64,000 nt of DNA, from contig NC_089732.1 of NCBI RefSeq assembly GCF_035083965.1, positions 6,573,383 through 6,637,382 of the forward strand, read 5' to 3'. The position numbers and the translations under genes were made by a program. This document shows positions 1 to 64,000 of the stretch, piece after piece (within the stretch, counting starts at the first letter, position 1; each line of letters opens with the position of its first letter). Source of the DNA: Branchiostoma lanceolatum (Eukaryota > Chordata > Leptocardii > Amphioxiformes > Branchiostomatidae). The notes under the pieces were generated by a model that saw nothing but the letters and a program-made list of their open reading frames with translations, did no database searches and was not told the origin of the DNA.

Positions 1-3000
1 AATTAGAAATACTGTCAAACTACAGAATCAACATGAAAACAGAGCTGGGACAGCTGTTTGTATCTTGACCTCTTGATGATTAATTTCTAAGAAATAGCCA
101 TGAACTTGAACAAACTGCATTGGTTGGGCCTTAGTATATACAGTATTGGCCACTCTGTTGTGATTGTACTTTTACTGTATGATAATTACAGTATCTCCCA
201 GTTAAATGTACTTGTATGGCTTCTTGGTGTAAAGGTTCCCACGGAAGGCACCGATATGGTAAAAGTCAAATGGTCATAACCTGAGGGGGTCTTTGAAAAA
301 AATAAAACCTGTGACATTTTGGTGGATTTCAACAGCTGTATTGAGCTTTAATGTTGACTTTTTTATAACGTAAGATCAGGATTCAGAAGAATGAACCAAA
401 ATTGTGAGATAGAGATATCATTTAATAGTTTGATTTGAAATCAGTCGATTGTAAGAAACTTGTTTGTTTTGCCAGTTGAGTAGGTTGCAGTGGAGCATTA
501 GAAAATTTAACCTTCAAGCAGATGTAGGGTCCAGCTCAGTTTTAAGCATGTCTTTGTGGCTTTTTATAGGTCTTTCCAGTGCAGACCACATGGAAGACAT
601 ATAATTTATAAAAAAGCGTGAAAAACATGCTCAAACACTGAGTCAGCACCAACGTCTGCTTGGTGATTACATGAAAAAAGATGTGTCGTCTAGTATATGA
701 TTATGAACAAGAAAAAGAAAATTGAGCTGGAGTGTCACAAGCAATACTTCAGGTTACCAAAATTGAAAAATATCATCTCTGTTCTGTGTTCACATTAGAA
801 CATTCCTTCTACTAGAGAACAAATGGTAGGTTCCGCACAGATATATTGATTTTAACATTGAACATTGCACTGTCTAGACATTATTGGTGCTGATCAATAC
901 AAACTTATTCAGTGGTGTGTATTATCATGATAGAAATGTTTTCTGCATTTGATCGTAACAAAACACGCAAACCTCAAATTGAATATTGCTGAGAAGATTA
1001 GAAAAAAAGGTTACATTCTAGCTGTATTTTCATTTTGTACATAAAAACCCTGTTTGAACTTTAAATCATAGTCAAAACATTTATATGATGAGTCAGTTGT
1101 CATAGAGCAATATTAATACAATGAGTGTTTTTGAATTTGTATCATGCTCTTAGCTCTGACCAAAGTCCAGGTACACAAATTACATTGAGAGAGTATGCAC
1201 ACACAGTGCAGGACAAATTAGTTGTGCATGACGTTCATGCAAGGATTCAATATCATATGTTGAAAATGTCTTATTTGCTGGGCATATTTTTAGACATATA
1301 TTGTATGGCTGTTAAACTATGAATTAGAATAATGGTAAGGTCCATGTAGTTTTTATTTGCACTTCACTTTAATGCAATAACAGCACAGGCTGTTGAAAAA
1401 TTATAAATTCTAGTTTGTCAGAAAAACTGGTGGTTAAATGAATAAATGGTGGTTTTAAACTTCTAAATGCTCCATAGTTGTAGGTTGCTCACATCATATC
1501 TGTCAGCAGGTTAAAAATAAAACCCGTCTCCATGGCTGCGATAGTTTTTCCCCAGTCTGGAAAATGCAAAATCAGAATTGGTCTGCAAGTGAGCGTCTAT
1601 ATATGGAACCAGACTCAGTGTTGTAAGAAACAGTCAGATTTTTCTGATGTAGAGCAATTAGAAGAGGAGGGACTATAAAAGATACCTTAGATATCTAACA
1701 AAAGGTTAATTAGGAGTTACTAATCATGAGCAACACCCTCCAATCTAGAACATGTAATTACATGTACACCGTTTACCACCTGGCTTGAAAGGCAAATGAA
1801 GTCAAACAACTCAGTGTATTATTCCAGAGCCAAATGACAAGCAAGTGGAATTACAAAGTTAAGGTGCAACGTCCTGAAAAATATATCTGAGAGTGTCATT
1901 TTGTGTCTTTTGTGTGTAGTAACTTAAAGCTCACTGTGGCATGCTGAATTTGGCTCTAGTACAGCACAGTCAAGGTTTCGCACGGAGCACAAGGTTTTTC
2001 CGTTTGTTTACTATACATGGGTGTGGCTGGAAATAACTTCTGCATGAGTTGTCTTTGGTATATGTAGTGCCAGCCTAGACCATTTAATATAATAAGAATC
2101 TGTTTTTCACACTGGTTGTTATGAATATTCAGTTAATAGTGAACAATTTGTCAACTTGATTTGTCTGGCTGTCAATGAGTGTTTTTCTGCGCAGGCATTG
2201 AAGTTTTGCTCCAGTTGCATTGATTGCGTGCTGATATGCATTTACACCTGGATACGTTTTCACATACGTGGTGTATATTTCCTTTCAGTCTACGAGATTG
2301 TGGCTTTCTTGTGAGATGGTATTCTACTATAGATGGCTCAGTTGTCCGTAGTCATTAGAAAAGGATTTTTTTTAATTAGGCAAAAACATTTATTTCTTGA
2401 TAGCTGCAGACATTCCTTTTTAGCCTTGATCATTATGCACTTGGAAAACAAAGTTTGATTGCAGTGTTATGCTGTACTGTCTTAGAAAAAAAATATTAGG
2501 AGCAATAAAATTTGTTGACATCATCCATATAGTCCAAAAAATTATATTTGGAATTCTTTCATACTCAGCTATCAGTATTCAGTATAACTACTAACAATTC
2601 TTCCTTAAGTCATTAATGAGAAAAGAATGGAAAGTCAAAATGCCAATTTAGCCAGGGTAGCATAGGAACCTTTTAAATCAATCCCCTTCTAACACATGTT
2701 ACATGCTAAGATAATCCCTGCCAAGTATTTGCAGTCGGCTTTAGCTCTGGAAGTTTAAATCCCACATAAGCTGTTTTCTAGCACCATCTGGTAGTACTTA
2801 TAAGGCTTGTAGCACACAACAGAAGAGCCCAGAGAAGAGCTTGCTAACCTTGTTTGAACTCAAGATGAACCTGCTGGACAGGTGTCACTAAGACTCGAGC
2901 CTTAAGAGAGTACAAACAGCTGCAGAAGGACGTCAAACAAACGTGGGCAGGTTGTAAAACATGTGGAGTTTACCATTTACATTATACTGAACAGCTTGTG

Positions 3001-3407
3001 TATACAGGGACACACCTAAATGTCAAGATCCTGCTATATTTTATGGGGGATTGCTTTTATCTAACTTTAAGAAAGGGGACAGAAATTTGTTTTCATATTA
3101 ATAAATTTCGCGTTAGAAATTTTTAGTTTTCAGATGCCCAATTGCTGAATTGTGGAAGCCTTCTTGGATATACCTTTTTGATATATTTGAAATTTGGCTG
3201 GTTTGGCTTGTGTCATAGAAAAAGGTACGATATGAAATTGAACTCATCATCAGCTTGTCTCGCAGGGCATTAGTCATTAGGCAGAGGAACTGTTACTGTT
3301 AGAGAGATTTAAGAAGAAAACAAACCTTTGTGCTAAACTTGTAGAGAAGATAATATTCATTGTTCAAGTTAAGTAGATCAAGAGCTGTTTTCTTTCTGTC
3401 TCTGCAG
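1..3407 (+). other. Intron of the GIPC gene (5' part of the gene outside the window)
   Basis: This A+T-rich stretch precedes the first recognisable GIPC exon. No reading frame in it resembles the GH1 region of GIPC, so the start codon and N-terminal exon(s) must lie left of the window. I see no RNA gene and no clear transposon. It ends in a pyrimidine-rich acceptor (tctttctgtctctgcag) directly before position 3408. Confidence 0.6.
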
Positions 3408-6400
3408 ATCTTATTCTGCACCCTGAACACTCACAAGTTGGACATGTCCAGGCTGCTGGGAGGACAGATCGGACTGGAAGACTTTATCTTTGCACACTGC
3501 AGAGGACAGACCAAGGACATAGAGGTGAAGCCCTTAGAATCAAGTTTACAAAAATGCAGATTCTTAGAAAAGTACAATACTGTGTGTTCAATGTTGATTG
3601 ACATTGAAGAGGGTAATGATTTTTTGGTTACTAATTTTCTGTTATGGAGCATTGAAGAGGAAAAGCAGGTGTTAAACAAAACAAAAGTTGATACTGATTG
3701 AAGCCATAAAATCTTCATCCTTCAAGTTATTTTGATTTTTTTCATTCACAAATTTACATTACCTGCATCTACCATGTATAACTGTCCTTTAGCATAACTC
3801 TTGCCGTCCAACGTACTTGGATACAGATTTGGTAGTCAAGTCTGTATGGCAACATCTACTGAAAATTAGACAAAAAGAAATAACAGAATTATAGCAAAAA
3901 TAACAGCAGACTAAACTGAAGTCATCCTAATTACATTTCTATACTTTTGTAGGTAACAAAATCAGCACCAGCACTTGGTCTGACGATAACAGACAATGGA
4001 GCAGGATATGCCTTCATCAAACGCATCAAGGAGGACTCCATCATGGACAACGTCAAGACTGTGTGTGTCGGAGACCACATCGAAGCCATCCAGGGGACCA
4101 ACTTGGTAAGACACAGTATAGGGTTAGCGGTTAAATAGGTAGCGTGCATAGTCCAGTGGGCACAGGCAGTCAGACTAATTCAAATCTTTAAACTGAATAT
4201 TGATGTGCTGTATGTTCTGTACAGCTTGCATTTTAGAGCTGAACCTGAGTGTTTGACTTGCGATAGAAACGGGGCAACCTGGGATCCGTAGTGCTGATTG
4301 GCAAATCTAGTCAGTACAAACTGAGACCTTAAATGCTGATTGGCTATCTTACAACAAGAGTGTCCTGCTCTGCTTAGAAACTAACAACCAATGGGAGACA
4401 AATAGAGGGTATAAAAGCAAATGTGTCTTCACTCTATCTCATCTGATGAAGACTTTTGAGTAAAAAGTTGAAACCAGTAAATATCAGATGTCTCTTCGAT
4501 ATGATGACTTTCCTTTGAACAATGATTAACTTTCAATCAGACATTGCAAAATGTGTTAACCCTTGTGTGCTACATTCCAACAGGTGGGTGCTCGGCATTA
4601 TGAGGTAGCCAAGAGGTTAAAAGATCTGCAGGAGGGAACCTCCTTCACCATCAGACTGGTGGAGCCCAGAAAGGCATTCGGTAAGAATACAGTGCATTGT
4701 CCACTGTCAGGCATACAAAAATGTATTTCTGCTGCCAGAAAAATGCTATACATAGAATATGATAGAGGATTGCGTTTCAAGTTGTCCTGGTTAACACCTT
4801 TCAATAACTTAACACCTTTGGTTCAAAGTGAATGACAAAGTTGCTGTAACAGTTATATCTATAGATCATCGTCATCATCAGGCGATGCGCTTACGCACTG
4901 TCGGGGTAATACCGCCCCTTACGGGGTGACATACCCTTTTGTTGGCTGATACAAGACGGGGATTGCGCCAGGTTTCCTGTCCGGGTGAATGGTGTAAATC
5001 ACAGTATGGCTGATACGAGATCTATATGTAAAAGGAGAAATTATTATGTTTAGTCCTTGATATGAGTGTTACAATCACTCATAACATTATCATTTAGGCA
5101 GTTGACAAATATCTTCATTGTGTGTCCCCTCTCCCCTCCCCCACAGCTGACATTGCTCCCAGATCCAGTAAGGCTGCCACAGAGGCTGCACCCCAGAAGG
5201 TGGGGACAGGCAAGCAGACCCTCCGGATGAGAGCCAAGGGACCCGCTACTGTGGAGGATGCTGTAAGTAATTAAAACTAAATGAAATCAACTCAGTCGCT
5301 CATAAAAATGTGAACAACAAATTGAGATACTTCTCAAGAAGAGATGTTCTTGTACATTTGTGCCAAATTTCGACTCAGTTCATACAAAAATGAACCTGCT
5401 ATGATACAAATGGCGTTTATGTGCCCTGATAATACTGTAAATGCAGAAATGTTTGCGGTGGTTTTATGTTTGCTGTTTTCACGGTAAGCTCATTGCCGCG
5501 AATTTAAAACCACCGGAAATTTTTTTACCCTCCTACTACATTGTCTACTATTGTGTCAAATGCGAACTTAAAACCACCGCAAACACTCCATTTTCTTCCT
5601 ACCGCGAAATTAAAACCATGCGAACTCAAATGCATGTACGGTATTTGATCAGTTACATAAATGAACTTGTTATCATCAAAAAGATGTTTAAAGGTTGGAA
5701 CGATATTTCATACACCTTGAAGGACAGAAGAAATAATTGTTTTTGTTTGTTTCTTGCAGCCCACAGAGTTTGAAGAGCGGGCGGCTAAGAAGATTGATGA
5801 CCTGTTGGAGTCCTTCATGGGCATCAGGGACATGGAACTGGGTAAGGCAGGAGTCGGTTACTACTGGACTAAAAATTGAAAAAAATTGGTACAAGACCAA
5901 ACACATTGTCCTGCTTAGTTCTAGGTTGAGATATGTATAATTCATATAATTCATTGTAAGGTTCTGAGTGTGAATCCCTAGCAATGTTTTGCCCTTGAGA
6001 AAGACATGTACTTTTCGCCAATCTCCTCACTTAATTCTAAATGAATACCTAAAATGGGACATAAGGAGGTCCTGCGTTTGAGGAAAGCCACACCTCTAGC
6101 ATGTTAAAGAACCCAGCACACTTTAATACTGATAAGACTAGGTGTCCATCCCAGTATGGGTGAATGAGTCCCATCAGTCTGGTTTTATGCAGCTTGTTTA
6201 TACATCAATCTGTTGCGCCTTGTCATAATGTCTTACTAGATAATTATGTGAACTAACAACAAAAATATCTGTTCTTTGTGTTCCAACAGCCGAGACAATG
6301 GTCGACATATGCAAGACAAAAAACAACCCGGACGAGTTTGCACAGGCGCTAGATGATAGGCTGGGAGAGTTTGCATTTCCAGATGAGTTCATCTTCGATG

Positions 6401-6441
6401 TATGGGGAGCGATCTCAGACGCCAAGATGGGCAGGATTTGA
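3408..6441 (+). CDS. GIPC: GIPC-family PDZ adaptor protein, 3' portion (6 exons in window)
   Basis: GIPC proteins (GIPC1-3) are cytoplasmic adaptors. Their PDZ domain binds C-termini of receptors, and their C-terminal GH2 domain binds myosin VI, linking cargo to endosomal traffic. The exons, with continuous phases, are 3408-3524, 3953-4105, 4584-4680, 5147-5262, 5760-5841 and 6290-6441. They give 238 residues ending in a TGA stop at 6439-6441. All introns are GT-AG. The first exon carries [11 protein letters not shown] and [15 protein letters not shown], the link between GH1 and PDZ. The second carries the PDZ ligand loop [12 protein letters not shown], and the third completes the PDZ domain ([12 protein letters not shown]). 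The last two exons are GH2 ([15 protein letters not shown], then [17 protein letters not shown]). All of these match vertebrate GIPC closely. The start codon is outside the window. The sequence alone does not say which vertebrate paralogue is closest; one pre-duplication gene is expected in an invertebrate. Confidence 0.95.
4330..4420 (+). promoter_or_regulatory. Promoter-like cluster (CCAAT boxes plus TATA) inside a GIPC intron
   Basis: The intron between the second and third GIPC exons of the window contains attggc (4337), ccaatggg (4388) and a good TATA box, gggtataaaagc, at 4408-4419. This is the arrangement of a Pol II core promoter. The following text (ctcatctgatgaagac, then gaaacc) resembles the end of dispersed repeats in invertebrate genomes, so the cluster may belong to an old mobile element rather than to an alternative GIPC promoter. 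Confidence 0.25.
4857..5030. repeat. Probable dispersed-repeat fragment in a GIPC intron
   Basis: This patch is richer in G+C than its surroundings and includes taccgccccttacggggtga. A similar core (ggtataaccgcccttcggcg, followed by taacacaccagg) occurs near 52840-52870. That suggests both are fragments of one interspersed element. Ends and class cannot be defined here. Confidence 0.3.
5435..5641. mobile_element. MITE, ctgtaaatgcagaaat family, in a GIPC intron
   Basis: The left end ctgtaaatgcagaaatg pairs with a diverged right end (aaatgcatgtacg). TA lies on both sides. The interior repeats tttgcggtggtttta and aaaaccaccgcaaac in opposite orientation. Related copies lie at 10741-10931, 24313-24492, 33344-33541 and about 58195-58357. 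There is no open reading frame, so it is a non-autonomous DNA transposon. TA duplication fits the Tc1/mariner or PIF-like orders, but the class is not established. Confidence 0.65.
5975..6190 (+). mobile_element. Degraded SINE body (same family as 45066-45496)
   Basis: Blocks such as ccttgagaaagacatgtact, aggaggtcctgcgtttga, aaagccacacc and gttaaagaacccagcacac appear in the same order as in the reverse complement of the SINE at 45066-45496. The tRNA-like head is not evident, so this is a 5'-truncated or decayed copy. It lies in the last GIPC intron. Confidence 0.6.
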
Positions 6442-9400
6442 CGATGAGGTCATCGCGACCTTCCGAGGGGACCAAGAGACGCTCTGCCTTCTTGGTTTAA
6501 TGCAGGACACAGAAGAAATGTACAATGAAGTCATTTTAGTAGAAAGTATGAAAAGTAATGCGTTTTGTAATGATGTAAGTGAAAGATGGTTTCTTCGTAA
6601 TGGCAACATTTACCTATTTTGGAATGAAATTCATTAAAAGTCAAGATCTAAATGATGCACAAGTCCAGAGAGGATGAAACTCAGATTTTCCGTAATTTGA
6701 CGATAATCAATGTTTGACAGAAAAACTTTTAAAACAGCTCTTAAATCCACTTTGTCTCTTTATAATAAAAAAAAACACAGGTTATGATCACGAGTTCATA
6801 AAATTTCAATCTAAGATGTACAAGAATATGCATTCTTTCTAAAGGTTGCATACAACAATGAAGACGCCTTTTTATCACCAATTTTTCAATTCTTAGAGAT
6901 CTGAAATTTAAGAGGAACATTTTTATATCAATCACTGAATTCCAGTTTGGAACACAAGTAAAGCTTTTCTATTCATTCAAATGAATTAGACTATGATTTT
7001 ATTTATCCTACAATGAAGCTCTAATATATAAATTGACAGTATGTAATTACTTGAAACAAGATGATTTTAATAAATTTTAACATTTTATCTCAATTTCTAC
7101 AAAGCTCTGTAACGAAAAATTACAGCAAATTAAAGTGGGATTCGATGTACAAAGTTTTAAACTTGTGGAATCTTTGACAATCAAAGTTACTTAATTGATC
7201 TGTGCCTTAATAATACAGCCTTATGAAAATTAATGTTGATATATATGTACATGTAACTGTCCGTGAAATGTTTTGTAATGATATAGGTGCAAGTTTTTAA
7301 GTAGCAATCTTTGAGTATGATTATTAATTAAGTATGAGTGATGCTAAGTTTGAAGAGGAAATCAAGGGATGTAAGTGGGGGCTGAGATTTCCTTGGCAGC
7401 TGGGGAGGGGGGGTGGATTTGAGATGACTGAAAGGGGAATGATATTGTGGCTTTAGTTCTTGCTGTGCCCACCACATGAAAGCTATCTTATTCTTATCAC
7501 TGACCATGTTTCCGACTTGTCCAGGGTGGAAATGGACATAAACTTATAACCGTTTTGAAAATGATTTCAGTCAATTTTGACTAAGAAAGATACTTTGTTG
7601 CCTTATATTACTTGATAATAGTTTTGATTGACACAATTCTTGCTTCAGCTCAATGAACGATGTGTAGCAATCAACAACTGCTTTCAAATGTCATTTTTGT
7701 TGTTGAAAGATTGTAGAAAGAAGGAGTTGCTTCTAATTTAACTGGTCAAAAACTCATAAAAAGTGCCTTTTTAGAAATCTATTTTATGAAAGTCATTATT
7801 GAGGGTGTGAACAGTGTGATGTTTTAATCCAATTGCCATTAATGCCACCATCAATTTCCTACATGAATTTTGCTATAATTTCAGATGCATAACCATTTCC
7901 CTGATCCTTTTTCTTGACTGCTCTGTAACCACTGTGTGCAACATTGAATGTGTTTAATCACCCCAAACTGTACTTTCCCCCAAGTCTTTTCTCTACTGCA
8001 AATCCAGCACATTAAAGCATATTTTATCCAAGGATATCTTTTGATTTGGATGACTCAGCATAATAAGTATTTTTATGTGTCAAAAAGAAGTACCTGCTAT
8101 CCAAGACCAATTCACACCTGTCGTAACAATGACATATTTGATCATAGTGCTACCAGCCAGACAATACAATTATCAGTCTTTTCACATATCAAACCGAATA
8201 GCACATGCCTTGGTATATGGTACCCTCCTAAAAAAGGCATTTTCAGTACAATCTAACAATAACAAATGTCAGTGAAGTACTGTACTGTTCAGGGTCAAAA
8301 ATACTGTTGCAGGGTTAATCTTCTGATATGATGTTTATGAAAACGTCTGGACTAGGTACCTGGTTACTTAACCTTTCTCCTGCTAAGACTACAATTTGGC
8401 ATCAAGATTATCATATGTTGATAAAGAGGTCTGATTGCATGGGTTAATACAACAAGCCACTTTGAACAAATATCAACTGTATCTTTCTTTCAATTCTACA
8501 CTGTCAATGTCATCTAGTGTTTAAGTTGTATATCTATTGTGGTACAAGAGAAGATCCTTTGTTGAGTCTTTGATTTTTGGTTAGTACCAAGGAGTAATAA
8601 GTAGTACTTGTAACATAAGAAATATGTTGTAATTATCATTAATATAATCATTATTTAATGTTTAAACAATATTGTGAACGTGTAATGTAGCCTGGTTTGT
8701 GAGACGTTCTGATTTGCAATAATTGCAAACTAATAGGAAGAATAATATTGAGGAAATTGTTTTTGCAATAAGTATATAGTAGAAATATTGTTGGACTGTG
8801 TTGTAGCTGGTAGAACCTGTGTACCTGATACACACTGGACTGGAAGGACTCAAGTGTTATACCACAATAAATTTTCCCAAGACAATGGGCAAATGGCATT
8901 TGTTTGTACTGTATATTCATCTTGTAAAATGTTTTGCCACAAATTATGGCTCACTGGTGGATGACGTATGCTCTTCAAGAGTAGCATCCACCAACAATTA
9001 AAAATTACCAGAATATGATATTGTAACAAAAAGTTTTGCCAAGCTAAGATTTTATGGCATACTGACAATAATTGCTCTGGCTCTTTATTATATTTTGAAT
9101 CTTCACTGTCAAATCTGAGACACAAAACTGCAAAAGGCTGTCATCTATCTCAAAGCAAACCAGAAACATATCTCAAAACATCAAACTGATCTATTAAGTC
9201 TCATCACACATTGTGAGATATATCTGATCCATTACTTTTCAAAAGATGAAAACATTCATATCTGGTAACACTAACAGTTTACTCAAGCAATGTGATAATA
9301 TCTGACTCACAACAGATCATCCTACTCGTAAGGTGAATATTGGATCTATCTTTAATATCTATGCAAATGCAGATCCCTTCTGATTCACATATCTATATGC

Positions 9401-9604
9401 TGTACTATTTGTACTTTGTGTGCTAGCAGTAAAGTAGCACTAGTAACTATAGGGAAGCAGCACAGACTCAAAACGGACGGAGGCCAGGCTATGCCAGCAA
9501 GCCATGGTACATTTGTAAACAAAATCCTTAACCTCAGGTACACTGTATACTGATGCATATTGTATACCATAGAGAGGCATGTTGCTTTATCTACCCCCCC
9601 CCCT
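6442..9604. other. GIPC 3' UTR and convergent intergenic region
   Basis: A consensus polyadenylation hexamer aataaa at 7069-7074, about 630 bp after the GIPC stop, is a candidate 3' end. Another lies near 8862-8875. The rest is A+T-rich with no protein-like frame and no recognisable RNA. The next gene runs towards GIPC from the other strand, so the two genes are tail to tail. Confidence 0.5.
7069..7074 (+). terminator. Candidate polyadenylation signal of GIPC
   Basis: A consensus AATAAA (within ttttaataaatttt) lies about 630 bp past the GIPC stop codon. No transcript evidence is available, and later hexamers could be used instead. Confidence 0.35.
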
Positions 9605-12600
9605 TCATTCCTTCAGCCAATCCCTCATGATCCCAATGACCACCTCAGGCTGGTCCTGCTGTACCCAGTGGCTGGCTCCAGGCACCACCTTCAGAGTGAA
9701 GTCAGGCACAAACTTGTCCGTCCCCTCAGTCAGCCCCACCTCTAAAGCCCCATCCTGGTCCCCCCAGATCATCAGGGTGGGGCAAGTCACCGTGCCCTTG
9801 TAGTTGCCAGGGGGCAGCCTCATTAAAGCACGGTAGTAGTTGATCCCTAAGTGACAGAAGAATGTACATTGTATTATCATGGTCAATGGGATGTTCACAG
9901 CACGCACCTGTCATACCTAAACTTTGCATATCTAACTGTAGGTGCTGTTTAAAGCTATCTAATGTGGATGCTTGGACTGTACTTGGTGGTAACAAGTCAA
10001 TAAGATCATGTATGCATTCCAAGGGTTTATAATGTCATGTCTGTGGGCACCATCTGTTGTGACCTACTGGATTGTTGCATGACAGTCCTGGCCACAGTGA
10101 ATATATACATGTATGTTAGTAGAAAGGTTCCGGGGCCATACATGTAGCTATCCTAACAATATCATCATACAGTAGGGGTTAACATTACCTTTAGTTTGTT
10201 AACACTAGATGTGTTGTTTACAGGTATCTATAACATTACCTATTGCAATTCAACTGCCGCAACAAAAAGTCAATGGTGATGTTTTGAGGCCCATTGAAAA
10301 AAAAGGTGAAGATTTGAGGCAGCACCAATACCTGCAGAAATGTTCACTCCAGGTCTGGCAAAGGTGTACTTGAAACCTTCCAAGTCTTCGTCTGTTATGG
10401 CCTCACGACGTCTGCAGCCCATTTGTTTACTTCTGAAGACACCATGTAGCATCTGAAGAACATAGAGACAGGAACTTAGCCTCCTTCGCTGGCTTCCTAT
10501 AACGGTGGCGTATACATTGGGGGGGGGGGGGGGGCAAGGTTCTCTAATGCCAGCAAGGGAGTTGTGTAGCCAAGGGAGTTGTGTAGCCGAGGGATGACCG
10601 GATACAACGGCGGTCGTCCCTTGGCTACACAACTCCCTTGGCTACACAACTCCCTTGCCGGCATTAGAGAACCTTGCCCCCCCCCCCCAATATATACGCC
10701 GCCGTTATAGGAAGCCTGCGAAGGAGGCTAACAGGAACTACTGTAAATTATTTATTTCGAGGTAGGGAGAAAATGGAGTGTTTGCGGTGGTTTTAAGTTC
10801 GCGTTTGAAACAACAGTTAAGCACTACAGTCATGGGTAGGCAAAAAGTTTTGCGGTGGTTTTAAGTTGCTGCTGAAAGTTAACTATAAAACCGCAAACAC
10901 AAAACCACCGCGAGCATTTCTGCATTTACAGTATAAATGCTTAGTCTCCAAGTAGATTGGGTGAGGCAAAGCCGTTATGTTTTCCTTAGCTGCCTGTCAC
11001 AAACTGCCGGCCTTTGGTTTTGAGACAGAAAGTGACAGCTAGGAAAACGTAACAATTTTGCCTACCAACATCTGCTTGGAGATTTATAAATGCCTATGGG
11101 GGAGAACTGTACTTAGTTTCTCACCCAGGGTCAAAGTCCTGCTACCAAATGAATCATATATTTAGAAGACATCACCTCTAAATACATGTATGACATTAGA
11201 TTAGATTAGAGGGTCTGACAAGATATCACTTTGTTTTGAATTCTCTGATGCCTAAATGTATATAGCCCAAATTCTCTTATACCTTCTACATGTATGTAGC
11301 TTCAGAGTCATTAAGACAACATATGTTTACAGCAAAATATGAGTCATTAAAAAGAGCTCGTGTAAACTGTAAACAATGATCTATTGCAGAAGCAAATATC
11401 TGCCTGTCTCCCCAACCTACCTGAAAGTCAAAGGATTTAAACACAATCTCCGGTAGCCATGGCAACTGGAAGAAAAACATGTACCAGGAGCGGCGGAACT
11501 GGGAGAAGTGAGTGGTCATGTACTTCATAAAGACGCCGAGATGTGGGATGTTCATCACAATCAGCTTCTCCACGAGGTCAGGGTGGTCCATAGCGAAATT
11601 CCAGGCAACAATGCCGCCCCAGTCATGTGCCACCAGGGTACAGGAGCTGTAGCCTAAAGCCTCGATCAACTCTCGCACGTCATTGGTCAGATGGGACACA
11701 CTGAAGTTGGGCCAGCCGCGGTAACCGGAAGGCTGTGGGGACTCGGTCTCACCGTAACCACGCAGGTCGGGGGCCACAACACGGTAGGACTTCCTAGAAG
11801 GGACATGAGGTGTAAGAAATTGTAATTCACAAAATGAATGTACTTCATTCCGTATACCATAGGGAAATGAATATAATTGTTTCTGCTGATATTTGTTCTT
11901 CGTCTTCTCCTGCCATTTGCGTTGAATGGATTCAACCTTTGGGCCAAAATGACCTGAGATTCGGGAGGTAGGTCTAATACTGGTATTGCAGAAAGTTATA
12001 TTTCCCTTATGGAACAAGCTACGGATGTCATAATGGAGGTGTTGGTACCGTAAGGAAAGGTGAATACACCTGGATATAAAGTATGCTAATGAGGACCTCA
12101 TTTGCATAATTTATGCAGATACATGTATTTCCCTTCCGGTACATGCTATGGATGTCATACCTGTAGGAAAGGTGAATACACCTGGATGTGAATTATGCTA
12201 ATTAGGACATCATTTGCATGATTTATGCAAAGATATATTTCCCTTCCGCTAAGTGCTACGGATGTCATACTTGAGATGTAGGTACCTTTAGCAAAGGTGA
12301 GTACATCTGGATGTTGATCATGCTAATGAGGACCTCGTTTTTATAATTTATGCAGAAAATTATATTTCCCTTACGGTAAATGCTATGGATGTCATGTTGG
12401 AGGTGTAGGTAGCTTTAGAAAAGGTGAATACAATGGAATGTCAGTTATGCTAATTAGGACCCAATTTTCATAGTTTATGCAGTGACTTCATATTTGTTCT
12501 GTGATCTTTTACCGATTAATTGGAGGGGAATATCCTGCATTTTCTTGAAAATGTTGCCTCTCTAGTTTTCAACTTTTTTTTTCAAGTAGGCCATTGAACG

Positions 12601-13277
12601 CTGGATATCGGTCTACCCACTTTTCACCCGGCCCTTTGATATTTGCAATGACACAAAATGTTTTGTAGGTAGTATGCAGACATTGCTGTTGATATTGTTG
12701 AATCCCGTGAGAATAATTCTCAAAAGCGTTTCATCAATGTGATTATCTACTGTGCTAGCAAGTAGTTACTAACTACGCACTGGTTGGGCTTCCTCTCTTG
12801 TAACATTAAAAAACAGCCAAAATATGAAATCACAGGATAGCAAAAACAGTGCAATACAATAGCAAGTAAAACGATCATATTTGGAATTGATTTCCATGGA
12901 GACACCGGGTTTAATTGGCAGTGGGCGTGACGACGTAAACGTTGAACTTGTCACCTGAACTCCTTGAGTTGATGTCTCCAGGAGTACCAGCACTCCGGGA
13001 AGCCGTGCAGACACAGCATGAGCGGCTTGTCCCTCTCCCCCGCCGCCACATAGTGGAACCTCAGCCCGCTGCCCTCCAGCCGCACGTACCCGTGTGTGCC
13101 CAGGTCCGGGTCGTCCAGACACTTGGGGCGGTCCGGGCGAACCTTGTAGCCGAAGAACGCGCGCGGCCCGCGCCTGATAACGGTGAGAACCTTGGAAAAG
13201 AAAGCCAAGAAACCGTAGAAGATTGCAATGGCCCAAATCGTAACTCTGACTCGGACGGAATTTGAGAAGAAATCCAT
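9605..13277 (-). CDS. EPHX4-like: Epoxide hydrolase EPHX3/EPHX4-type alpha/beta-hydrolase, copy A
   Basis: EPHX3/EPHX4 (ABHD9/ABHD7) proteins are membrane-anchored epoxide hydrolases that open lipid epoxides to diols; EPHX4 itself has no settled substrate. Exons on the minus strand are 13277-12955, 11793-11421, 10452-10332 and 9846-9605. Phases fit throughout and give 352 residues (human EPHX4 is 362). A hydrophobic N-terminal anchor spans about residues 11-30. The oxyanion motif HGFP is at 91-94 and the nucleophile D165 lies in HDWGG. The acid is probably D304 (WGDQDGALE) and the base H332 ([10 protein letters not shown]). Likely cap tyrosines are Y212 (RSWYMF) and Y277 (INYYR). The complete triad suggests an active enzyme. 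I chose the ATG at 13277; an upstream in-frame TTG at 13292 is less likely. The gene sits in tandem with copy B. Assignment to EPHX3 versus EPHX4 is not resolved. Confidence 0.95.
10477..10730. mobile_element. Mutator-like MITE (TAGCCT ends, 9-bp TSD acaggaact)
   Basis: This is an almost perfect hairpin in intron 3 of epoxide hydrolase A. It starts tagcctccttcgctggcttc and ends with the complementary gaagcctgcgaaggaggcta. Flanking copies of acaggaact (10468-10476 and 10731-10739) are identical, a 9-bp target-site duplication. The arms include a poly-G run (about 10519-10534) pairing with a poly-C run (about 10677-10689), and a doubled gggagttgtgtagcc motif. There is no transposase, so it is non-autonomous. 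Confidence 0.85.
10741..10931. mobile_element. MITE, ctgtaaat family, TA-flanked
   Basis: It starts ctgtaaatta and ends gcatttctgcatttacag, with TA at 10739-10740 and 10932-10933. The interior carries gtttgcggtggttttaag and the complementary aaaaccaccgcgagc. It abuts the previous element's duplication, so the two insertions are back to back. Confidence 0.7.
10944..11084. mobile_element. MITE, tctccaagcagat family
   Basis: The inverted ends are tctccaagtagattggg and ccaacatctgcttggaga. The near-identical strings tataaatgctta and tataaatgccta on the two sides may be a target-site duplication of about 12 bp. Relatives with the same ends are at 13648-13756, 44355-44451 and, as weaker or half copies, near 16770, 18259, 29481-29554 and 63175. 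This is the third consecutive MITE in the same intron. Confidence 0.6.
11998..12481. repeat. Minisatellite, about 105-125-bp unit, four copies
   Basis: Each unit runs from tttccctt(a/c)cgg through a gctacggatgtcat-like block, a caaaggtga-like block and atgctaat(g/t)aggac to an atttgcat...ttatgca block. There are four imperfect copies in intron 1 of epoxide hydrolase A. Two or three related copies lie at 32480-32740 in a PLAA intron, so the array travels as part of a dispersed repeat. Most units contain the octamer atttgcat. Confidence 0.7.
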
Positions 13278-14473
13278 ATCTCCCTTGCACAAATTTATAC
13301 TTCCTTCCAGCGTGTTGTAAATCTTCTACTAGTTGAGACCATACCAAGAGTAGGGTCATGTCAGGGTGGCGTCGGTTTTATATAGGAATCGAAGTACAGC
13401 GAACAAAAAATATAGATGGAAGGGAAACTCTACAATAACATTGACATTATAATGCTGTAATAGTTAGCATTTTCAAATCAACAATTGAGTTATACATATT
13501 GTTAATGTTTTCAGTTTAATTTGCCGTCCCCTACCTTCAAATCGACCAGACCAACGCCCTCAAGGACATTGACCTCTACCGTATCAAGGGAACTGGCCTC
13601 AACAGGGTCACCGTCAAGCAAGTTGGTTGGGCAAAAATAGTAATTTTCAAGCAGATCTACGGTGGCAGGGCAGTATTCATGGCCTAAATGATATCTAGCT
13701 GGCCACATATTCTTTGGCCCATGGATAAAGTCCTGCCACCATAGATCTGCTTGGAGATAACAAAATTAGGTCATTCATCGTTCCCCATATAGACTATAAT
13801 GACTACATACTATATTACAAATGAGGTTCTATCAACCTATTGGCATATTAAGGTGAGTGATGCCAGTTCAAGACAAGTTCATGAATAAAGAACTTTATAA
13901 AGTTTATTGTCTCATAATTCTTTTCTTGCTGGCAGTTACAATCCTCTAGAAGTGAAAGGAGGTTCTATAGATCCTTGATCACAGCAATAAAAGTACCATG
14001 GAATACCATCTTAATATCTATCATATTCTTTATTTATTGGTTTGGCTGTTCAGCATGTTCAGCACACACAGCCATTTTTATACTAATAGACAGGTTTCAT
14101 ATTCATATCAAAAATTTATACAAATTGATTAATGTTAATCGATCCATTCAATTCCATCACCATTTAAAATTCAGTTGGAACCACATGTTTCATTCATTTG
14201 AGAAAAAAAGATTTTGTCTTAGAATAAGTCAAGAATGAATTTGTCAAGAAAACCAGTAAAAAGGAGAATAATAAATCAGAGTTCTCACTGCAAACAAATA
14301 GACTGCATCGACTTTCAATATTCTATCACTACTAAACTATAGCGGGTTTCACTCTTGAGCAGCATAAGGAATGGCCTAGGTACATGTATGTCTGAGAAAT
14401 GGATAATACTGACGGAATGTATGTTGCATGTCATAGAGAGGCATGCTACTTGATTTATCCATTCCTTCCTTAT
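13278..14473. other. Spacer between the two epoxide hydrolase genes
   Basis: This region should contain the promoter of copy A and the 3' end of copy B. It holds one MITE (13648-13756) and otherwise no coding signal. The minus-strand hexamer AATAAA overlaps the copy B stop codon, at about 14473-14478. It also shows that sequence beside the two stop codons was duplicated: atagagaggcatg occurs before both 3' exons (about 9570 and 14435). Confidence 0.4.
13648..13756. mobile_element. MITE, caagcagatct inverted ends
   Basis: caagcagatctacggtggca at the left is complementary to the right end tgccaccatagatctgcttg, making a hairpin of about 109 bp. The right end continues as gcttggaga, as in the 10944 family. 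No target-site duplication could be fixed. Confidence 0.6.
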
Positions 14474-17400
14474 TTATTCCTTCAGCCAATCCCTCATGAT
14501 CCCAATGACCACCTCAGGCTGGTCCTGCTGTACCCAGTGGCTGGCTCCAGGCACCACCTTCAGAGTGAAGTCAGGCACAAACTTGTCCGTCCCCTCAGTC
14601 AGCCCCACCTCTAAGGCCCCGTCCTGGTCCCCCCAGATCATCAGGGTGGGGCACGTCACCTTCATGCCCCTGTAGCTGCGAGGGGGTGTCTTCCTCGAAG
14701 CACGGTAGTAGTTGATAGCTAAGCAGGGGAAAAGGGAAAACTAAAATCACTATCCCATATCACAGGCTATTTTTAGCACTATGCCATGATAGAGGGATAA
14801 ACACTTGAAGCAAATGCTTTTGAAAAGACTATAATTAACAGTCATGATCAAGGTAACCTGTGGTCGGAATATGGTTGGCGAGGTTGCCTACTAGCGTTCG
14901 AAAGTCGTCTGCACTGGCTGATGATAAATTTTGTAAAATCAAACTCAGGAAAGTCAAGATGCTTGGACCAGAGGAGCAAAGGAAGGTGCTAGAATAGGAT
15001 GGATTCCATGCTACTCATAACCCAGCACCCACCTTGGTTGGGGAGAGGTCGGGAGCAAAGTCGTGGAAAGATCCTAAATGTGCGACAGGGGCTTTACTTG
15101 TTCTCAAAATAATGAATCCACTGAAAAAGTGCTCGTGAACTTTTAGAAGATATTTGCAATTGGCAGAGCATGAATGAGGGCCTGTATGCCCCTTTTACGT
15201 AGAGCGTAATCGGCCGTTTTAATTTTACGTAGAGCGTTGCCGACCACTCCATAATTTAGCGTAGAGCGTAGGGAGGCTTTTCTGAATTTAGCGTAGAGCA
15301 TAGGGAGGCTTACTGAATTTAGGGTATTACGTAGCCGGCCCACCGAATTTAGCGTAGAGCGTTGTCGGGACCCCCCATGCAGGCCCTCATGAATCATCGT
15401 ATAGATTTATTGGAGGAATACTTTTGGGGGAAAGTGAAAGTAAATACAAAAGCTTCGTACCAGAAGACTAACAGTAATAATAATAAGACTCAATACCTCC
15501 AGAAATGTTGGCCCCAGGTCTGGCGAAGGTGTATTTGAAGGCTTCTATGTCCTCATCCGTAATTGCATCACTGCACCTGCAGCCCATCTCTTTCCCTTTG
15601 AAGGTATCAGTGATCATCTGTACAAAGACGAAAACACATAGGGTCTAATAAAAGAACAGCCAATTGTAAATGCCTATCCACATTTCTGGTTTGCTTACTT
15701 TTATGAACCCTATGATGGATAGTTTGAAATTACAACTGAATTTTTTGGCAATCTTTGGCATTTTTCATGAGGCAGACGTAATGGGAAGTCTGTGTCATAA
15801 CTTGAGCCATGTGTTCTGATCTGATGTCACATCTCCACATCAATGGACCGTTCCAGCCGAACACCACAAGCCCAGCCGGCCCCGTTCTATTTCGAACATC
15901 TTGGTCAAAAACAGCGCTTGACGGACAAAAAAGACCACCGCCGCTTGGCTGTCCATAATGCGGGCTGGCTTAATTTTTTTAGTCTTAAACACTTTCAGAA
16001 CAGGCCTAAAAAGGCTTTGTAATTTCTGTCTTACTAGGGATGTTTTGACCGAAGTGTTTGAAGTAGAACAGGGTGTTCTATATGTTTGATATGGTGTTCG
16101 ACGGGAACAGATGATGGCCTTAGTTACAATAAAAAAAATCTGCACCATTCCAGCTGGCTCCCTTCTGTATCATGATTACTGCAGATTATTCTAACATTTC
16201 TAACTTCTACTTTCTATTTTAATATTTCAATTAAAAGCATTCACTTCGTGCACACTAACCTCAAAGTCAAAGGATTTCACTAAGGTCTCCGGTAGCCACG
16301 GTAACTGGAAGAGAAACATGTACCAGGAGCGGCGGAACTGGGAGAAGTGGGTGGTGAGGTATTTCGCAAAGATGCCAGGATGTGGGATGTTCATCACAAT
16401 CAGCTTGTCCACGAGATCAGGGTGGTCGATAGCGAAATTCCAGGCTACCATACCACCCCAGTCATGTGCCACCAGGGTACAGGAGCTGTAGCCTAAAGCC
16501 GCGATCAACTCTCTCACGTCATTGGTCAGGTGGGGCATACTGAAGTTGGGCCAGCCACGGTAACCAAAAGGTTGTGGGGACTCGGTCTCACCGTAACCAC
16601 GCAGGTCGGGGGCGACAACACGGTAGGAGTTCCTGAAAGTATAATACTAGTCATTGGAAAATCTCAACATCTGGCACTTTTCTTTGATATACCATATAAC
16701 TTCTCCGTTTTGATTAAGATTTCATCGATGCAAATTATTCACATATTATTCAAACCACTGCAAAGGCTTAGTCTCCAAGCAGATGTAAAATTGCAACATT
16801 TTCAGGCTGTTTTTCCCAACATATGCTTTTGAGTTTGACTTTGAGAAAAGGTCAATCTGTAGCTAAAACAAACCAGTGACATTTGGAAACTGCATTTTTC
16901 CATATACCCTAGGTTGTGTGATGAAGCATTCATATGCAGGGCTACTTAACTTTAAATGACTATGAAGTTTAATCAAGTCTGTTCAAGGAGGTTTTATATA
17001 GAAAACCTCCTTGGTCTGTTACAATTTGGAGATTTTCTCGGCACATTATATTGGAAGGGTCTATTAAAAGAAACATTTTTAAAGCAAACAACTGATTTTC
17101 CTACTGCAGTTTGATTTGCAATCAATCAATCACGTCAACATAATTACTGGGTGTAACGTTACGCCCTGAAAACTGAATGCCATGATAAAATTTGATTGAT
17201 TGATTGATTAGCTTCTGATCACTTTCACTTGCGATGAACTTTATACACATTATGTCCTTTCCAGTTGTGCGATTTCCACAAGAAATGCTGGTGTACAAAT
17301 TATAGTAGAAGAATTATCATTTTTGGAATCAATGTTCTATACGGGGACAATAAATTTCACTGTACCAATAAAACCAATTGACCTTTGTATGGTAGATTGG

Positions 17401-18135
17401 GCAGTGAGTGTGGGCGTAACTAACGCATAACGTTACATGGCAACCATACCATCGCGAGCTCGCCGCAATCTCCGCGGTGTTAAGTGTGCTGCCCACCCGC
17501 CCAGGATTTTTTACGGGGCTGATTTCAATCACATCGATCAGGAAGTAGCCTGGATGCCAGACCCCCAAACTCTTAGATATCTACACGATAGATATTTTAG
17601 AGTTTGGGGGTCTGGCATCCAGGCTAATCAGGAAGGGGCGGCGATAAATGTCTCTAGAAGGCTAGCCACTGGCTACTAGAAGACTAGCCTGAGTACCAGC
17701 CTCCGTAGTGACCGCTGGCTGAAAAAAAATCGCTTGCTTCTCGGACTATCGTGGTCTATGTTTAGCAGATTGGGCCCGATAAAACACCCCTAAGCCGACC
17801 CGTGGTGACCAGGCTAACCTGAACTCCTTGAGTTGATGTCTCCAGGAGTACCAGCACTCCGGGAAGCCGTGCAGACACAGCATGAGCGGCTTGTCCCTCT
17901 CCCCCGCCGCCACATAGTGGAACCTCAGCCCGCTGCTCTCCAGCCGCACGTACCCGTGTGTGCCCAGGTCCGGGTCGTCCAGACACTTGGGGCGGTCCGG
18001 GCGAACTTTGTAGCCGAAGAACGCGCGGGGCCCGCGCCTGATAGCACTCAAAGTCATGGTAACGAGCATTATGGAGCCGTAGAAACTTGCGACGAGCCAC
18101 ACCATCGCAGATTGGATCATACGTGCCAGAGACAT
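14474..18135 (-). CDS. EPHX4-like: Epoxide hydrolase EPHX3/EPHX4-type alpha/beta-hydrolase, copy B
   Basis: This is a tandem paralogue of copy A with the same predicted role, a membrane-anchored epoxide hydrolase. Minus-strand exons are 18135-17819, 16632-16260, 15617-15497 and 14718-14474, giving 351 residues. Exons 2 and 3 have exactly the lengths of copy A (373 and 121 nt), and intron phases are identical. The start is the ATG at 18135 ([11 protein letters not shown]), followed by a hydrophobic anchor of different sequence from copy A. The catalytic set is intact: HGFP, D163 in HDWGG, D303 in [10 protein letters not shown]331 in ASHWVQQ, and Y210 and Y275 in the cap. The stop TAA overlaps an AATAAA. 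Parts of exon 1 and exon 4 are nearly identical to copy A at the DNA level, while exons 2 and 3 and the introns differ. The first intron's donor (AG|GTTAGCC) abuts a TAGCCT-type repeat end. Confidence 0.95.
15174..15391. repeat. Foldback repeat with internal tagcgtagagcg tandem units
   Basis: The ends atgagggcctgtatg and catgcaggccctcat are inverted. Between them a unit of about 30-37 bp built on gaatttagcgtagagcgt is repeated five or six times with variants (ttttacgtagagcg, tttagcgtagagca). It lies in intron 3 of epoxide hydrolase B and has no coding potential. An 84-residue frame through it merely reflects the repeats. Confidence 0.6.
16984..17013. repeat. 30-bp palindrome, CAAGGAGG hairpin family
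   Basis: caaggaggtttt and aaaacctccttg are perfect inverted arms around a 6-base loop (atatag). Sister palindromes lie at 21580-21611 and 46436-46465, and a half copy is at about 19603. The family may be a very small mobile hairpin. Confidence 0.65.
17546..17625. mobile_element. 80-bp Mutator-like hairpin MITE (TSD atcaggaag)
   Basis: The arms tagcctggatgccagacccc and ggggtctggcatccaggcta are fully complementary and continue inward through aaactct/agagttt. Exact 9-bp duplications atcaggaag flank it at 17537-17545 and 17626-17634. It is in intron 1 of epoxide hydrolase B, close to exon 1. Confidence 0.85.
17695..17816. mobile_element. TAGCCT-ended repeat abutting the exon 1 splice donor of copy B
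   Basis: It begins tagcctgagtaccagcctcc and ends gtggtgaccaggcta, two bases from the 5' splice site of epoxide hydrolase B exon 1 (donor GT at 17818-17817 on the minus strand). Ends resemble the 9-bp-TSD family, but the flanks (ctagaagac and acctgaact) do not match. It may be a rearranged copy. Confidence 0.45.
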
Positions 18136-18879
18136 CTTTCGAGAGCTGCCACTGCTGTAATTAGTGTAAACTTCTCGGGAAGAGAAAAGGAACGCTACCC
18201 AGCAATGACCCTACAATGACCCCAAGATGGCGACGCGATACCGCCCAAGGTTACGTCATCTCCAAGCAGATGTTTGGAGGGAAGATCGTTATGTTTCTGA
18301 ATAATGCTTGCTTGCTTGCTTGAATCAAGGAGTATAACCGAAGACTGTGCTATAATATTTTGCATTTCGTGCCGCAATTGTCTCAAAATGTGCAACTTTT
18401 CAACATTTTCGGCCTTCTTTTGAGACAATTTTGCTGTAGTGACCGTCGACCGTGCGGTCAGGAGCTGAACCATCGACCGTGCGGTCAGGAGCTGCACCCG
18501 TGCGGTCAGGAGCACTTATACGGGGGTGCATAAAGCCTAGCAATAAAAGAACTGTTGTGTTTTCGGTTATGGTCGTGAAACAAATTAGGGCAGGCAGATA
18601 GGGATTCTCTTATTTTTAAGCTTTTTTCTTCTTCAGATTTTGGCTAAAGTGATTCAACAAATCAACAATAACATTACAATTCAGCAATGTTAAACTGAAA
18701 TGCATCAGGAAGCAGTATTTTTAACACCAAAGTGTAATTATACAGACATACATTGCACAGGCAAATGTACATCAATAAACTGAACAAAGAAGTGCAATGT
18801 TTGCTGCACATTCTTACACCAACTGTTCAAAATCCTAAATTGATAACTTGTTAAGAGTAAGAAACATGATGATAATAGT
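18136..18879. other. Upstream region of epoxide hydrolase B
   Basis: This is the presumed promoter region of copy B. It contains a tctccaagcagatgt half-MITE at about 18259, a (cttg)n run at 18307-18322, and three copies of ccgtgcggtcaggagc between 18441 and 18513. No TATA box is obvious. Confidence 0.35.
18441..18513. repeat. Short tandem repeat, three copies of gaccgtgcggtcaggagctg-like unit
   Basis: The units gaccgtgcggtcaggagctg, gaccgtgcggtcaggagctg and ccgtgcggtcaggagcac follow one another. The gaccgtgcggtc core of the first two is itself a palindrome. The array lies about 300 bp upstream of the copy B start codon, in a position where it could affect the promoter. Confidence 0.6.
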
Positions 18880-19594
18880 TAGCCTCCGATGCAGACTCCT
18901 CCCGGCTGTTTTCTTTTTCAAGTTACAGTTTTTATACTATTACATTATGCCCACATCGATTTAAAAGATAGTTTTGTCTCGCCAACATTGCTGACCCCGA
19001 CGTGTGTGTTATTTTTTTTAGCTGGAAATGTAACTCTCGTAACAAACCAGGCGTGTGCCGGGTCCATTCAGTCAATTGTTCCTCGCGTACGTGTAAATTA
19101 CCCTTGCGCGAACATGTGAATTGCCCTTGCGCAAACATGTGAATTGCCCTTGCGCGAACATGTGAATTGCCCTTGCGCGAACATGTTAATAGCCTCTCTG
19201 AAAGACTTTTTTAATCTTCTTTCCTTTGAGACGCCGAGTGGACGCAGTGTCCTTCCCGGCCAGCAATAAGAAAAAAAATTTAATAGTAATAATCTAATAG
19301 TATAAAAACTGTAACTTGAAAAAGAAAACAGCCGGGAGGAGTCTGCATCGGGCCAGCAATAAGAAAAAAAATTTAATAGTATAAAAACTGTAACTTGAAA
19401 AAGAAAACAGCCGGGAGGAGTCTGCATCGGGCCAGCAATAAGAAAAAAAATTTAATAGTATAAAAACTGTAACTTGAAAAAGAAAACAGCCGAGAGGAGT
19501 CTGCATCGGGCCAGCAATAAGAAAAAAAATTTAATAGTATAAAAACTGTAACTTGAAAAAGAAAACAGCCGGGAGGAGTCTGCATCGGAGGCTA
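18880..19594. mobile_element. Foldback element with tandemly repeated terminal inverted repeat
   Basis: The left end (tagcctccgatgcagactcc, continuing about 60 bp) is the reverse complement of the right end (ggagtctgcatcggaggcta). On the right the terminal repeat is amplified into about four 79-bp units (unit starts 19345, 19424, 19503, 19582). A 23-bp repeat (ttgcgcgaacatgtgaattg plus ccc) fills 19083-19191. Flanks gataatagt and gataataac agree at 7 of 9 bases, a possible 9-bp duplication. The end sequence and spacing suggest kinship with the TAGCCT MITEs. No transposase is present. Confidence 0.7.
19083..19191. repeat. 23-bp tandem repeat inside the foldback element
   Basis: About five units of ttgcgcgaacatgtgaattg plus ccc; the first and last are diverged. 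Each unit carries the palindrome acatgt. Confidence 0.75.
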
Positions 19595-19732
19595 GATAAT
19601 AACAAGGAGGTTAAATATACAAGGAGAACCATAGGCTGTAGGCCTCGGAAGGAGTGTCTATATATATACCGAATATATACCGGGGTATCGGGTGATAGGC
19701 TGGGCGGATCCCGAACTTACCCGAAAGCCGAC

Positions 19733-19836
19733 CTCGTCCGAAGTGCGCCCGAAGGGCGCTCGTAGGTGGGCGCCCGAAGGGCGCCCCATGGCGCCGCAGG
19801 CGCCAAGCGAGTTCCTCGCGTAAGCGAGGAATGAGC
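19733..19836. repeat. G+C-rich cluster of four short palindromes
   Basis: Successive hairpins are visible: gcgcccgaagggcgc, gggcgcccgaagggcgcccc, tggcgccgcaggcgcca and cctcgcgtaagcgagg. All have 6-8-bp stems and 3-4-base loops. The cluster is sharply different in composition from its surroundings and lies between the foldback element and the C2H2 gene. Function is unknown. Confidence 0.6.
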
Positions 19837-20781
19837 GATAGGTACGAAACCTCATTTCAAACAACCTAATTTTCAGCTAATTCCTTCGACTCAGGCACTT
19901 GGCTTGGTGGTGATTCTCATGTTTGGTGTCCTATTTACCCATGGAAAACACCTAGTTGATAAAAAAACGATCACAAAGGACGATACGAGGCATTCTGTAA
20001 CGCCCAAAAATCCTTCTTTTCCCGACATGACCGTTACCGGCAGTATGCACGGCACCGCTGTTCACGGAACAATGAGATCATGGCCGGCAGATTGGACCGG
20101 GCCGGTGTCATGCACGCAAGGGGTTTCGACACCGCTATTAACTAAGCTATCATTATGATAAGCGTTGGAAATGCCAGGATTGTGAACATAGATATCTTAT
20201 TCATCATATATTTGTCTACCAGCATTGTACATGCGTTCCTATTTGCTTCTTACGTACTCACTAGATATTGTAATTCTAGCCAGATTTACCAGCTAAAATC
20301 AGACGATAAACGTGCTACGTATCTTCAGTGTAACACATCTTTTGTGAGCATCCTGTTACTTTGTTACGTTGAAAAATGGGGACTGCAATGTACAGTAATA
20401 GGTCCGGATTGGCCCCCGAAAGATCGAAGACACCCCTTCTGGTAACGGTGACCAGGAGTGCGGTTTTCGTACCCTTAGATATTTTGAAGTTAGCTCCTCC
20501 GAGCGGCTGTCTCACATTGGACGACGGGGGGCCGTCGGGAGTATTTGCATAACTATGGGGTAGGATGTCTTACGCAACTGCTCAGCGGGGAAAACAAACT
20601 CGCTATTGTTTTGAGTCCGCGGAGCTGAGGCCTACTGCCCATGGGAGAACGGACGCAATTTGCCTTCTTTCAGGAGAGTGCGTTTCAGGCGTGAAGTAAC
20701 AACTTCGCGTCAAGGTGCTAATTGCCCCCAATTTGCATTACGCGCGCTGGCGTGGGTCTTTGTTCACGGTCATTTTTCAAG

Positions 20782-21736
20782 ATGGCTCGACCGGGAGATG
20801 ACGATTTTGAGTGGGGTGACTTTGATTTCAGCGATTTCAGCGATTTCGAGGACGATTTTAATGAAATTGAGCATGAAGAATCGTCTAGCGATAGCGACAA
20901 TCCAACGGAGGAAGCAAATACAACCCCCATTGCCGCCAGCGGCCAAGGAAAATACGCGTGCGACGAGTGCAGTAAGACGTACAAGACGGCTGGATGGCTC
21001 AGCCGACACAAGGCCAAGGATCACGCAAAACCAAGTGAGTCGATGACTTTTAATAACTCCATGTGTAAAATTTGGACCAATAAGATCAGAACGTAGTTTA
21101 TTTTTGTAGTTTTGACGGCCTTGTTTATGTTCCTTTACTCCGAGCGGCGTCCGAGCCGGGCGGTGGGAGGGGGGCATTTTCGCTACAATCAGAGGTTAAA
21201 AACTTGTTAAAAACTACAATTTAGATACGAAATCGGTCGTGATCATTTCTTATATGCATATGGAGTATACGAAAATTCACAAATCTAAGATCAAATTTGC
21301 AATAGTGTCTGGAATTGTTGTACGGAATCAAGGACGAATATTTGAAACTGAACTATTGTCTGGGCTCTTTTCGTTTACTGTTTTCTCCACAAAAAAGTAC
21401 AGCAATTTGTAGTGCTTTCATCTCATGTTTGTACTTTCTATACCTGTTTGAATACATCCATATTGTACAGTTCCTACCTGCCAGTTGAGCTTGTCATAAA
21501 AATAAACGTTTCTCCTCTCAGCTGATGCACCACAGCCAGGAACAGCCAGCACAAGTGATGGCCAGGGCACAGCAGCATCCAAGGAGGTTAAATATACATT
21601 TAACCTCCTTGATAATAATGATGATTACAGAGTGTGGCATTCTGCAAAGTATTTTTGGAATTTATATAGTCACTTGGCTGTAAATCAAGATCAAAAATGT
21701 TATGTCCCTTGCCAGCGGCTGACCAAAAAAGGCTAG
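20782..21736 (+). CDS. Small acidic single C2H2 zinc-finger protein (2 exons; 3' end uncertain)
   Basis: Exon 1 (20782-21034) starts at the ATG after ttcaag and encodes a strongly acidic N-terminus, with repeats of DFSDFSDFEDDF and an ESSSDSD stretch. A single C2H2 finger follows (C60, C63, H76, H81; spacing C-X2-C-X12-H-X4-H). The donor is gtgagt at phase 1. The acceptor at 21520-21521 (tctcctctcag) continues the frame with DAPQPGTASTSDGQGTAASK. Reading on gives a stop at 21734-21736 and a 155-residue product, but the last third crosses the palindrome at 21580-21611. The true exon may therefore end earlier and splice onward. The upstream region is CpG-rich, as expected of a promoter. Nuclear nucleic-acid or protein binding is inferred from the finger only; I do not recognise an orthologue. 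Confidence 0.6.
21580..21611. repeat. 32-bp palindrome, CAAGGAGG family, in exon 2 of the C2H2 gene
   Basis: caaggaggttaaat and atttaacctccttg are perfect arms around atac. If the second exon reads through, the palindrome is translated and adds KEVKYTFNLLDN to the protein. Confidence 0.65.
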
Positions 21737-23325
21737 GGTCGACAGATTTTTGCTAGGGCCGGTCAGGTGACTGGAAACATAATAGTCTTTTCCTAGGCCT
21801 AATGATCTGAAAGAAACAAATGGCACACTGATTTTTGTACTTTCACCACAGTATATATTGCAAGTCATGATGAACATACATGAAGATATTGTACACAAAC
21901 AGGTTCATGGATATGACACTGGCAGTTGAAAGACATTTACATTAAAAACTTGACAAAAGACACTAAAATTAAATGTACATATGTTTATAGATACAAGTAT
22001 GTGTGATATACAGTGTGACTTGCAATATCTTGATAGCTACACTTGAAAAATATCTATTTCTCCACTTTCTTCAACTAGCTCACTTAGTGGTGCGGATCGG
22101 TCCGGCCGGACCGGTTCCGGACTTGTAAAACGTTTAGGTTCAAGTCCAAAAAAACCTAAACGTCTGGAAACAAGTCCGGACTTGAAAAAAAATTCTCTCA
22201 CTCATATTCTCCTTTTTGTTTTAAACCATCTTAAACCTTCCTTAAATCGTGAAATTTGCACTAGAAAAATATTAAAACATTGCTGTTTTTGTGTTTATAA
22301 CTGAACTTTTGTGTTAATTACTGACTGTATGTAATTCCGTATATATAGTTTTCAAATTACATGTAAAATATCTGCCAATATGCAATTTTACATGAAACAC
22401 AAAAAAATATTCCAAAATTATTGTTCAGGTCCGGACTTTCAAGTCCGGACCTGAACCTAAAACTCTGGACTCGAGTCCGAACCTAAACCTAAACTCGGGT
22501 TTAGATCCACACCACTAAGCTCACTATTGGGTTACATACTGAAGAAAACATACAAGTTGCCAAGTCTTCCACATTCATTCTATGGCCTAAAAATATCCTA
22601 GGTAAGGATTTGAGGCTTTTTTGGGGGTAACTTCTGCATTAAGTACTTTTGTACTGAACAACTCTATAACTTGAAGTTCTACACTGAATGAAAATACACT
22701 TTGCAGCAACTGGTATCTGACATTGCACCCTGCATATGAGTATATCTATTAGGTATCTTAAATGTTCACATAACAGTACGACTTTGGATAGTACGTAATA
22801 TGTAATACCGTAGATATTGCCACAATTTCTTGTCTGCTCCTGCCAAACTAGCAAGGGCTGTTTGTTCAGTATAGTAGTCAAAACAGCAGCCTAACTTGGT
22901 TGGTAGAAGTTGTAAAAGGTAGAAGTTGTGAAAACATTACTTTCTTCCACTAGCCACCCCTTTCCTTATCCTTGCACATAGGAATTTTGTTTTATTTAGG
23001 CGAGAGGCAGTGTTAGATGATACTTAAGCTAATGAAGTATCAAAGGTAGGAAATGTGCAGTAATGTCACATCATTGTGGGGAAGTTGGACACCATGTCAG
23101 TGCAACAAAGTCCCTTTCCACACTTAGCAAGGTTGCTTTCTGCATAAAACCTCTCAACTAGTATCGTGCACCAGTTTGCGCACTCTACATTTGCATATCC
23201 ATTTATAAACTACTCGTTCAATAACGTTCTACGTTACTTTCAAAATAAAACTACATGTACCAACAAAAAACTGCTATCAAGACCAGATTGCTCCTTCCTT
23301 CCACAGGACAACGGTCTGACGGTTT
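21737..23325. other. Convergent intergenic region between the C2H2 and trihelix genes
   Basis: A TIR element fills 22084-22518. TTTATT at 22991-22996 (AATAAA on the minus strand), about 330 bp beyond the trihelix stop codon, is a candidate polyadenylation signal for that gene. Nothing else coding was seen. Confidence 0.4.
22084..22518. mobile_element. TIR element (ttagtggtgcggatc ends, gctcac TSD)
   Basis: The ends ttagtggtgcggatc and gatccacaccactaa are inverted with one mismatch, and gctcac flanks both sides (22078-22083, 22519-22524). The interior is full of tccggac, gtccgga and aggttcaagtcc motifs in both orientations. Related text is seen at about 26965-27060 and 40535-40565. It has no coding capacity. 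Confidence 0.6.
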
Positions 23326-26300
23326 TTACAACTGCTCAAGCACCTCTCGCACTTCACTGTACATCTGTAAAGCAAAAGAATAACCAGTAAATTAAATACA
23401 AAATGTATCTTAAGTACTCTCAAGGTTAAATAAAGGTTGAAAAAAAAAAAAATCTTGTTGACAAATTCTTACGATGGCATAAACTATAGAAATTCCAATG
23501 TACAGTCTTATAAATCCAAAGTCTGATTTGTCATTGTTAACTTCTACTAAAAACGATATGCTAAATTTGTATATATATTATGTATTGTAACACAGATATC
23601 AGCAACACTAGCTGACCTGATAGTTTGTGAAAAGGAATGTCCGCGACACGTAAAGTTTACGCTGTTCGTTGTCATGGCGCCACAGGTGGATCATGTGACC
23701 TGGAGAGGGTACAGGGAGAAAAAGTCACCTCTACTCATATTTTCATGACAATGTCTACCTCTGCCAAGCAACATCTTTGATGCAGTTACTTCTTGGGAAA
23801 AAAGGAAACTTCCTTTGTGTACACACCTGTTTCTGTCCTGACATAAGCTCCAGCCTCATTCCCGACAAAGGCTAAGCCCTCGGAGAAGCTGATCTGTTCG
23901 ATGTTTGAAGCGTTGACCAGTACTTCGTGTTGGAGGGCCTGGTACAGAGTTTCTCCACGTGGCTGCCAGCTCTCGGACTGGAACACACAACCCGCTGCTT
24001 TCAAAGAAAAGAACCTCCTCCCTGTATATAGAGGGAAGGCATCACTGACTCAGTATACCAGTACATGTACCCTGCTTCAAGTGCTTGTGTTATTCCAAAA
24101 TGATGGTTCTTGAGAGAGACCCTTTACAAATAACAAGTTAGTAATAGTAGGCACATAGCATGATATATATATATTCCTGTAAAGCACTGCTGCTAAGCTG
24201 AGGTTTTGGTAAACAGCAAAGATAAAGAAATAAAAAAAACATAATTATTGTTATTCTTTGTTTAGGGAGAATTGACTTTTTTGTTTGTTGTTTTGGATAT
24301 TCTAGCAGGATACTGTAAATGTAGAAATGTTCGCAGTGGTTTTATGTTCGCAGTTTTCGCATTTCACCGCCAACTTAAAGCCACCACAAACATTTTTGTC
24401 CAATTTTGTAGCAGTATGTGACTATAGCGCTGCCGCAAACACTCCAGTTTCGCGTTAGCGTGAAATAAAAACCACACAAACTTAAATGCATTCACACAGA
24501 AAAAATCCCAAACCTGGCACTATTTTTGCAGCTGAGAACTTTGGGCGTGGGCTGATCATCTCACAGTTCCCTCCTTCAGAGTCAGACTCTGAGTCCTCCA
24601 TCCGAGGTCGCTTTACTCCCACCCCGTTCATCATGGCCATGTTTCCATTCGGCAGTGACGGTTGGAAGGGACTATTTCCTGCCAAAAGAAATGTTATCTT
24701 GAACAAAAAAGCTCTGCACCTGTGAAAGTCTCTGTCCAGTTACTTTCTACTGCTAGCATCATATCTTTATAAAAAAGACTACCATTCAGTTCTGAGACAG
24801 GTAGAAGGAACTTCAACTTAAAGGAAGAGAGGAGCAGGGAAGCAAGGTACATGTGGCATGAAAGATATAGGTACGATGAAAAGCTAAGCAATTAAAGGTT
24901 GTTTTATATACCTTGACTGTCTTTTAGTCACAAGAAATAAGACATGGGAGGTCATTCAGTACTAAGGAAGGGTTTAGGGAAGTATTTCAGCACTAAGGAC
25001 AGGTCTTTCAGCACTTGCAAAGGTTCTCCAGCACTAAGAACATGGGGTAAATAGAAAGAAATCTCCCAGACAAAGGAGGAATGACTGGGTAGTCTTTCTG
25101 TACCTTTCTCAGTACATAATGTATCACGAAGAAGTTGTTTGGTTTGTTTAGTCACAGACTCCAAAGGCATATAACTGCTCAGTATGCTGTCCAGTTCATC
25201 GTAAAATCTGCACATAGCCCGCCGTCTCCTGTCATCCGTGGACGTCCGCTTTGCTTTCCTGTATTCCTTCGCCAGACTCTTGCACTCGTCCTGTATTTGT
25301 TTCACAGTCCTCGAGTAGCCACGTTCTTGCATCATTCCTTGAATGTTCTGGAAGATCTCTCTGTTGTGCTTGGTTTTGTGAATGTTGTCCTGGATGTTCT
25401 TCTGTCCCCAGATTGCTAGGAGGGCCTTTGTCTCGGTGCCAACCCAGGCACGATGGCACTGTCCTGGATTGTTAGGACAAGCCTCGTCAGCTGACATACC
25501 GGTGTATGCTGGCATTGTGAGGGGGCTGCAGTCATCAGTACTGCCATGTGGACTAGGTTGTTCTGCCTCCTCGTTATTTCTGACCACCGTTGTAACACTG
25601 ACGGGGTATGGAGAACCAGGGCTTTCATCTGAAGAAAGGTGAAAAAAAGTACACTGATAAGTTTTCAATGTACACAAGATTATTGATGTGCTACAATTCT
25701 TAAACTTTAAAGTCAAAGATTTTACTTCACAAGTCAGGGATCGAAATACTGGCGTGGGACAGGTGCGTGTGCACTATTGCAGCATAGAATATTTAAGCTG
25801 TGCAACTAATTGTTGACTGTGGATGCACCTGAATATTTGTGTAGAACTAGTACACTACAAAAAAAAAATTGACTCTTGAGACCTAATGACTTGGAACAAA
25901 GAGGAACACAGTGGGACCCCCTACCGTTCAAATCTTCCATCTCTGGCACAGAAGCTTGAGTCGACTCCTGTCCTGACGGCGAACTGTCCATCTCGTGTCC
26001 TATGATGCTGTCAAGTTTGTCGTAAAATCGGAACCGCCGACGCTTGTTGTCTCCTCCAGTGCGCCTTGCTCTCCGGTAGTCCACGCTGAGGTTCTTGCAC
26101 TTCTCGTGGATCTGTTTCGCCGAACGGTTGTACCCGAGAGCTCTCATCATCACTTCGATCTCCTGGTAGACTGGTTTATTGTGATGTAGTGACTTGAGCA
26201 GGATCTGAAAGTGGTCCCTACCCCAGATGTTAAGGAGATCGAACGTTTCAGCATCTGTCCAGCGTACTGAGTATGTGTACGATGGTGAATCCGAGAATCG

Positions 26301-27743
26301 ACCATCCTCAGATCTTGTGCACGATAACATTTCACTCTCTGGTGGTGTAGCAGAACCATGACTATAATCTGTGGATATAACATGGAACAATTAAATTACA
26401 TATATAGCAACATATTGAAAATTTTCAAACAAACAAAAAAGTACCACTCCAATGTAAAATAAGTTATAATCACTTTGAAATATCCTGCACTTAAACTTTA
26501 GTTAAAGGCACCCAGCTGAGCATTCTATGGGAGTATGGGGCACGAAACTCGAATTAAAAAAACTTCTAGTCATTTCTACACCTAATAGATTTCAATAACA
26601 CTATACCATTACATATTGACATTCAAGGAGCAAAGATGTGATGTTGAGAACTGATAGAAAATCCAAGCGTTCTGTTTCGGTCTCGAATAGGTCGATCTTG
26701 TCAAATTTATAGCAGTTAAACAAAGGTGAACAAAGTACAAATATGTTTTTCTATTTTGTTTGATAAAAAGTGTTTTGAGTCTCCCCTCTGACGAAAAAGG
26801 CATTTAAAATAAGTGCAACATTCAAATAAAACGTGAAATGATTCAAATATCAAACACAGGTTTATCTTGAAAGTCTTCTCACCAAGAAACTTTCATAGTC
26901 GTGTGTGTCAGTATCAATTCTCTATGCTTAATATTGGTCTAATGAAACAAAACGTCAACTGGACAGGATCAGGTCCAGGTTCAGGTCCGCACCTGAACCT
27001 AAATCTTTGGACCTAAAGGCTAAACTTGGACCTTATTAAGCCGAACCGGTATCCACCCCTACTCCAAGCAGATCTCCAGGGGGGCAAACTCGTATCAGAC
27101 AGCCAGAGAAGATCCAGTCAGCCAGAGAAGCTCCAGCCAGTGTATTAGCCAGCCCGGCTGATACGATCTTACCCCCGTGGACTGTGGAGATTTGAAAAAC
27201 AATTAAATCGATAAAAACGAAAATATTGTTTACTACTATTAACACGTTACCTTCGGGTTGGTCCTCCTCTGCCGATGTTGCAGATTCAACAGTCTTCTCG
27301 CCCTGGCGTTCTGCTGGTGAGGTTGAAGTCTCCGGCCGCTGTCCGAGGATCCTGTCCAGCTCGTTATAGAACTTGAGGAGGCGTCTGCTGGTGCATGACA
27401 CGCCTTGCCTCTTGGCCCTCCTATAATCCGTGCTGAGATTCTTACACTTGTCGTGTATCTGCATAGCGGTTCGGTTGTACCCAAACGCCGCCATTCGGGC
27501 CCGGATACCTTCGTAAATCCCTCGGTTGTGTTTGGTTGTGCGTAGATCATCCTGAATGCTCTTCTCGCCCCAGATTTCCAGCAGCTTTCGGGTTTCATCG
27601 ACCCCCCATACATTACGGGGGCCTTTCCATTCCGACTCGGATCCGTCCATGAAATTTGCGTCGTTCTGGTCTTCGTAGTTCGCGCCAATGACGTCAGTGT
27701 TTTCCTGAGAGGTCTGTGGTTCTGTTTTTACACGGGTCTCCAT
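23326..27743 (-). CDS. Triple trihelix (Myb/SANT-like) DNA-binding domain protein
   Basis: Predicted nuclear DNA-binding protein. Minus-strand exons are 27743-27251, 26368-25925, 25628-25104, 24678-24514, 24021-23827, 23699-23617 and 23364-23326, giving 647 residues. Exons 1, 2 and 3 each encode one trihelix domain, at about residues 45-134, 199-288 and 373-462. Each domain repeats the pattern W-ET-LL-IWG...GY-R---QI-(D/E)KCK-L--(D/E)YR-A-R...FY--LD-I. Related Myb/SANT-like domains occur in ZSCAN20/ZSCAN29 and MSANTD proteins. Introns 1-5 are all phase 1, so the domain exons are symmetrical and could be duplicated without a frame change. Exon 4 has a probable nuclear signal (KRPRMEDSESDSE). 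The C-terminal exons (QALQHEVLVNASNIEQISF, then HMIHLWRHDNEQRKLYVS and a final MYSEVREVLEQL) belong to no family I recognise. The last two exons were found by splice-site logic and phase fit and are a little less certain. Confidence 0.85.
24313..24492. mobile_element. MITE, ctgtaaatg family, in a trihelix gene intron
   Basis: The left end ctgtaaatgtagaaatgttc is preceded by TA. The interior has cagtggttttatgttcgc and complementary aaaaccacacaaac. The right end is decayed near aaatgcatt. It stops about 20 bp from the splice donor of exon 4. Confidence 0.5.
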
Positions 27744-28248
27744 CGTTTGGATCAGTTTTTGGACAAACCAAATGCATCTAGATTCGGCAATAGGTTGGAA
27801 ACACAATGCGCTTTGCACAAAGCCCCAAGCGAGTCGATCCGATTACAAAGTGGGCCTCCAGAATCCGGTTAAAGGTCATTCGACTATTCCATCTCGTTAT
27901 CATTAGGGGTGTCAGTAAAACTTATAAGGCAATTTACCTGAGACGACCAAGTTTTAGTAAAGTTTTATTCATATGATTATCATTTGGAAGCAAGAATGAT
28001 ACTGCAACAAGTATACAGGATAGCATGTAAATATGGAATATGCACAAGAGTAGACGATAATGAATATCATGCAGATGACAGGATCTGGACACACAAAAAT
28101 GAGTATAGTTGGTAGAAGGGAAAAGTACAATAGATGGTAGAGTAGAGTTGAGTTTTAAGGTCAGGTAGGATGTTCTTCCATCCTAAAATGTAGTCATGAA
28201 TAGAATATGACAGGATTGCATTGAATATATAAATCTGGATCACTATTT

Positions 28249-28537
28249 CACCCCGACCAATCGAATCACGTGAATCGCATTGAAACTCAGATTCGTATCA
28301 GCCATTTCCCGACAAATTCCTTTCTAACTTGCGTTAACGACTACATCTGACAAAATAAACAAGCCAGTGAGATGGTGGAGGGCGTCAGCTTTCCAAAGAT
28401 GTTTTCAGATTGACAATTTTGGCACTTTGGAAGTGATTGAAATGACCGCGATTTAACGTTTAGAAAAAATTCCTTTTCTCTAAACATTAAATCGTAAGAG
28501 TTTCAATGCGATTCACGTGACTCGATTGGTCGGGGTG
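28249..28537. mobile_element. MITE with 40-bp inverted ends and possible tattt TSD
   Basis: The ends caccccgaccaatcgaatca and tgactcgattggtcggggtg are inverted. Pairing continues with a single mismatch to about 40 bp (gaatcgcattgaaactc versus gagtttcaatgcgattc). The flanks tattt (28244-28248) and tattt (28538-28542) are identical. It contains a cacgtg E-box-like motif in each arm. Confidence 0.75.
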
Positions 28538-28745
28538 TATTTGAATTCATCCCGAAAATCATATCCCACTTCTTACAGGGTATAATCATTTACACTCACT
28601 CCCCTTGAACTGTAATATCTAGAAATGCATACAGCCTAGTTGGTGAGATTATTACAATGGTAGCGAGCCTAAAAACACTCAGTAACCCAAGCCTAAACTG
28701 GCACCCAGGCTACAGTGTTGTTTCTATCTAGTTGTTGTTTTTTAC

Positions 28746-28941
28746 TAGCCTCTACCAGGCTCCGTGGGATGGCTGGAAAAATAGTAGAAATTGGCCTAAT
28801 AGAGTGAATAGTGTGCCAAGGGAGTAAGCTACGGAGAGAGAAATGGAACCTTACTGTATAGCGGACCTACCCTGTATAGCGGAGTACCTCGGCTGATTTC
28901 TACTATTTTCCCAACGATAGGACGGAGCCTGGTAGAGGCTA
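28746..28941. mobile_element. Mutator-like MITE (TSD gttttttac)
   Basis: The ends tagcctctaccaggctccg and cggagcctggtagaggcta are fully complementary. Exact 9-bp duplications gttttttac lie at 28737-28745 and 28942-28950. The inner motifs aatagtagaaat and gatttctactatt continue the pairing. Relatives are at 42669-42854 and 44472-44672. Confidence 0.9.
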
Positions 28942-30192
28942 GTTTTTTACATCCAGCTCCAGATGCTGATAATCAGATATGTAGGTTCTCTGAATATTGG
29001 GACATCATACCCAGTTTAGTATTAGATTCTTAACATTATAATACCTGTTTGGGTCATCACCCAGACCTTTGTACTTCCGTTTATTTGCATAGTCCAGTTG
29101 TGATCTTTCAGACAGACCGAGCATACTGTTACTTAGTAAAATACAGGAGAATCATTGAATAGAATACTATACTATTACCTTAAAGCACCAAAACTATCTG
29201 GTCAGTAGGCCTCTATCGTTAATACCTACCTGTTGTACACTGCATAACTTTTGGCCACACACAGATTACAGGCAGCAGATATCCTTGATATCAAATGGAC
29301 GTTTTCTTGGTCACCAACTCACAGCTGTGTCCAACCAAAACCATGTAGTTCAATCTGACAAAAGAAAATGGTTTTGCTGTAGCAATACTTTCATCGAGAA
29401 TAATTAACTCCAGTTTACTTCCTGCCTCTTTTCACTGCAGCTGTTTACTTCCCAACGCAACGGTCATAATTAGGGATTAATCTCCAGGCAGATCTTTGTA
29501 AAGACAGTACCTGACGGCCCATAGAAACTGCCTTGCCAACCAAAAGATCTGCTTCAAAATCAATTCTCGATCGTTGTACCTGACAAAAAATGCAGATTAA
29601 ACTTTGGCAAAATACAAGATAATCTGAGTTTTCAAATCACTTCCTAAACCAAGAGAGCGAGAAGAAAACTGAAGTATCCACCCACTTGCAAACATCATGT
29701 ACAATCCCTTACCACCATTTTGAAAACTCCCGCCAGGACCCGAGGAATGGGGTGGCTAAAGTTAAAATATTTATGCCTGTAGAAGACGGACTGCATATTT
29801 TTGCTTGTTTTTCTCCAAACAATAATTAGATAACACAAAATATAATTCCAAATGACTATTTATACTGATTCATCTGCTAATATGTGCTTACGTATGTAAA
29901 TATGTAGGCTGAAACTATATTCGAGACCATGGATAATCAGGCACGTATTACATTAGAAAGGAAACCCCTTGGTCTAAAGAAAGCATTTATATGCTCCAAA
30001 AACTAAATGTGTGCCTCGAAATATTCCAGAATGAAGAGATAGGAAAGAATGATATATAACTTAATATTTCTTTGAACATTTTTTTCGTCATTTTGGTGAA
30101 AGGTTATCTAACCAATGTGTGTATAATTTGTTGTTTATGATATTTTTATGTTGTTTGTATGCGGTTTACCATACAAAACCATTTTTGGCAAA

Positions 30193-33100
30193 ATGGCTGC
30201 CAGTGATACCGGCGTGTACAAGCTGAGATGTTCTCTTATCGGTCATTCTATGGACGTGCGGGCGGTCGCCGCCGCAGTCTTCCCCGACGGCGCTGTCGTG
30301 TCAGCCTCCAGAGACCAAACAGCTCGGCTCTGGGCCCCAAACAGGTACGTATATTCCGATATTGCACTGTCATCATAAGAGTTTCGGTATCCAGTCATTG
30401 TCATCGGATGGGGGAGGGGGGCAAAATAGTGGACATGCTTGTTGGTAGCCTTTCGTCACATACGATTAGTACTGTTTATATTAGCAGCTGATAAACAGCT
30501 GTTTTTAGTTTCTCTAAAGCCTCTTGGTCCAGTCCATGCCTCTGTCCAATGCTGTTGTTACTGTTAAAGAAACAATGACAAATTTGCCTGTCAATGACGT
30601 CAGTGTCAAACAATTCTCAAGGTTTAACTCTTATTTTATAAATCTTGAAAAGAAAGTCATCACAAGTATTAAGTAGACATAACGTAACCATGCTGTTTGT
30701 AAGATTGGAACTTTGAGTGAGCAAGACTGTATTTAAACTACCAAACAAACATCACAATCGCAAGGAATTCTATACATTAACAGAAACTTTACTTTTCTTG
30801 TTTTTCAGTGATGATAATGGTTTTATGGAGGCACACGTCATGACCGGACACAGTAAATTCATCTCCAGTGTTTGTCTCCTGCCGCCCTCTGATGACTATC
30901 CCCACGGGATGGTCGTAACCGGTAGCAACGACCACAGCATCCACATCTACAGCCTGGAGTCCCCAGAACCAGTCTATAAACTTACCGGACATAAGAACAC
31001 AGGTTATTTGATTGTATCATATAACAAGAAAACATAGCCAGTTTTGTACTTTTTGGTATTGCTGACCTATTTCTTGTCACTAGGTGGCGCTGTTGTAAGA
31101 AGAATGTGGTCCCAAACGAGTTTGTATCTCCCCTTGTCCTGGTTCATAACTACATGTAGAATAGATTTTCTGATCCAAATGGCCTTTTGTTTAACTTGAA
31201 GTGAAGGTACAGCAAGTTGTATCTGTTGCTCTTACTGTCTATGACCTTGGCCTTCACCCAGTTTATTTCACTGTTGCCAACTTTTACTTTCTTTAAAATC
31301 AAGAAACGTTAAGCTTAGAATATAAGACTGATATTCTACTGGAAGCTGTTTAGTCTTACATGTTAATATTCTTAAGCCCGACATTCTCATGCAAGCAAGT
31401 CTAACCCCTGCATCACGGTACGGGAAAAACAGACGATAAAACGAAGAGTGAGTGTGTGAGTGAGTGAAGCTAATTGTGGATCTAAATAAACTCAACCTCA
31501 AAAATGTGTCGTTGTCTTGTTTCAGTTTGCTCTTTAGCAGCAGGAAAGTTTGGGACCCTCCTCAGTGGTTCGTGGGACAAGACTGCGCGTGTGTGGCTGA
31601 AGGACAGGTGCATGATGACCCTGTCCGGACACGAGGCCGCGGTGTGGGCCGTCGCCATCATGCCGGAACACGGGATCATGCTGACAGGGTCCGCCGACAA
31701 GACCATCAAAATGTGGCGAACAGGGAAGTGTGAGCTGACTTTCACAGGTTGGTATCCCGCAACTGAAATTAGTGTTGATGAGAAACTATAATGTATAGCC
31801 CATACATAGATAAAACCTCTTTGGATTCTGATGTTGAATTTTGGAATTGATTTTGTTTGAATACAACAATGAAGTAAAACAAGCCCCTCGCCTGATTATA
31901 TAGGATTTTGTAGTTGATTATGTAACAATAGGTCAAATGTTTAGTACTGTTACACATTCAGGTCCATTGCTGCATGATTATGTTTCGCCAACGAAACATA
32001 TTGTTTTTGTCAGGTTTCTTCTTCTCCTTCTCCTTCTCCTTCTCCTGTCAAATCTTCAAATCGCTTCTTCTCGGTCGTCCGTCGACCAAATAAGCTGAAA
32101 TTTGGTATGCAGGTAGAGTATGTGTATACCCCTAGACCCTTTTTAAATTTTTTTGATATAAGTTTTTAAAATGATTTTATGGAGGTTTTTTGGTCATTTT
32201 CAGACAAAAGTCACACATTATGGCCTCCAGTGCTGCGGTGTTGAAACCTGAGGACCTGAAATTTGGTTTAGTTGTGCATTGGATATTTACCCAAAGGACC
32301 CCATTATTTTTTTTGGCATACACTACTTCAAAATGATTTATTTTGCAATTTTTTGATGCAATTTTGGGTTATTTTCTGTCGGGGCCAGCAAGAACTAGGT
32401 CATACTGTAACATAAGCCCTCCCACACTCACCCCTTTCTGGGACTTAAAACCAAGCAGATGTCAGGGGGTACCTATACTAATGGTATTACAGAAAGTTAT
32501 ATGTACCTTATGTTACATGGTACGGATGTTATATTTGACATGTACGTACCGTTAGCAAAGGTGATCACACCTGGCCATGAATTATGCTAATGACGACCTC
32601 ATTTGCATAATTCGTGCATAAACTTGTATTTCCCTTACCGTGACAACATGTAGGTACATGTAGGAAAGGTGAAAGCACCTGGACATAACTTATGCTCATG
32701 AGGACCTCATTTGCATAAATTATGCAGAAACTTGGATTTACCCAGGAGTTATTTTTGGACAGCCCACTTCTTGCATGAGGAGTATGGGCGAAACATCCTG
32801 AATTTGCTCTTAAAGCAAATGACGGCCAGTCTAGTTGCACTTTAAATGTTGAGGTCGAGACCGTTGAAATCCTGACCCCATTGCAGCTTCATCTAAATTT
32901 TTTTCCCCAAAGAAATCAGAACTAACGTTACTTGTTACTATGATTCACAGTTGATTTGTCACCTTTTAGGCCAACAATTTTCCCACAATTTTTTTCCAGG
33001 ACATGAAGACTGTGTGAGGAGTCTTTCTGTGGTTTCCAACGTGGAGTTTTTGTCGGCCAGCAATGATGGGTCAATCCGTCGCTGGCTAACCACAGGAGAA

Positions 33101-36100
33101 TGTACACAGGTTAGTAACTTCCATTTTTCCTCTTGATATCAGAAGCAAGAAGAATTAGATGCTAGCTTTTCTTTACAGGCTTAAGTCAAGTCAGTTGCTT
33201 AATCAGCTGCTGAATTGGCTGCTAGCTTCTGATTGGTCAAACAAAGGAAAAACAGGGACAAATGTAAATTGTTGGTACTACAGATGTATGCCTTCATTTT
33301 CTTTTTACTTTTGGCCTCCAAGACAAAAATACATAGTGTATGTGCTGTAAATGCATTTAATTTTAGGGGATTTTATTTCGTGTTAGGGAGGAAATGGCGT
33401 GTTCGCGGTGGTTTCAAGTTCGCGTTTGGAACAAAAATAGTGCTACAGTCATAGGGCAAAAAGTTTTACAGTTGTTCGTGCTGAAAGTTTACGGCAAAAA
33501 CCGTGAACATAAAACCCCCACAAACATTTCTGTATTTACAGTATTTCAATATCTGTTGTATTTAAGCAATTATAGATGTAATATCCATATCATATTTGGA
33601 TGTCATTGTTCATCACAGGTTTACTATGGCCACACCAACTATGTGTACTCTCTGGCCATGCTGCCCAACGGTCAGGACTTTGTGACATCAGGAGAAGACC
33701 GGACAGTCCGTGTGTGGAAGGGAGGGGAGTGTGTGCAGACCATCACCCTGCAGGCTCAGTCTGTTTGGTCGGTGGCATGTCTAAGTAATGGGGACATCGC
33801 TGTTGGAGCTAGGTATGTGTTAATGTTATACTAGTAGATTTATAGAATGCTGTTCTTGACTTTGACTATGTTTGTATTATGTACTCTTTTGTCCCTGCTC
33901 TCACTTTCTGAATTTGTCGACTACAGATGCCCACGGCTGTGTCAGGAACCCCTGCAGCAGTATAATCAAATACTGGATTATAATACATCATATTTTTTCA
34001 TTGTTAGATAGTGATGGACTTTCAACCATTTTATCTTTGTAATAAGGTGTGTGTGAGTGCAACAAACTCAGAATGGCAACACTGTTACTCAATTTTAGTG
34101 ACATAAAAAAAATGTACATACCAATGATCAAGTTAGACTTGCAGGTGACACTTTTTTTTGGTGGCTCTCCAGCAATGGAGGCATTTTTCCTCTCAGTTTT
34201 ATTCATTTTTTGTGTGTGGGTTGACTGAGGAAGACATAGAGTCAAGACTAACAATAAGGCATGTCGAGACCTAGATATTGAAATCAGATATTTCTTCCCT
34301 GGTAACACAGCGACAATGTGACCAGGGTGTTCACCTGTGCTCCGGAGAGGTACGCCAGTCCTGAGGAAATCAAAGAATTTGAAGAACAGGTGGCGTCTTC
34401 CACCATCCCTGCCAAGGCTGCGGCTGACATGGACGGCATTAATATTAATGAGCTGCCAGGCAAGGAGGACCTAGAGAATCCAGGTGGGTCAAATGTCATC
34501 TTCAAAACTGCCAAGATGTTTCCTTTGAGATGATACGAAAAAACTCAAAGTTGGTGTCACTTGTCATAGTTAGTTGCTGTTTTTTTTAACACAGAAAATT
34601 GCAGTTTTGTTTAAGACTGTTTTGAACAGTTGATGAAGAATCGTCCAAAAAATGGGAACTTTGTGACATGAAATTGATGAAAATGCATTTTTGTAGGCTT
34701 AAAATGACAGATTTAACAACGAAAATCAAAATATTGGATCTCAAAGAATTAGTGGGATGGAAAATAATTCAAAGCTGGAGACAGCCCTGGACATCATTTG
34801 ACATGTGCGTTATGTTCTCTCTACTGTTTAGGAACAAAAGAAGGGCAGACCAAGTTGGTGAGGTCTGGTATGACTGTTGAGGCTTACCAGTGGAGCGTGG
34901 CACAGCAGGAGTGGACCAAGATAGGAGACGTGGTGGGGTCAGACGAGGGTGCGGGGGGCACCGCCACCGGAGAAAAGGTCTGGTACGAGGGGAAGGTCAG
35001 TGGTTCAGAAGTTTTCTGTTCTATTTGTTAGCAGGAAGTTTTCTATATGCTACTTTATAACATTCACATTCAAGATATAAAGACAATTCAAACTCTACAA
35101 CTGGATAAGATTACTTTCAGACATTTTGATTGACATCCATCACTCTTCTTCAGTGTCACTAGAATGAACTGGTGATTTGATTCGTTCTTGCCATTTCATT
35201 CTAGTGACGCTGAAGACGAGTGATGGATGTCACTCGAAACGTCCGGAAGTAAATCTCCAAATTTTATCCAGTTATAGAGTTTGAATTGTCTATTGTTTAC
35301 CTGGATGTCAAACTTTCATAAACATATTCACATTCAAGGTTTCGGTCAATTATTTCCAACAACAATGGACTGGTATTTGTCCTATTCTAGCTTAGCTTCA
35401 CTCATCAGTCTTATCGCTTCTACACACACAATAGTCTGGCACTCATTTATCGAGAAACGTTGGCATTTGAATATTTGCCTAATATAGGCGAGACTTCTGG
35501 TTAACTCTGATCTCATATCAGGCATCCTTCCATCTTGTTCTCATAACGGCATGGTTATTAGGCATTCAACAGATTGATTCCTCTTAGTCTTACACTGCAT
35601 CTGGAAAATATTTAGTGCCCAAAATAATGCAGGACGTAAGGACCAAATGTTTCAATGGAGGCAGGAACCAAACTATTCTGCATAGAAGCGGACTGCAGCT
35701 AGATAAAAGGGATACCAGACTACAACAACATTATCAATATTCAATGTTTTTAAAAGCATTTTTCCTCTTCCTCTCCCTCCAGGAGTATGACCACGTGTTC
35801 ACAGTGGACCTCGGTGATGGCAGTCCCAAGCTGAAGCTACCCTACAACCTGGCGGATGATCCTTGGCTCGCAGCTCATAACTTCCTGGAGAAGAACGAGC
35901 TGAGCCAGCTGTACTTGGACCAGGTGGCCAAGTTCATCCTAGAGAACACCAAGGGGTTAACTGTCGAGCCTGCCCCAGGCGCACAACAGTATGCTGATCC
36001 TTTCACAGGTATGTGCTGTCATTGATCTTTTATTGTCAGTAAACAACACAGTAATGAAAGGCATACAACACCTTATCAGCTTTAGCTCCCTCTCAAAGCA

Positions 36101-39100
36101 AAACAACAGAAAAGACTAAATTCTACAGTAGGAGACTTTGCTGGCACACTGATATCGGATATGGATTGACCAATACAGACCATATGATTTATTTGGGTAC
36201 AGTCCAAGATATCAAGTTGTATTGAAAGACATACAATAACCCCATGTTCAGCTTTGGCCCCCTCTCAAAACAACAGAAACAACTTAATTCTACAGTAAGA
36301 CACTATACCCTGATATATTATCACAATGCGACATGCAGTGAGACAGTCATATATCTTGCAGCATCTTACCTAAGAAGTTGTCATGTTGTTATGGTTAAAG
36401 GTAAAGGTAGTCCCATTGCCTTTTTGAGGCCGTAGGGGTAGTGTGTTGTTATCCACTGTGTCTAGGGCACAGTGTTGGAAGGCAGAGCCTAACCCTCTCC
36501 TTCCACTGCCTTTTACCTCCCCAACCAAAATCTGATACTCATTTTACACCTGGGTGGAGTGAGGAAAGTTGTGGCATGATAGGGGATTTGAACCCAGGTC
36601 CTCTGGGTTCTTGGCCAAACACCCTAACCGTTACGCTAACACGATGCCACAATGTTGTTAATATCTTGCTTTCTTACACCTCAGGTGCGAACCGTTACGT
36701 CCCAGGGTCCGCTGCTCCCACTGATGTACCACAGCAAGGTCAGGGGTCAACACTGGGCAGTGACCCCTTAACAGGTCAGATACCTCATTTCAACAAAATG
36801 TATCTTCTATGTGTAGGTCATCTGTGCTTTCAACCAGAGCCTGAAAGTCATGTATACCATATCTCTGCTACATATCACAGAATGAATGTTGTGTTGAGTG
36901 CAGCTGTTTCAACCCAGGTTGTAGGTTGGATGGAAATGACAATAGAAATTAAATACAATTTGCAGTTCAAAGTCCACTGAACTACTTAAAACAACAAATA
37001 GTGCCATGTTTTTTGTTTTATTCATAAAATACATTGTTGTTTGTGACAGGAGGTGGTCGTTACATCCCATCCTACACTGCCAGGGACATGGAGGACAACC
37101 CCCCAGCCCAAGTGCCTCAGCCCACCAACCCCTACTTCCCCAGGGTCACCCCTCTGCTGTTTGAACAGGCCAATCCTGGGGCGATTGTAGGTCAGTAGTA
37201 CTTTTGTTTATTCAAACTTCTTCAAACTATTAAAAACGAACATAGCAGCACATCGACATCGTTCACATCCTGGGGCCATTGTAGGTCAGTAGTACATTTG
37301 TTTGTTCAAACTTCTTCAAACTTTTGTTAAAAACCAACATAGCAGCACATCGTACACATCCTAGGGCTATCGTAGGTCAGTAGTACATTTGTTTGTTCAA
37401 ACTTCTTCAAACTATTAAAAACCAACATAGCAGCACATGGTACACATCCTAGGGCTATCGTAGGTCAGTAGTACATTTGTTTATTCAAAGTTCTTCAAAC
37501 TTTTGTTAAAAACCAACATAGCAGCACATGGTACACACTGTAGGCAGTGCTGAATTGCATTGACTTTTTCACATGATAGATTAAAAAGCAAAACAGCATT
37601 ACACCAATGAAACTAACTAAGCCAGTTTTATATAGAATCCATGGAATCAAAAAGTTTCAACATATGTTTGTTAACTACAAGATTATTACATATACTGAAA
37701 ATTAATATAGAATGCAGTATCATTTTAAACATCCATGAAGGAATCTGTACCCTATATGCAACACAGCTACTCATATTCATCACCAAAAACAATGTTCTTA
37801 TTGTATTTAACTTGATGTGAGAAAGTTACTGTCCTTTCCCATACTATGTATTCTTACACATAGTCTGATGCTGATTTTACAATACTGTCAGTTTAAATAG
37901 ATTATATGAATGATCTTATAAATTTTCTGTAAAAGCAGCTACTTTGTCTTTTTTTCCAACATGAATATAAATATTGTCATTTCAGGGTATAGGAGATTCT
38001 TTTTACACAAACAGGTAATCTCACCTGCTAACGTTTCGGTGTCTGATCAGAGCTTCTGACTGGAGTACTGCTTCTCACCGCTATAAGTACTCCAGTCAGA
38101 AGCTCTGAAGAAGGTGTCTGACAGACACCGAAACCTTACCAGGTGAGATTACCTGGTTGTGTAAAAAGAATCTCCTATACCCTATATTCTACCAACCTAA
38201 TGAAATTATTTTCGGAAATATCGTCATTTCATTTTTTTTAATGTGTTTCCCTCTTGTGATTCCAGGTAAGATTAAGGAGTTCAACGGTAAAGTTCCAGCA
38301 GAACATCAACTGGATGAATCCGGTTTGGACCAGATCAACCAGCTTCTGGCAGTGACAACCAATCAGCAGCCAGGAGCTCCAACTGCCATGCAGATGAACA
38401 CGCTGTGGAAGATTCTGCAGTGGCCTAAAGGTAAACTACAGATTTGTTTGAGGATGAGGATATCTGTTCAACTGTTGGTGGTGTTAGCTGGACAAATTAG
38501 CAAAACTATATCACATTGTAGTTTAGATATGAGATTTATTGTTATGTTATGTTAACCGGGCCTGAAATTCATTTTTGGCCAGTGCACCTAACATAACAAA
38601 TATAGGTGCACAGAAAGAATTTTAGGTGCACAGCATAGAATAAAGTAAAATGCCAGCAACAAGAACATGCAAATACAAACCCTACTCCCTTTCTAAGAAT
38701 CCAATCTGTAATTCTATAGCTAACTTCATATTTTCAAACAAATGATGCATCAAACAAAGTAAAACAAAAGTTGTATTATTACTTTTTCATTTTCAAATGA
38801 GGTCCAAGTTTTATAGCCATATGTCAGGATTGGTTTTAACTTTAAAAAGGAATTCTAATTTCATTTGTTCTTACTTGATTCATATATCATGTTGTTATCT
38901 TGTCCACTCCAGAGGTTGTGTTCCCGGCGCTAGACGTACTTCGGCTGGCCCTCCGGCACTGTGACATCAACCAGCACTTCTGTAACTCCAAGGACGGCCC
39001 ACAATTCCTCACCCACCTCCAAACCTTCCTGTCACCTGACGCCCCACCAGCCAATCAGATGCTTGCCCTGCGTGCCGTGTGCAACATGTTTGCTCAGCCA

Positions 39101-39484
39101 GTGGGGAAAGGTCTCGCCATATCCCAGCACTCCAACATCCTGGCTACCACGGTAGACTGCAGCGCCAGCACCAATAAAAACGTCCGCATTGCCATGGCGA
39201 CAATCATTCTGAACTTTGCCGCTGTGATCCAAGATCCCGAGGACATTGAAGGAAAGTCCCAGTGTCTGTCTGCCGTAGCGACGCTCCTGGACGGAGAGAA
39301 GGAAAACGAGGCTTGTTTCCGTCTTCTCGTCGCGCTGGGTTCCTTAATGGTTGGTGACGACAACGCCATCGCGCTCGCTCGCTCGTTGGACTTATTGCCT
39401 GTTGTTGCCAGGAAAAGGGGAATCACAGAGGCGCCAAAAGTGGGAGAGTGTGCTAGATTTGTACACCAACTATTGGATGCATAG
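30193..39484 (+). CDS. PLAA: PLAA, phospholipase A2-activating protein (Doa1/Ufd3 homologue)
   Basis: PLAA is the animal homologue of yeast Doa1/Ufd3, a ubiquitin-binding cofactor of the p97/VCP ATPase. It acts in ubiquitin turnover, endosomal sorting and clearance of damaged lysosomes. Twelve exons with matching phases: 30193-30344, 30809-31002, 31526-31747, 33000-33109, 33619-33812, 34311-34483, 34832-34995, 35783-36008, 36685-36774, 37050-37190, 38266-38430 and 38913-39484. They give 800 residues (human 795). WD40 repeats fill about residues 1-290 (for example [20 protein letters not shown] and [10 protein letters not shown]). The PFU ubiquitin-binding domain is about 362-463 (EAYQWSV, then [17 protein letters not shown]). 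A linker carries DPFTG and DPLTG motifs with G-RY-P. The PUL domain, which binds p97, runs from about 536 to the end ([14 protein letters not shown]). The start ATG ([18 protein letters not shown]) aligns with the human N-terminus. No break was found. Confidence 0.97.
31977..32880. repeat. Composite dispersed repeat in PLAA intron 3
   Basis: It opens with the palindrome tatgtttcgccaacgaaacata, then a (ttctcc)n stretch (about 32024-32050) and gctgaaatttggtatgcagg. It ends in units of the minisatellite seen at 11998-12481 (atgctaatg-acgacctcatttgcataat). The lead-in to the units, ggtattacagaaagttatat, also matches 11980-12000. A transposon-like unit present at both loci is likely; class unknown. 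Confidence 0.55.
33344..33541. mobile_element. MITE, ctgtaaatgca family, in PLAA intron 4
   Basis: The ends ctgtaaatgcattt and acatttctgtatttacag are inverted, and the right end is followed by TA. The interior carries gtgttcgcggtggtttcaag and cataaaacccccacaaac. Confidence 0.65.
35082..35290. mobile_element. MITE (gacaattcaaactct ends) in PLAA intron 7
   Basis: gacaattcaaactctacaac (continuing tggataa) pairs with ttatccagttatagagtttg (continuing aattgtc), and the interior pairs again (gacatccatcactcttcttc with gaagacgagtgatggatgtc). It is an almost complete hairpin of 209 bp. A fragment with the same inner sequence (cttatccagttg) is at about 59650. Confidence 0.7.
36392..36651 (-). mobile_element. 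tRNA-derived SINE in PLAA intron 8
   Basis: Read on the minus strand it begins with a tRNA-like head: A box tagcgtaacggttagggtg and B box gggttcaaatcc. The body then has cctcactccacccaggtgta, as in the SINE at 45066-45496. The flanks atgttgtta (36383-36391 and 36652-36660) form a likely 9-bp duplication. Confidence 0.65.
37191..37530. repeat. Tandem repeat copying the PLAA exon 10 splice donor
   Basis: Four units of 88-94 bp begin gtcagtagtac at 37191, 37285, 37376 and 37464. Each ends in an acatcctggggc-attgtag-like segment that copies the last bases of PLAA exon 10 together with its 5' splice site. The intron therefore begins with the true donor followed by three duplicated donor-like sites. 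Confidence 0.75.
37985..38182. mobile_element. MITE (gggtataggagattc ends) in PLAA intron 10
   Basis: gggtataggagattcttttt (continuing acacaa) is complementary to the right end aaaaagaatctcctataccc. The interior hairpin pairs gcttctgactggagtac with gtactccagtcagaagc. About 198 bp, no coding content. Confidence 0.75.
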
Positions 39485-40225
39485 GAACAGAATTTAAGGA
39501 ATTTTGGCAAAAATGTATAAAGGAGATTTGGTAATGTTATGTACCTAGTTCCATAATTTACAGATCAATTCAGGATGGATATAAATCTCATATTGGCCCA
39601 GCTTCTTTTGAATCCTGTATTTTTCCTGTGTATTAAGAAAAACAAGTCAAATTTTCACATTCGTACATGTATGTATACAACTCGGTGTCAGCCAAAAACA
39701 TCCTCTGAATTCAAATGCCATTTGGATGGTTCAATGTATACAACCTTTAGAGAACTGTCTGGAATATTAAACTTTTGATGAAATACAGGGGAATTCGGAA
39801 TGACATAATATTTTATTTAAAAATTGCAGAAGTAAAGTTGTCTCCCAATATTCCTTCTCATTTCTACATATATACATACTGGTGATGTTAATTAAGAACA
39901 ATTAACTGATATAGAATCTGAAAAGGAGCTACTTGTATGTAATAGAAGGATAGTAGAATTCAGAATTGTACAAACAAAATTGGCCACTATGGGCATTCTG
40001 ACCTTAGAAAGAAATGTTATTCACGAAAATGTTGTTGAACAGGGCTATATGGCAAAAAAATACTGCTGGGTTTTTCTAAGAAATAAATGGTTATCAGAAA
40101 AATTGAGTGATTCTGTTTTTTCTTAATGAAATGATTACCTTAATCTAAATGCGGTAGCTGTACAAGCCTTAGCTATTTTTCTGCAGTGGGAAAAGTGTAT
40201 GTCACACATTCATACACACAGACAC
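39485..40225. other. PLAA 3' UTR and flank
   Basis: A+T-rich sequence with a consensus AATAAA at 40082-40087, about 600 bp beyond the stop codon. No further exon signal is visible. Confidence 0.45.
40082..40087 (+). terminator. Candidate polyadenylation signal of PLAA
   Basis: Consensus aataaa (ctaagaaataaatgg) downstream of the PLAA stop in an A+T-rich 3' UTR. No transcript data to confirm. Confidence 0.4.
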
Positions 40226-40554
40226 ATAGAGCTGTGTACCGGTACCGATACAGTACCGGGTACAATCAATTAGGTACAGGTCCAAAATACCTGAACCCTG
40301 GTGGACCGGTACTAATCGGGTCCCATTGTTTGACAGCCATACGTTCTACACTTGCGCCACACGACGCCACATTATATACTATACTCCAGCACATAAAACA
40401 CATTTGCAAGGCTCAAGTCAAATTTTCATCTGTGTTTTTATAAAAATAATACCTAGCACAATTGAATATTATGTTGTTACCAGATCAAACATGCTTTTGT
40501 ACTTATCGAAAATGTACCATTTTCTGAACCAGTAGTTTAGGTACAGGTTCAGGT

Positions 40555-40735
40555 CCGGACGTTCTGCTGCAGTACCAAGGTCACATACCAGGGGGCCCAA
40601 AATTGACCTTGGATTTTGGCTTCACAACACCCGCCCACATACCAAATATCATCGTAATCCATCATATCAAGAGGTTCTTGAGTTATGCTGTGAAACTACT
40701 GAGTCGGGAAACACACACAGACACACCCAAAACTA
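40555..40735. repeat. Dispersed repeat, left copy next to the decamer satellite
   Basis: The sequence from gttctgctgcagtaccaagg through cataccaaatatcatcgtaa to the acacacacagacacacccaa tail recurs almost unchanged at 41511-41705. The last bases, aaaactatatct, directly precede the satellite here and the catttttcatggag end in the other copy. Confidence 0.7.
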
Positions 40736-40740
40736 TATCT

Positions 40741-41120
40741 ACAAAAGTTTACAAAAGTTTACAAATGTTTACAAAAGTTTACAAATGTTTACAAAAGTTT
40801 ACAAAAGTTTACAAAAGTTTACAAAAGTTTACAAATGTTTACAAAAGTTTACAAAAGTTTACAAAAGTTTACAAAAGTTTACAAATGTTTACAAAAGTTT
40901 ACAAAAGTTTACAAATGTTTACAAAAGTTTACAAAAGTTTACAAATGTTTACAAAAGTTTACAAAAGTTTACAAATGTTTACAAAAGTTTACAAATGTTT
41001 ACAAAAGTTTACAAAAGTTTACAAAAATTTACAAAAGTTTACAAATGTTTACAAAAGTTTACTAAAGATTACAAAAGTTTACAAAAGTTTACAAAATTTT
41101 ACAAAAGTTAACAAAAGTTT
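40741..41120. repeat. Decamer satellite (acaaaagttt / acaaatgttt), about 38 units
   Basis: Thirty-eight consecutive 10-bp units, mostly acaaaagttt and acaaatgttt in an irregular mixture, with a few variants near the right end. The array contains no stop in the forward frames, so long but meaningless frames (such as repeats of KVYKSLQKFT) appear. Confidence 0.95.
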
Positions 41121-41510
41121 ATGCATTAGGAATTTATTTGCATAATTGGTATCTGTTGATGCTCCACTTTCCATGAACTACATATGTTACATGTATTTGA
41201 ATCTGATAATGGAAAACACTGCAAAAATAGATTTTCTTCATTAGCTATGCAAATTAATCCCAATCAGCATAATTTGCACATCATTGTGTATATCTCTATC
41301 TAAGCTACCTGCATACTAAATATCATGGAAATCCGTTGTTCCTTTGTTCAGTTATTCTCCTTAGAAGATTTTCACAAAAACGCCCCTGCAGTTCCAGAGG
41401 AAGCTGCTAGGGGGCCCAAACCTACACCACTTCTTTATTACATCACAAGCTATCTGCGACCCAAAAATCAAGACCACAGCACGTCCAGGTCAAAAGATAC
41501 AAACATTGCA

Positions 41511-41705
41511 GTTCTGCTGCAGTACCAAGGTCACATACCAGGGGCCCAAAAGGGACCTTGAATTTAGGCTTCACAACACCCGCCCACATACCAAATATCA
41601 TCGTAATCCATCAAGGGGCTCTTGAGTTATGCTTACTGGAGTGGTGCAGAAACACAAACAGACAGACAAACAGACAGACAGACAAACAGACACACTCAAA
41701 ACTAT
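41511..41705. repeat. Dispersed repeat, right copy, with (acag)-type microsatellite
   Basis: Second copy of the 40555-40735 repeat (gttctgctgcagtaccaagg, then tcacaacacccgcccacata). It ends in a CAGA/CAAA microsatellite (41648-41700). The microsatellite tail and conserved final aaaactatatctcc are typical of retroposon 3' ends, but I cannot name the family. Confidence 0.65.
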
Positions 41706-42323
41706 ATCTCCATTTTTCATGGAGATAAAAAGAGGTAGGGAAAATACCTTACTTACTAATAGACAATCTACGCAGTGATACAAACCTGCAAGATACTAAA
41801 GAGCTACGAAGGGCCATGGAGGACAAAGTAGTGTGGAGGAGGCTCTCTGGATTAGCGGGAGCGGGTATGTATTGACACACTAGGCTGTCAGTTTAAAAAT
41901 GAATATCATACCCAAGAAGTGCTATGCTTTGGGTCTGGAGCAGCCCTTTCTAAAATGTTAGTTTGTGGCAAGATATGATGCCTTATTCATTGCATTGGAT
42001 TTCTGCGCTACATCAGTAGGACTAGTGATGAAATATTTTTGTATGACACCAGTACAAAATAACGCAAAACATGTCACATACAAAATGCATTTTCCCGGCA
42101 AAACACCTATATGTATGTGAATTAGCAAGCAGCCTTATCTATGTGAATAAATTATGATAATGGTAGCAACCATACCATTCACCGTTGCACTGTTGAGCAG
42201 TCCAAACTCCTTAAAGTTGTTTCAAAGGAAATTGGATCCATTGATCGATAAACAGGCATAACTGGGAAACAAGTTATGCACTATAATTACCAATGTCCTG
42301 CCGTTGACTGACGACTGAGCATC

Positions 42324-42489
42324 TCATGCACTTCTTGTCTGACCACCAGTCTCCTGGACAGGCAGGGAGTCCTCATTCTCACACTCGAAGGCCTGTCCCG
42401 GGAAGGCCTCATTTCCTAAAGAACTGATGAAGAGATAACGTTTACCTTCACCAGGTAGAGCCTTGAACTGAAGCAGGATGACACTCCAG
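42324..42489 (-). CDS. Possible terminal exon of an unidentified gene
   Basis: On the minus strand a pyrimidine-rich acceptor (gttattcactcgtag) is followed by an open frame of 54 codons plus one leading base, ending at TGA (42326-42324). It contains LLQFKALPGEGKRYLFISS and NEAFPGQAFECENEDSLPVQ. The codon use and composition look protein-like, unlike the surroundings. I recognise no family and could not link it convincingly to other exons. Splice-like signals on the same strand at 44285-44300 and 44200-44220 could belong to the same gene. Confidence 0.3.
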
Positions 42490-42668
42490 CTACGAGTGAA
42501 TAACATAACAACAAAACCGTATTAGACCCGCCCCCTCCTTCTCTATCTAACGTTATACACACCACATTGTAATTAAAAAGGAAAATTAACGGTCATTATT
42601 GCTGCCGAGAAATACATGTCATGTCACCTGTCCTTGCTTCACAGCAATGCCCATGGCACGCGTAGTAT

Positions 42669-42854
42669 TAGGCTCTACCAGCCTCCGCGGGTCGCTGGGA
42701 AAATAGTAGAAATTGCCCAAATAGAGTCAATTGTATGAAGGGAGTCGGCTATGGAGAGAGGGTCAGACTGCGCCTGCGAATGTTACCCTCCATGGCCAAA
42801 GTCCCCCGGCAAATGTTCTCCCTATAGCCGGCGCGGTTAGTCTGGTAGAGACTA
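42669..42854. mobile_element. Mutator-like MITE (TSD gcgtagtat)
   Basis: It starts taggctctaccagcctccgc and ends agtctggtagagacta. Exact 9-bp duplications gcgtagtat sit at 42660-42668 and 42855-42863. The interior (aatagtagaaattgcccaaa, ggagtcggctatggagagag) is homologous to the element at 28746-28941. Confidence 0.85.
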
Positions 42855-42863
42855 GCGTAGTAT

Positions 42864-44354
42864 ACAGACTGACTACTCAGTTGGCCTCGGTGATCAGCAA
42901 AAATAATGGACGTTCACCCAGCTTTGTAACCCTTGACCCTTATTCCCAATTACATGTTTTATATTGAAATAATGTTGCAATATGAATGAATGATTTATTG
43001 CACAACAATTGCATCAGTGACAATGTATGGCAAATTACAGACAACATAGTTGTCAGTTATCGAAATCATCTACACCTGTCAATGAGGTCCTCTAGCGATT
43101 TGTATCATTTTTGCAGGTGAGGAAGTCAACCTTTTCCTGCAATGATATTTCTAACCGTAGAGGGGCGCTTTTGAACCATGTGTGTGGCAAAGCAACCTTG
43201 ATACTGATTGGTCTATTTCATTGCGACGAAAAGATATGTCCAATTAAGGAAAACACTTTTCGAATCTTTAAATGTTGTTATATTTTCATGTCATATTTGT
43301 TATATTTTCAAGGGCACATATTATTACATTCTAGAAGGAGATAACCCTGTATACAAGTACGTGGATATATCAAAGAATGTTTAGACCTTATAACTAGTAG
43401 TATAAGTGATACGTCAAGCTCAACAGGGATATCGATGTTGATTTAGGTTACTTCATTTGTCAACTAGTTTGTTTGAAGTTGAAGAAGACATTACGGAAGT
43501 CTCTGTATTTGTGCTGCGTCGATGAAAATTGTTGTTATTGAAGAGGAAGGAGAGCATTGATGAGAAGGAATATCCAGGTAAGAAAAGTTTCCTTCCTGCA
43601 GATCAACCACAGAGATGTTCCCAGAGTGACTGGGCTGTAGCTCAGCCACTTATTTTGAGACGAAAGAAGACGAAAAATTCCCGTACACGTCCGGCCAGCA
43701 AAGTAACCCCCCCCCCCCTCACCACCACCATCCGCAGCCACGCACATATGCGTGTCACTTAGGCCCAATCAACAACCAGTGAAGTCGCAAAGACACAGAC
43801 ATGTCGTAAGGTTTATCATGGCGTGAAAATATCATCTACAACCATACAAAGATAAAGCTTCTTCCTTCGAAACTATATTCTAAGCTCTGCAGTTATGCAA
43901 TAGAGAGGTCCATTGACTACAGCGGCTTCTTTCTGTCTAGTACTTAAGTGAAGCTGAGGTCTCCTACGCATGTAGTCTGAGTACATATACTTTGAAATAA
44001 ATGCACAGCTGGACACGGCTGCGCAGAATTTAGTTGTTCAATTGTCTGTGTTGAAGGATAGTCTCCATTCCTCTCCGCAAGAACGTGGGAGAAAACCCGA
44101 CCTACGTCATTTAATGACGCAGAGCACAAGGGCAGTGATACCTAAGAAGGGGTTTATAGAGGGTGTCTAGAGGAAAAAGAAGAGTGACATACATCCGAGC
44201 ATCTTCCAGCGGCTGCAAGAGAAGCATGTCAACAAAATCTTTTACTAGTAATTCTAGAAGCAACTTCTCTGCTGACTGATGAGCCCAACTTACCGTTAAA
44301 GATCGTCTGAATGATGCAGATTGAACAGGTAAACGATTTTTGCATCTCATATGA
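42864..44354. other. No gene recognised
   Basis: A 5'-UTR-like stretch ending in a good donor (tatccag|gtaagaaa at 43577) and a poly-C run at 43710-43718 are the only marks. Short minus-strand frames here show no family resemblance. Confidence 0.3.
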
Positions 44355-44451
44355 TCTCCAAGCAGATGTTGGGGTGCAAGACTGGAGCGTTTTCTGATAG
44401 TGCGTCTGTCAGAAAATGCTACAATCTTTCACCCGAAAATCTGCTTGGAGA
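44355..44451. mobile_element. MITE, tctccaagcagatgt family
   Basis: tctccaagcagatgttgggg pairs with the right end gaaaatctgcttggaga. The interior gcgttttctgatag pairs with ctgtcagaaaatgc. 97 bp hairpin. Confidence 0.65.
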
Positions 44452-44471
44452 GTGCACCTAATATTCTACAT

Positions 44472-44672
44472 TAGCCTCCACCAGGCCTTCCTACGGGGGG
44501 TACGGATCGTAGCTCTAGAATTCGGCAAACAAATGGAATAATCGGCTAGGAGAGTCAGTCCACGGGAAGGTTAACATTTCTCCCTCGGAGATATAGACGA
44601 AAATCTGTGGTGGTCAAACTCTCCTGGCAAATACTCTCCATACGGCCAGCGTTTTCAGTCTGGTAGAGACTT
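44472..44672. mobile_element. Mutator-like MITE (TSD attctacat/attccacat)
   Basis: It starts tagcctccaccaggccttcc and ends cagtctggtagagactt. The flanks attctacat (44463-44471) and attccacat (44673-44681) match at 8 of 9 positions. Its ends match those at 28746 and 42669, and it is the most diverged of that trio. Confidence 0.75.
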
Positions 44673-45065
44673 ATTCCACATCATAGCCGGCAGTGCACTA
44701 AGCGATTGGTAACATCGTGAATACCAACCAAGTAAGAGGTTAATTGCCTGTAGACCGCATGCTTACTCAAACGTCCATTAAGTAAGAAATATGCATTTAC
44801 GATTCGTAAGTGCCAATTAGATATAGCTAATGGAAATTCCTTTGGCTGCCTCATTGATGTGTGTGTTGTGAATATCAAGCCAACAATGCTTCAGTACTTT
44901 CTGTGATAGACTTTTCATTGTAGTTTTGATAAATCGTTCGAGATAGATATCTAATTATGTCGGATTCCATTGTGAGGCATATCTCCAACGATGTCTCCAA
45001 CGTTAGCTAGCTAGTTTTGGTGGGTATCGCAAACAAAGATAACTCTATCACATATTGCAATCTAT

Positions 45066-45496
45066 TTATTTATTTATTGGTTCGGCATGTTGCCAGGGTT
45101 ACCCAACTAGCCAGGGGCTATTACTAAGGGCGAACCCATGTGCGGCCGACTGTAGGTTTTTGGACCATCGCACACCGGGGCATGCCCCTACTCTTTTTCG
45201 AAAGGTGTGGTGGGTTCTTTTACGTGCGCGGGGTGTGGCTCTCCCCAAACACGGGACCTCCATTTAACGTCCTATCCGAGGGACGTCCCTAGACAAAGCT
45301 AGGTACTCATTTACACCTGAGTGAAGTGAGGGATTTTGTGTTAAGTGCCTTTCCCAAGGGCACAACGTCGGGTGCATGTCCAGACATGTCTGGGGGAGAG
45401 CCGGAATCGAACTCGGGCCACGCTGTTTGGCAGCCCTATGCTCTCACCATTACGCCACACCGACGCCACGGAGCTTCTGTCGTTCTGACATCGTTC
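45066..45496 (-). mobile_element. Full-length tRNA-derived SINE with 15-bp TSD
   Basis: On the minus strand a tRNA-like head carries an A box (tggcgtaatggtgagagc) and a B box (gagttcgattcc). A body with ccttgggaaaggcacttaac and cctcacttcactcaggtgta follows, then an (aata)n tail. The flanking duplications catattgcaatctat at 45051-45065 and 45497-45511 are identical, so it was inserted by LINE-type target-primed retrotransposition and is fairly young. Related copies are at 36392-36651 and 5975-6190. Confidence 0.88.
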
Positions 45497-46435
45497 CATA
45501 TTGCAATCTATGACACAGATCTTGAAGGATGTCATGACGTAATTCTTCCCGAATACAGCATATCAATGTTTAGTACAATACGCTTATAGGGAAATATGAC
45601 CTGTTAATGTAGACATTCCATTCTAAGAACCACCAATGGAAGCTGATCCGTAGAAATCAATAAAGTTATACATGATAAACGGGTGGAGATCCTGTAGGTT
45701 TTATTATAAACGCGAAGTACTTGCAATGAGTCAATTCCTCTTCCTGACTTTGTTTTCATCATCATTAGCTGGCATAAAGAGAGTTAGATGGCAGATGGAT
45801 GGCTCGTGACACCTCTGTATCGTTTTTACATTGTCCCTTATTGGGGAGGTAATTGGGTATTGATCACAGGCATGTGTGTGGGTAGCATACTTCCTACAGT
45901 GTCGGTATGAATCACGTGTAGCTAACGTTTGAAACCCGTTCCCACGAGTTCCCGAGAAAAGCGGAGGATGTCCTACAATGTCCAGATGTTAAGGTTAGGA
46001 GGGAGAAGAAAAATAGAAGCTAGCAATCTTTTTATTTTATTTTAGAGACATACTCTAACAAAGAAAAGTCATACATAATAATGAGACAAACTAAAGCATA
46101 GGAATGATATATAACGTGTACTAGCTTGACTGAATGTCGCACTTCTAGCAGCTATCCCATTGGCCATGGCCAGCGGACACAGTAGGAATGTGTTTACATA
46201 GAGAGACTAGATATGCACATAACACATGCAAACATAGAAGCAGGCATCACCCAAAAGCCAAGCAAAACCATAGACAATCGAGTATTTCCAGTTTATCTCT
46301 AGTCGTAGCCTCAGTGTTGACCGTGGTGTTCACCATAGCCATAAGATAGCTTACAGATCAACGTTGCAACGGTTATAATGACTGTAAGTCTGAACCGTTG
46401 TTTCAGTTATCGACGAATTATGCAAACAATTTTAC

Positions 46436-46465
46436 CAAGGAGGTTTTTAGTTTTAAACCTCCTTG
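46436..46465. repeat. 30-bp palindrome, CAAGGAGG family
   Basis: caaggaggttt and aaacctccttg are inverted around an 8-base loop. It directly precedes the TIR element at 46471. Confidence 0.6.
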
Positions 46466-46470
46466 ATTTA

Positions 46471-47377
46471 AGGTGGGGTACAGGCATGCGGCAGCACTTC
46501 TGGGGGTGTCTTGAAAATACTATATAGTGTTACTTGTGGCTCTTGATTTTTTTTCTCCAAGTACCTCTTTGCAAGAAAATAATTTATGCAAATTTTTATG
46601 ACGTCATGATGACGTCATCAACAATTACAGGGCCACGCCCCTTTTTACAAAAGTGGTTTTTCCTCGCTAACGATCCAATGTACAAAGCTAATATTTTAGG
46701 GACAGATGCATAATAATGCCATTGGTCAATACACGGGCTCCTTTTTTTATATCTTTTTAAATTAATTTTTGGTGAATTTTTTCAATAATTTAATGAGAAC
46801 CTCCTTCTGTGGGCCCTCACACATTATCAAAGTATCAAAATGCTTATGCCACCCGTGAGAGGCAAGTTCAGGTGGTAAACCTCAGAACAGCATTTCTTTT
46901 TCTGCCCTATCATATACAGTTTTGTCAAACTTTTGCTTTTAAAATCATGCTGTAGAGGTAGTATTAATAAAATTGGCATTTAGTAATCGTAAAATGACCC
47001 CAAATTGCCATTATTTGCTTTTTTCCCAATCACGCAAGCACTAACAGTGACATACGGGTCAATAACCTCTGCAAACACACTATCTGACAGTCAGAGCAGT
47101 GTTTACAGTCAGGCCAGAGAATCCAGCTTTCCAGAGGGAGGGAGGGAATAGCCAAAATGGAGGCCCCTGATTGGTCAGGCTGTTCCAAAAGGTATCGGCA
47201 CCCAGCCAGGAAGTTGGAAACTGCAACATTGCCCTTGAAGTTTGCGGTAAACTGATAACCTATGTAGGAAAATGATGCCAGATAATGAAAATAGACCTAT
47301 ACATCTAACAAATCAGATGGTTATTTTGTTTAAATATTTTTGTTGAAAATGTGCTGCCGCATGCCTGTACCCCACCT
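46471..47377. mobile_element. 907-bp TA-flanked TIR element, non-autonomous
   Basis: The ends aggtggggtacaggcatgcg (continuing gcagcac) and cgcatgcctgtaccccacct are exact inverted repeats of about 27 bp, with TA on both sides. The interior has no transposase frame. It includes tgacgtcatgatgacgtca, a doubled CRE-like palindrome. A diverged copy in the opposite orientation lies at about 62045-62335. Confidence 0.8.
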
Positions 47378-50262
47378 TAACGATCCCTGATCTCAAACAG
47401 CCGAAGCAAAGAGTTCGTGACAGTTTGACATGTCGTCCACGATGTTGTCGTACATGCCTGACAAACGTGCTCAGACTAGGTTCTGTCAGCTTATTCCTCT
47501 TATGAAATAATTATGTGCGTCTAATCAAATTCTATTTTTAGCCACGCTTCTTGGAGGTGACCATCAATATACCTATAAGAACGACTGAGGTCGAAAAAAG
47601 GGTCTCTCCATCTCATTAAGGTATTGATGTCTTCATAATTCTCTTCAATCATAACTTCATCTATGTACCGTATAATATGATTGAAATTTGCAGATGCGCT
47701 AACCTATGGTAGGTATAAAATGACAGTGCCTCTTAAAATGTCAGCCTGGAGACTTTGTGGTAGCTTGATTGCCCATAACCGAATCAAAATGGACTTGGAG
47801 AAGATTCGAAGACGGCAAAGACGTAATTTGGTAACAACATCTCATTTGAACGTCACAGTCCCTGTTATGGCAAAGCTCTATTAATTTCCACTTGGCATAA
47901 ATCTAATAAAGTTTATAGGTGCTATAAAAGAAACTTTATACTGTAATTCTTGCATAACTTTGCACAGCAACCAAAAGAGAGACTCAGATCTGAAATCTTG
48001 AGGTCGGTAGAAAACACCCCTTAGATTAAGATATATTACAGGTCTCACACTGCCAACGGGCACATATGTCGGTCTGACATCGTTCCAAGAAGTCGGAATA
48101 CCTCATTTGTTACACTTTCAAAACAGATCCCTTGTAGCTGGAGGCAGTAACAGTTACATGTCACATTTCACCCCGCTCCCTGCTTCCGCCAGTAACGGTG
48201 ATCTCAAGAACATTTCGCAAAAAGTCTGTGACATCGTTCCGATGATGTAACTTTTCCTTTCAAAGATTCTGGTTGAAGACACGGCATAATCTCACTGCAG
48301 AAGACTTCATACTGCCTAATTGATCTTATTCACTGCATCTGGGCTTATATTAGGCGCTCTTAACACCATGTAAAAATGTAAAGCCTAGCCTAGCCACCCG
48401 GCCATTCGACGCCCCGTGTACAACGTTGAAAAGCTAGTCACGTTTCTCCGACATATACATACCTTTCACAGGAAGTCAGAGAAAGATGAGTACATGGCAC
48501 TGCGGACATTATTACGGTTACCGCGACCTCCCTCTGGTATTTTATTACTTCCGTCATGGAGGATGCATTTCCGGTCGGACGTGTGCTTTTACAGTATGTA
48601 TGACTCTGAATAGAAGAAGTTATTAATGCGTTTCTTTTCTTTATACTTGTAGGTGGGTTTTCGGCCGACAAAGAACTAACTAACGTTACACCTTTGTACA
48701 TATCTGGGTTTAGATTCAAACGTATACACGCAGTGGTATATTTTTTTGGGTGGGGGGTCAAATTGATAGTGATGTTTGACTCTTCGAAAAGTGTATGCCT
48801 GTATACCGGCAAGTAAGTCTGGAGAAATGAAGTATGAGAAGTTGGGTACTAAGAAAATGGGTCATTAAAGCAATGAAATAAATTTGGCAAGACACAGGCT
48901 CTATATCAGAAAAAAGGAGAACAACTCGCAAACAATGTCTTACATGACAATGAAATGCAAAATATTTTATATATTAAATATGTCATATCCACATACTTAA
49001 AACACAGACCTTCACACGCCTTTCGCCCTACTTCTTTAGACAAATCACTTTAATGACGATCTCATTTGTAGTAAACGTGTCCCTAAGGTGATCAAAAACT
49101 ATGGCCCATTTCTTTCATGCGGACAGCAGATTAAGTGAACCTCAGCAGCAGTGACGCTGATGGATCCGTCTAGCTGCCGGGTACACGGAGATCTGCCAAC
49201 CCTGTAAGAAATCCATTCCCCCGCCGTTAATTCCCCTTTTTGGCCGGTAATATCCGGTAGTCCTGCCGGAGCTTTTGTAAGATGCCCTGCGGGTTTCCAG
49301 GCATCCATAACAAATGTCGTCCTGTCTGTTTACGCGTATGCATGTCTAATCGTCTTTGCTACCATCCAACTTCAACCCACGCCTTGTCAGGATGCATGAC
49401 CCCTTTATCTTACATCTTTAACAGATCTTAATTACACTTTGAAGTTTAAAACCGGAGGTGATCTTTAAACATCTACCGATGACGACCTTGTCAATGACGA
49501 CCTTCTCGAAAGCTTCTCCCTCGAGCAAATGAAACTAATCTTCCTCTAATGACTTGAACTCTGATGGTAATTACGTGTCTATCACGACCATTTTCGTATC
49601 AGAGACTTTTGTCTTTTGACCTTCTAACAAACGCGTCCTGCTTAGCCAACTCAATTCCAGCTCTGTGTCCCATTGAAATGATTGTAAATATTGCGGGTTT
49701 CCCAGTGATTATCGTACTTCCCATAAGTTCGTCCATAGCGCTATCTTATCTTTCAAAAGTCAACATTCATTGTTTATAACATTCTCAACACGTATATTCC
49801 CAGACAAGGAAGGTAATTAAATGCTGGAAATATTTGCCTGAAGATTTGATAATGCTAGGCGTTGGATTATGGCTTTGTTTTACCACTGTCTTTATATATA
49901 TTTATGTAAATCTCACCACAAAAGCACCTTCTGCTCTGTCAAGTTTACTGTAGTCATGATAACAAGATGATGTGATAAGCAATATACTTTACCCTGGGTG
50001 CTCTTCTTCGGCGAAGTGTCATCCTGTTTTCTTCTTCAACACCGTTCCAGGAAACCTAGTGGTTGACGAAAATGGCCTTTAATCATTAAACCACCATTAC
50101 ATGTCAACATCCTCTTCCGAGTATCCTGGTCCTACGATACATAATCCTGTCAACTTCACCAGCCAATCAAATTGAGCGTCACCAGTGCAGGTCCATATCA
50201 GTATGCACGGTAGCTCTTCCAAGCGAGTGATTCAATACCAAAGATTCTACGCGTAGGTGAGG
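47378..50262. other. No gene recognised
   Basis: Unique-looking sequence with only short, unconvincing frames on either strand. Confidence 0.4.
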
Positions 50263-50346
50263 CTATTTAAGGCCCCAGCCAATGACTACGGTCCTCATAC
50301 TTCTATACAGACATCAGAAGGCGGTCTTCTAGGAGGCTCATATCTG
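50263..50346 (+). promoter_or_regulatory. Candidate TATA promoter and noncoding first exon
   Basis: A TATA-like box (ctatttaag, 50263-50271) is preceded by a ccaatcaaa box near 50163. About 30 bp downstream a pyrimidine/initiator region (gtcctcatacttc) could be the start. A 5'-UTR-like exon would run to tatctg|gtaagg, with the donor GT at 50347. The spacing fits a real promoter of a plus-strand gene whose coding exons are not recognised here. Confidence 0.35.
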
Positions 50347-50349
50347 GTA

Positions 50350-53300
50350 AGGATGTGTCTGTTTGTATCTTGCCGGTTTACGGATGTTATTTGATGAGAT
50401 TGTTTGATTGCTGGAAGATTGATGCACAGTGGTTTAATTGGTGACTAGATATTGCGTTCCCGTTTTATCTATTTTCAAGGGAAATGCATTCATATCGTAA
50501 TAGGTATGTCGCTATGCCCATCTGTAGCAGTGTATATATATAAAAGTCTTCGATTTGCTATCATGTAATCGACCAAATCATGCGAATCATAAAGGCTTGT
50601 CGCAAAACTGTTATATACTGTGATATTGTGTCTGCGTTCACCAATATTTAAGATGAAGTGATAGACACTCCTGAGACAGCATTACATAGAGGGAGACCAG
50701 GTTCTAAGAAACATGGCTGATGCCCACGCTTTCATTAGGAATCTACACAGGTCGTGTCAATGTCAACATGGTATGGTACTGTTAAAAGTGATCGGCGTTG
50801 TATGTCATAAATACATCGCGTTTTCTCTTGGCGGCTTTTATTAAGTCCCCTCTTTTGACGAGTTCAGAAGGCAAACAACCATGTCTCTGTCACCGCCACT
50901 GCAAACATCGCACAGAGTTGTCAGCTGCTTTAATGAAGTTAAAGAAAAGGATTGGGTAAACGCATCAGCGTTGTGATTGTACCCTTTTTTGTACCAAGAG
51001 TACTGAATCAATGTATACGTGGCCTTGGCGGTGAAATATAGTGTAGTGTACTCCCATGGCACAGATATCGGGATATTTCACTAAGGTGTTACAGATATAG
51101 ATTATCTATAATAGCTTTCTGTCTGCTGACGATAAGATTGTCCTTGGTGGTAAGAACTATTTATGGAGACTCTGTCTTGACTATGCCGGAGATGAAATAG
51201 TGTTTATAGTCAGCTAGACTGCATATATCACAACTACTCATGCAGATAGTACGTCTATCTAATGCATAATGCCTTATATTGTATTTTTGATGCTTTCATA
51301 GGTAAGGCTGGACTAAAACAAAGCAAAACAAGTAGTTTGTTTTCAAAATGTATTTAGCTGCAGGTACCTAATAGCAAGCCAGCTTGTTCTAAGGATGGGA
51401 GTGCCATCTGGCTGTACCCCATGCACGCCCGCTTCCACCTACATTGTGTGACACCGCATAGTAACATAAAGCACGTCATACGTTACATTGCCATTGAAAA
51501 AAGGGCTTACCAAAATGGGAGCACATCAGAAACATGCTGATAGCACTGATGACAGGAAAGCATCCTGGTGGCAAAAGACGTACAAACCCGTTAGTAATGT
51601 GTTTTGTACTATGTGTGTGGTTTAGCCACTTTTCTTGCATTGGCGCCAACCAAGTGGCGAATATTGGCCCCACGTCTCTGACGGCCTGTTATTTAAGAAT
51701 ACTTTCTTTTCGTTATCGATCCTACATCTCCGGATGTTTCATTAATGGCGCAAAGAGCAGCCGTAACCTGTAATTGTTTTCGGTTTTTGCGCCGCCGACG
51801 CCATAAATCCTTGATGCAACACGCGCGTATGCTGCAGCTTTGTAGCGTCGCTCTTTCGTAAGGCTGGCTCTTCAAGGAGTGGTTTTCAATCGATTTTACT
51901 GACAGATTCATACTGGTTTTGGTCTTTAGGGTGGTCAAAACAATCTGGATAGTGACAAGCTTAAGGGAGTCCCAGTTTCATTAGTCAGAAAAATTACTTC
52001 AGTGCATAGTTTGTATTGGCTCTCTGGTGGCCTGGAGATTGTACATCAAAAAACAAAACTCATGCATAGAACGTATCTTTCTGAACCATAGTTTATGCCT
52101 ACTTATCGCATGCACTTGAAAAAATGTTTACTTGGTGGTATAGTAAATTCTATATCTTTCTCCACGTATGTTGCCATTACCACATTGCCGTAACAGCAGC
52201 TTGTTCAATATTCTCAATGACCCGCTCCTCGACCAACATCTTGTAAGTTGTAGCTGTATGCCCGATAACAACATCAACTACATCTGGTGAACTCGCGGAC
52301 CACGCTTGTAAAACAGTGATTCAAATCCACGGATTCGCAGTCAAATACCGCGGGGATTGCCAGCCCTTCGACGATGACCTCTTTCCTCGCCTACGCTTGA
52401 CATCCGGGTATTGACACATGTCGTTTGACGTATTGAGGTCGAAGTAATCAATGCCGATGAAAGCACAAAAATGAAGAGATAATCTCTTTAACATGTCCAT
52501 GAAGCCTTTAGATATGGCGATATATTATCCCAAGAAGGGAGTCAAGGATATCGGTCCATGGTCGAAGGAAAGTAGCAATTAGGTGCTGCGATTTGGTAAG
52601 GTCGTCCTATGAATACATAGAGTTCCTTCAACAAAGTATCCAGTGGCCTTCGTTTGATGGTAGATGCCGTTTATCGAATCACTGTAGCCTTGGGAATGAT
52701 ATAGGGCGACCGTGGCCACTTAAAGCATTTCTTTTTATTACATGTATTTACAAATACATCTGTATTCATCGCCATCAATCAATCAAATCAAAAGATACAG
52801 GGTCAAATTCAGCTATTTCTGTATCTGTATCTATATAGCCGGTATAACCGCCCTTCGGCGTAACACACCAGGCATCAGCTACAAGTGAGCATACAGCAAC
52901 CGAATATCAAACTACGCGTGGTGGCCAAGTGACAGCTGTATCAAAACTAAAGAATCTCCCTTGGAGCTACATAAATGGAGTGTTAAAACGCAAGGCAGCA
53001 ACGGAGATTGATGAAAACTGTTAATCAGAAACTACCCAATCGTACTGGTCCGAAAATTGCAGGGATCTCCTGAGTCCTGCTACAAAGAAAGACTTCACAT
53101 CGCCAGTGATGCCCCACGCTCACACCACCTGATTTGGCAGTGGCAAATAACATATCAGTCAAAAGACTGAATTGCCAGCCAATCTTGCCAACGTGGGGTG
53201 AATAAAGTTGCTTTCAACCAAAGCCATTACAACGATTCTCCTGGATCGTACAACAACTGGTGAATGGTGGTAGGAGGCGGGGGAGACAAAATCAATGGGT

Positions 53301-56300
53301 CACACTGAAGATCAGTCAAACGCAGAAGGAACGGTAGATAAAGCTAGGATTTACTGAATGGGGTCTCTTACAGCCATTACATCATTGATGATGCACTCTT
53401 GCTCTTTAACAAAATTTCTGTGCTGCTATCACTGGCCTATGTAAGCTGGACTTCATTGACTCACAATATACGGGTCAGCCCCAGAGTCGTAAATGAGAAG
53501 AAAGGTCAAGAAGTCAATATTTGTCGTAAAGACGGCTTTAAGGACATCTTGATGATTAGGCGACCTTGGTGTCACCTTCATGGTGTCAGATATACGATCT
53601 GCTGTAGAAATAAGCCCCAGTGCTAAAGGTCAGAATGGAAGTCAGTGAATAGACAAAATAGACATTAAGTAGGCGGAAATGAGACTCGCACCAGATTTTG
53701 TAGCTCCATCAAAAGGCTCAATTATGTCTGTTTGGGTTCAGGGCAAATGTCAAGGGTACATCCTCTTTCGATGAAAAGAAAGAGTGAGAGCACGGAGTCA
53801 GATTAGTGTCTGTATCATCATCAATGAAGATCTCAAAAGTTTTCTTACAATCGCGATGGCAAAAGTTTTGAAAACTCACAAATTGCATACATTGCAGCCA
53901 GTTCATGACAACCACTCCGTCTAATAGTCAAGGAGGGGATTCTTAGAAGAGGCCCAGAAGATTAGAAACGTAACCCACACTCCATTAGTTTGCATAAAGG
54001 CCACTAGAACCATGATGCCCCAACTAGACCTCAGTAAATTATACCTAAAAGGATCAAGAGACACGAACCTATCATTTTGTGGTGCCAGACTAAATATATG
54101 GAGGGTGGGGCATGATTTTTCAGGTTTATCTATATCGTTTGAGAGCTGAGGAAGACGACATGTTCCTATCACAGTAACCACAGATCAAATCAGATACTGA
54201 TGGGCACCCTGATTGTCGTCAGTCTGCACGGCAGACATTCCGAGCGGCTATCCGCCGGAATCAGGTCCATCGTCATTCAGAATGATGTTATGTCATGGTG
54301 ACGTCAAACACTACCGACTTGCATACTTCTGAGCATCGTTCGCTTATGGAATGTGCCACATACTTTGGCAGGATCTTAAAGGCAACCAAAGCAATATTAG
54401 AGCCCAAAATATGGAAATAAAAAAATGTTGAAATCTTTATGGTAATGACATTTACTAACACCATTTAGCACATTTGCGCAATAACTTCATACTTTGAGCA
54501 TTTCAAAACCGCGAAAAACGTGATGACTCAAAAACCATGGCGACGATTTTCAGTGAGTTCTCACCTCACAACGACCGTCGTATTTTTGCATGATGTACGT
54601 CGCTATACATTGTGATAGTGTTGTTTGAACTAATTATGTATGGAAATGACTTAATATATTGACTTTCAAAATCCGATTTTCGGGCCCTAATGTTGCTTGG
54701 GTTTCCTTTAAATCAAATGCAAGATGTGCAATCGAAAACAAATGTCACCAGAAAAGGAAAATACATGATTTGGTTGGAAAGACTAGATGGAATGTGCTTT
54801 TTGCAGTAATGGATCGATATTGCTCTAAACACCACTAAGACCCTGCGCTTAGATGTCATCAAGAAATATTATGTTGCTCATCTCATCGAATGGTGATGAG
54901 ACGCACGGCACATAATTCATAAGGACGGCCGCTTTTATCATTATTCATGAGGAGCGTGGGTGGCTTCTTTCATCAGTACCATATGGCTTCGGTCTACGTT
55001 TGATCATTTACAGCCAGACTAGTGTTTGACAGTGATACGTTGTTTACATTGACAACAAAGTATATCTTCGTTTTATAGCGTAGCACTTATACTTTCCATT
55101 CGATGCTGGTCCTCTTCAACACTATAATCTCCTGAGGGCAACAGGCATTGAAGCGTTACAACACTCGGCCGAACCAAGTAAGTCATTCCCCGTTGCCCCT
55201 GGCCGTTCGGGATTGGAGTAGAAATGGAAGTTGCTCTTTGTATGCTTGCTATTGAAGTTTTATAGCTATTAAGAGATTTCCCTTAGGTTCTACTATACGT
55301 TACACAAACGAGATCACAGATACAGTACCGATTTCAAGTGTTCGCATGATATTGAAGCTTCGGTATTTTGCCTACGTTGACTAGAACAGCAAAGACTGTT
55401 GTCAGACTGTCCACCCCTTGGATTATCGCCTGTCATTGAGTAGTATCTGACAACATTCCTTATGGGACGAGTGTCCCGGATGTGTGGCAGATTGATTGAC
55501 AGTTGGTTGGTCCGACATCTTCCTGCTGACTCCCCGCGCCACCGGCAACGCCAGGAATTCAGACGGGGTGTCGTGCTTGTTTTCCCGCCAAGTCGCGATG
55601 AAAGAGTCAACAGGCGCTCCCAAGGCCCACTGTGGCCCAACTTGCTGAATGCTCAGACGGCAGTAGCGTCAGTATTTGTGGAGCTAATGGCTTTAGATTA
55701 GATGGCTGTGAAATTGTCCGTGTACCAAAGTCATTTGAAATCCCTCTGGTATTCGTTTCTGTACATAAACACAAAACAAAACAACCATTCATGATCACGC
55801 CGAAAAGGAACAAAAAAAACAACATTTGGCGATAGCACACTATCTCATAGGAGCTAAATGTAATATCGTTGCATATATTGCGCATCACAAAGTCTTGCTA
55901 TTTCAACTTAGAGTCATGAAAATGGAGTGCAGCTACGAAGTTGTTTCATTCATTTGGTTAGGCGCCGCTGCTTTGGTAGTTTTTCACCACCCTCCGTCGG
56001 GGCATATTACAATGTATGTTTTACCGCTTAGAACTTCTATTGTATTGCTCTATTGTATTTACTATCTAAAAGGTTAGCCCAAAGCTTGTAGATAGGTTGA
56101 AGGCTCTCTGTCACCAGACAAAGCCGGGCTTGGGCCGGGCGACCATAGTAATAGCTCCTCGAGTCACAACTGCATGGAGTCACTTGAGTTGCAGTCGGCT
56201 GTTCGAGATAACTCATCGACGTGTGTTTGCGAAGTCTCTTCGGTGAGGTGTAGCACTCTGTCTCTACAAGCGAAACGCTGTTCAACTTTCCGGAACATTC

Positions 56301-58190
56301 TCCCTTAAGTACAGCGTCAGGTATCGCGTACGTTGAGCTCAACCATCCAGAAAACAACACACACTAAGTGCTCTTACATGTACGCTGCGCCTTGCAACCG
56401 ACAAATTTGATGCAATCTTTGGCCATTAACGTCCCAAATAAAACGGTTCGACTCCTTCGCAATTAGCAAAAAACAGCGCGCGCTGCCAGAACTCTTAACA
56501 TCAGCGTTATCGACCTTTCAGCAGTGTCACGAAACATGTCAGGCCTGGTTACGTGTACAGCATCAGCTATAGACAAGCCCTGAACATCTCTGGCGCCCCC
56601 GTTATCTATTTTCTATCAGCGGCAACGAGTAGTTAATTCTTGAACGTACTTTTAGAGCTTCCACGGGTACTTAGTAATCCTTTTACCATCAAAGACGTCA
56701 ACAAGTTGATCAAGAGACTTTTCACGGAATAAGATTCGAAATGAGATATGGTAGGTCTCACTTGTTTAGCATACCCGTCCTTAGAGACTACATTTACAGG
56801 TTCAGGTAAATTGCGTATGTCTGGTGTCCATATTCCTGCAGACCACGAATCATACATGTCAGGGTATTGGAACTACGGATGTCTGATATCTGGTTCATCT
56901 TAGCTTCATTCGAGTGCATTGCCGCCATCAACGTGAACATTTTTCACCATTCCCAGCTTTCTTATTGATCTGCTAACACGCCATGATGTTACTAACATGC
57001 ATCGTACTTACATGCATCTTTCAGCACATAGTTATCTCAGAATCCTAAATTTCTCAACAACCAACCTTCATGGCCCCGTCTCGTTGATTGAAAGAACGGG
57101 TTTATTCGTATTCAGCTTCACCATAACATATCGTCACCGTTTGACTTGAGGTCTGCAACACGCTCTCACAGAAGTAAATGCGATAACCTGTACTTCTCGG
57201 AGTGATCTTGCTCGATAATGTTAGCAATTCAAGCTTATCTATCCTCGAATTACTGCGCTAAAAGTACTAGGCCGAGAGGAGTTGGAGGGTGGGTAAAATT
57301 GAATATTGATCAGTATTAGGAAAATAATACATACGTGTTGAGTTTTGTTTTCTGTCTATAGTTGTATTTCAATCGTCTTGTTTAGCTAGACGTTATCGTT
57401 GGAATCCTCTTCTACGACTACATCCGTAGACTATCAAATTTCAGTTCGTCCAGATCTAATATAAGAAATGGACTCCTGAAAGAGCGCTAACACGTTCCTG
57501 GTTTACACCTCCCTTCTTGCTCCTACTGCCAAGTCAATTACACATCCCACACCTCACCATAACCCGGCGTGTAGCTTGATATTGGATCTACATGTCATAA
57601 CATCCCATCGAGCCGGCAATAACACCAACCATTACGGCAAACCGTCCTACAGTTCGCTCTTAGACCCGCCCAGGGGAGCTGTCCTGCGCACGGATATCAG
57701 TGAGAATTCATCAAATGCAGCTCACTCCAGATTCACTTTAATAACATCGTACCAGTGGTCAGCGTCCGTGATTCCTTGAATAATGAAAAAAAAGTAATCC
57801 AAGAGGTGTGGACGGGGATTCTTTATACCTCAAGAGGTACCACTCTTGGTTCTTAAGTTGCAAGTCTGTATCTGGAAGCACCTTTAAGGTCAGATCTATT
57901 TGTTACACTTGGAGGAGTAAAGTTTATGGAAGGGAAGTTTCTGAGTGGTTATGGGTTTCATTAAAGCGCGCCTTGCTGCCTTGGGATGCTGCGGGTTTTA
58001 TAAGGGTACGTTGGGAACGTGATGATACCATTAGTCCATTAGCAGGACCTGGACCATAATGAAGGACCGGAAGTCCATGGGGACGAGGGCATCAATCTTG
58101 TAAGAACATGGCGTCCGGGAAGAAAGAAAAGTTTTGGAAAGATTTTGCCATGACCAGTAGTAAATGACCAGTATCAAATGCAGAAAACGC
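50350..58190. other. Long gene-poor region, possibly intronic
   Basis: No protein family, RNA gene or complete transposon could be recognised on either strand. The only repeat-like item is near 52840-52870 (ggtataaccgcccttcggcg), similar to 4857-5030. The region may be a large first intron of a gene starting at about 50295. Confidence 0.35.
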
Positions 58191-58194
58191 TGGG

Positions 58195-58357
58195 ATTCAA
58201 TTTCGCTTTAGGAAGAAAATGGAGTGTTCGCGTTTGAAACAACAGTAGCGCTACAGTCACACAATGGAACGGCTTTTCGCGGTGGTTTTAAGTTCGCGGT
58301 AAAGAGGTCACCGCGAAAACCGTGAACATAAAACCACCGCGAACATTTCTGCATGTG
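58195..58357. mobile_element. Decayed MITE, ctgtaaatgca family
   Basis: aagaaaatggagtgttcgcg, then gcggtggttttaagttcgcg and aaaaccaccgcgaacatttc as in the other members. The ctgtaaat end is lost on the left and diverged on the right (gcatgtgcaaag). Confidence 0.5.
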
Positions 58358-59366
58358 CAAAGTTGTGTCTGAATCTTAATCAGATCGTTCACATGTATCA
58401 AGCATAACATCACACCCATGGCACTTTCCCATCACAAGCCATGTTCATGGTTCACAGTTGATAGCACATACAGCTTGCTACGACCTGTCCTGTTCGACTT
58501 TATGCGAAGACTGCTACGTGGAAATCTCATTTTGTGGCCGTTTGTAATTCCGTCGGTGATTAAAGGAAAATAAAGCAGCCATCAGCGTCAAAGCATGGAG
58601 ATTGATGTAGAAAGCAACCACCCAGCCATTATACTGTAAAACATAAACATGAGAGAGAAGTGAAGAGGTGGAACAAACTAGTTAGAAATAACACCAAAAA
58701 GACTGGAGCAAGAGCCTTTTCATTGCAGGAGAGCAGTGTTCTAATTATATGGATACGTCGTAAAATCGTTAATGGATCGTTTGACGCTGTGCTATAGCGT
58801 AATATAACGCTGTGAAATCGAGTTAGGTGAGGTGATTCTGACAATGAGTAACTCTGTATTTGCTGTCAGCTCTCTCAGTGGTGTGTTAAGCACTGCATGC
58901 CTTTTATCGCTAGGAACGATGTGGATGACATTCCCTGCGTTGTAGTCTCCCCTTCGTCATTGGAAAGTAATTATGACTACAGTATTATTTTGTAAGTGAC
59001 TGATATTTTGTAGTCAACTAGTCCACATGTGATTATCTATATCAATGTGATGCATGTAACGTTACAGACTATAGGAAGAATAGTCGAAGTGTCAAACTAT
59101 ATTGTAGATCTAGATAAGTCAAGTCTAGTCAAGTCAAGAAAGTGCAGCTCTAAAGAATCACACTGGCTAAGCGAGTTATGGGCCGTCTGTCTCATTCATG
59201 GATAACAGAACATGAGATTGACCCCTCATCTCACTAAGGTCAAACTCATCTTGGCCAGATCTACCCCAGTCTCAGAGGCACTCAGACAGACAGCCGGCAA
59301 ACAAGGAAGTCGGTCTTGACGGAGCCAATGAAAAATCATCCCTTTAACACGGTCCCCCGAAAGTGC

Positions 59367-59549
59367 GAAATGGAACGAAATGGAACGAAATGGAACGAAA
59401 TGGAACGAAATGGAACGAAATGGAACGAAATGGAACGAAATGGAACGAAATGGAACGAAATGGAACGAAATGGAACGAAATGGAACGAAATGGAACGAAA
59501 TGGAACGACATGGAACGAAATGGAACGAAATGGAACGAAATGGAACGAA
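59367..59549. repeat. Decamer array gaaatggaac, about 18 units (left arm)
   Basis: Almost perfectly homogeneous 10-bp units with one gacatggaac variant near 59508. The frame-shifting period gives artificial repeats of NEMERNGTKW in all frames. Confidence 0.95.
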
Positions 59550-60904
59550 CTAAAACATATGTAGGTATATACGCGGTGTTCTCAGTCCTATCGTTAGTCA
59601 CTTACGAAAGACAGTGGATACTGTCTGAAACGTTTGACTGTTTCAAAATCTTATCCAGTTGCTTGAGTAATTATTTTTGGCGTATCTTATTACCTGGATG
59701 TCTAACCTTCATCAACGTAAAACATATGTAACATTGTGAAATGAAATACCAGTAGAACGCGAAATATAAGGAACGTTGTAACATTTACAGTAGACGGGAA
59801 CAGGAAACAAATACAGAATATAACTTGTTTTGTTTCTTGAATCTGTTTGATAATAGTAAATACAACGTTTTTGCCGCGTTTGTGTGGCTAGATTCTTCCC
59901 TGAAAATGGGGGCGCCGCGGCAAGGAGCTCGGTCGCTCTTCCTTGATTTTACCAACGATCTGCAAATGAACTGCTGAAAATAGCAGGGAAAACAAGCAAA
60001 CGGAACTGAGTATCGAAGTAAGGACTAGAATATTCAGAAGTTGGTGGTAACATAATTCGCCAAGAGGGCATGAGGCAAGAGTAATAGCGTGTTTGCGTGT
60101 TGCAAATGGAGACCCGCATGAAAATGAACCGCCACTGTTGCCAGCGCACCGGAACTGTGCACGTGGGCCTGCTACCGACAGATTGAATCAAACTCCGACT
60201 TCCCAGTTTTATTTACATACGGTTTTAGTCCATAACTAGTACGTAGCATATGCACATATGCGCAACAATGATTTTAATACAACCAATTGTTCGGCTGGTC
60301 GGCTGTGGGAGAATCGACCCCTCCGTTAATGATATGTAAATGCAGCTCAGTGCTGCCTCACCAATGTGACATTTCACACTCCATTCAATCACGGACGTGG
60401 ACCGGCAAGGACCGGGAACTACCTCTGGAGACATTTCTGCTTCCTTGTTCACGACAAAACAATGTGAGGGTGTGAACGAGCAGGAAATGTATTTCACGGT
60501 TCTCACAACACGCAAACACGCTGTATAGATAATGGAATTACGCTTGCCCCATGCCCTCTTGGTGAATTATGAAATGCAATGTTACCACCAATTTCTGTAT
60601 GATCTAGTCCTTACTTAGATACTCACTTCCGTTAGCTTGTTTTCCCTGCTATTTTCAGCAGTTCATTTGCAGATAGTTGGTAAAATCAAGGAAGAGCGAC
60701 CGAGCTCTTTGCACGCGGCGCCCTCATTTTCAGGGAAGAATCTAGCCAAAAACGTTGTATTCAATATTATCAAATAGATTCAAGAAATAAAACACGTTAT
60801 ATTATGTATTTACTTCCTGTTCCGGTCTACTGTGAATGTAACAACGTTCCCTATATTTCGCGTTCTACTGGTATTTCATTTCATAATGTTACATGCGTTT
60901 TAGT

Positions 60905-61067
60905 TCGTCCCATTTCGTTCCATTTCGTTCCATTTCGTTCCATTTCGTTCCATTTCGTTCCATTTCGTTCCATTTCGTTCCATGTCGTTCCATGTCGTTC
61001 CATGTCGTTCCATTTCGTTCCATTTCGTTCCATTTCGTTCCATTTCGTTCCATTTCGTTCCATTTCG
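60905..61067. repeat. Decamer array catttcgttc, about 16 units (right arm)
   Basis: Inverted counterpart of the left array. A block of three variants (catgtcgttc) lies at about 60981-61010, whereas the left array has one such variant. Confidence 0.95.
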
Positions 61068-61306
61068 CACTTTCGGGGGACCCCTTTAACATTGGGTTAC
61101 TATGCCATTAAAGAGGCGACAGAGCGGTGTATAGCTTCATGTGGCATTAGATAATACAGGGTAGAGGGATGGGGGTTAGAGAGCATGTTATTCAACAATT
61201 CTCCATTAGTGAGGCGTAACTAAACTATACTGCCTATTATAGAAATGAAAAATGGCGCAGAAGTTGGCGCACCCGTACAACGTCGTATGTCACTGATGTT
61301 AGCGAA

Positions 61307-61340
61307 TGAATGAATGAATGAATAGATGGATTAATGAATG
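61307..61340. repeat. (gaat)n microsatellite
   Basis: Four to five gaat units with a few interruptions (atagatggattaatgaatga). Confidence 0.7.
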
Positions 61341-62044
61341 AAGACATTTATGACTCAACAAATGCCCCCCCAAACAAAAATCAAGTGAAACCTAACACCT
61401 ACTCATTCGTCTGTTTTATGGTTTATAAACGGTATAGAAATTAGCTCTAAGTCTGAATTTCTAGAGAATACGTTTTCCCTTTCTGAAGTTAATGACTCAA
61501 ATCACATGTACACAATTCATGGAACATGGCACACAGGTTTCGCTTTAATACGAAACAACCAGACACCGTTTTGTTTCAAGCGTATAATAGTTAATAATGA
61601 TAATAATGATAATGGGTTTTATCAAAGGAATGATCTAATTTTTCACACGGATAAGTTCCTGGATGAAGCTAGCTTTCAATCATATCTTGTGACGTCAGCC
61701 AGTGCATTCCGTTTACCTGATTGGCTCCAAAGGAAATTAGTTTGTACGTCTTTACACCGATGGGACTGCTGCGGGAATACTGATCGTTTTCATTATGTTA
61801 CCGGCCTTCTGTCACTCATCAATAAACATGAGGTGACGTATTTAGGTCACATCATTCATCTCTTTCTCTTTCTTAACTGTTAAAATGAATGGTACTCGAT
61901 TGAAAGGTCCAGGGGTCACAAACAGAACTTGACCCCGGATACAAAACTAACCGTGTTACACAGCGAAAGCCATTGAGAAATTGCGAGGGAAAAAACGATG
62001 TTGCGTAGGGCAGGGAGGGCCCACCGGAGAGGGTAACCGCTAAA

Positions 62045-62335
62045 ATCTTGAAAAAAATTCACCAAAAATCAATTTGAAAAGATATCTAAAGCGCCCGTCA
62101 ATTGAACTAAATCACTATTATGTATCTTTCTTCAAAATATTAGCATTGTACATTGAATCGTTAGGGAGGGGGAGCCACCTTTGCAATTTTTGATTACGTC
62201 ATCGTGACATAAAAATGTTGCATAGATTATCGTCTTGTACAAAGGCACTTGGAGAAAAAAAAATCAAGAGCCTTGGATACATGTAACACTAAGTAGTATT
62301 TCTAAGACACCCCCAGAAGTGCTGCACCCCGCCTG
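62045..62335. mobile_element. Inverted, diverged partial copy of the 46471-47377 element
   Basis: cttgaaaaaaattcaccaaa, attagcattgtacattg, acgtcatcgtgac and gacacccccagaagtgctgc correspond in order to the reverse complement of 46480-46790. The outer end (gcaccccgcctgccccccgc) is decayed. Confidence 0.65.
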
Positions 62336-62883
62336 CCCCCCGCTTTAAACGTTGTTTGTGCAATGAAGACACCGGCTTGAAAAGATTATCACCAACAGAG
62401 ACTATCCAAGTACACCAAATTCTACGAAGACATCGAAACGAAATTTCCATTCATCTCGTAGATAATTTCATGATTGATTCACTGTCAGTTACAAAATACC
62501 AATCTTTTTATTCCTTTGATAATCTACTGATTGATCGTAAGAATAATCGATGATAAAAGACTGAAAACGGAGACAAGCTTATCAGTATACGACGTGATAA
62601 CAACATTACTCGCACGGTTTTCGATTGACCCAGTGACCCCTCTATAGTGTGGCTTTTCTTTTAATGCAGTAATCTTATATCTGATGGCACCCCATACATC
62701 ACCATGGTAACTAGAATGAGACATGTCGGGCGATGCACATTTTGAATGGTACGTTTAAGCTGAAGGCTTTGTGAACAGGCAATTTTACACAAGGAAACTT
62801 CGAAAAAGCTACATAATCTTCGGCAGTGATGCAAGATGACTACGTATTTCGTGTTGTAGGAAAAGACATGCCAACTTTTCCAG

Positions 62884-62944
62884 GGAAGAGCAGTGCCTAC
62901 AGTCCCTGAAGCTGACCAATCAAACTACAAGACCATCTGGTCAG
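62884..62944 (+). CDS. Weak candidate internal exon (61 nt)
   Basis: The acceptor caacttttccag and donor tcag|gtgaga flank 61 nt. One frame is open throughout (GRAVPTVPEADQSNYKTIWS plus a split codon, phase 1). I recognise no homologue; the evidence is splice sites and one open frame only. Confidence 0.2.
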
Positions 62945-64000
62945 GTGAGATTCGGGAACGACCAATCAGCTGCACTGACCCAGTTTACGCGGAAGTAAAG
63001 GGATTGTTACAGGATGAGATTGTTTGTTGGTCATTGTTCCAGGAAAAAAATGGGTTAGGGACAATACGCCCCCTTCTTGTTCGATACCTCCTTGCAGTCG
63101 TTTCTATTGGGAGACACCTCCAGACCAAACTAGACCGACAGTCGACGAAAGACGTGACGATTCGCCCCTCCTAGCATCTGCTTGGAGATCAAGGTCGTGG
63201 AGAAAGGGAAACAGTCGGCACTTCATCCTCCCACCCCCCACCCCGTGCTGTCAACATCGTCTCAAGAGATGCTCGCTGCCCCCGTGTTCCCGTCACCATG
63301 ACGTCATCGCGCTGCCCCCGCCTGTCCTGAAGGCAGAAGTCCTTATTTACAACCCCGGAGAGCGCTCGTACACAGACCGGAAGTGAAGAGTCGGAGGCAT
63401 GGGCTGGAAACTTTGACCTCTCGTGGGTTCTTCCTGCACTAACAACTCCGAAGATAGACGGCCTAAACTGGAGCAATAGGACTTCTACATAGCCGAAGAA
63501 ATCTACTGTACTCTGGACCCCGGCAGTCTGGTCGACGAATGTGCACGGACGGCGACGTGAACTCGGTATGCTGTAATGAGCCACAGGTATAGTATAAAAC
63601 GTACTGTAGCTTCCTTGTGACTTGTAAACATTCGTCTTGTAGCACCCTATGGTCATATCTCTCTCCACAATCATCTAGGGCCATCTAGCATAAGAGTAGT
63701 ATTCAATAAGATATGGTAAAGCAAAAAGCTGTACATTTACGAAGGGCACCTCTTAGTTATAATGGACAAGGGTTGACAACAAGTGAAGGCTTGTTGCTTG
63801 AGTGGTAAATCTAGTTTGTTTTGCTTGTTTAAATCATTCATGTGTCAACGCCGACGCGAAAAACGCCCTGCAGTTATAAAAGCATGGCCTGGCTTTAGGC
63901 ATTATAAATTCTTGATGTAATGATATAATTTGTTGGCGGTTATCTAGCCTTGGTTGAACATAACCACCGTTTCCTGGGGGTTTCTGTTCGTTAGGAATGG
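62945..64000. other. No gene recognised at the right edge
   Basis: Contains a half MITE (catctgcttggagat, about 63176) and frames of 100-160 codons that do not look like proteins. Confidence 0.35.

Follow-up and report, generated by a model that had tools for sequence, protein, structure and literature searches.

Six short elements in the window, the 64-kb stretch of DNA analysed here, share related inverted ends and are well supported as transposon insertions with 9-bp target duplications. They are probably non-autonomous Mutator-like transposons (MULE/Phantom-type, Foldback), namely MITEs and one larger foldback element, which depend for their mobility on a transposase gene at some other place in the genome (mobilisation in trans). 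MITEs and foldback elements with 9-bp duplications are an already known kind. The elements, their target duplications (TSDs), terminal inverted repeats (TIRs) and internal repeats, together with two lone ends, are as follows.

10468..10476 (left copy) and 10731-10739 (right copy), forward strand: TSD ACAGGAACT of the 10477 element, exact 9/9
10477..10730, forward strand: foldback MITE of 254 bp, TIR 51/54 ungapped
10554-10594 and 10617-10657: 17-bp tandem repeat of the 10477 element, 2.4 copies in each arm
17537..17545 (left copy) and 17627-17635 (right copy), forward strand: TSD ATCAGGAAG of the 17546 element, exact 9/9
17546..17626, forward strand: near-perfect hairpin MITE of 81 bp, TIR 36/38, z -15.7
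17685..17704, forward strand: lone end TAGCCTGAGTACCAGCCTCC that bears a similar dyad, without a 9-bp-repeat partner within 6 kb
18880..19594, forward strand: foldback element of 715 bp, TIR 66/67, first 20/20 end bases identical, flanks GATAATAGT/GATAATAAC matching at 7/9
19084-19194: 23-bp minisatellite inside the 18880 element
19291-19588: 79-bp unit of the 18880 element, 3.8 tandem copies preceding the right end
28693..28712, reverse strand: lone end starting TAGCCTGGGTGCCAG, matching the 17546 element by reading at 14/15 bases, without a partner within 6 kb
28737..28745 (left copy) and 28942-28950 (right copy), forward strand: TSD GTTTTTTAC of the 28746 element, exact 9/9
28746..28941, forward strand: family A MITE of 196 bp, right end matching the left in reverse complement at 40/46 bases
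42660..42668 (left copy) and 42855-42863 (right copy), forward strand: TSD GCGTAGTAT of the 42669 element, exact 9/9
42669..42854, forward strand: family A MITE of 186 bp, ends TAGGCTCTACCAGCCT and TAGTCTCTACCAGACT
44472..44672, forward strand: more diverged family A MITE of 201 bp, flanks ATTCTACAT/ATTCCACAT matching at 8/9, right end AAGTCTCTACCAGACT (AAGTCT)

The window was scanned for exact k-bp flanking repeats around inverted ends whose first 10 bp were at least 9/10 alike and which lay roughly 40–2500 bp apart; no end letters were assumed, and words with more than 40 copies were skipped. At k=9 this blind scan returned four matches (10477-10730, 17546-17626, 28746-28941 and 42669-42854), exactly those for which the preliminary description had claimed exact 9-bp flanks and inverted TAGCCT-type ends. 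Its coordinates hold in general, with one right end falling at 17626 instead of 17625. The inverted ends of these four read TAGCCT, TAGGCT or TAGTCT. No matches were obtained in the window at k=10–13, and shorter repeats gave 2 (k=5), 7 (k=6), 7 (k=7) and 3 (k=8). Summed over 40 first-order Markov shuffles, the matches were 21 at k=7, 9 at k=8, 2 at k=9 and 1 at k=10, giving a chance expectation at k=9 of about 0.05 per shuffled window versus four in the real one. At k=7 and 8, too, the real window surpasses the shuffles. Part of this excess is due to the known elements read in a shifted register, which make up three of the ten matches at these lengths (all at k=7), and part to other likely transposons; TAGCCT ends are missing from the seven further matches. 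When flank lengths of 4–13 were compared, zero mismatches occurred only at length 9 in all four exact elements. The hAT superfamily, which needs an 8-bp TSD, is ruled out by this sole zero-mismatch length in the four exact cases.

The two remaining elements showed the 8/9 (44472-44672) and 7/9 (18880-19594) flank matches previously attributed to them, and the two ends of the latter are identical over 20/20 bases. A hand calculation with even base frequencies puts the probability of a match of at least 7/9 at one given position near 0.001, a figure that is truly larger in the A+T-rich flank of the 18880 element; for this reason it is a probable rather than a proven sixth member of the set. Over all six, which measure 81–715 bp, the TIRs run for 13–67 bp ungapped with identities from 10/13 to 66/67, and with their flanks of 7/9 to 9/9 the elements have the short, non-coding form of MITEs. 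Their TIRs and the length of their duplications also agree with MULEs, for which a TSD of 8–11 bp is given in the available part of one survey (PMC6446971).

The surrounding DNA looks eukaryotic and has the genes of an animal neighbourhood; judging by repeat sequences, the host may be amphioxus. In Pfam searches of the window ORFs, a GIPC domain was identified near 3.3 kb. ORFs of alpha/beta-hydrolase type lie at 11 and 16 kb, and three of Myb/SANT type at 25–28 kb. The WD40, PFU and PUL domains found in the 33–39 kb interval stand in an order that we take to mark a PLAA-like gene. ORFs at 13 and 18 kb have a long identical stretch in common and match no Pfam family; presumably they are first exons of epoxide-hydrolase-like copies. 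The window is rich in inverted repeats: 238 pairs reach a length of 16 nt or more, of which the 25 longest were itemised.

Of the 39 ORFs in the window that are 110 aa or longer, 36 were scanned with Pfam, and no transposase domain was detected in them. A C2H2 zinc-finger match at 20.7 kb remained below the cutoff, and the two long ORFs overlapping elements (10273-10641 and 19101-19451) matched no Pfam family. A test of 17,081 end pairs, separated by at most 30 kb, revealed no larger element with these ends; the filter returned nothing beyond five of the known elements and missed the sixth, 44472, because the right end of that element is AAGTCT. A MULE transposase between the same ends, for which a genome search had been proposed earlier, was not found among the 36 scanned window ORFs. 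Exact 18- or 19-base end sequences gave no matches in viral and prokaryotic contig collections, which says little for an animal element.

Because no transposase was found in the scanned window ORFs, we infer the superfamily from TSD length and architecture, which make a MULE transposase a plausible mover. Against it stand the lack of a transposase domain in the scanned ORFs, the lack of a larger element with the same ends among the pairs tested, the TAG start and, if the host is amphioxus, a survey that could not find MULE transposases in B. floridae (PMC6446971). The elements might instead be real transposons of another superfamily with 9-bp TSDs, namely Merlin-type, Rehavkus proper or an undescribed type with TAG-starting ends, and this we consider unlikely. 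Merlin ends start with GG, and its TSD is 8–9 bp. The scanned ORFs would accord with such an origin, as would the ends described here, which start with TAG or AAG and thus have one G among the first three bases; this looks untypical beside most arthropod MULEs, whose first three bases are reported to include highly conserved G/C as a tendency and not as a defining feature (PMC13359780, available text). The 18880 element, in addition, resembles Rehavkus in its 9-bp TSD and in a minisatellite before the 3' TIR. However, positive evidence for the Merlin, Rehavkus or undescribed type is absent here, and Rehavkus is in any case treated as close kin of MULEs in the part of PMC6446971 that was available.

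The interiors of the elements, with 20 bp trimmed from each end, were compared by local alignment in 15 pairs with 200 shuffles each. The highest score was that of 28746 versus 42669 (95; shuffle maximum 39), followed by 42669 versus 44472 (42; shuffle maximum 31), neither of which was reached by any shuffle (0/200), while the score of 32 for 28746 versus 44472 was reached by 2/200. Judged by these scores against shuffles, the three are diverged copies of one family (family A), and 17546 and 18880 stand apart. From its weak match to 28746 (score 33; 0/200), 10477 may be related to family A, either distantly or as a mosaic. Two further pairs are weak (10477 versus 42669, reached by 12/200 shuffles; 18880 versus 28746, by 22/200), and the other nine lie at chance level, being reached by at least 53/200. 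By interior there are thus about three groups, family A with 10477 as its possible distant relative, 17546, and 18880.

Ungapped end matches extend for only 13 bp in 42669 and 44472, versus 40/46 in 28746, the right end of which looks as though it had been replaced by an inverted copy of its own left end. Subterminal tandem repeats are present in 10477 (17-bp, both arms) and in 18880 (79-bp, one arm), and none are listed for the other four elements.

The ends have more in common than TAGCCT. They carry a dyad, AGNCT-N5/7-AGNCY, with the inner half-site AGNCY situated 5 or 7 bases inward in each group; the left end of 10477 has TGGCT in its place, and 17546 fits the dyad poorly (2 mismatches). 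In nine ends compared, which are not independent since three of the elements are family A copies and the ends on the left and right have a common origin, the inner arm is complementary with at most one mismatch in eight and perfectly so in five. At arbitrary window positions the corresponding frequencies are 9.8% and 0.8%, and among other TAGCCT sites at most one mismatch was seen in 2/21 (17685 and 19190). For seven lone TAGCCT ends (28712, 17816, 9491 and 17664 on the reverse strand; 17685, 8688 and 19190 on the forward strand), no partners were found within 6 kb.

These ends support a single recognition system for all the elements, although the pattern of the inner half-site was chosen with the ends already in view. 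Unrelated families with chance-similar TAGCCT ends and no common recognition system, some of which could still be MULEs, would explain why 17546 and 18880 have no clear interior likeness to the others and why TAGCCT by itself shows hardly any enrichment (30 sites in the window versus a shuffle mean of 23, maximum 34). Such a coincidence is nonetheless rather improbable, since the k=9 scan yielded only TAGNCT-ended elements (4/4) and the second end motif recurs at near-fixed spacing. This pattern, chosen post hoc, occurs at 8/30 TAGCCT sites versus 0.4 expected (60 shuffles, maximum 2), although by reading six of the eight are both ends of three elements; of the others, 17685 is a lone end and 19190 lies inside the 18880 element. 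As for chance inverted repeats or palindromic DNA without any transposition, these can be dismissed despite the richness of the window in inverted repeats, given the fourfold occurrence of exact 9-bp flanks, their match at that length only, and the differing flanks in which related interiors sit.

The preliminary description had proposed that several internal families with greatly differing interiors were mobilised by one transposase of the Mutator/MULE type. The first part was overstated, since half of the elements belong to one family and 10477 shows some likeness to it. The second gains from the common end, including its previously unreported inner AGNCY half, and its MULE assignment is plausible by TSD length and architecture, whereas the ORF search offered no transposase in its favour.

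Within family A, the central pair of the dyad varies as C:G, G:C and T:A across five distinct ends, and no other pair varies. The covariation score, paired percentage and number of changed cells were reached by 11/500 shuffles, while the other two of the five measures are unremarkable (reached by 290/500 and 137/500). With only one variable pair, small numbers and these two measures, the pattern is suggestive of compensatory change within the dyad and not proof of it. Template-switch repair of quasi-palindromes could yield double changes without selection. A more far-reaching proposal is that the transposase reads the palindromic dyad, so that symmetry and not the exact letters would be selected and MITE groups with unrelated interiors would share a dyad grammar with 5- or 7-bp spacing; this we put forward tentatively and with considerable doubt.

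If the Mutator-like interpretation holds, a transposase encoded elsewhere would bind the short two-part terminus T-AGNCT-N5 or N7-AGNCY, an imperfect palindrome, and cut at its T. Integration would proceed with a 9-base stagger, and fill-in by host repair would leave the 9-bp direct repeat. As only the terminus would be needed, the interior would be free to drift, be swapped or grow. Growth would come about when subterminal DNA is duplicated in tandem and inverted, as may have happened in 10477, in 18880 and at the right end of 28746.

A literature search by names and end sequences retrieved no description of this family, but one amphioxus paper with a mention in passing and one unrelated trout paper; a search with the other repeat strings of the window retrieved none. 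LanceleTn elements, attributed to Osborne et al. in 2006, are reportedly amphioxus MITEs. The terminus TAGNCT-N5/7-AGNCY combined with a 9-bp duplication provides a precise query for an autonomous partner in the source genome and for the dating of insertions. If the host is amphioxus, a transposase that reads the dyad, if real, would point to an unrecognised Mutator-type transposase there; compensatory change in the dyad, should further copies bear it out, would hint at the way in which the transposase binds the ends. With amphioxus as the host, the elements would also bear on the existence of MULEs in basal chordates, a question left open by one survey which, in its available part, found no detectable MULE transposases in B. 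floridae, although they had been reported in an earlier paper (PMC6446971). Lancelets are described as having 40 or more known superfamilies of autonomous transposons, and the main text of that report names neither MuDR nor Mutator (PMC4284660, as available).

Three known systems, taken from the available portions of the respective papers, resemble the elements described here. Rehavkus has a 9-bp TSD, a minisatellite before the 3' TIR and a PHD-finger transposase (PMC6446971); the 18880-19594 element is similar in the first two respects, with flanks at 7/9, and differs in that no PHD-finger transposase was seen in the scanned window ORFs. The Mutator/Foldback element Tm1 of Meloidogyne, with a predicted Phantom-like transposase, mostly 9-bp TSDs, composite foldback TIRs of variable length and a MITE-like class, shares the TSD, the foldback ends and the short MITE-like members; its terminal motifs, however, differ from those found here, and its two ends are unlike each other (PMC3169594). 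The Muta1–14 MULEs of Aedes aegypti have TIRs of more than 100 bp in 12/14 families and known autonomous copies, in contrast to the TIRs of 13–67 bp, the dyad of 15–17 bp and the lack of an autonomous copy in the 64-kb window (PMC5225508). Yet their TSDs are 8–9 bp long, ten of the 14 families carry tandem repeats in a subterminal position, Muta1 has at its terminus a short motif of 10 bp that is imperfectly palindromic, and non-autonomous derivatives combine common ends with foreign interiors (PMC5225508). A MULE is the best fit for the present elements: their 9-base duplications, their heterogeneous interiors and the tandem-repeat arms of 10477 and 18880 match these Muta MULEs, and their palindromic end matches Muta1.

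A second element of the Mutator/Foldback type appears to lie at 59350-61083; the ends of this foldback are unlike those of the TAGCCT-type group. The features considered here include:

59350-61083: foldback of 1,734 bp with inverted arms and a flanking repeat
28274-28512: candidate short element, ends ATCGCATTGAAACTC, exact 8-bp flanks TCACGTGA
22085-22517: candidate element, ends TAGTGGTGYGGATC, exact 8-bp flanks AGCTCACT
24952-27839, minus strand: three consecutive ORFs that each encode a single Myb/SANT-like DNA-binding domain
20722-21093: ORF with a C2H2 zinc-finger match, sub-threshold by the Pfam cut-off

The arms of the foldback are 180 bp long and pair without gaps (174/180 matching), and most of their length is composed of a 10-bp unit present in 16-18 copies. 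The 8-bp sequence CTTTAACA borders the foldback at both sides, and shifting the ends by one gives a 9-bp flank, CCTTTAACA.

Tandem repeats are also found elsewhere in the window. Those at 12053-12482 and 32538-32739, far apart in the window, have units of about 108-127 bp and share a TTATGCTAATGAGGAC-like core. The repeat at 40740-41121 consists of 38 copies of a 10-bp unit; its three forward frames are open and each encodes nearly the same repeating peptide.

The sequence at 28274-28512 may represent a further short element, and that at 22085-22517, judged from the length of its target site duplication, is a candidate hAT-like MITE, hAT elements being characterised by 8-bp duplications.
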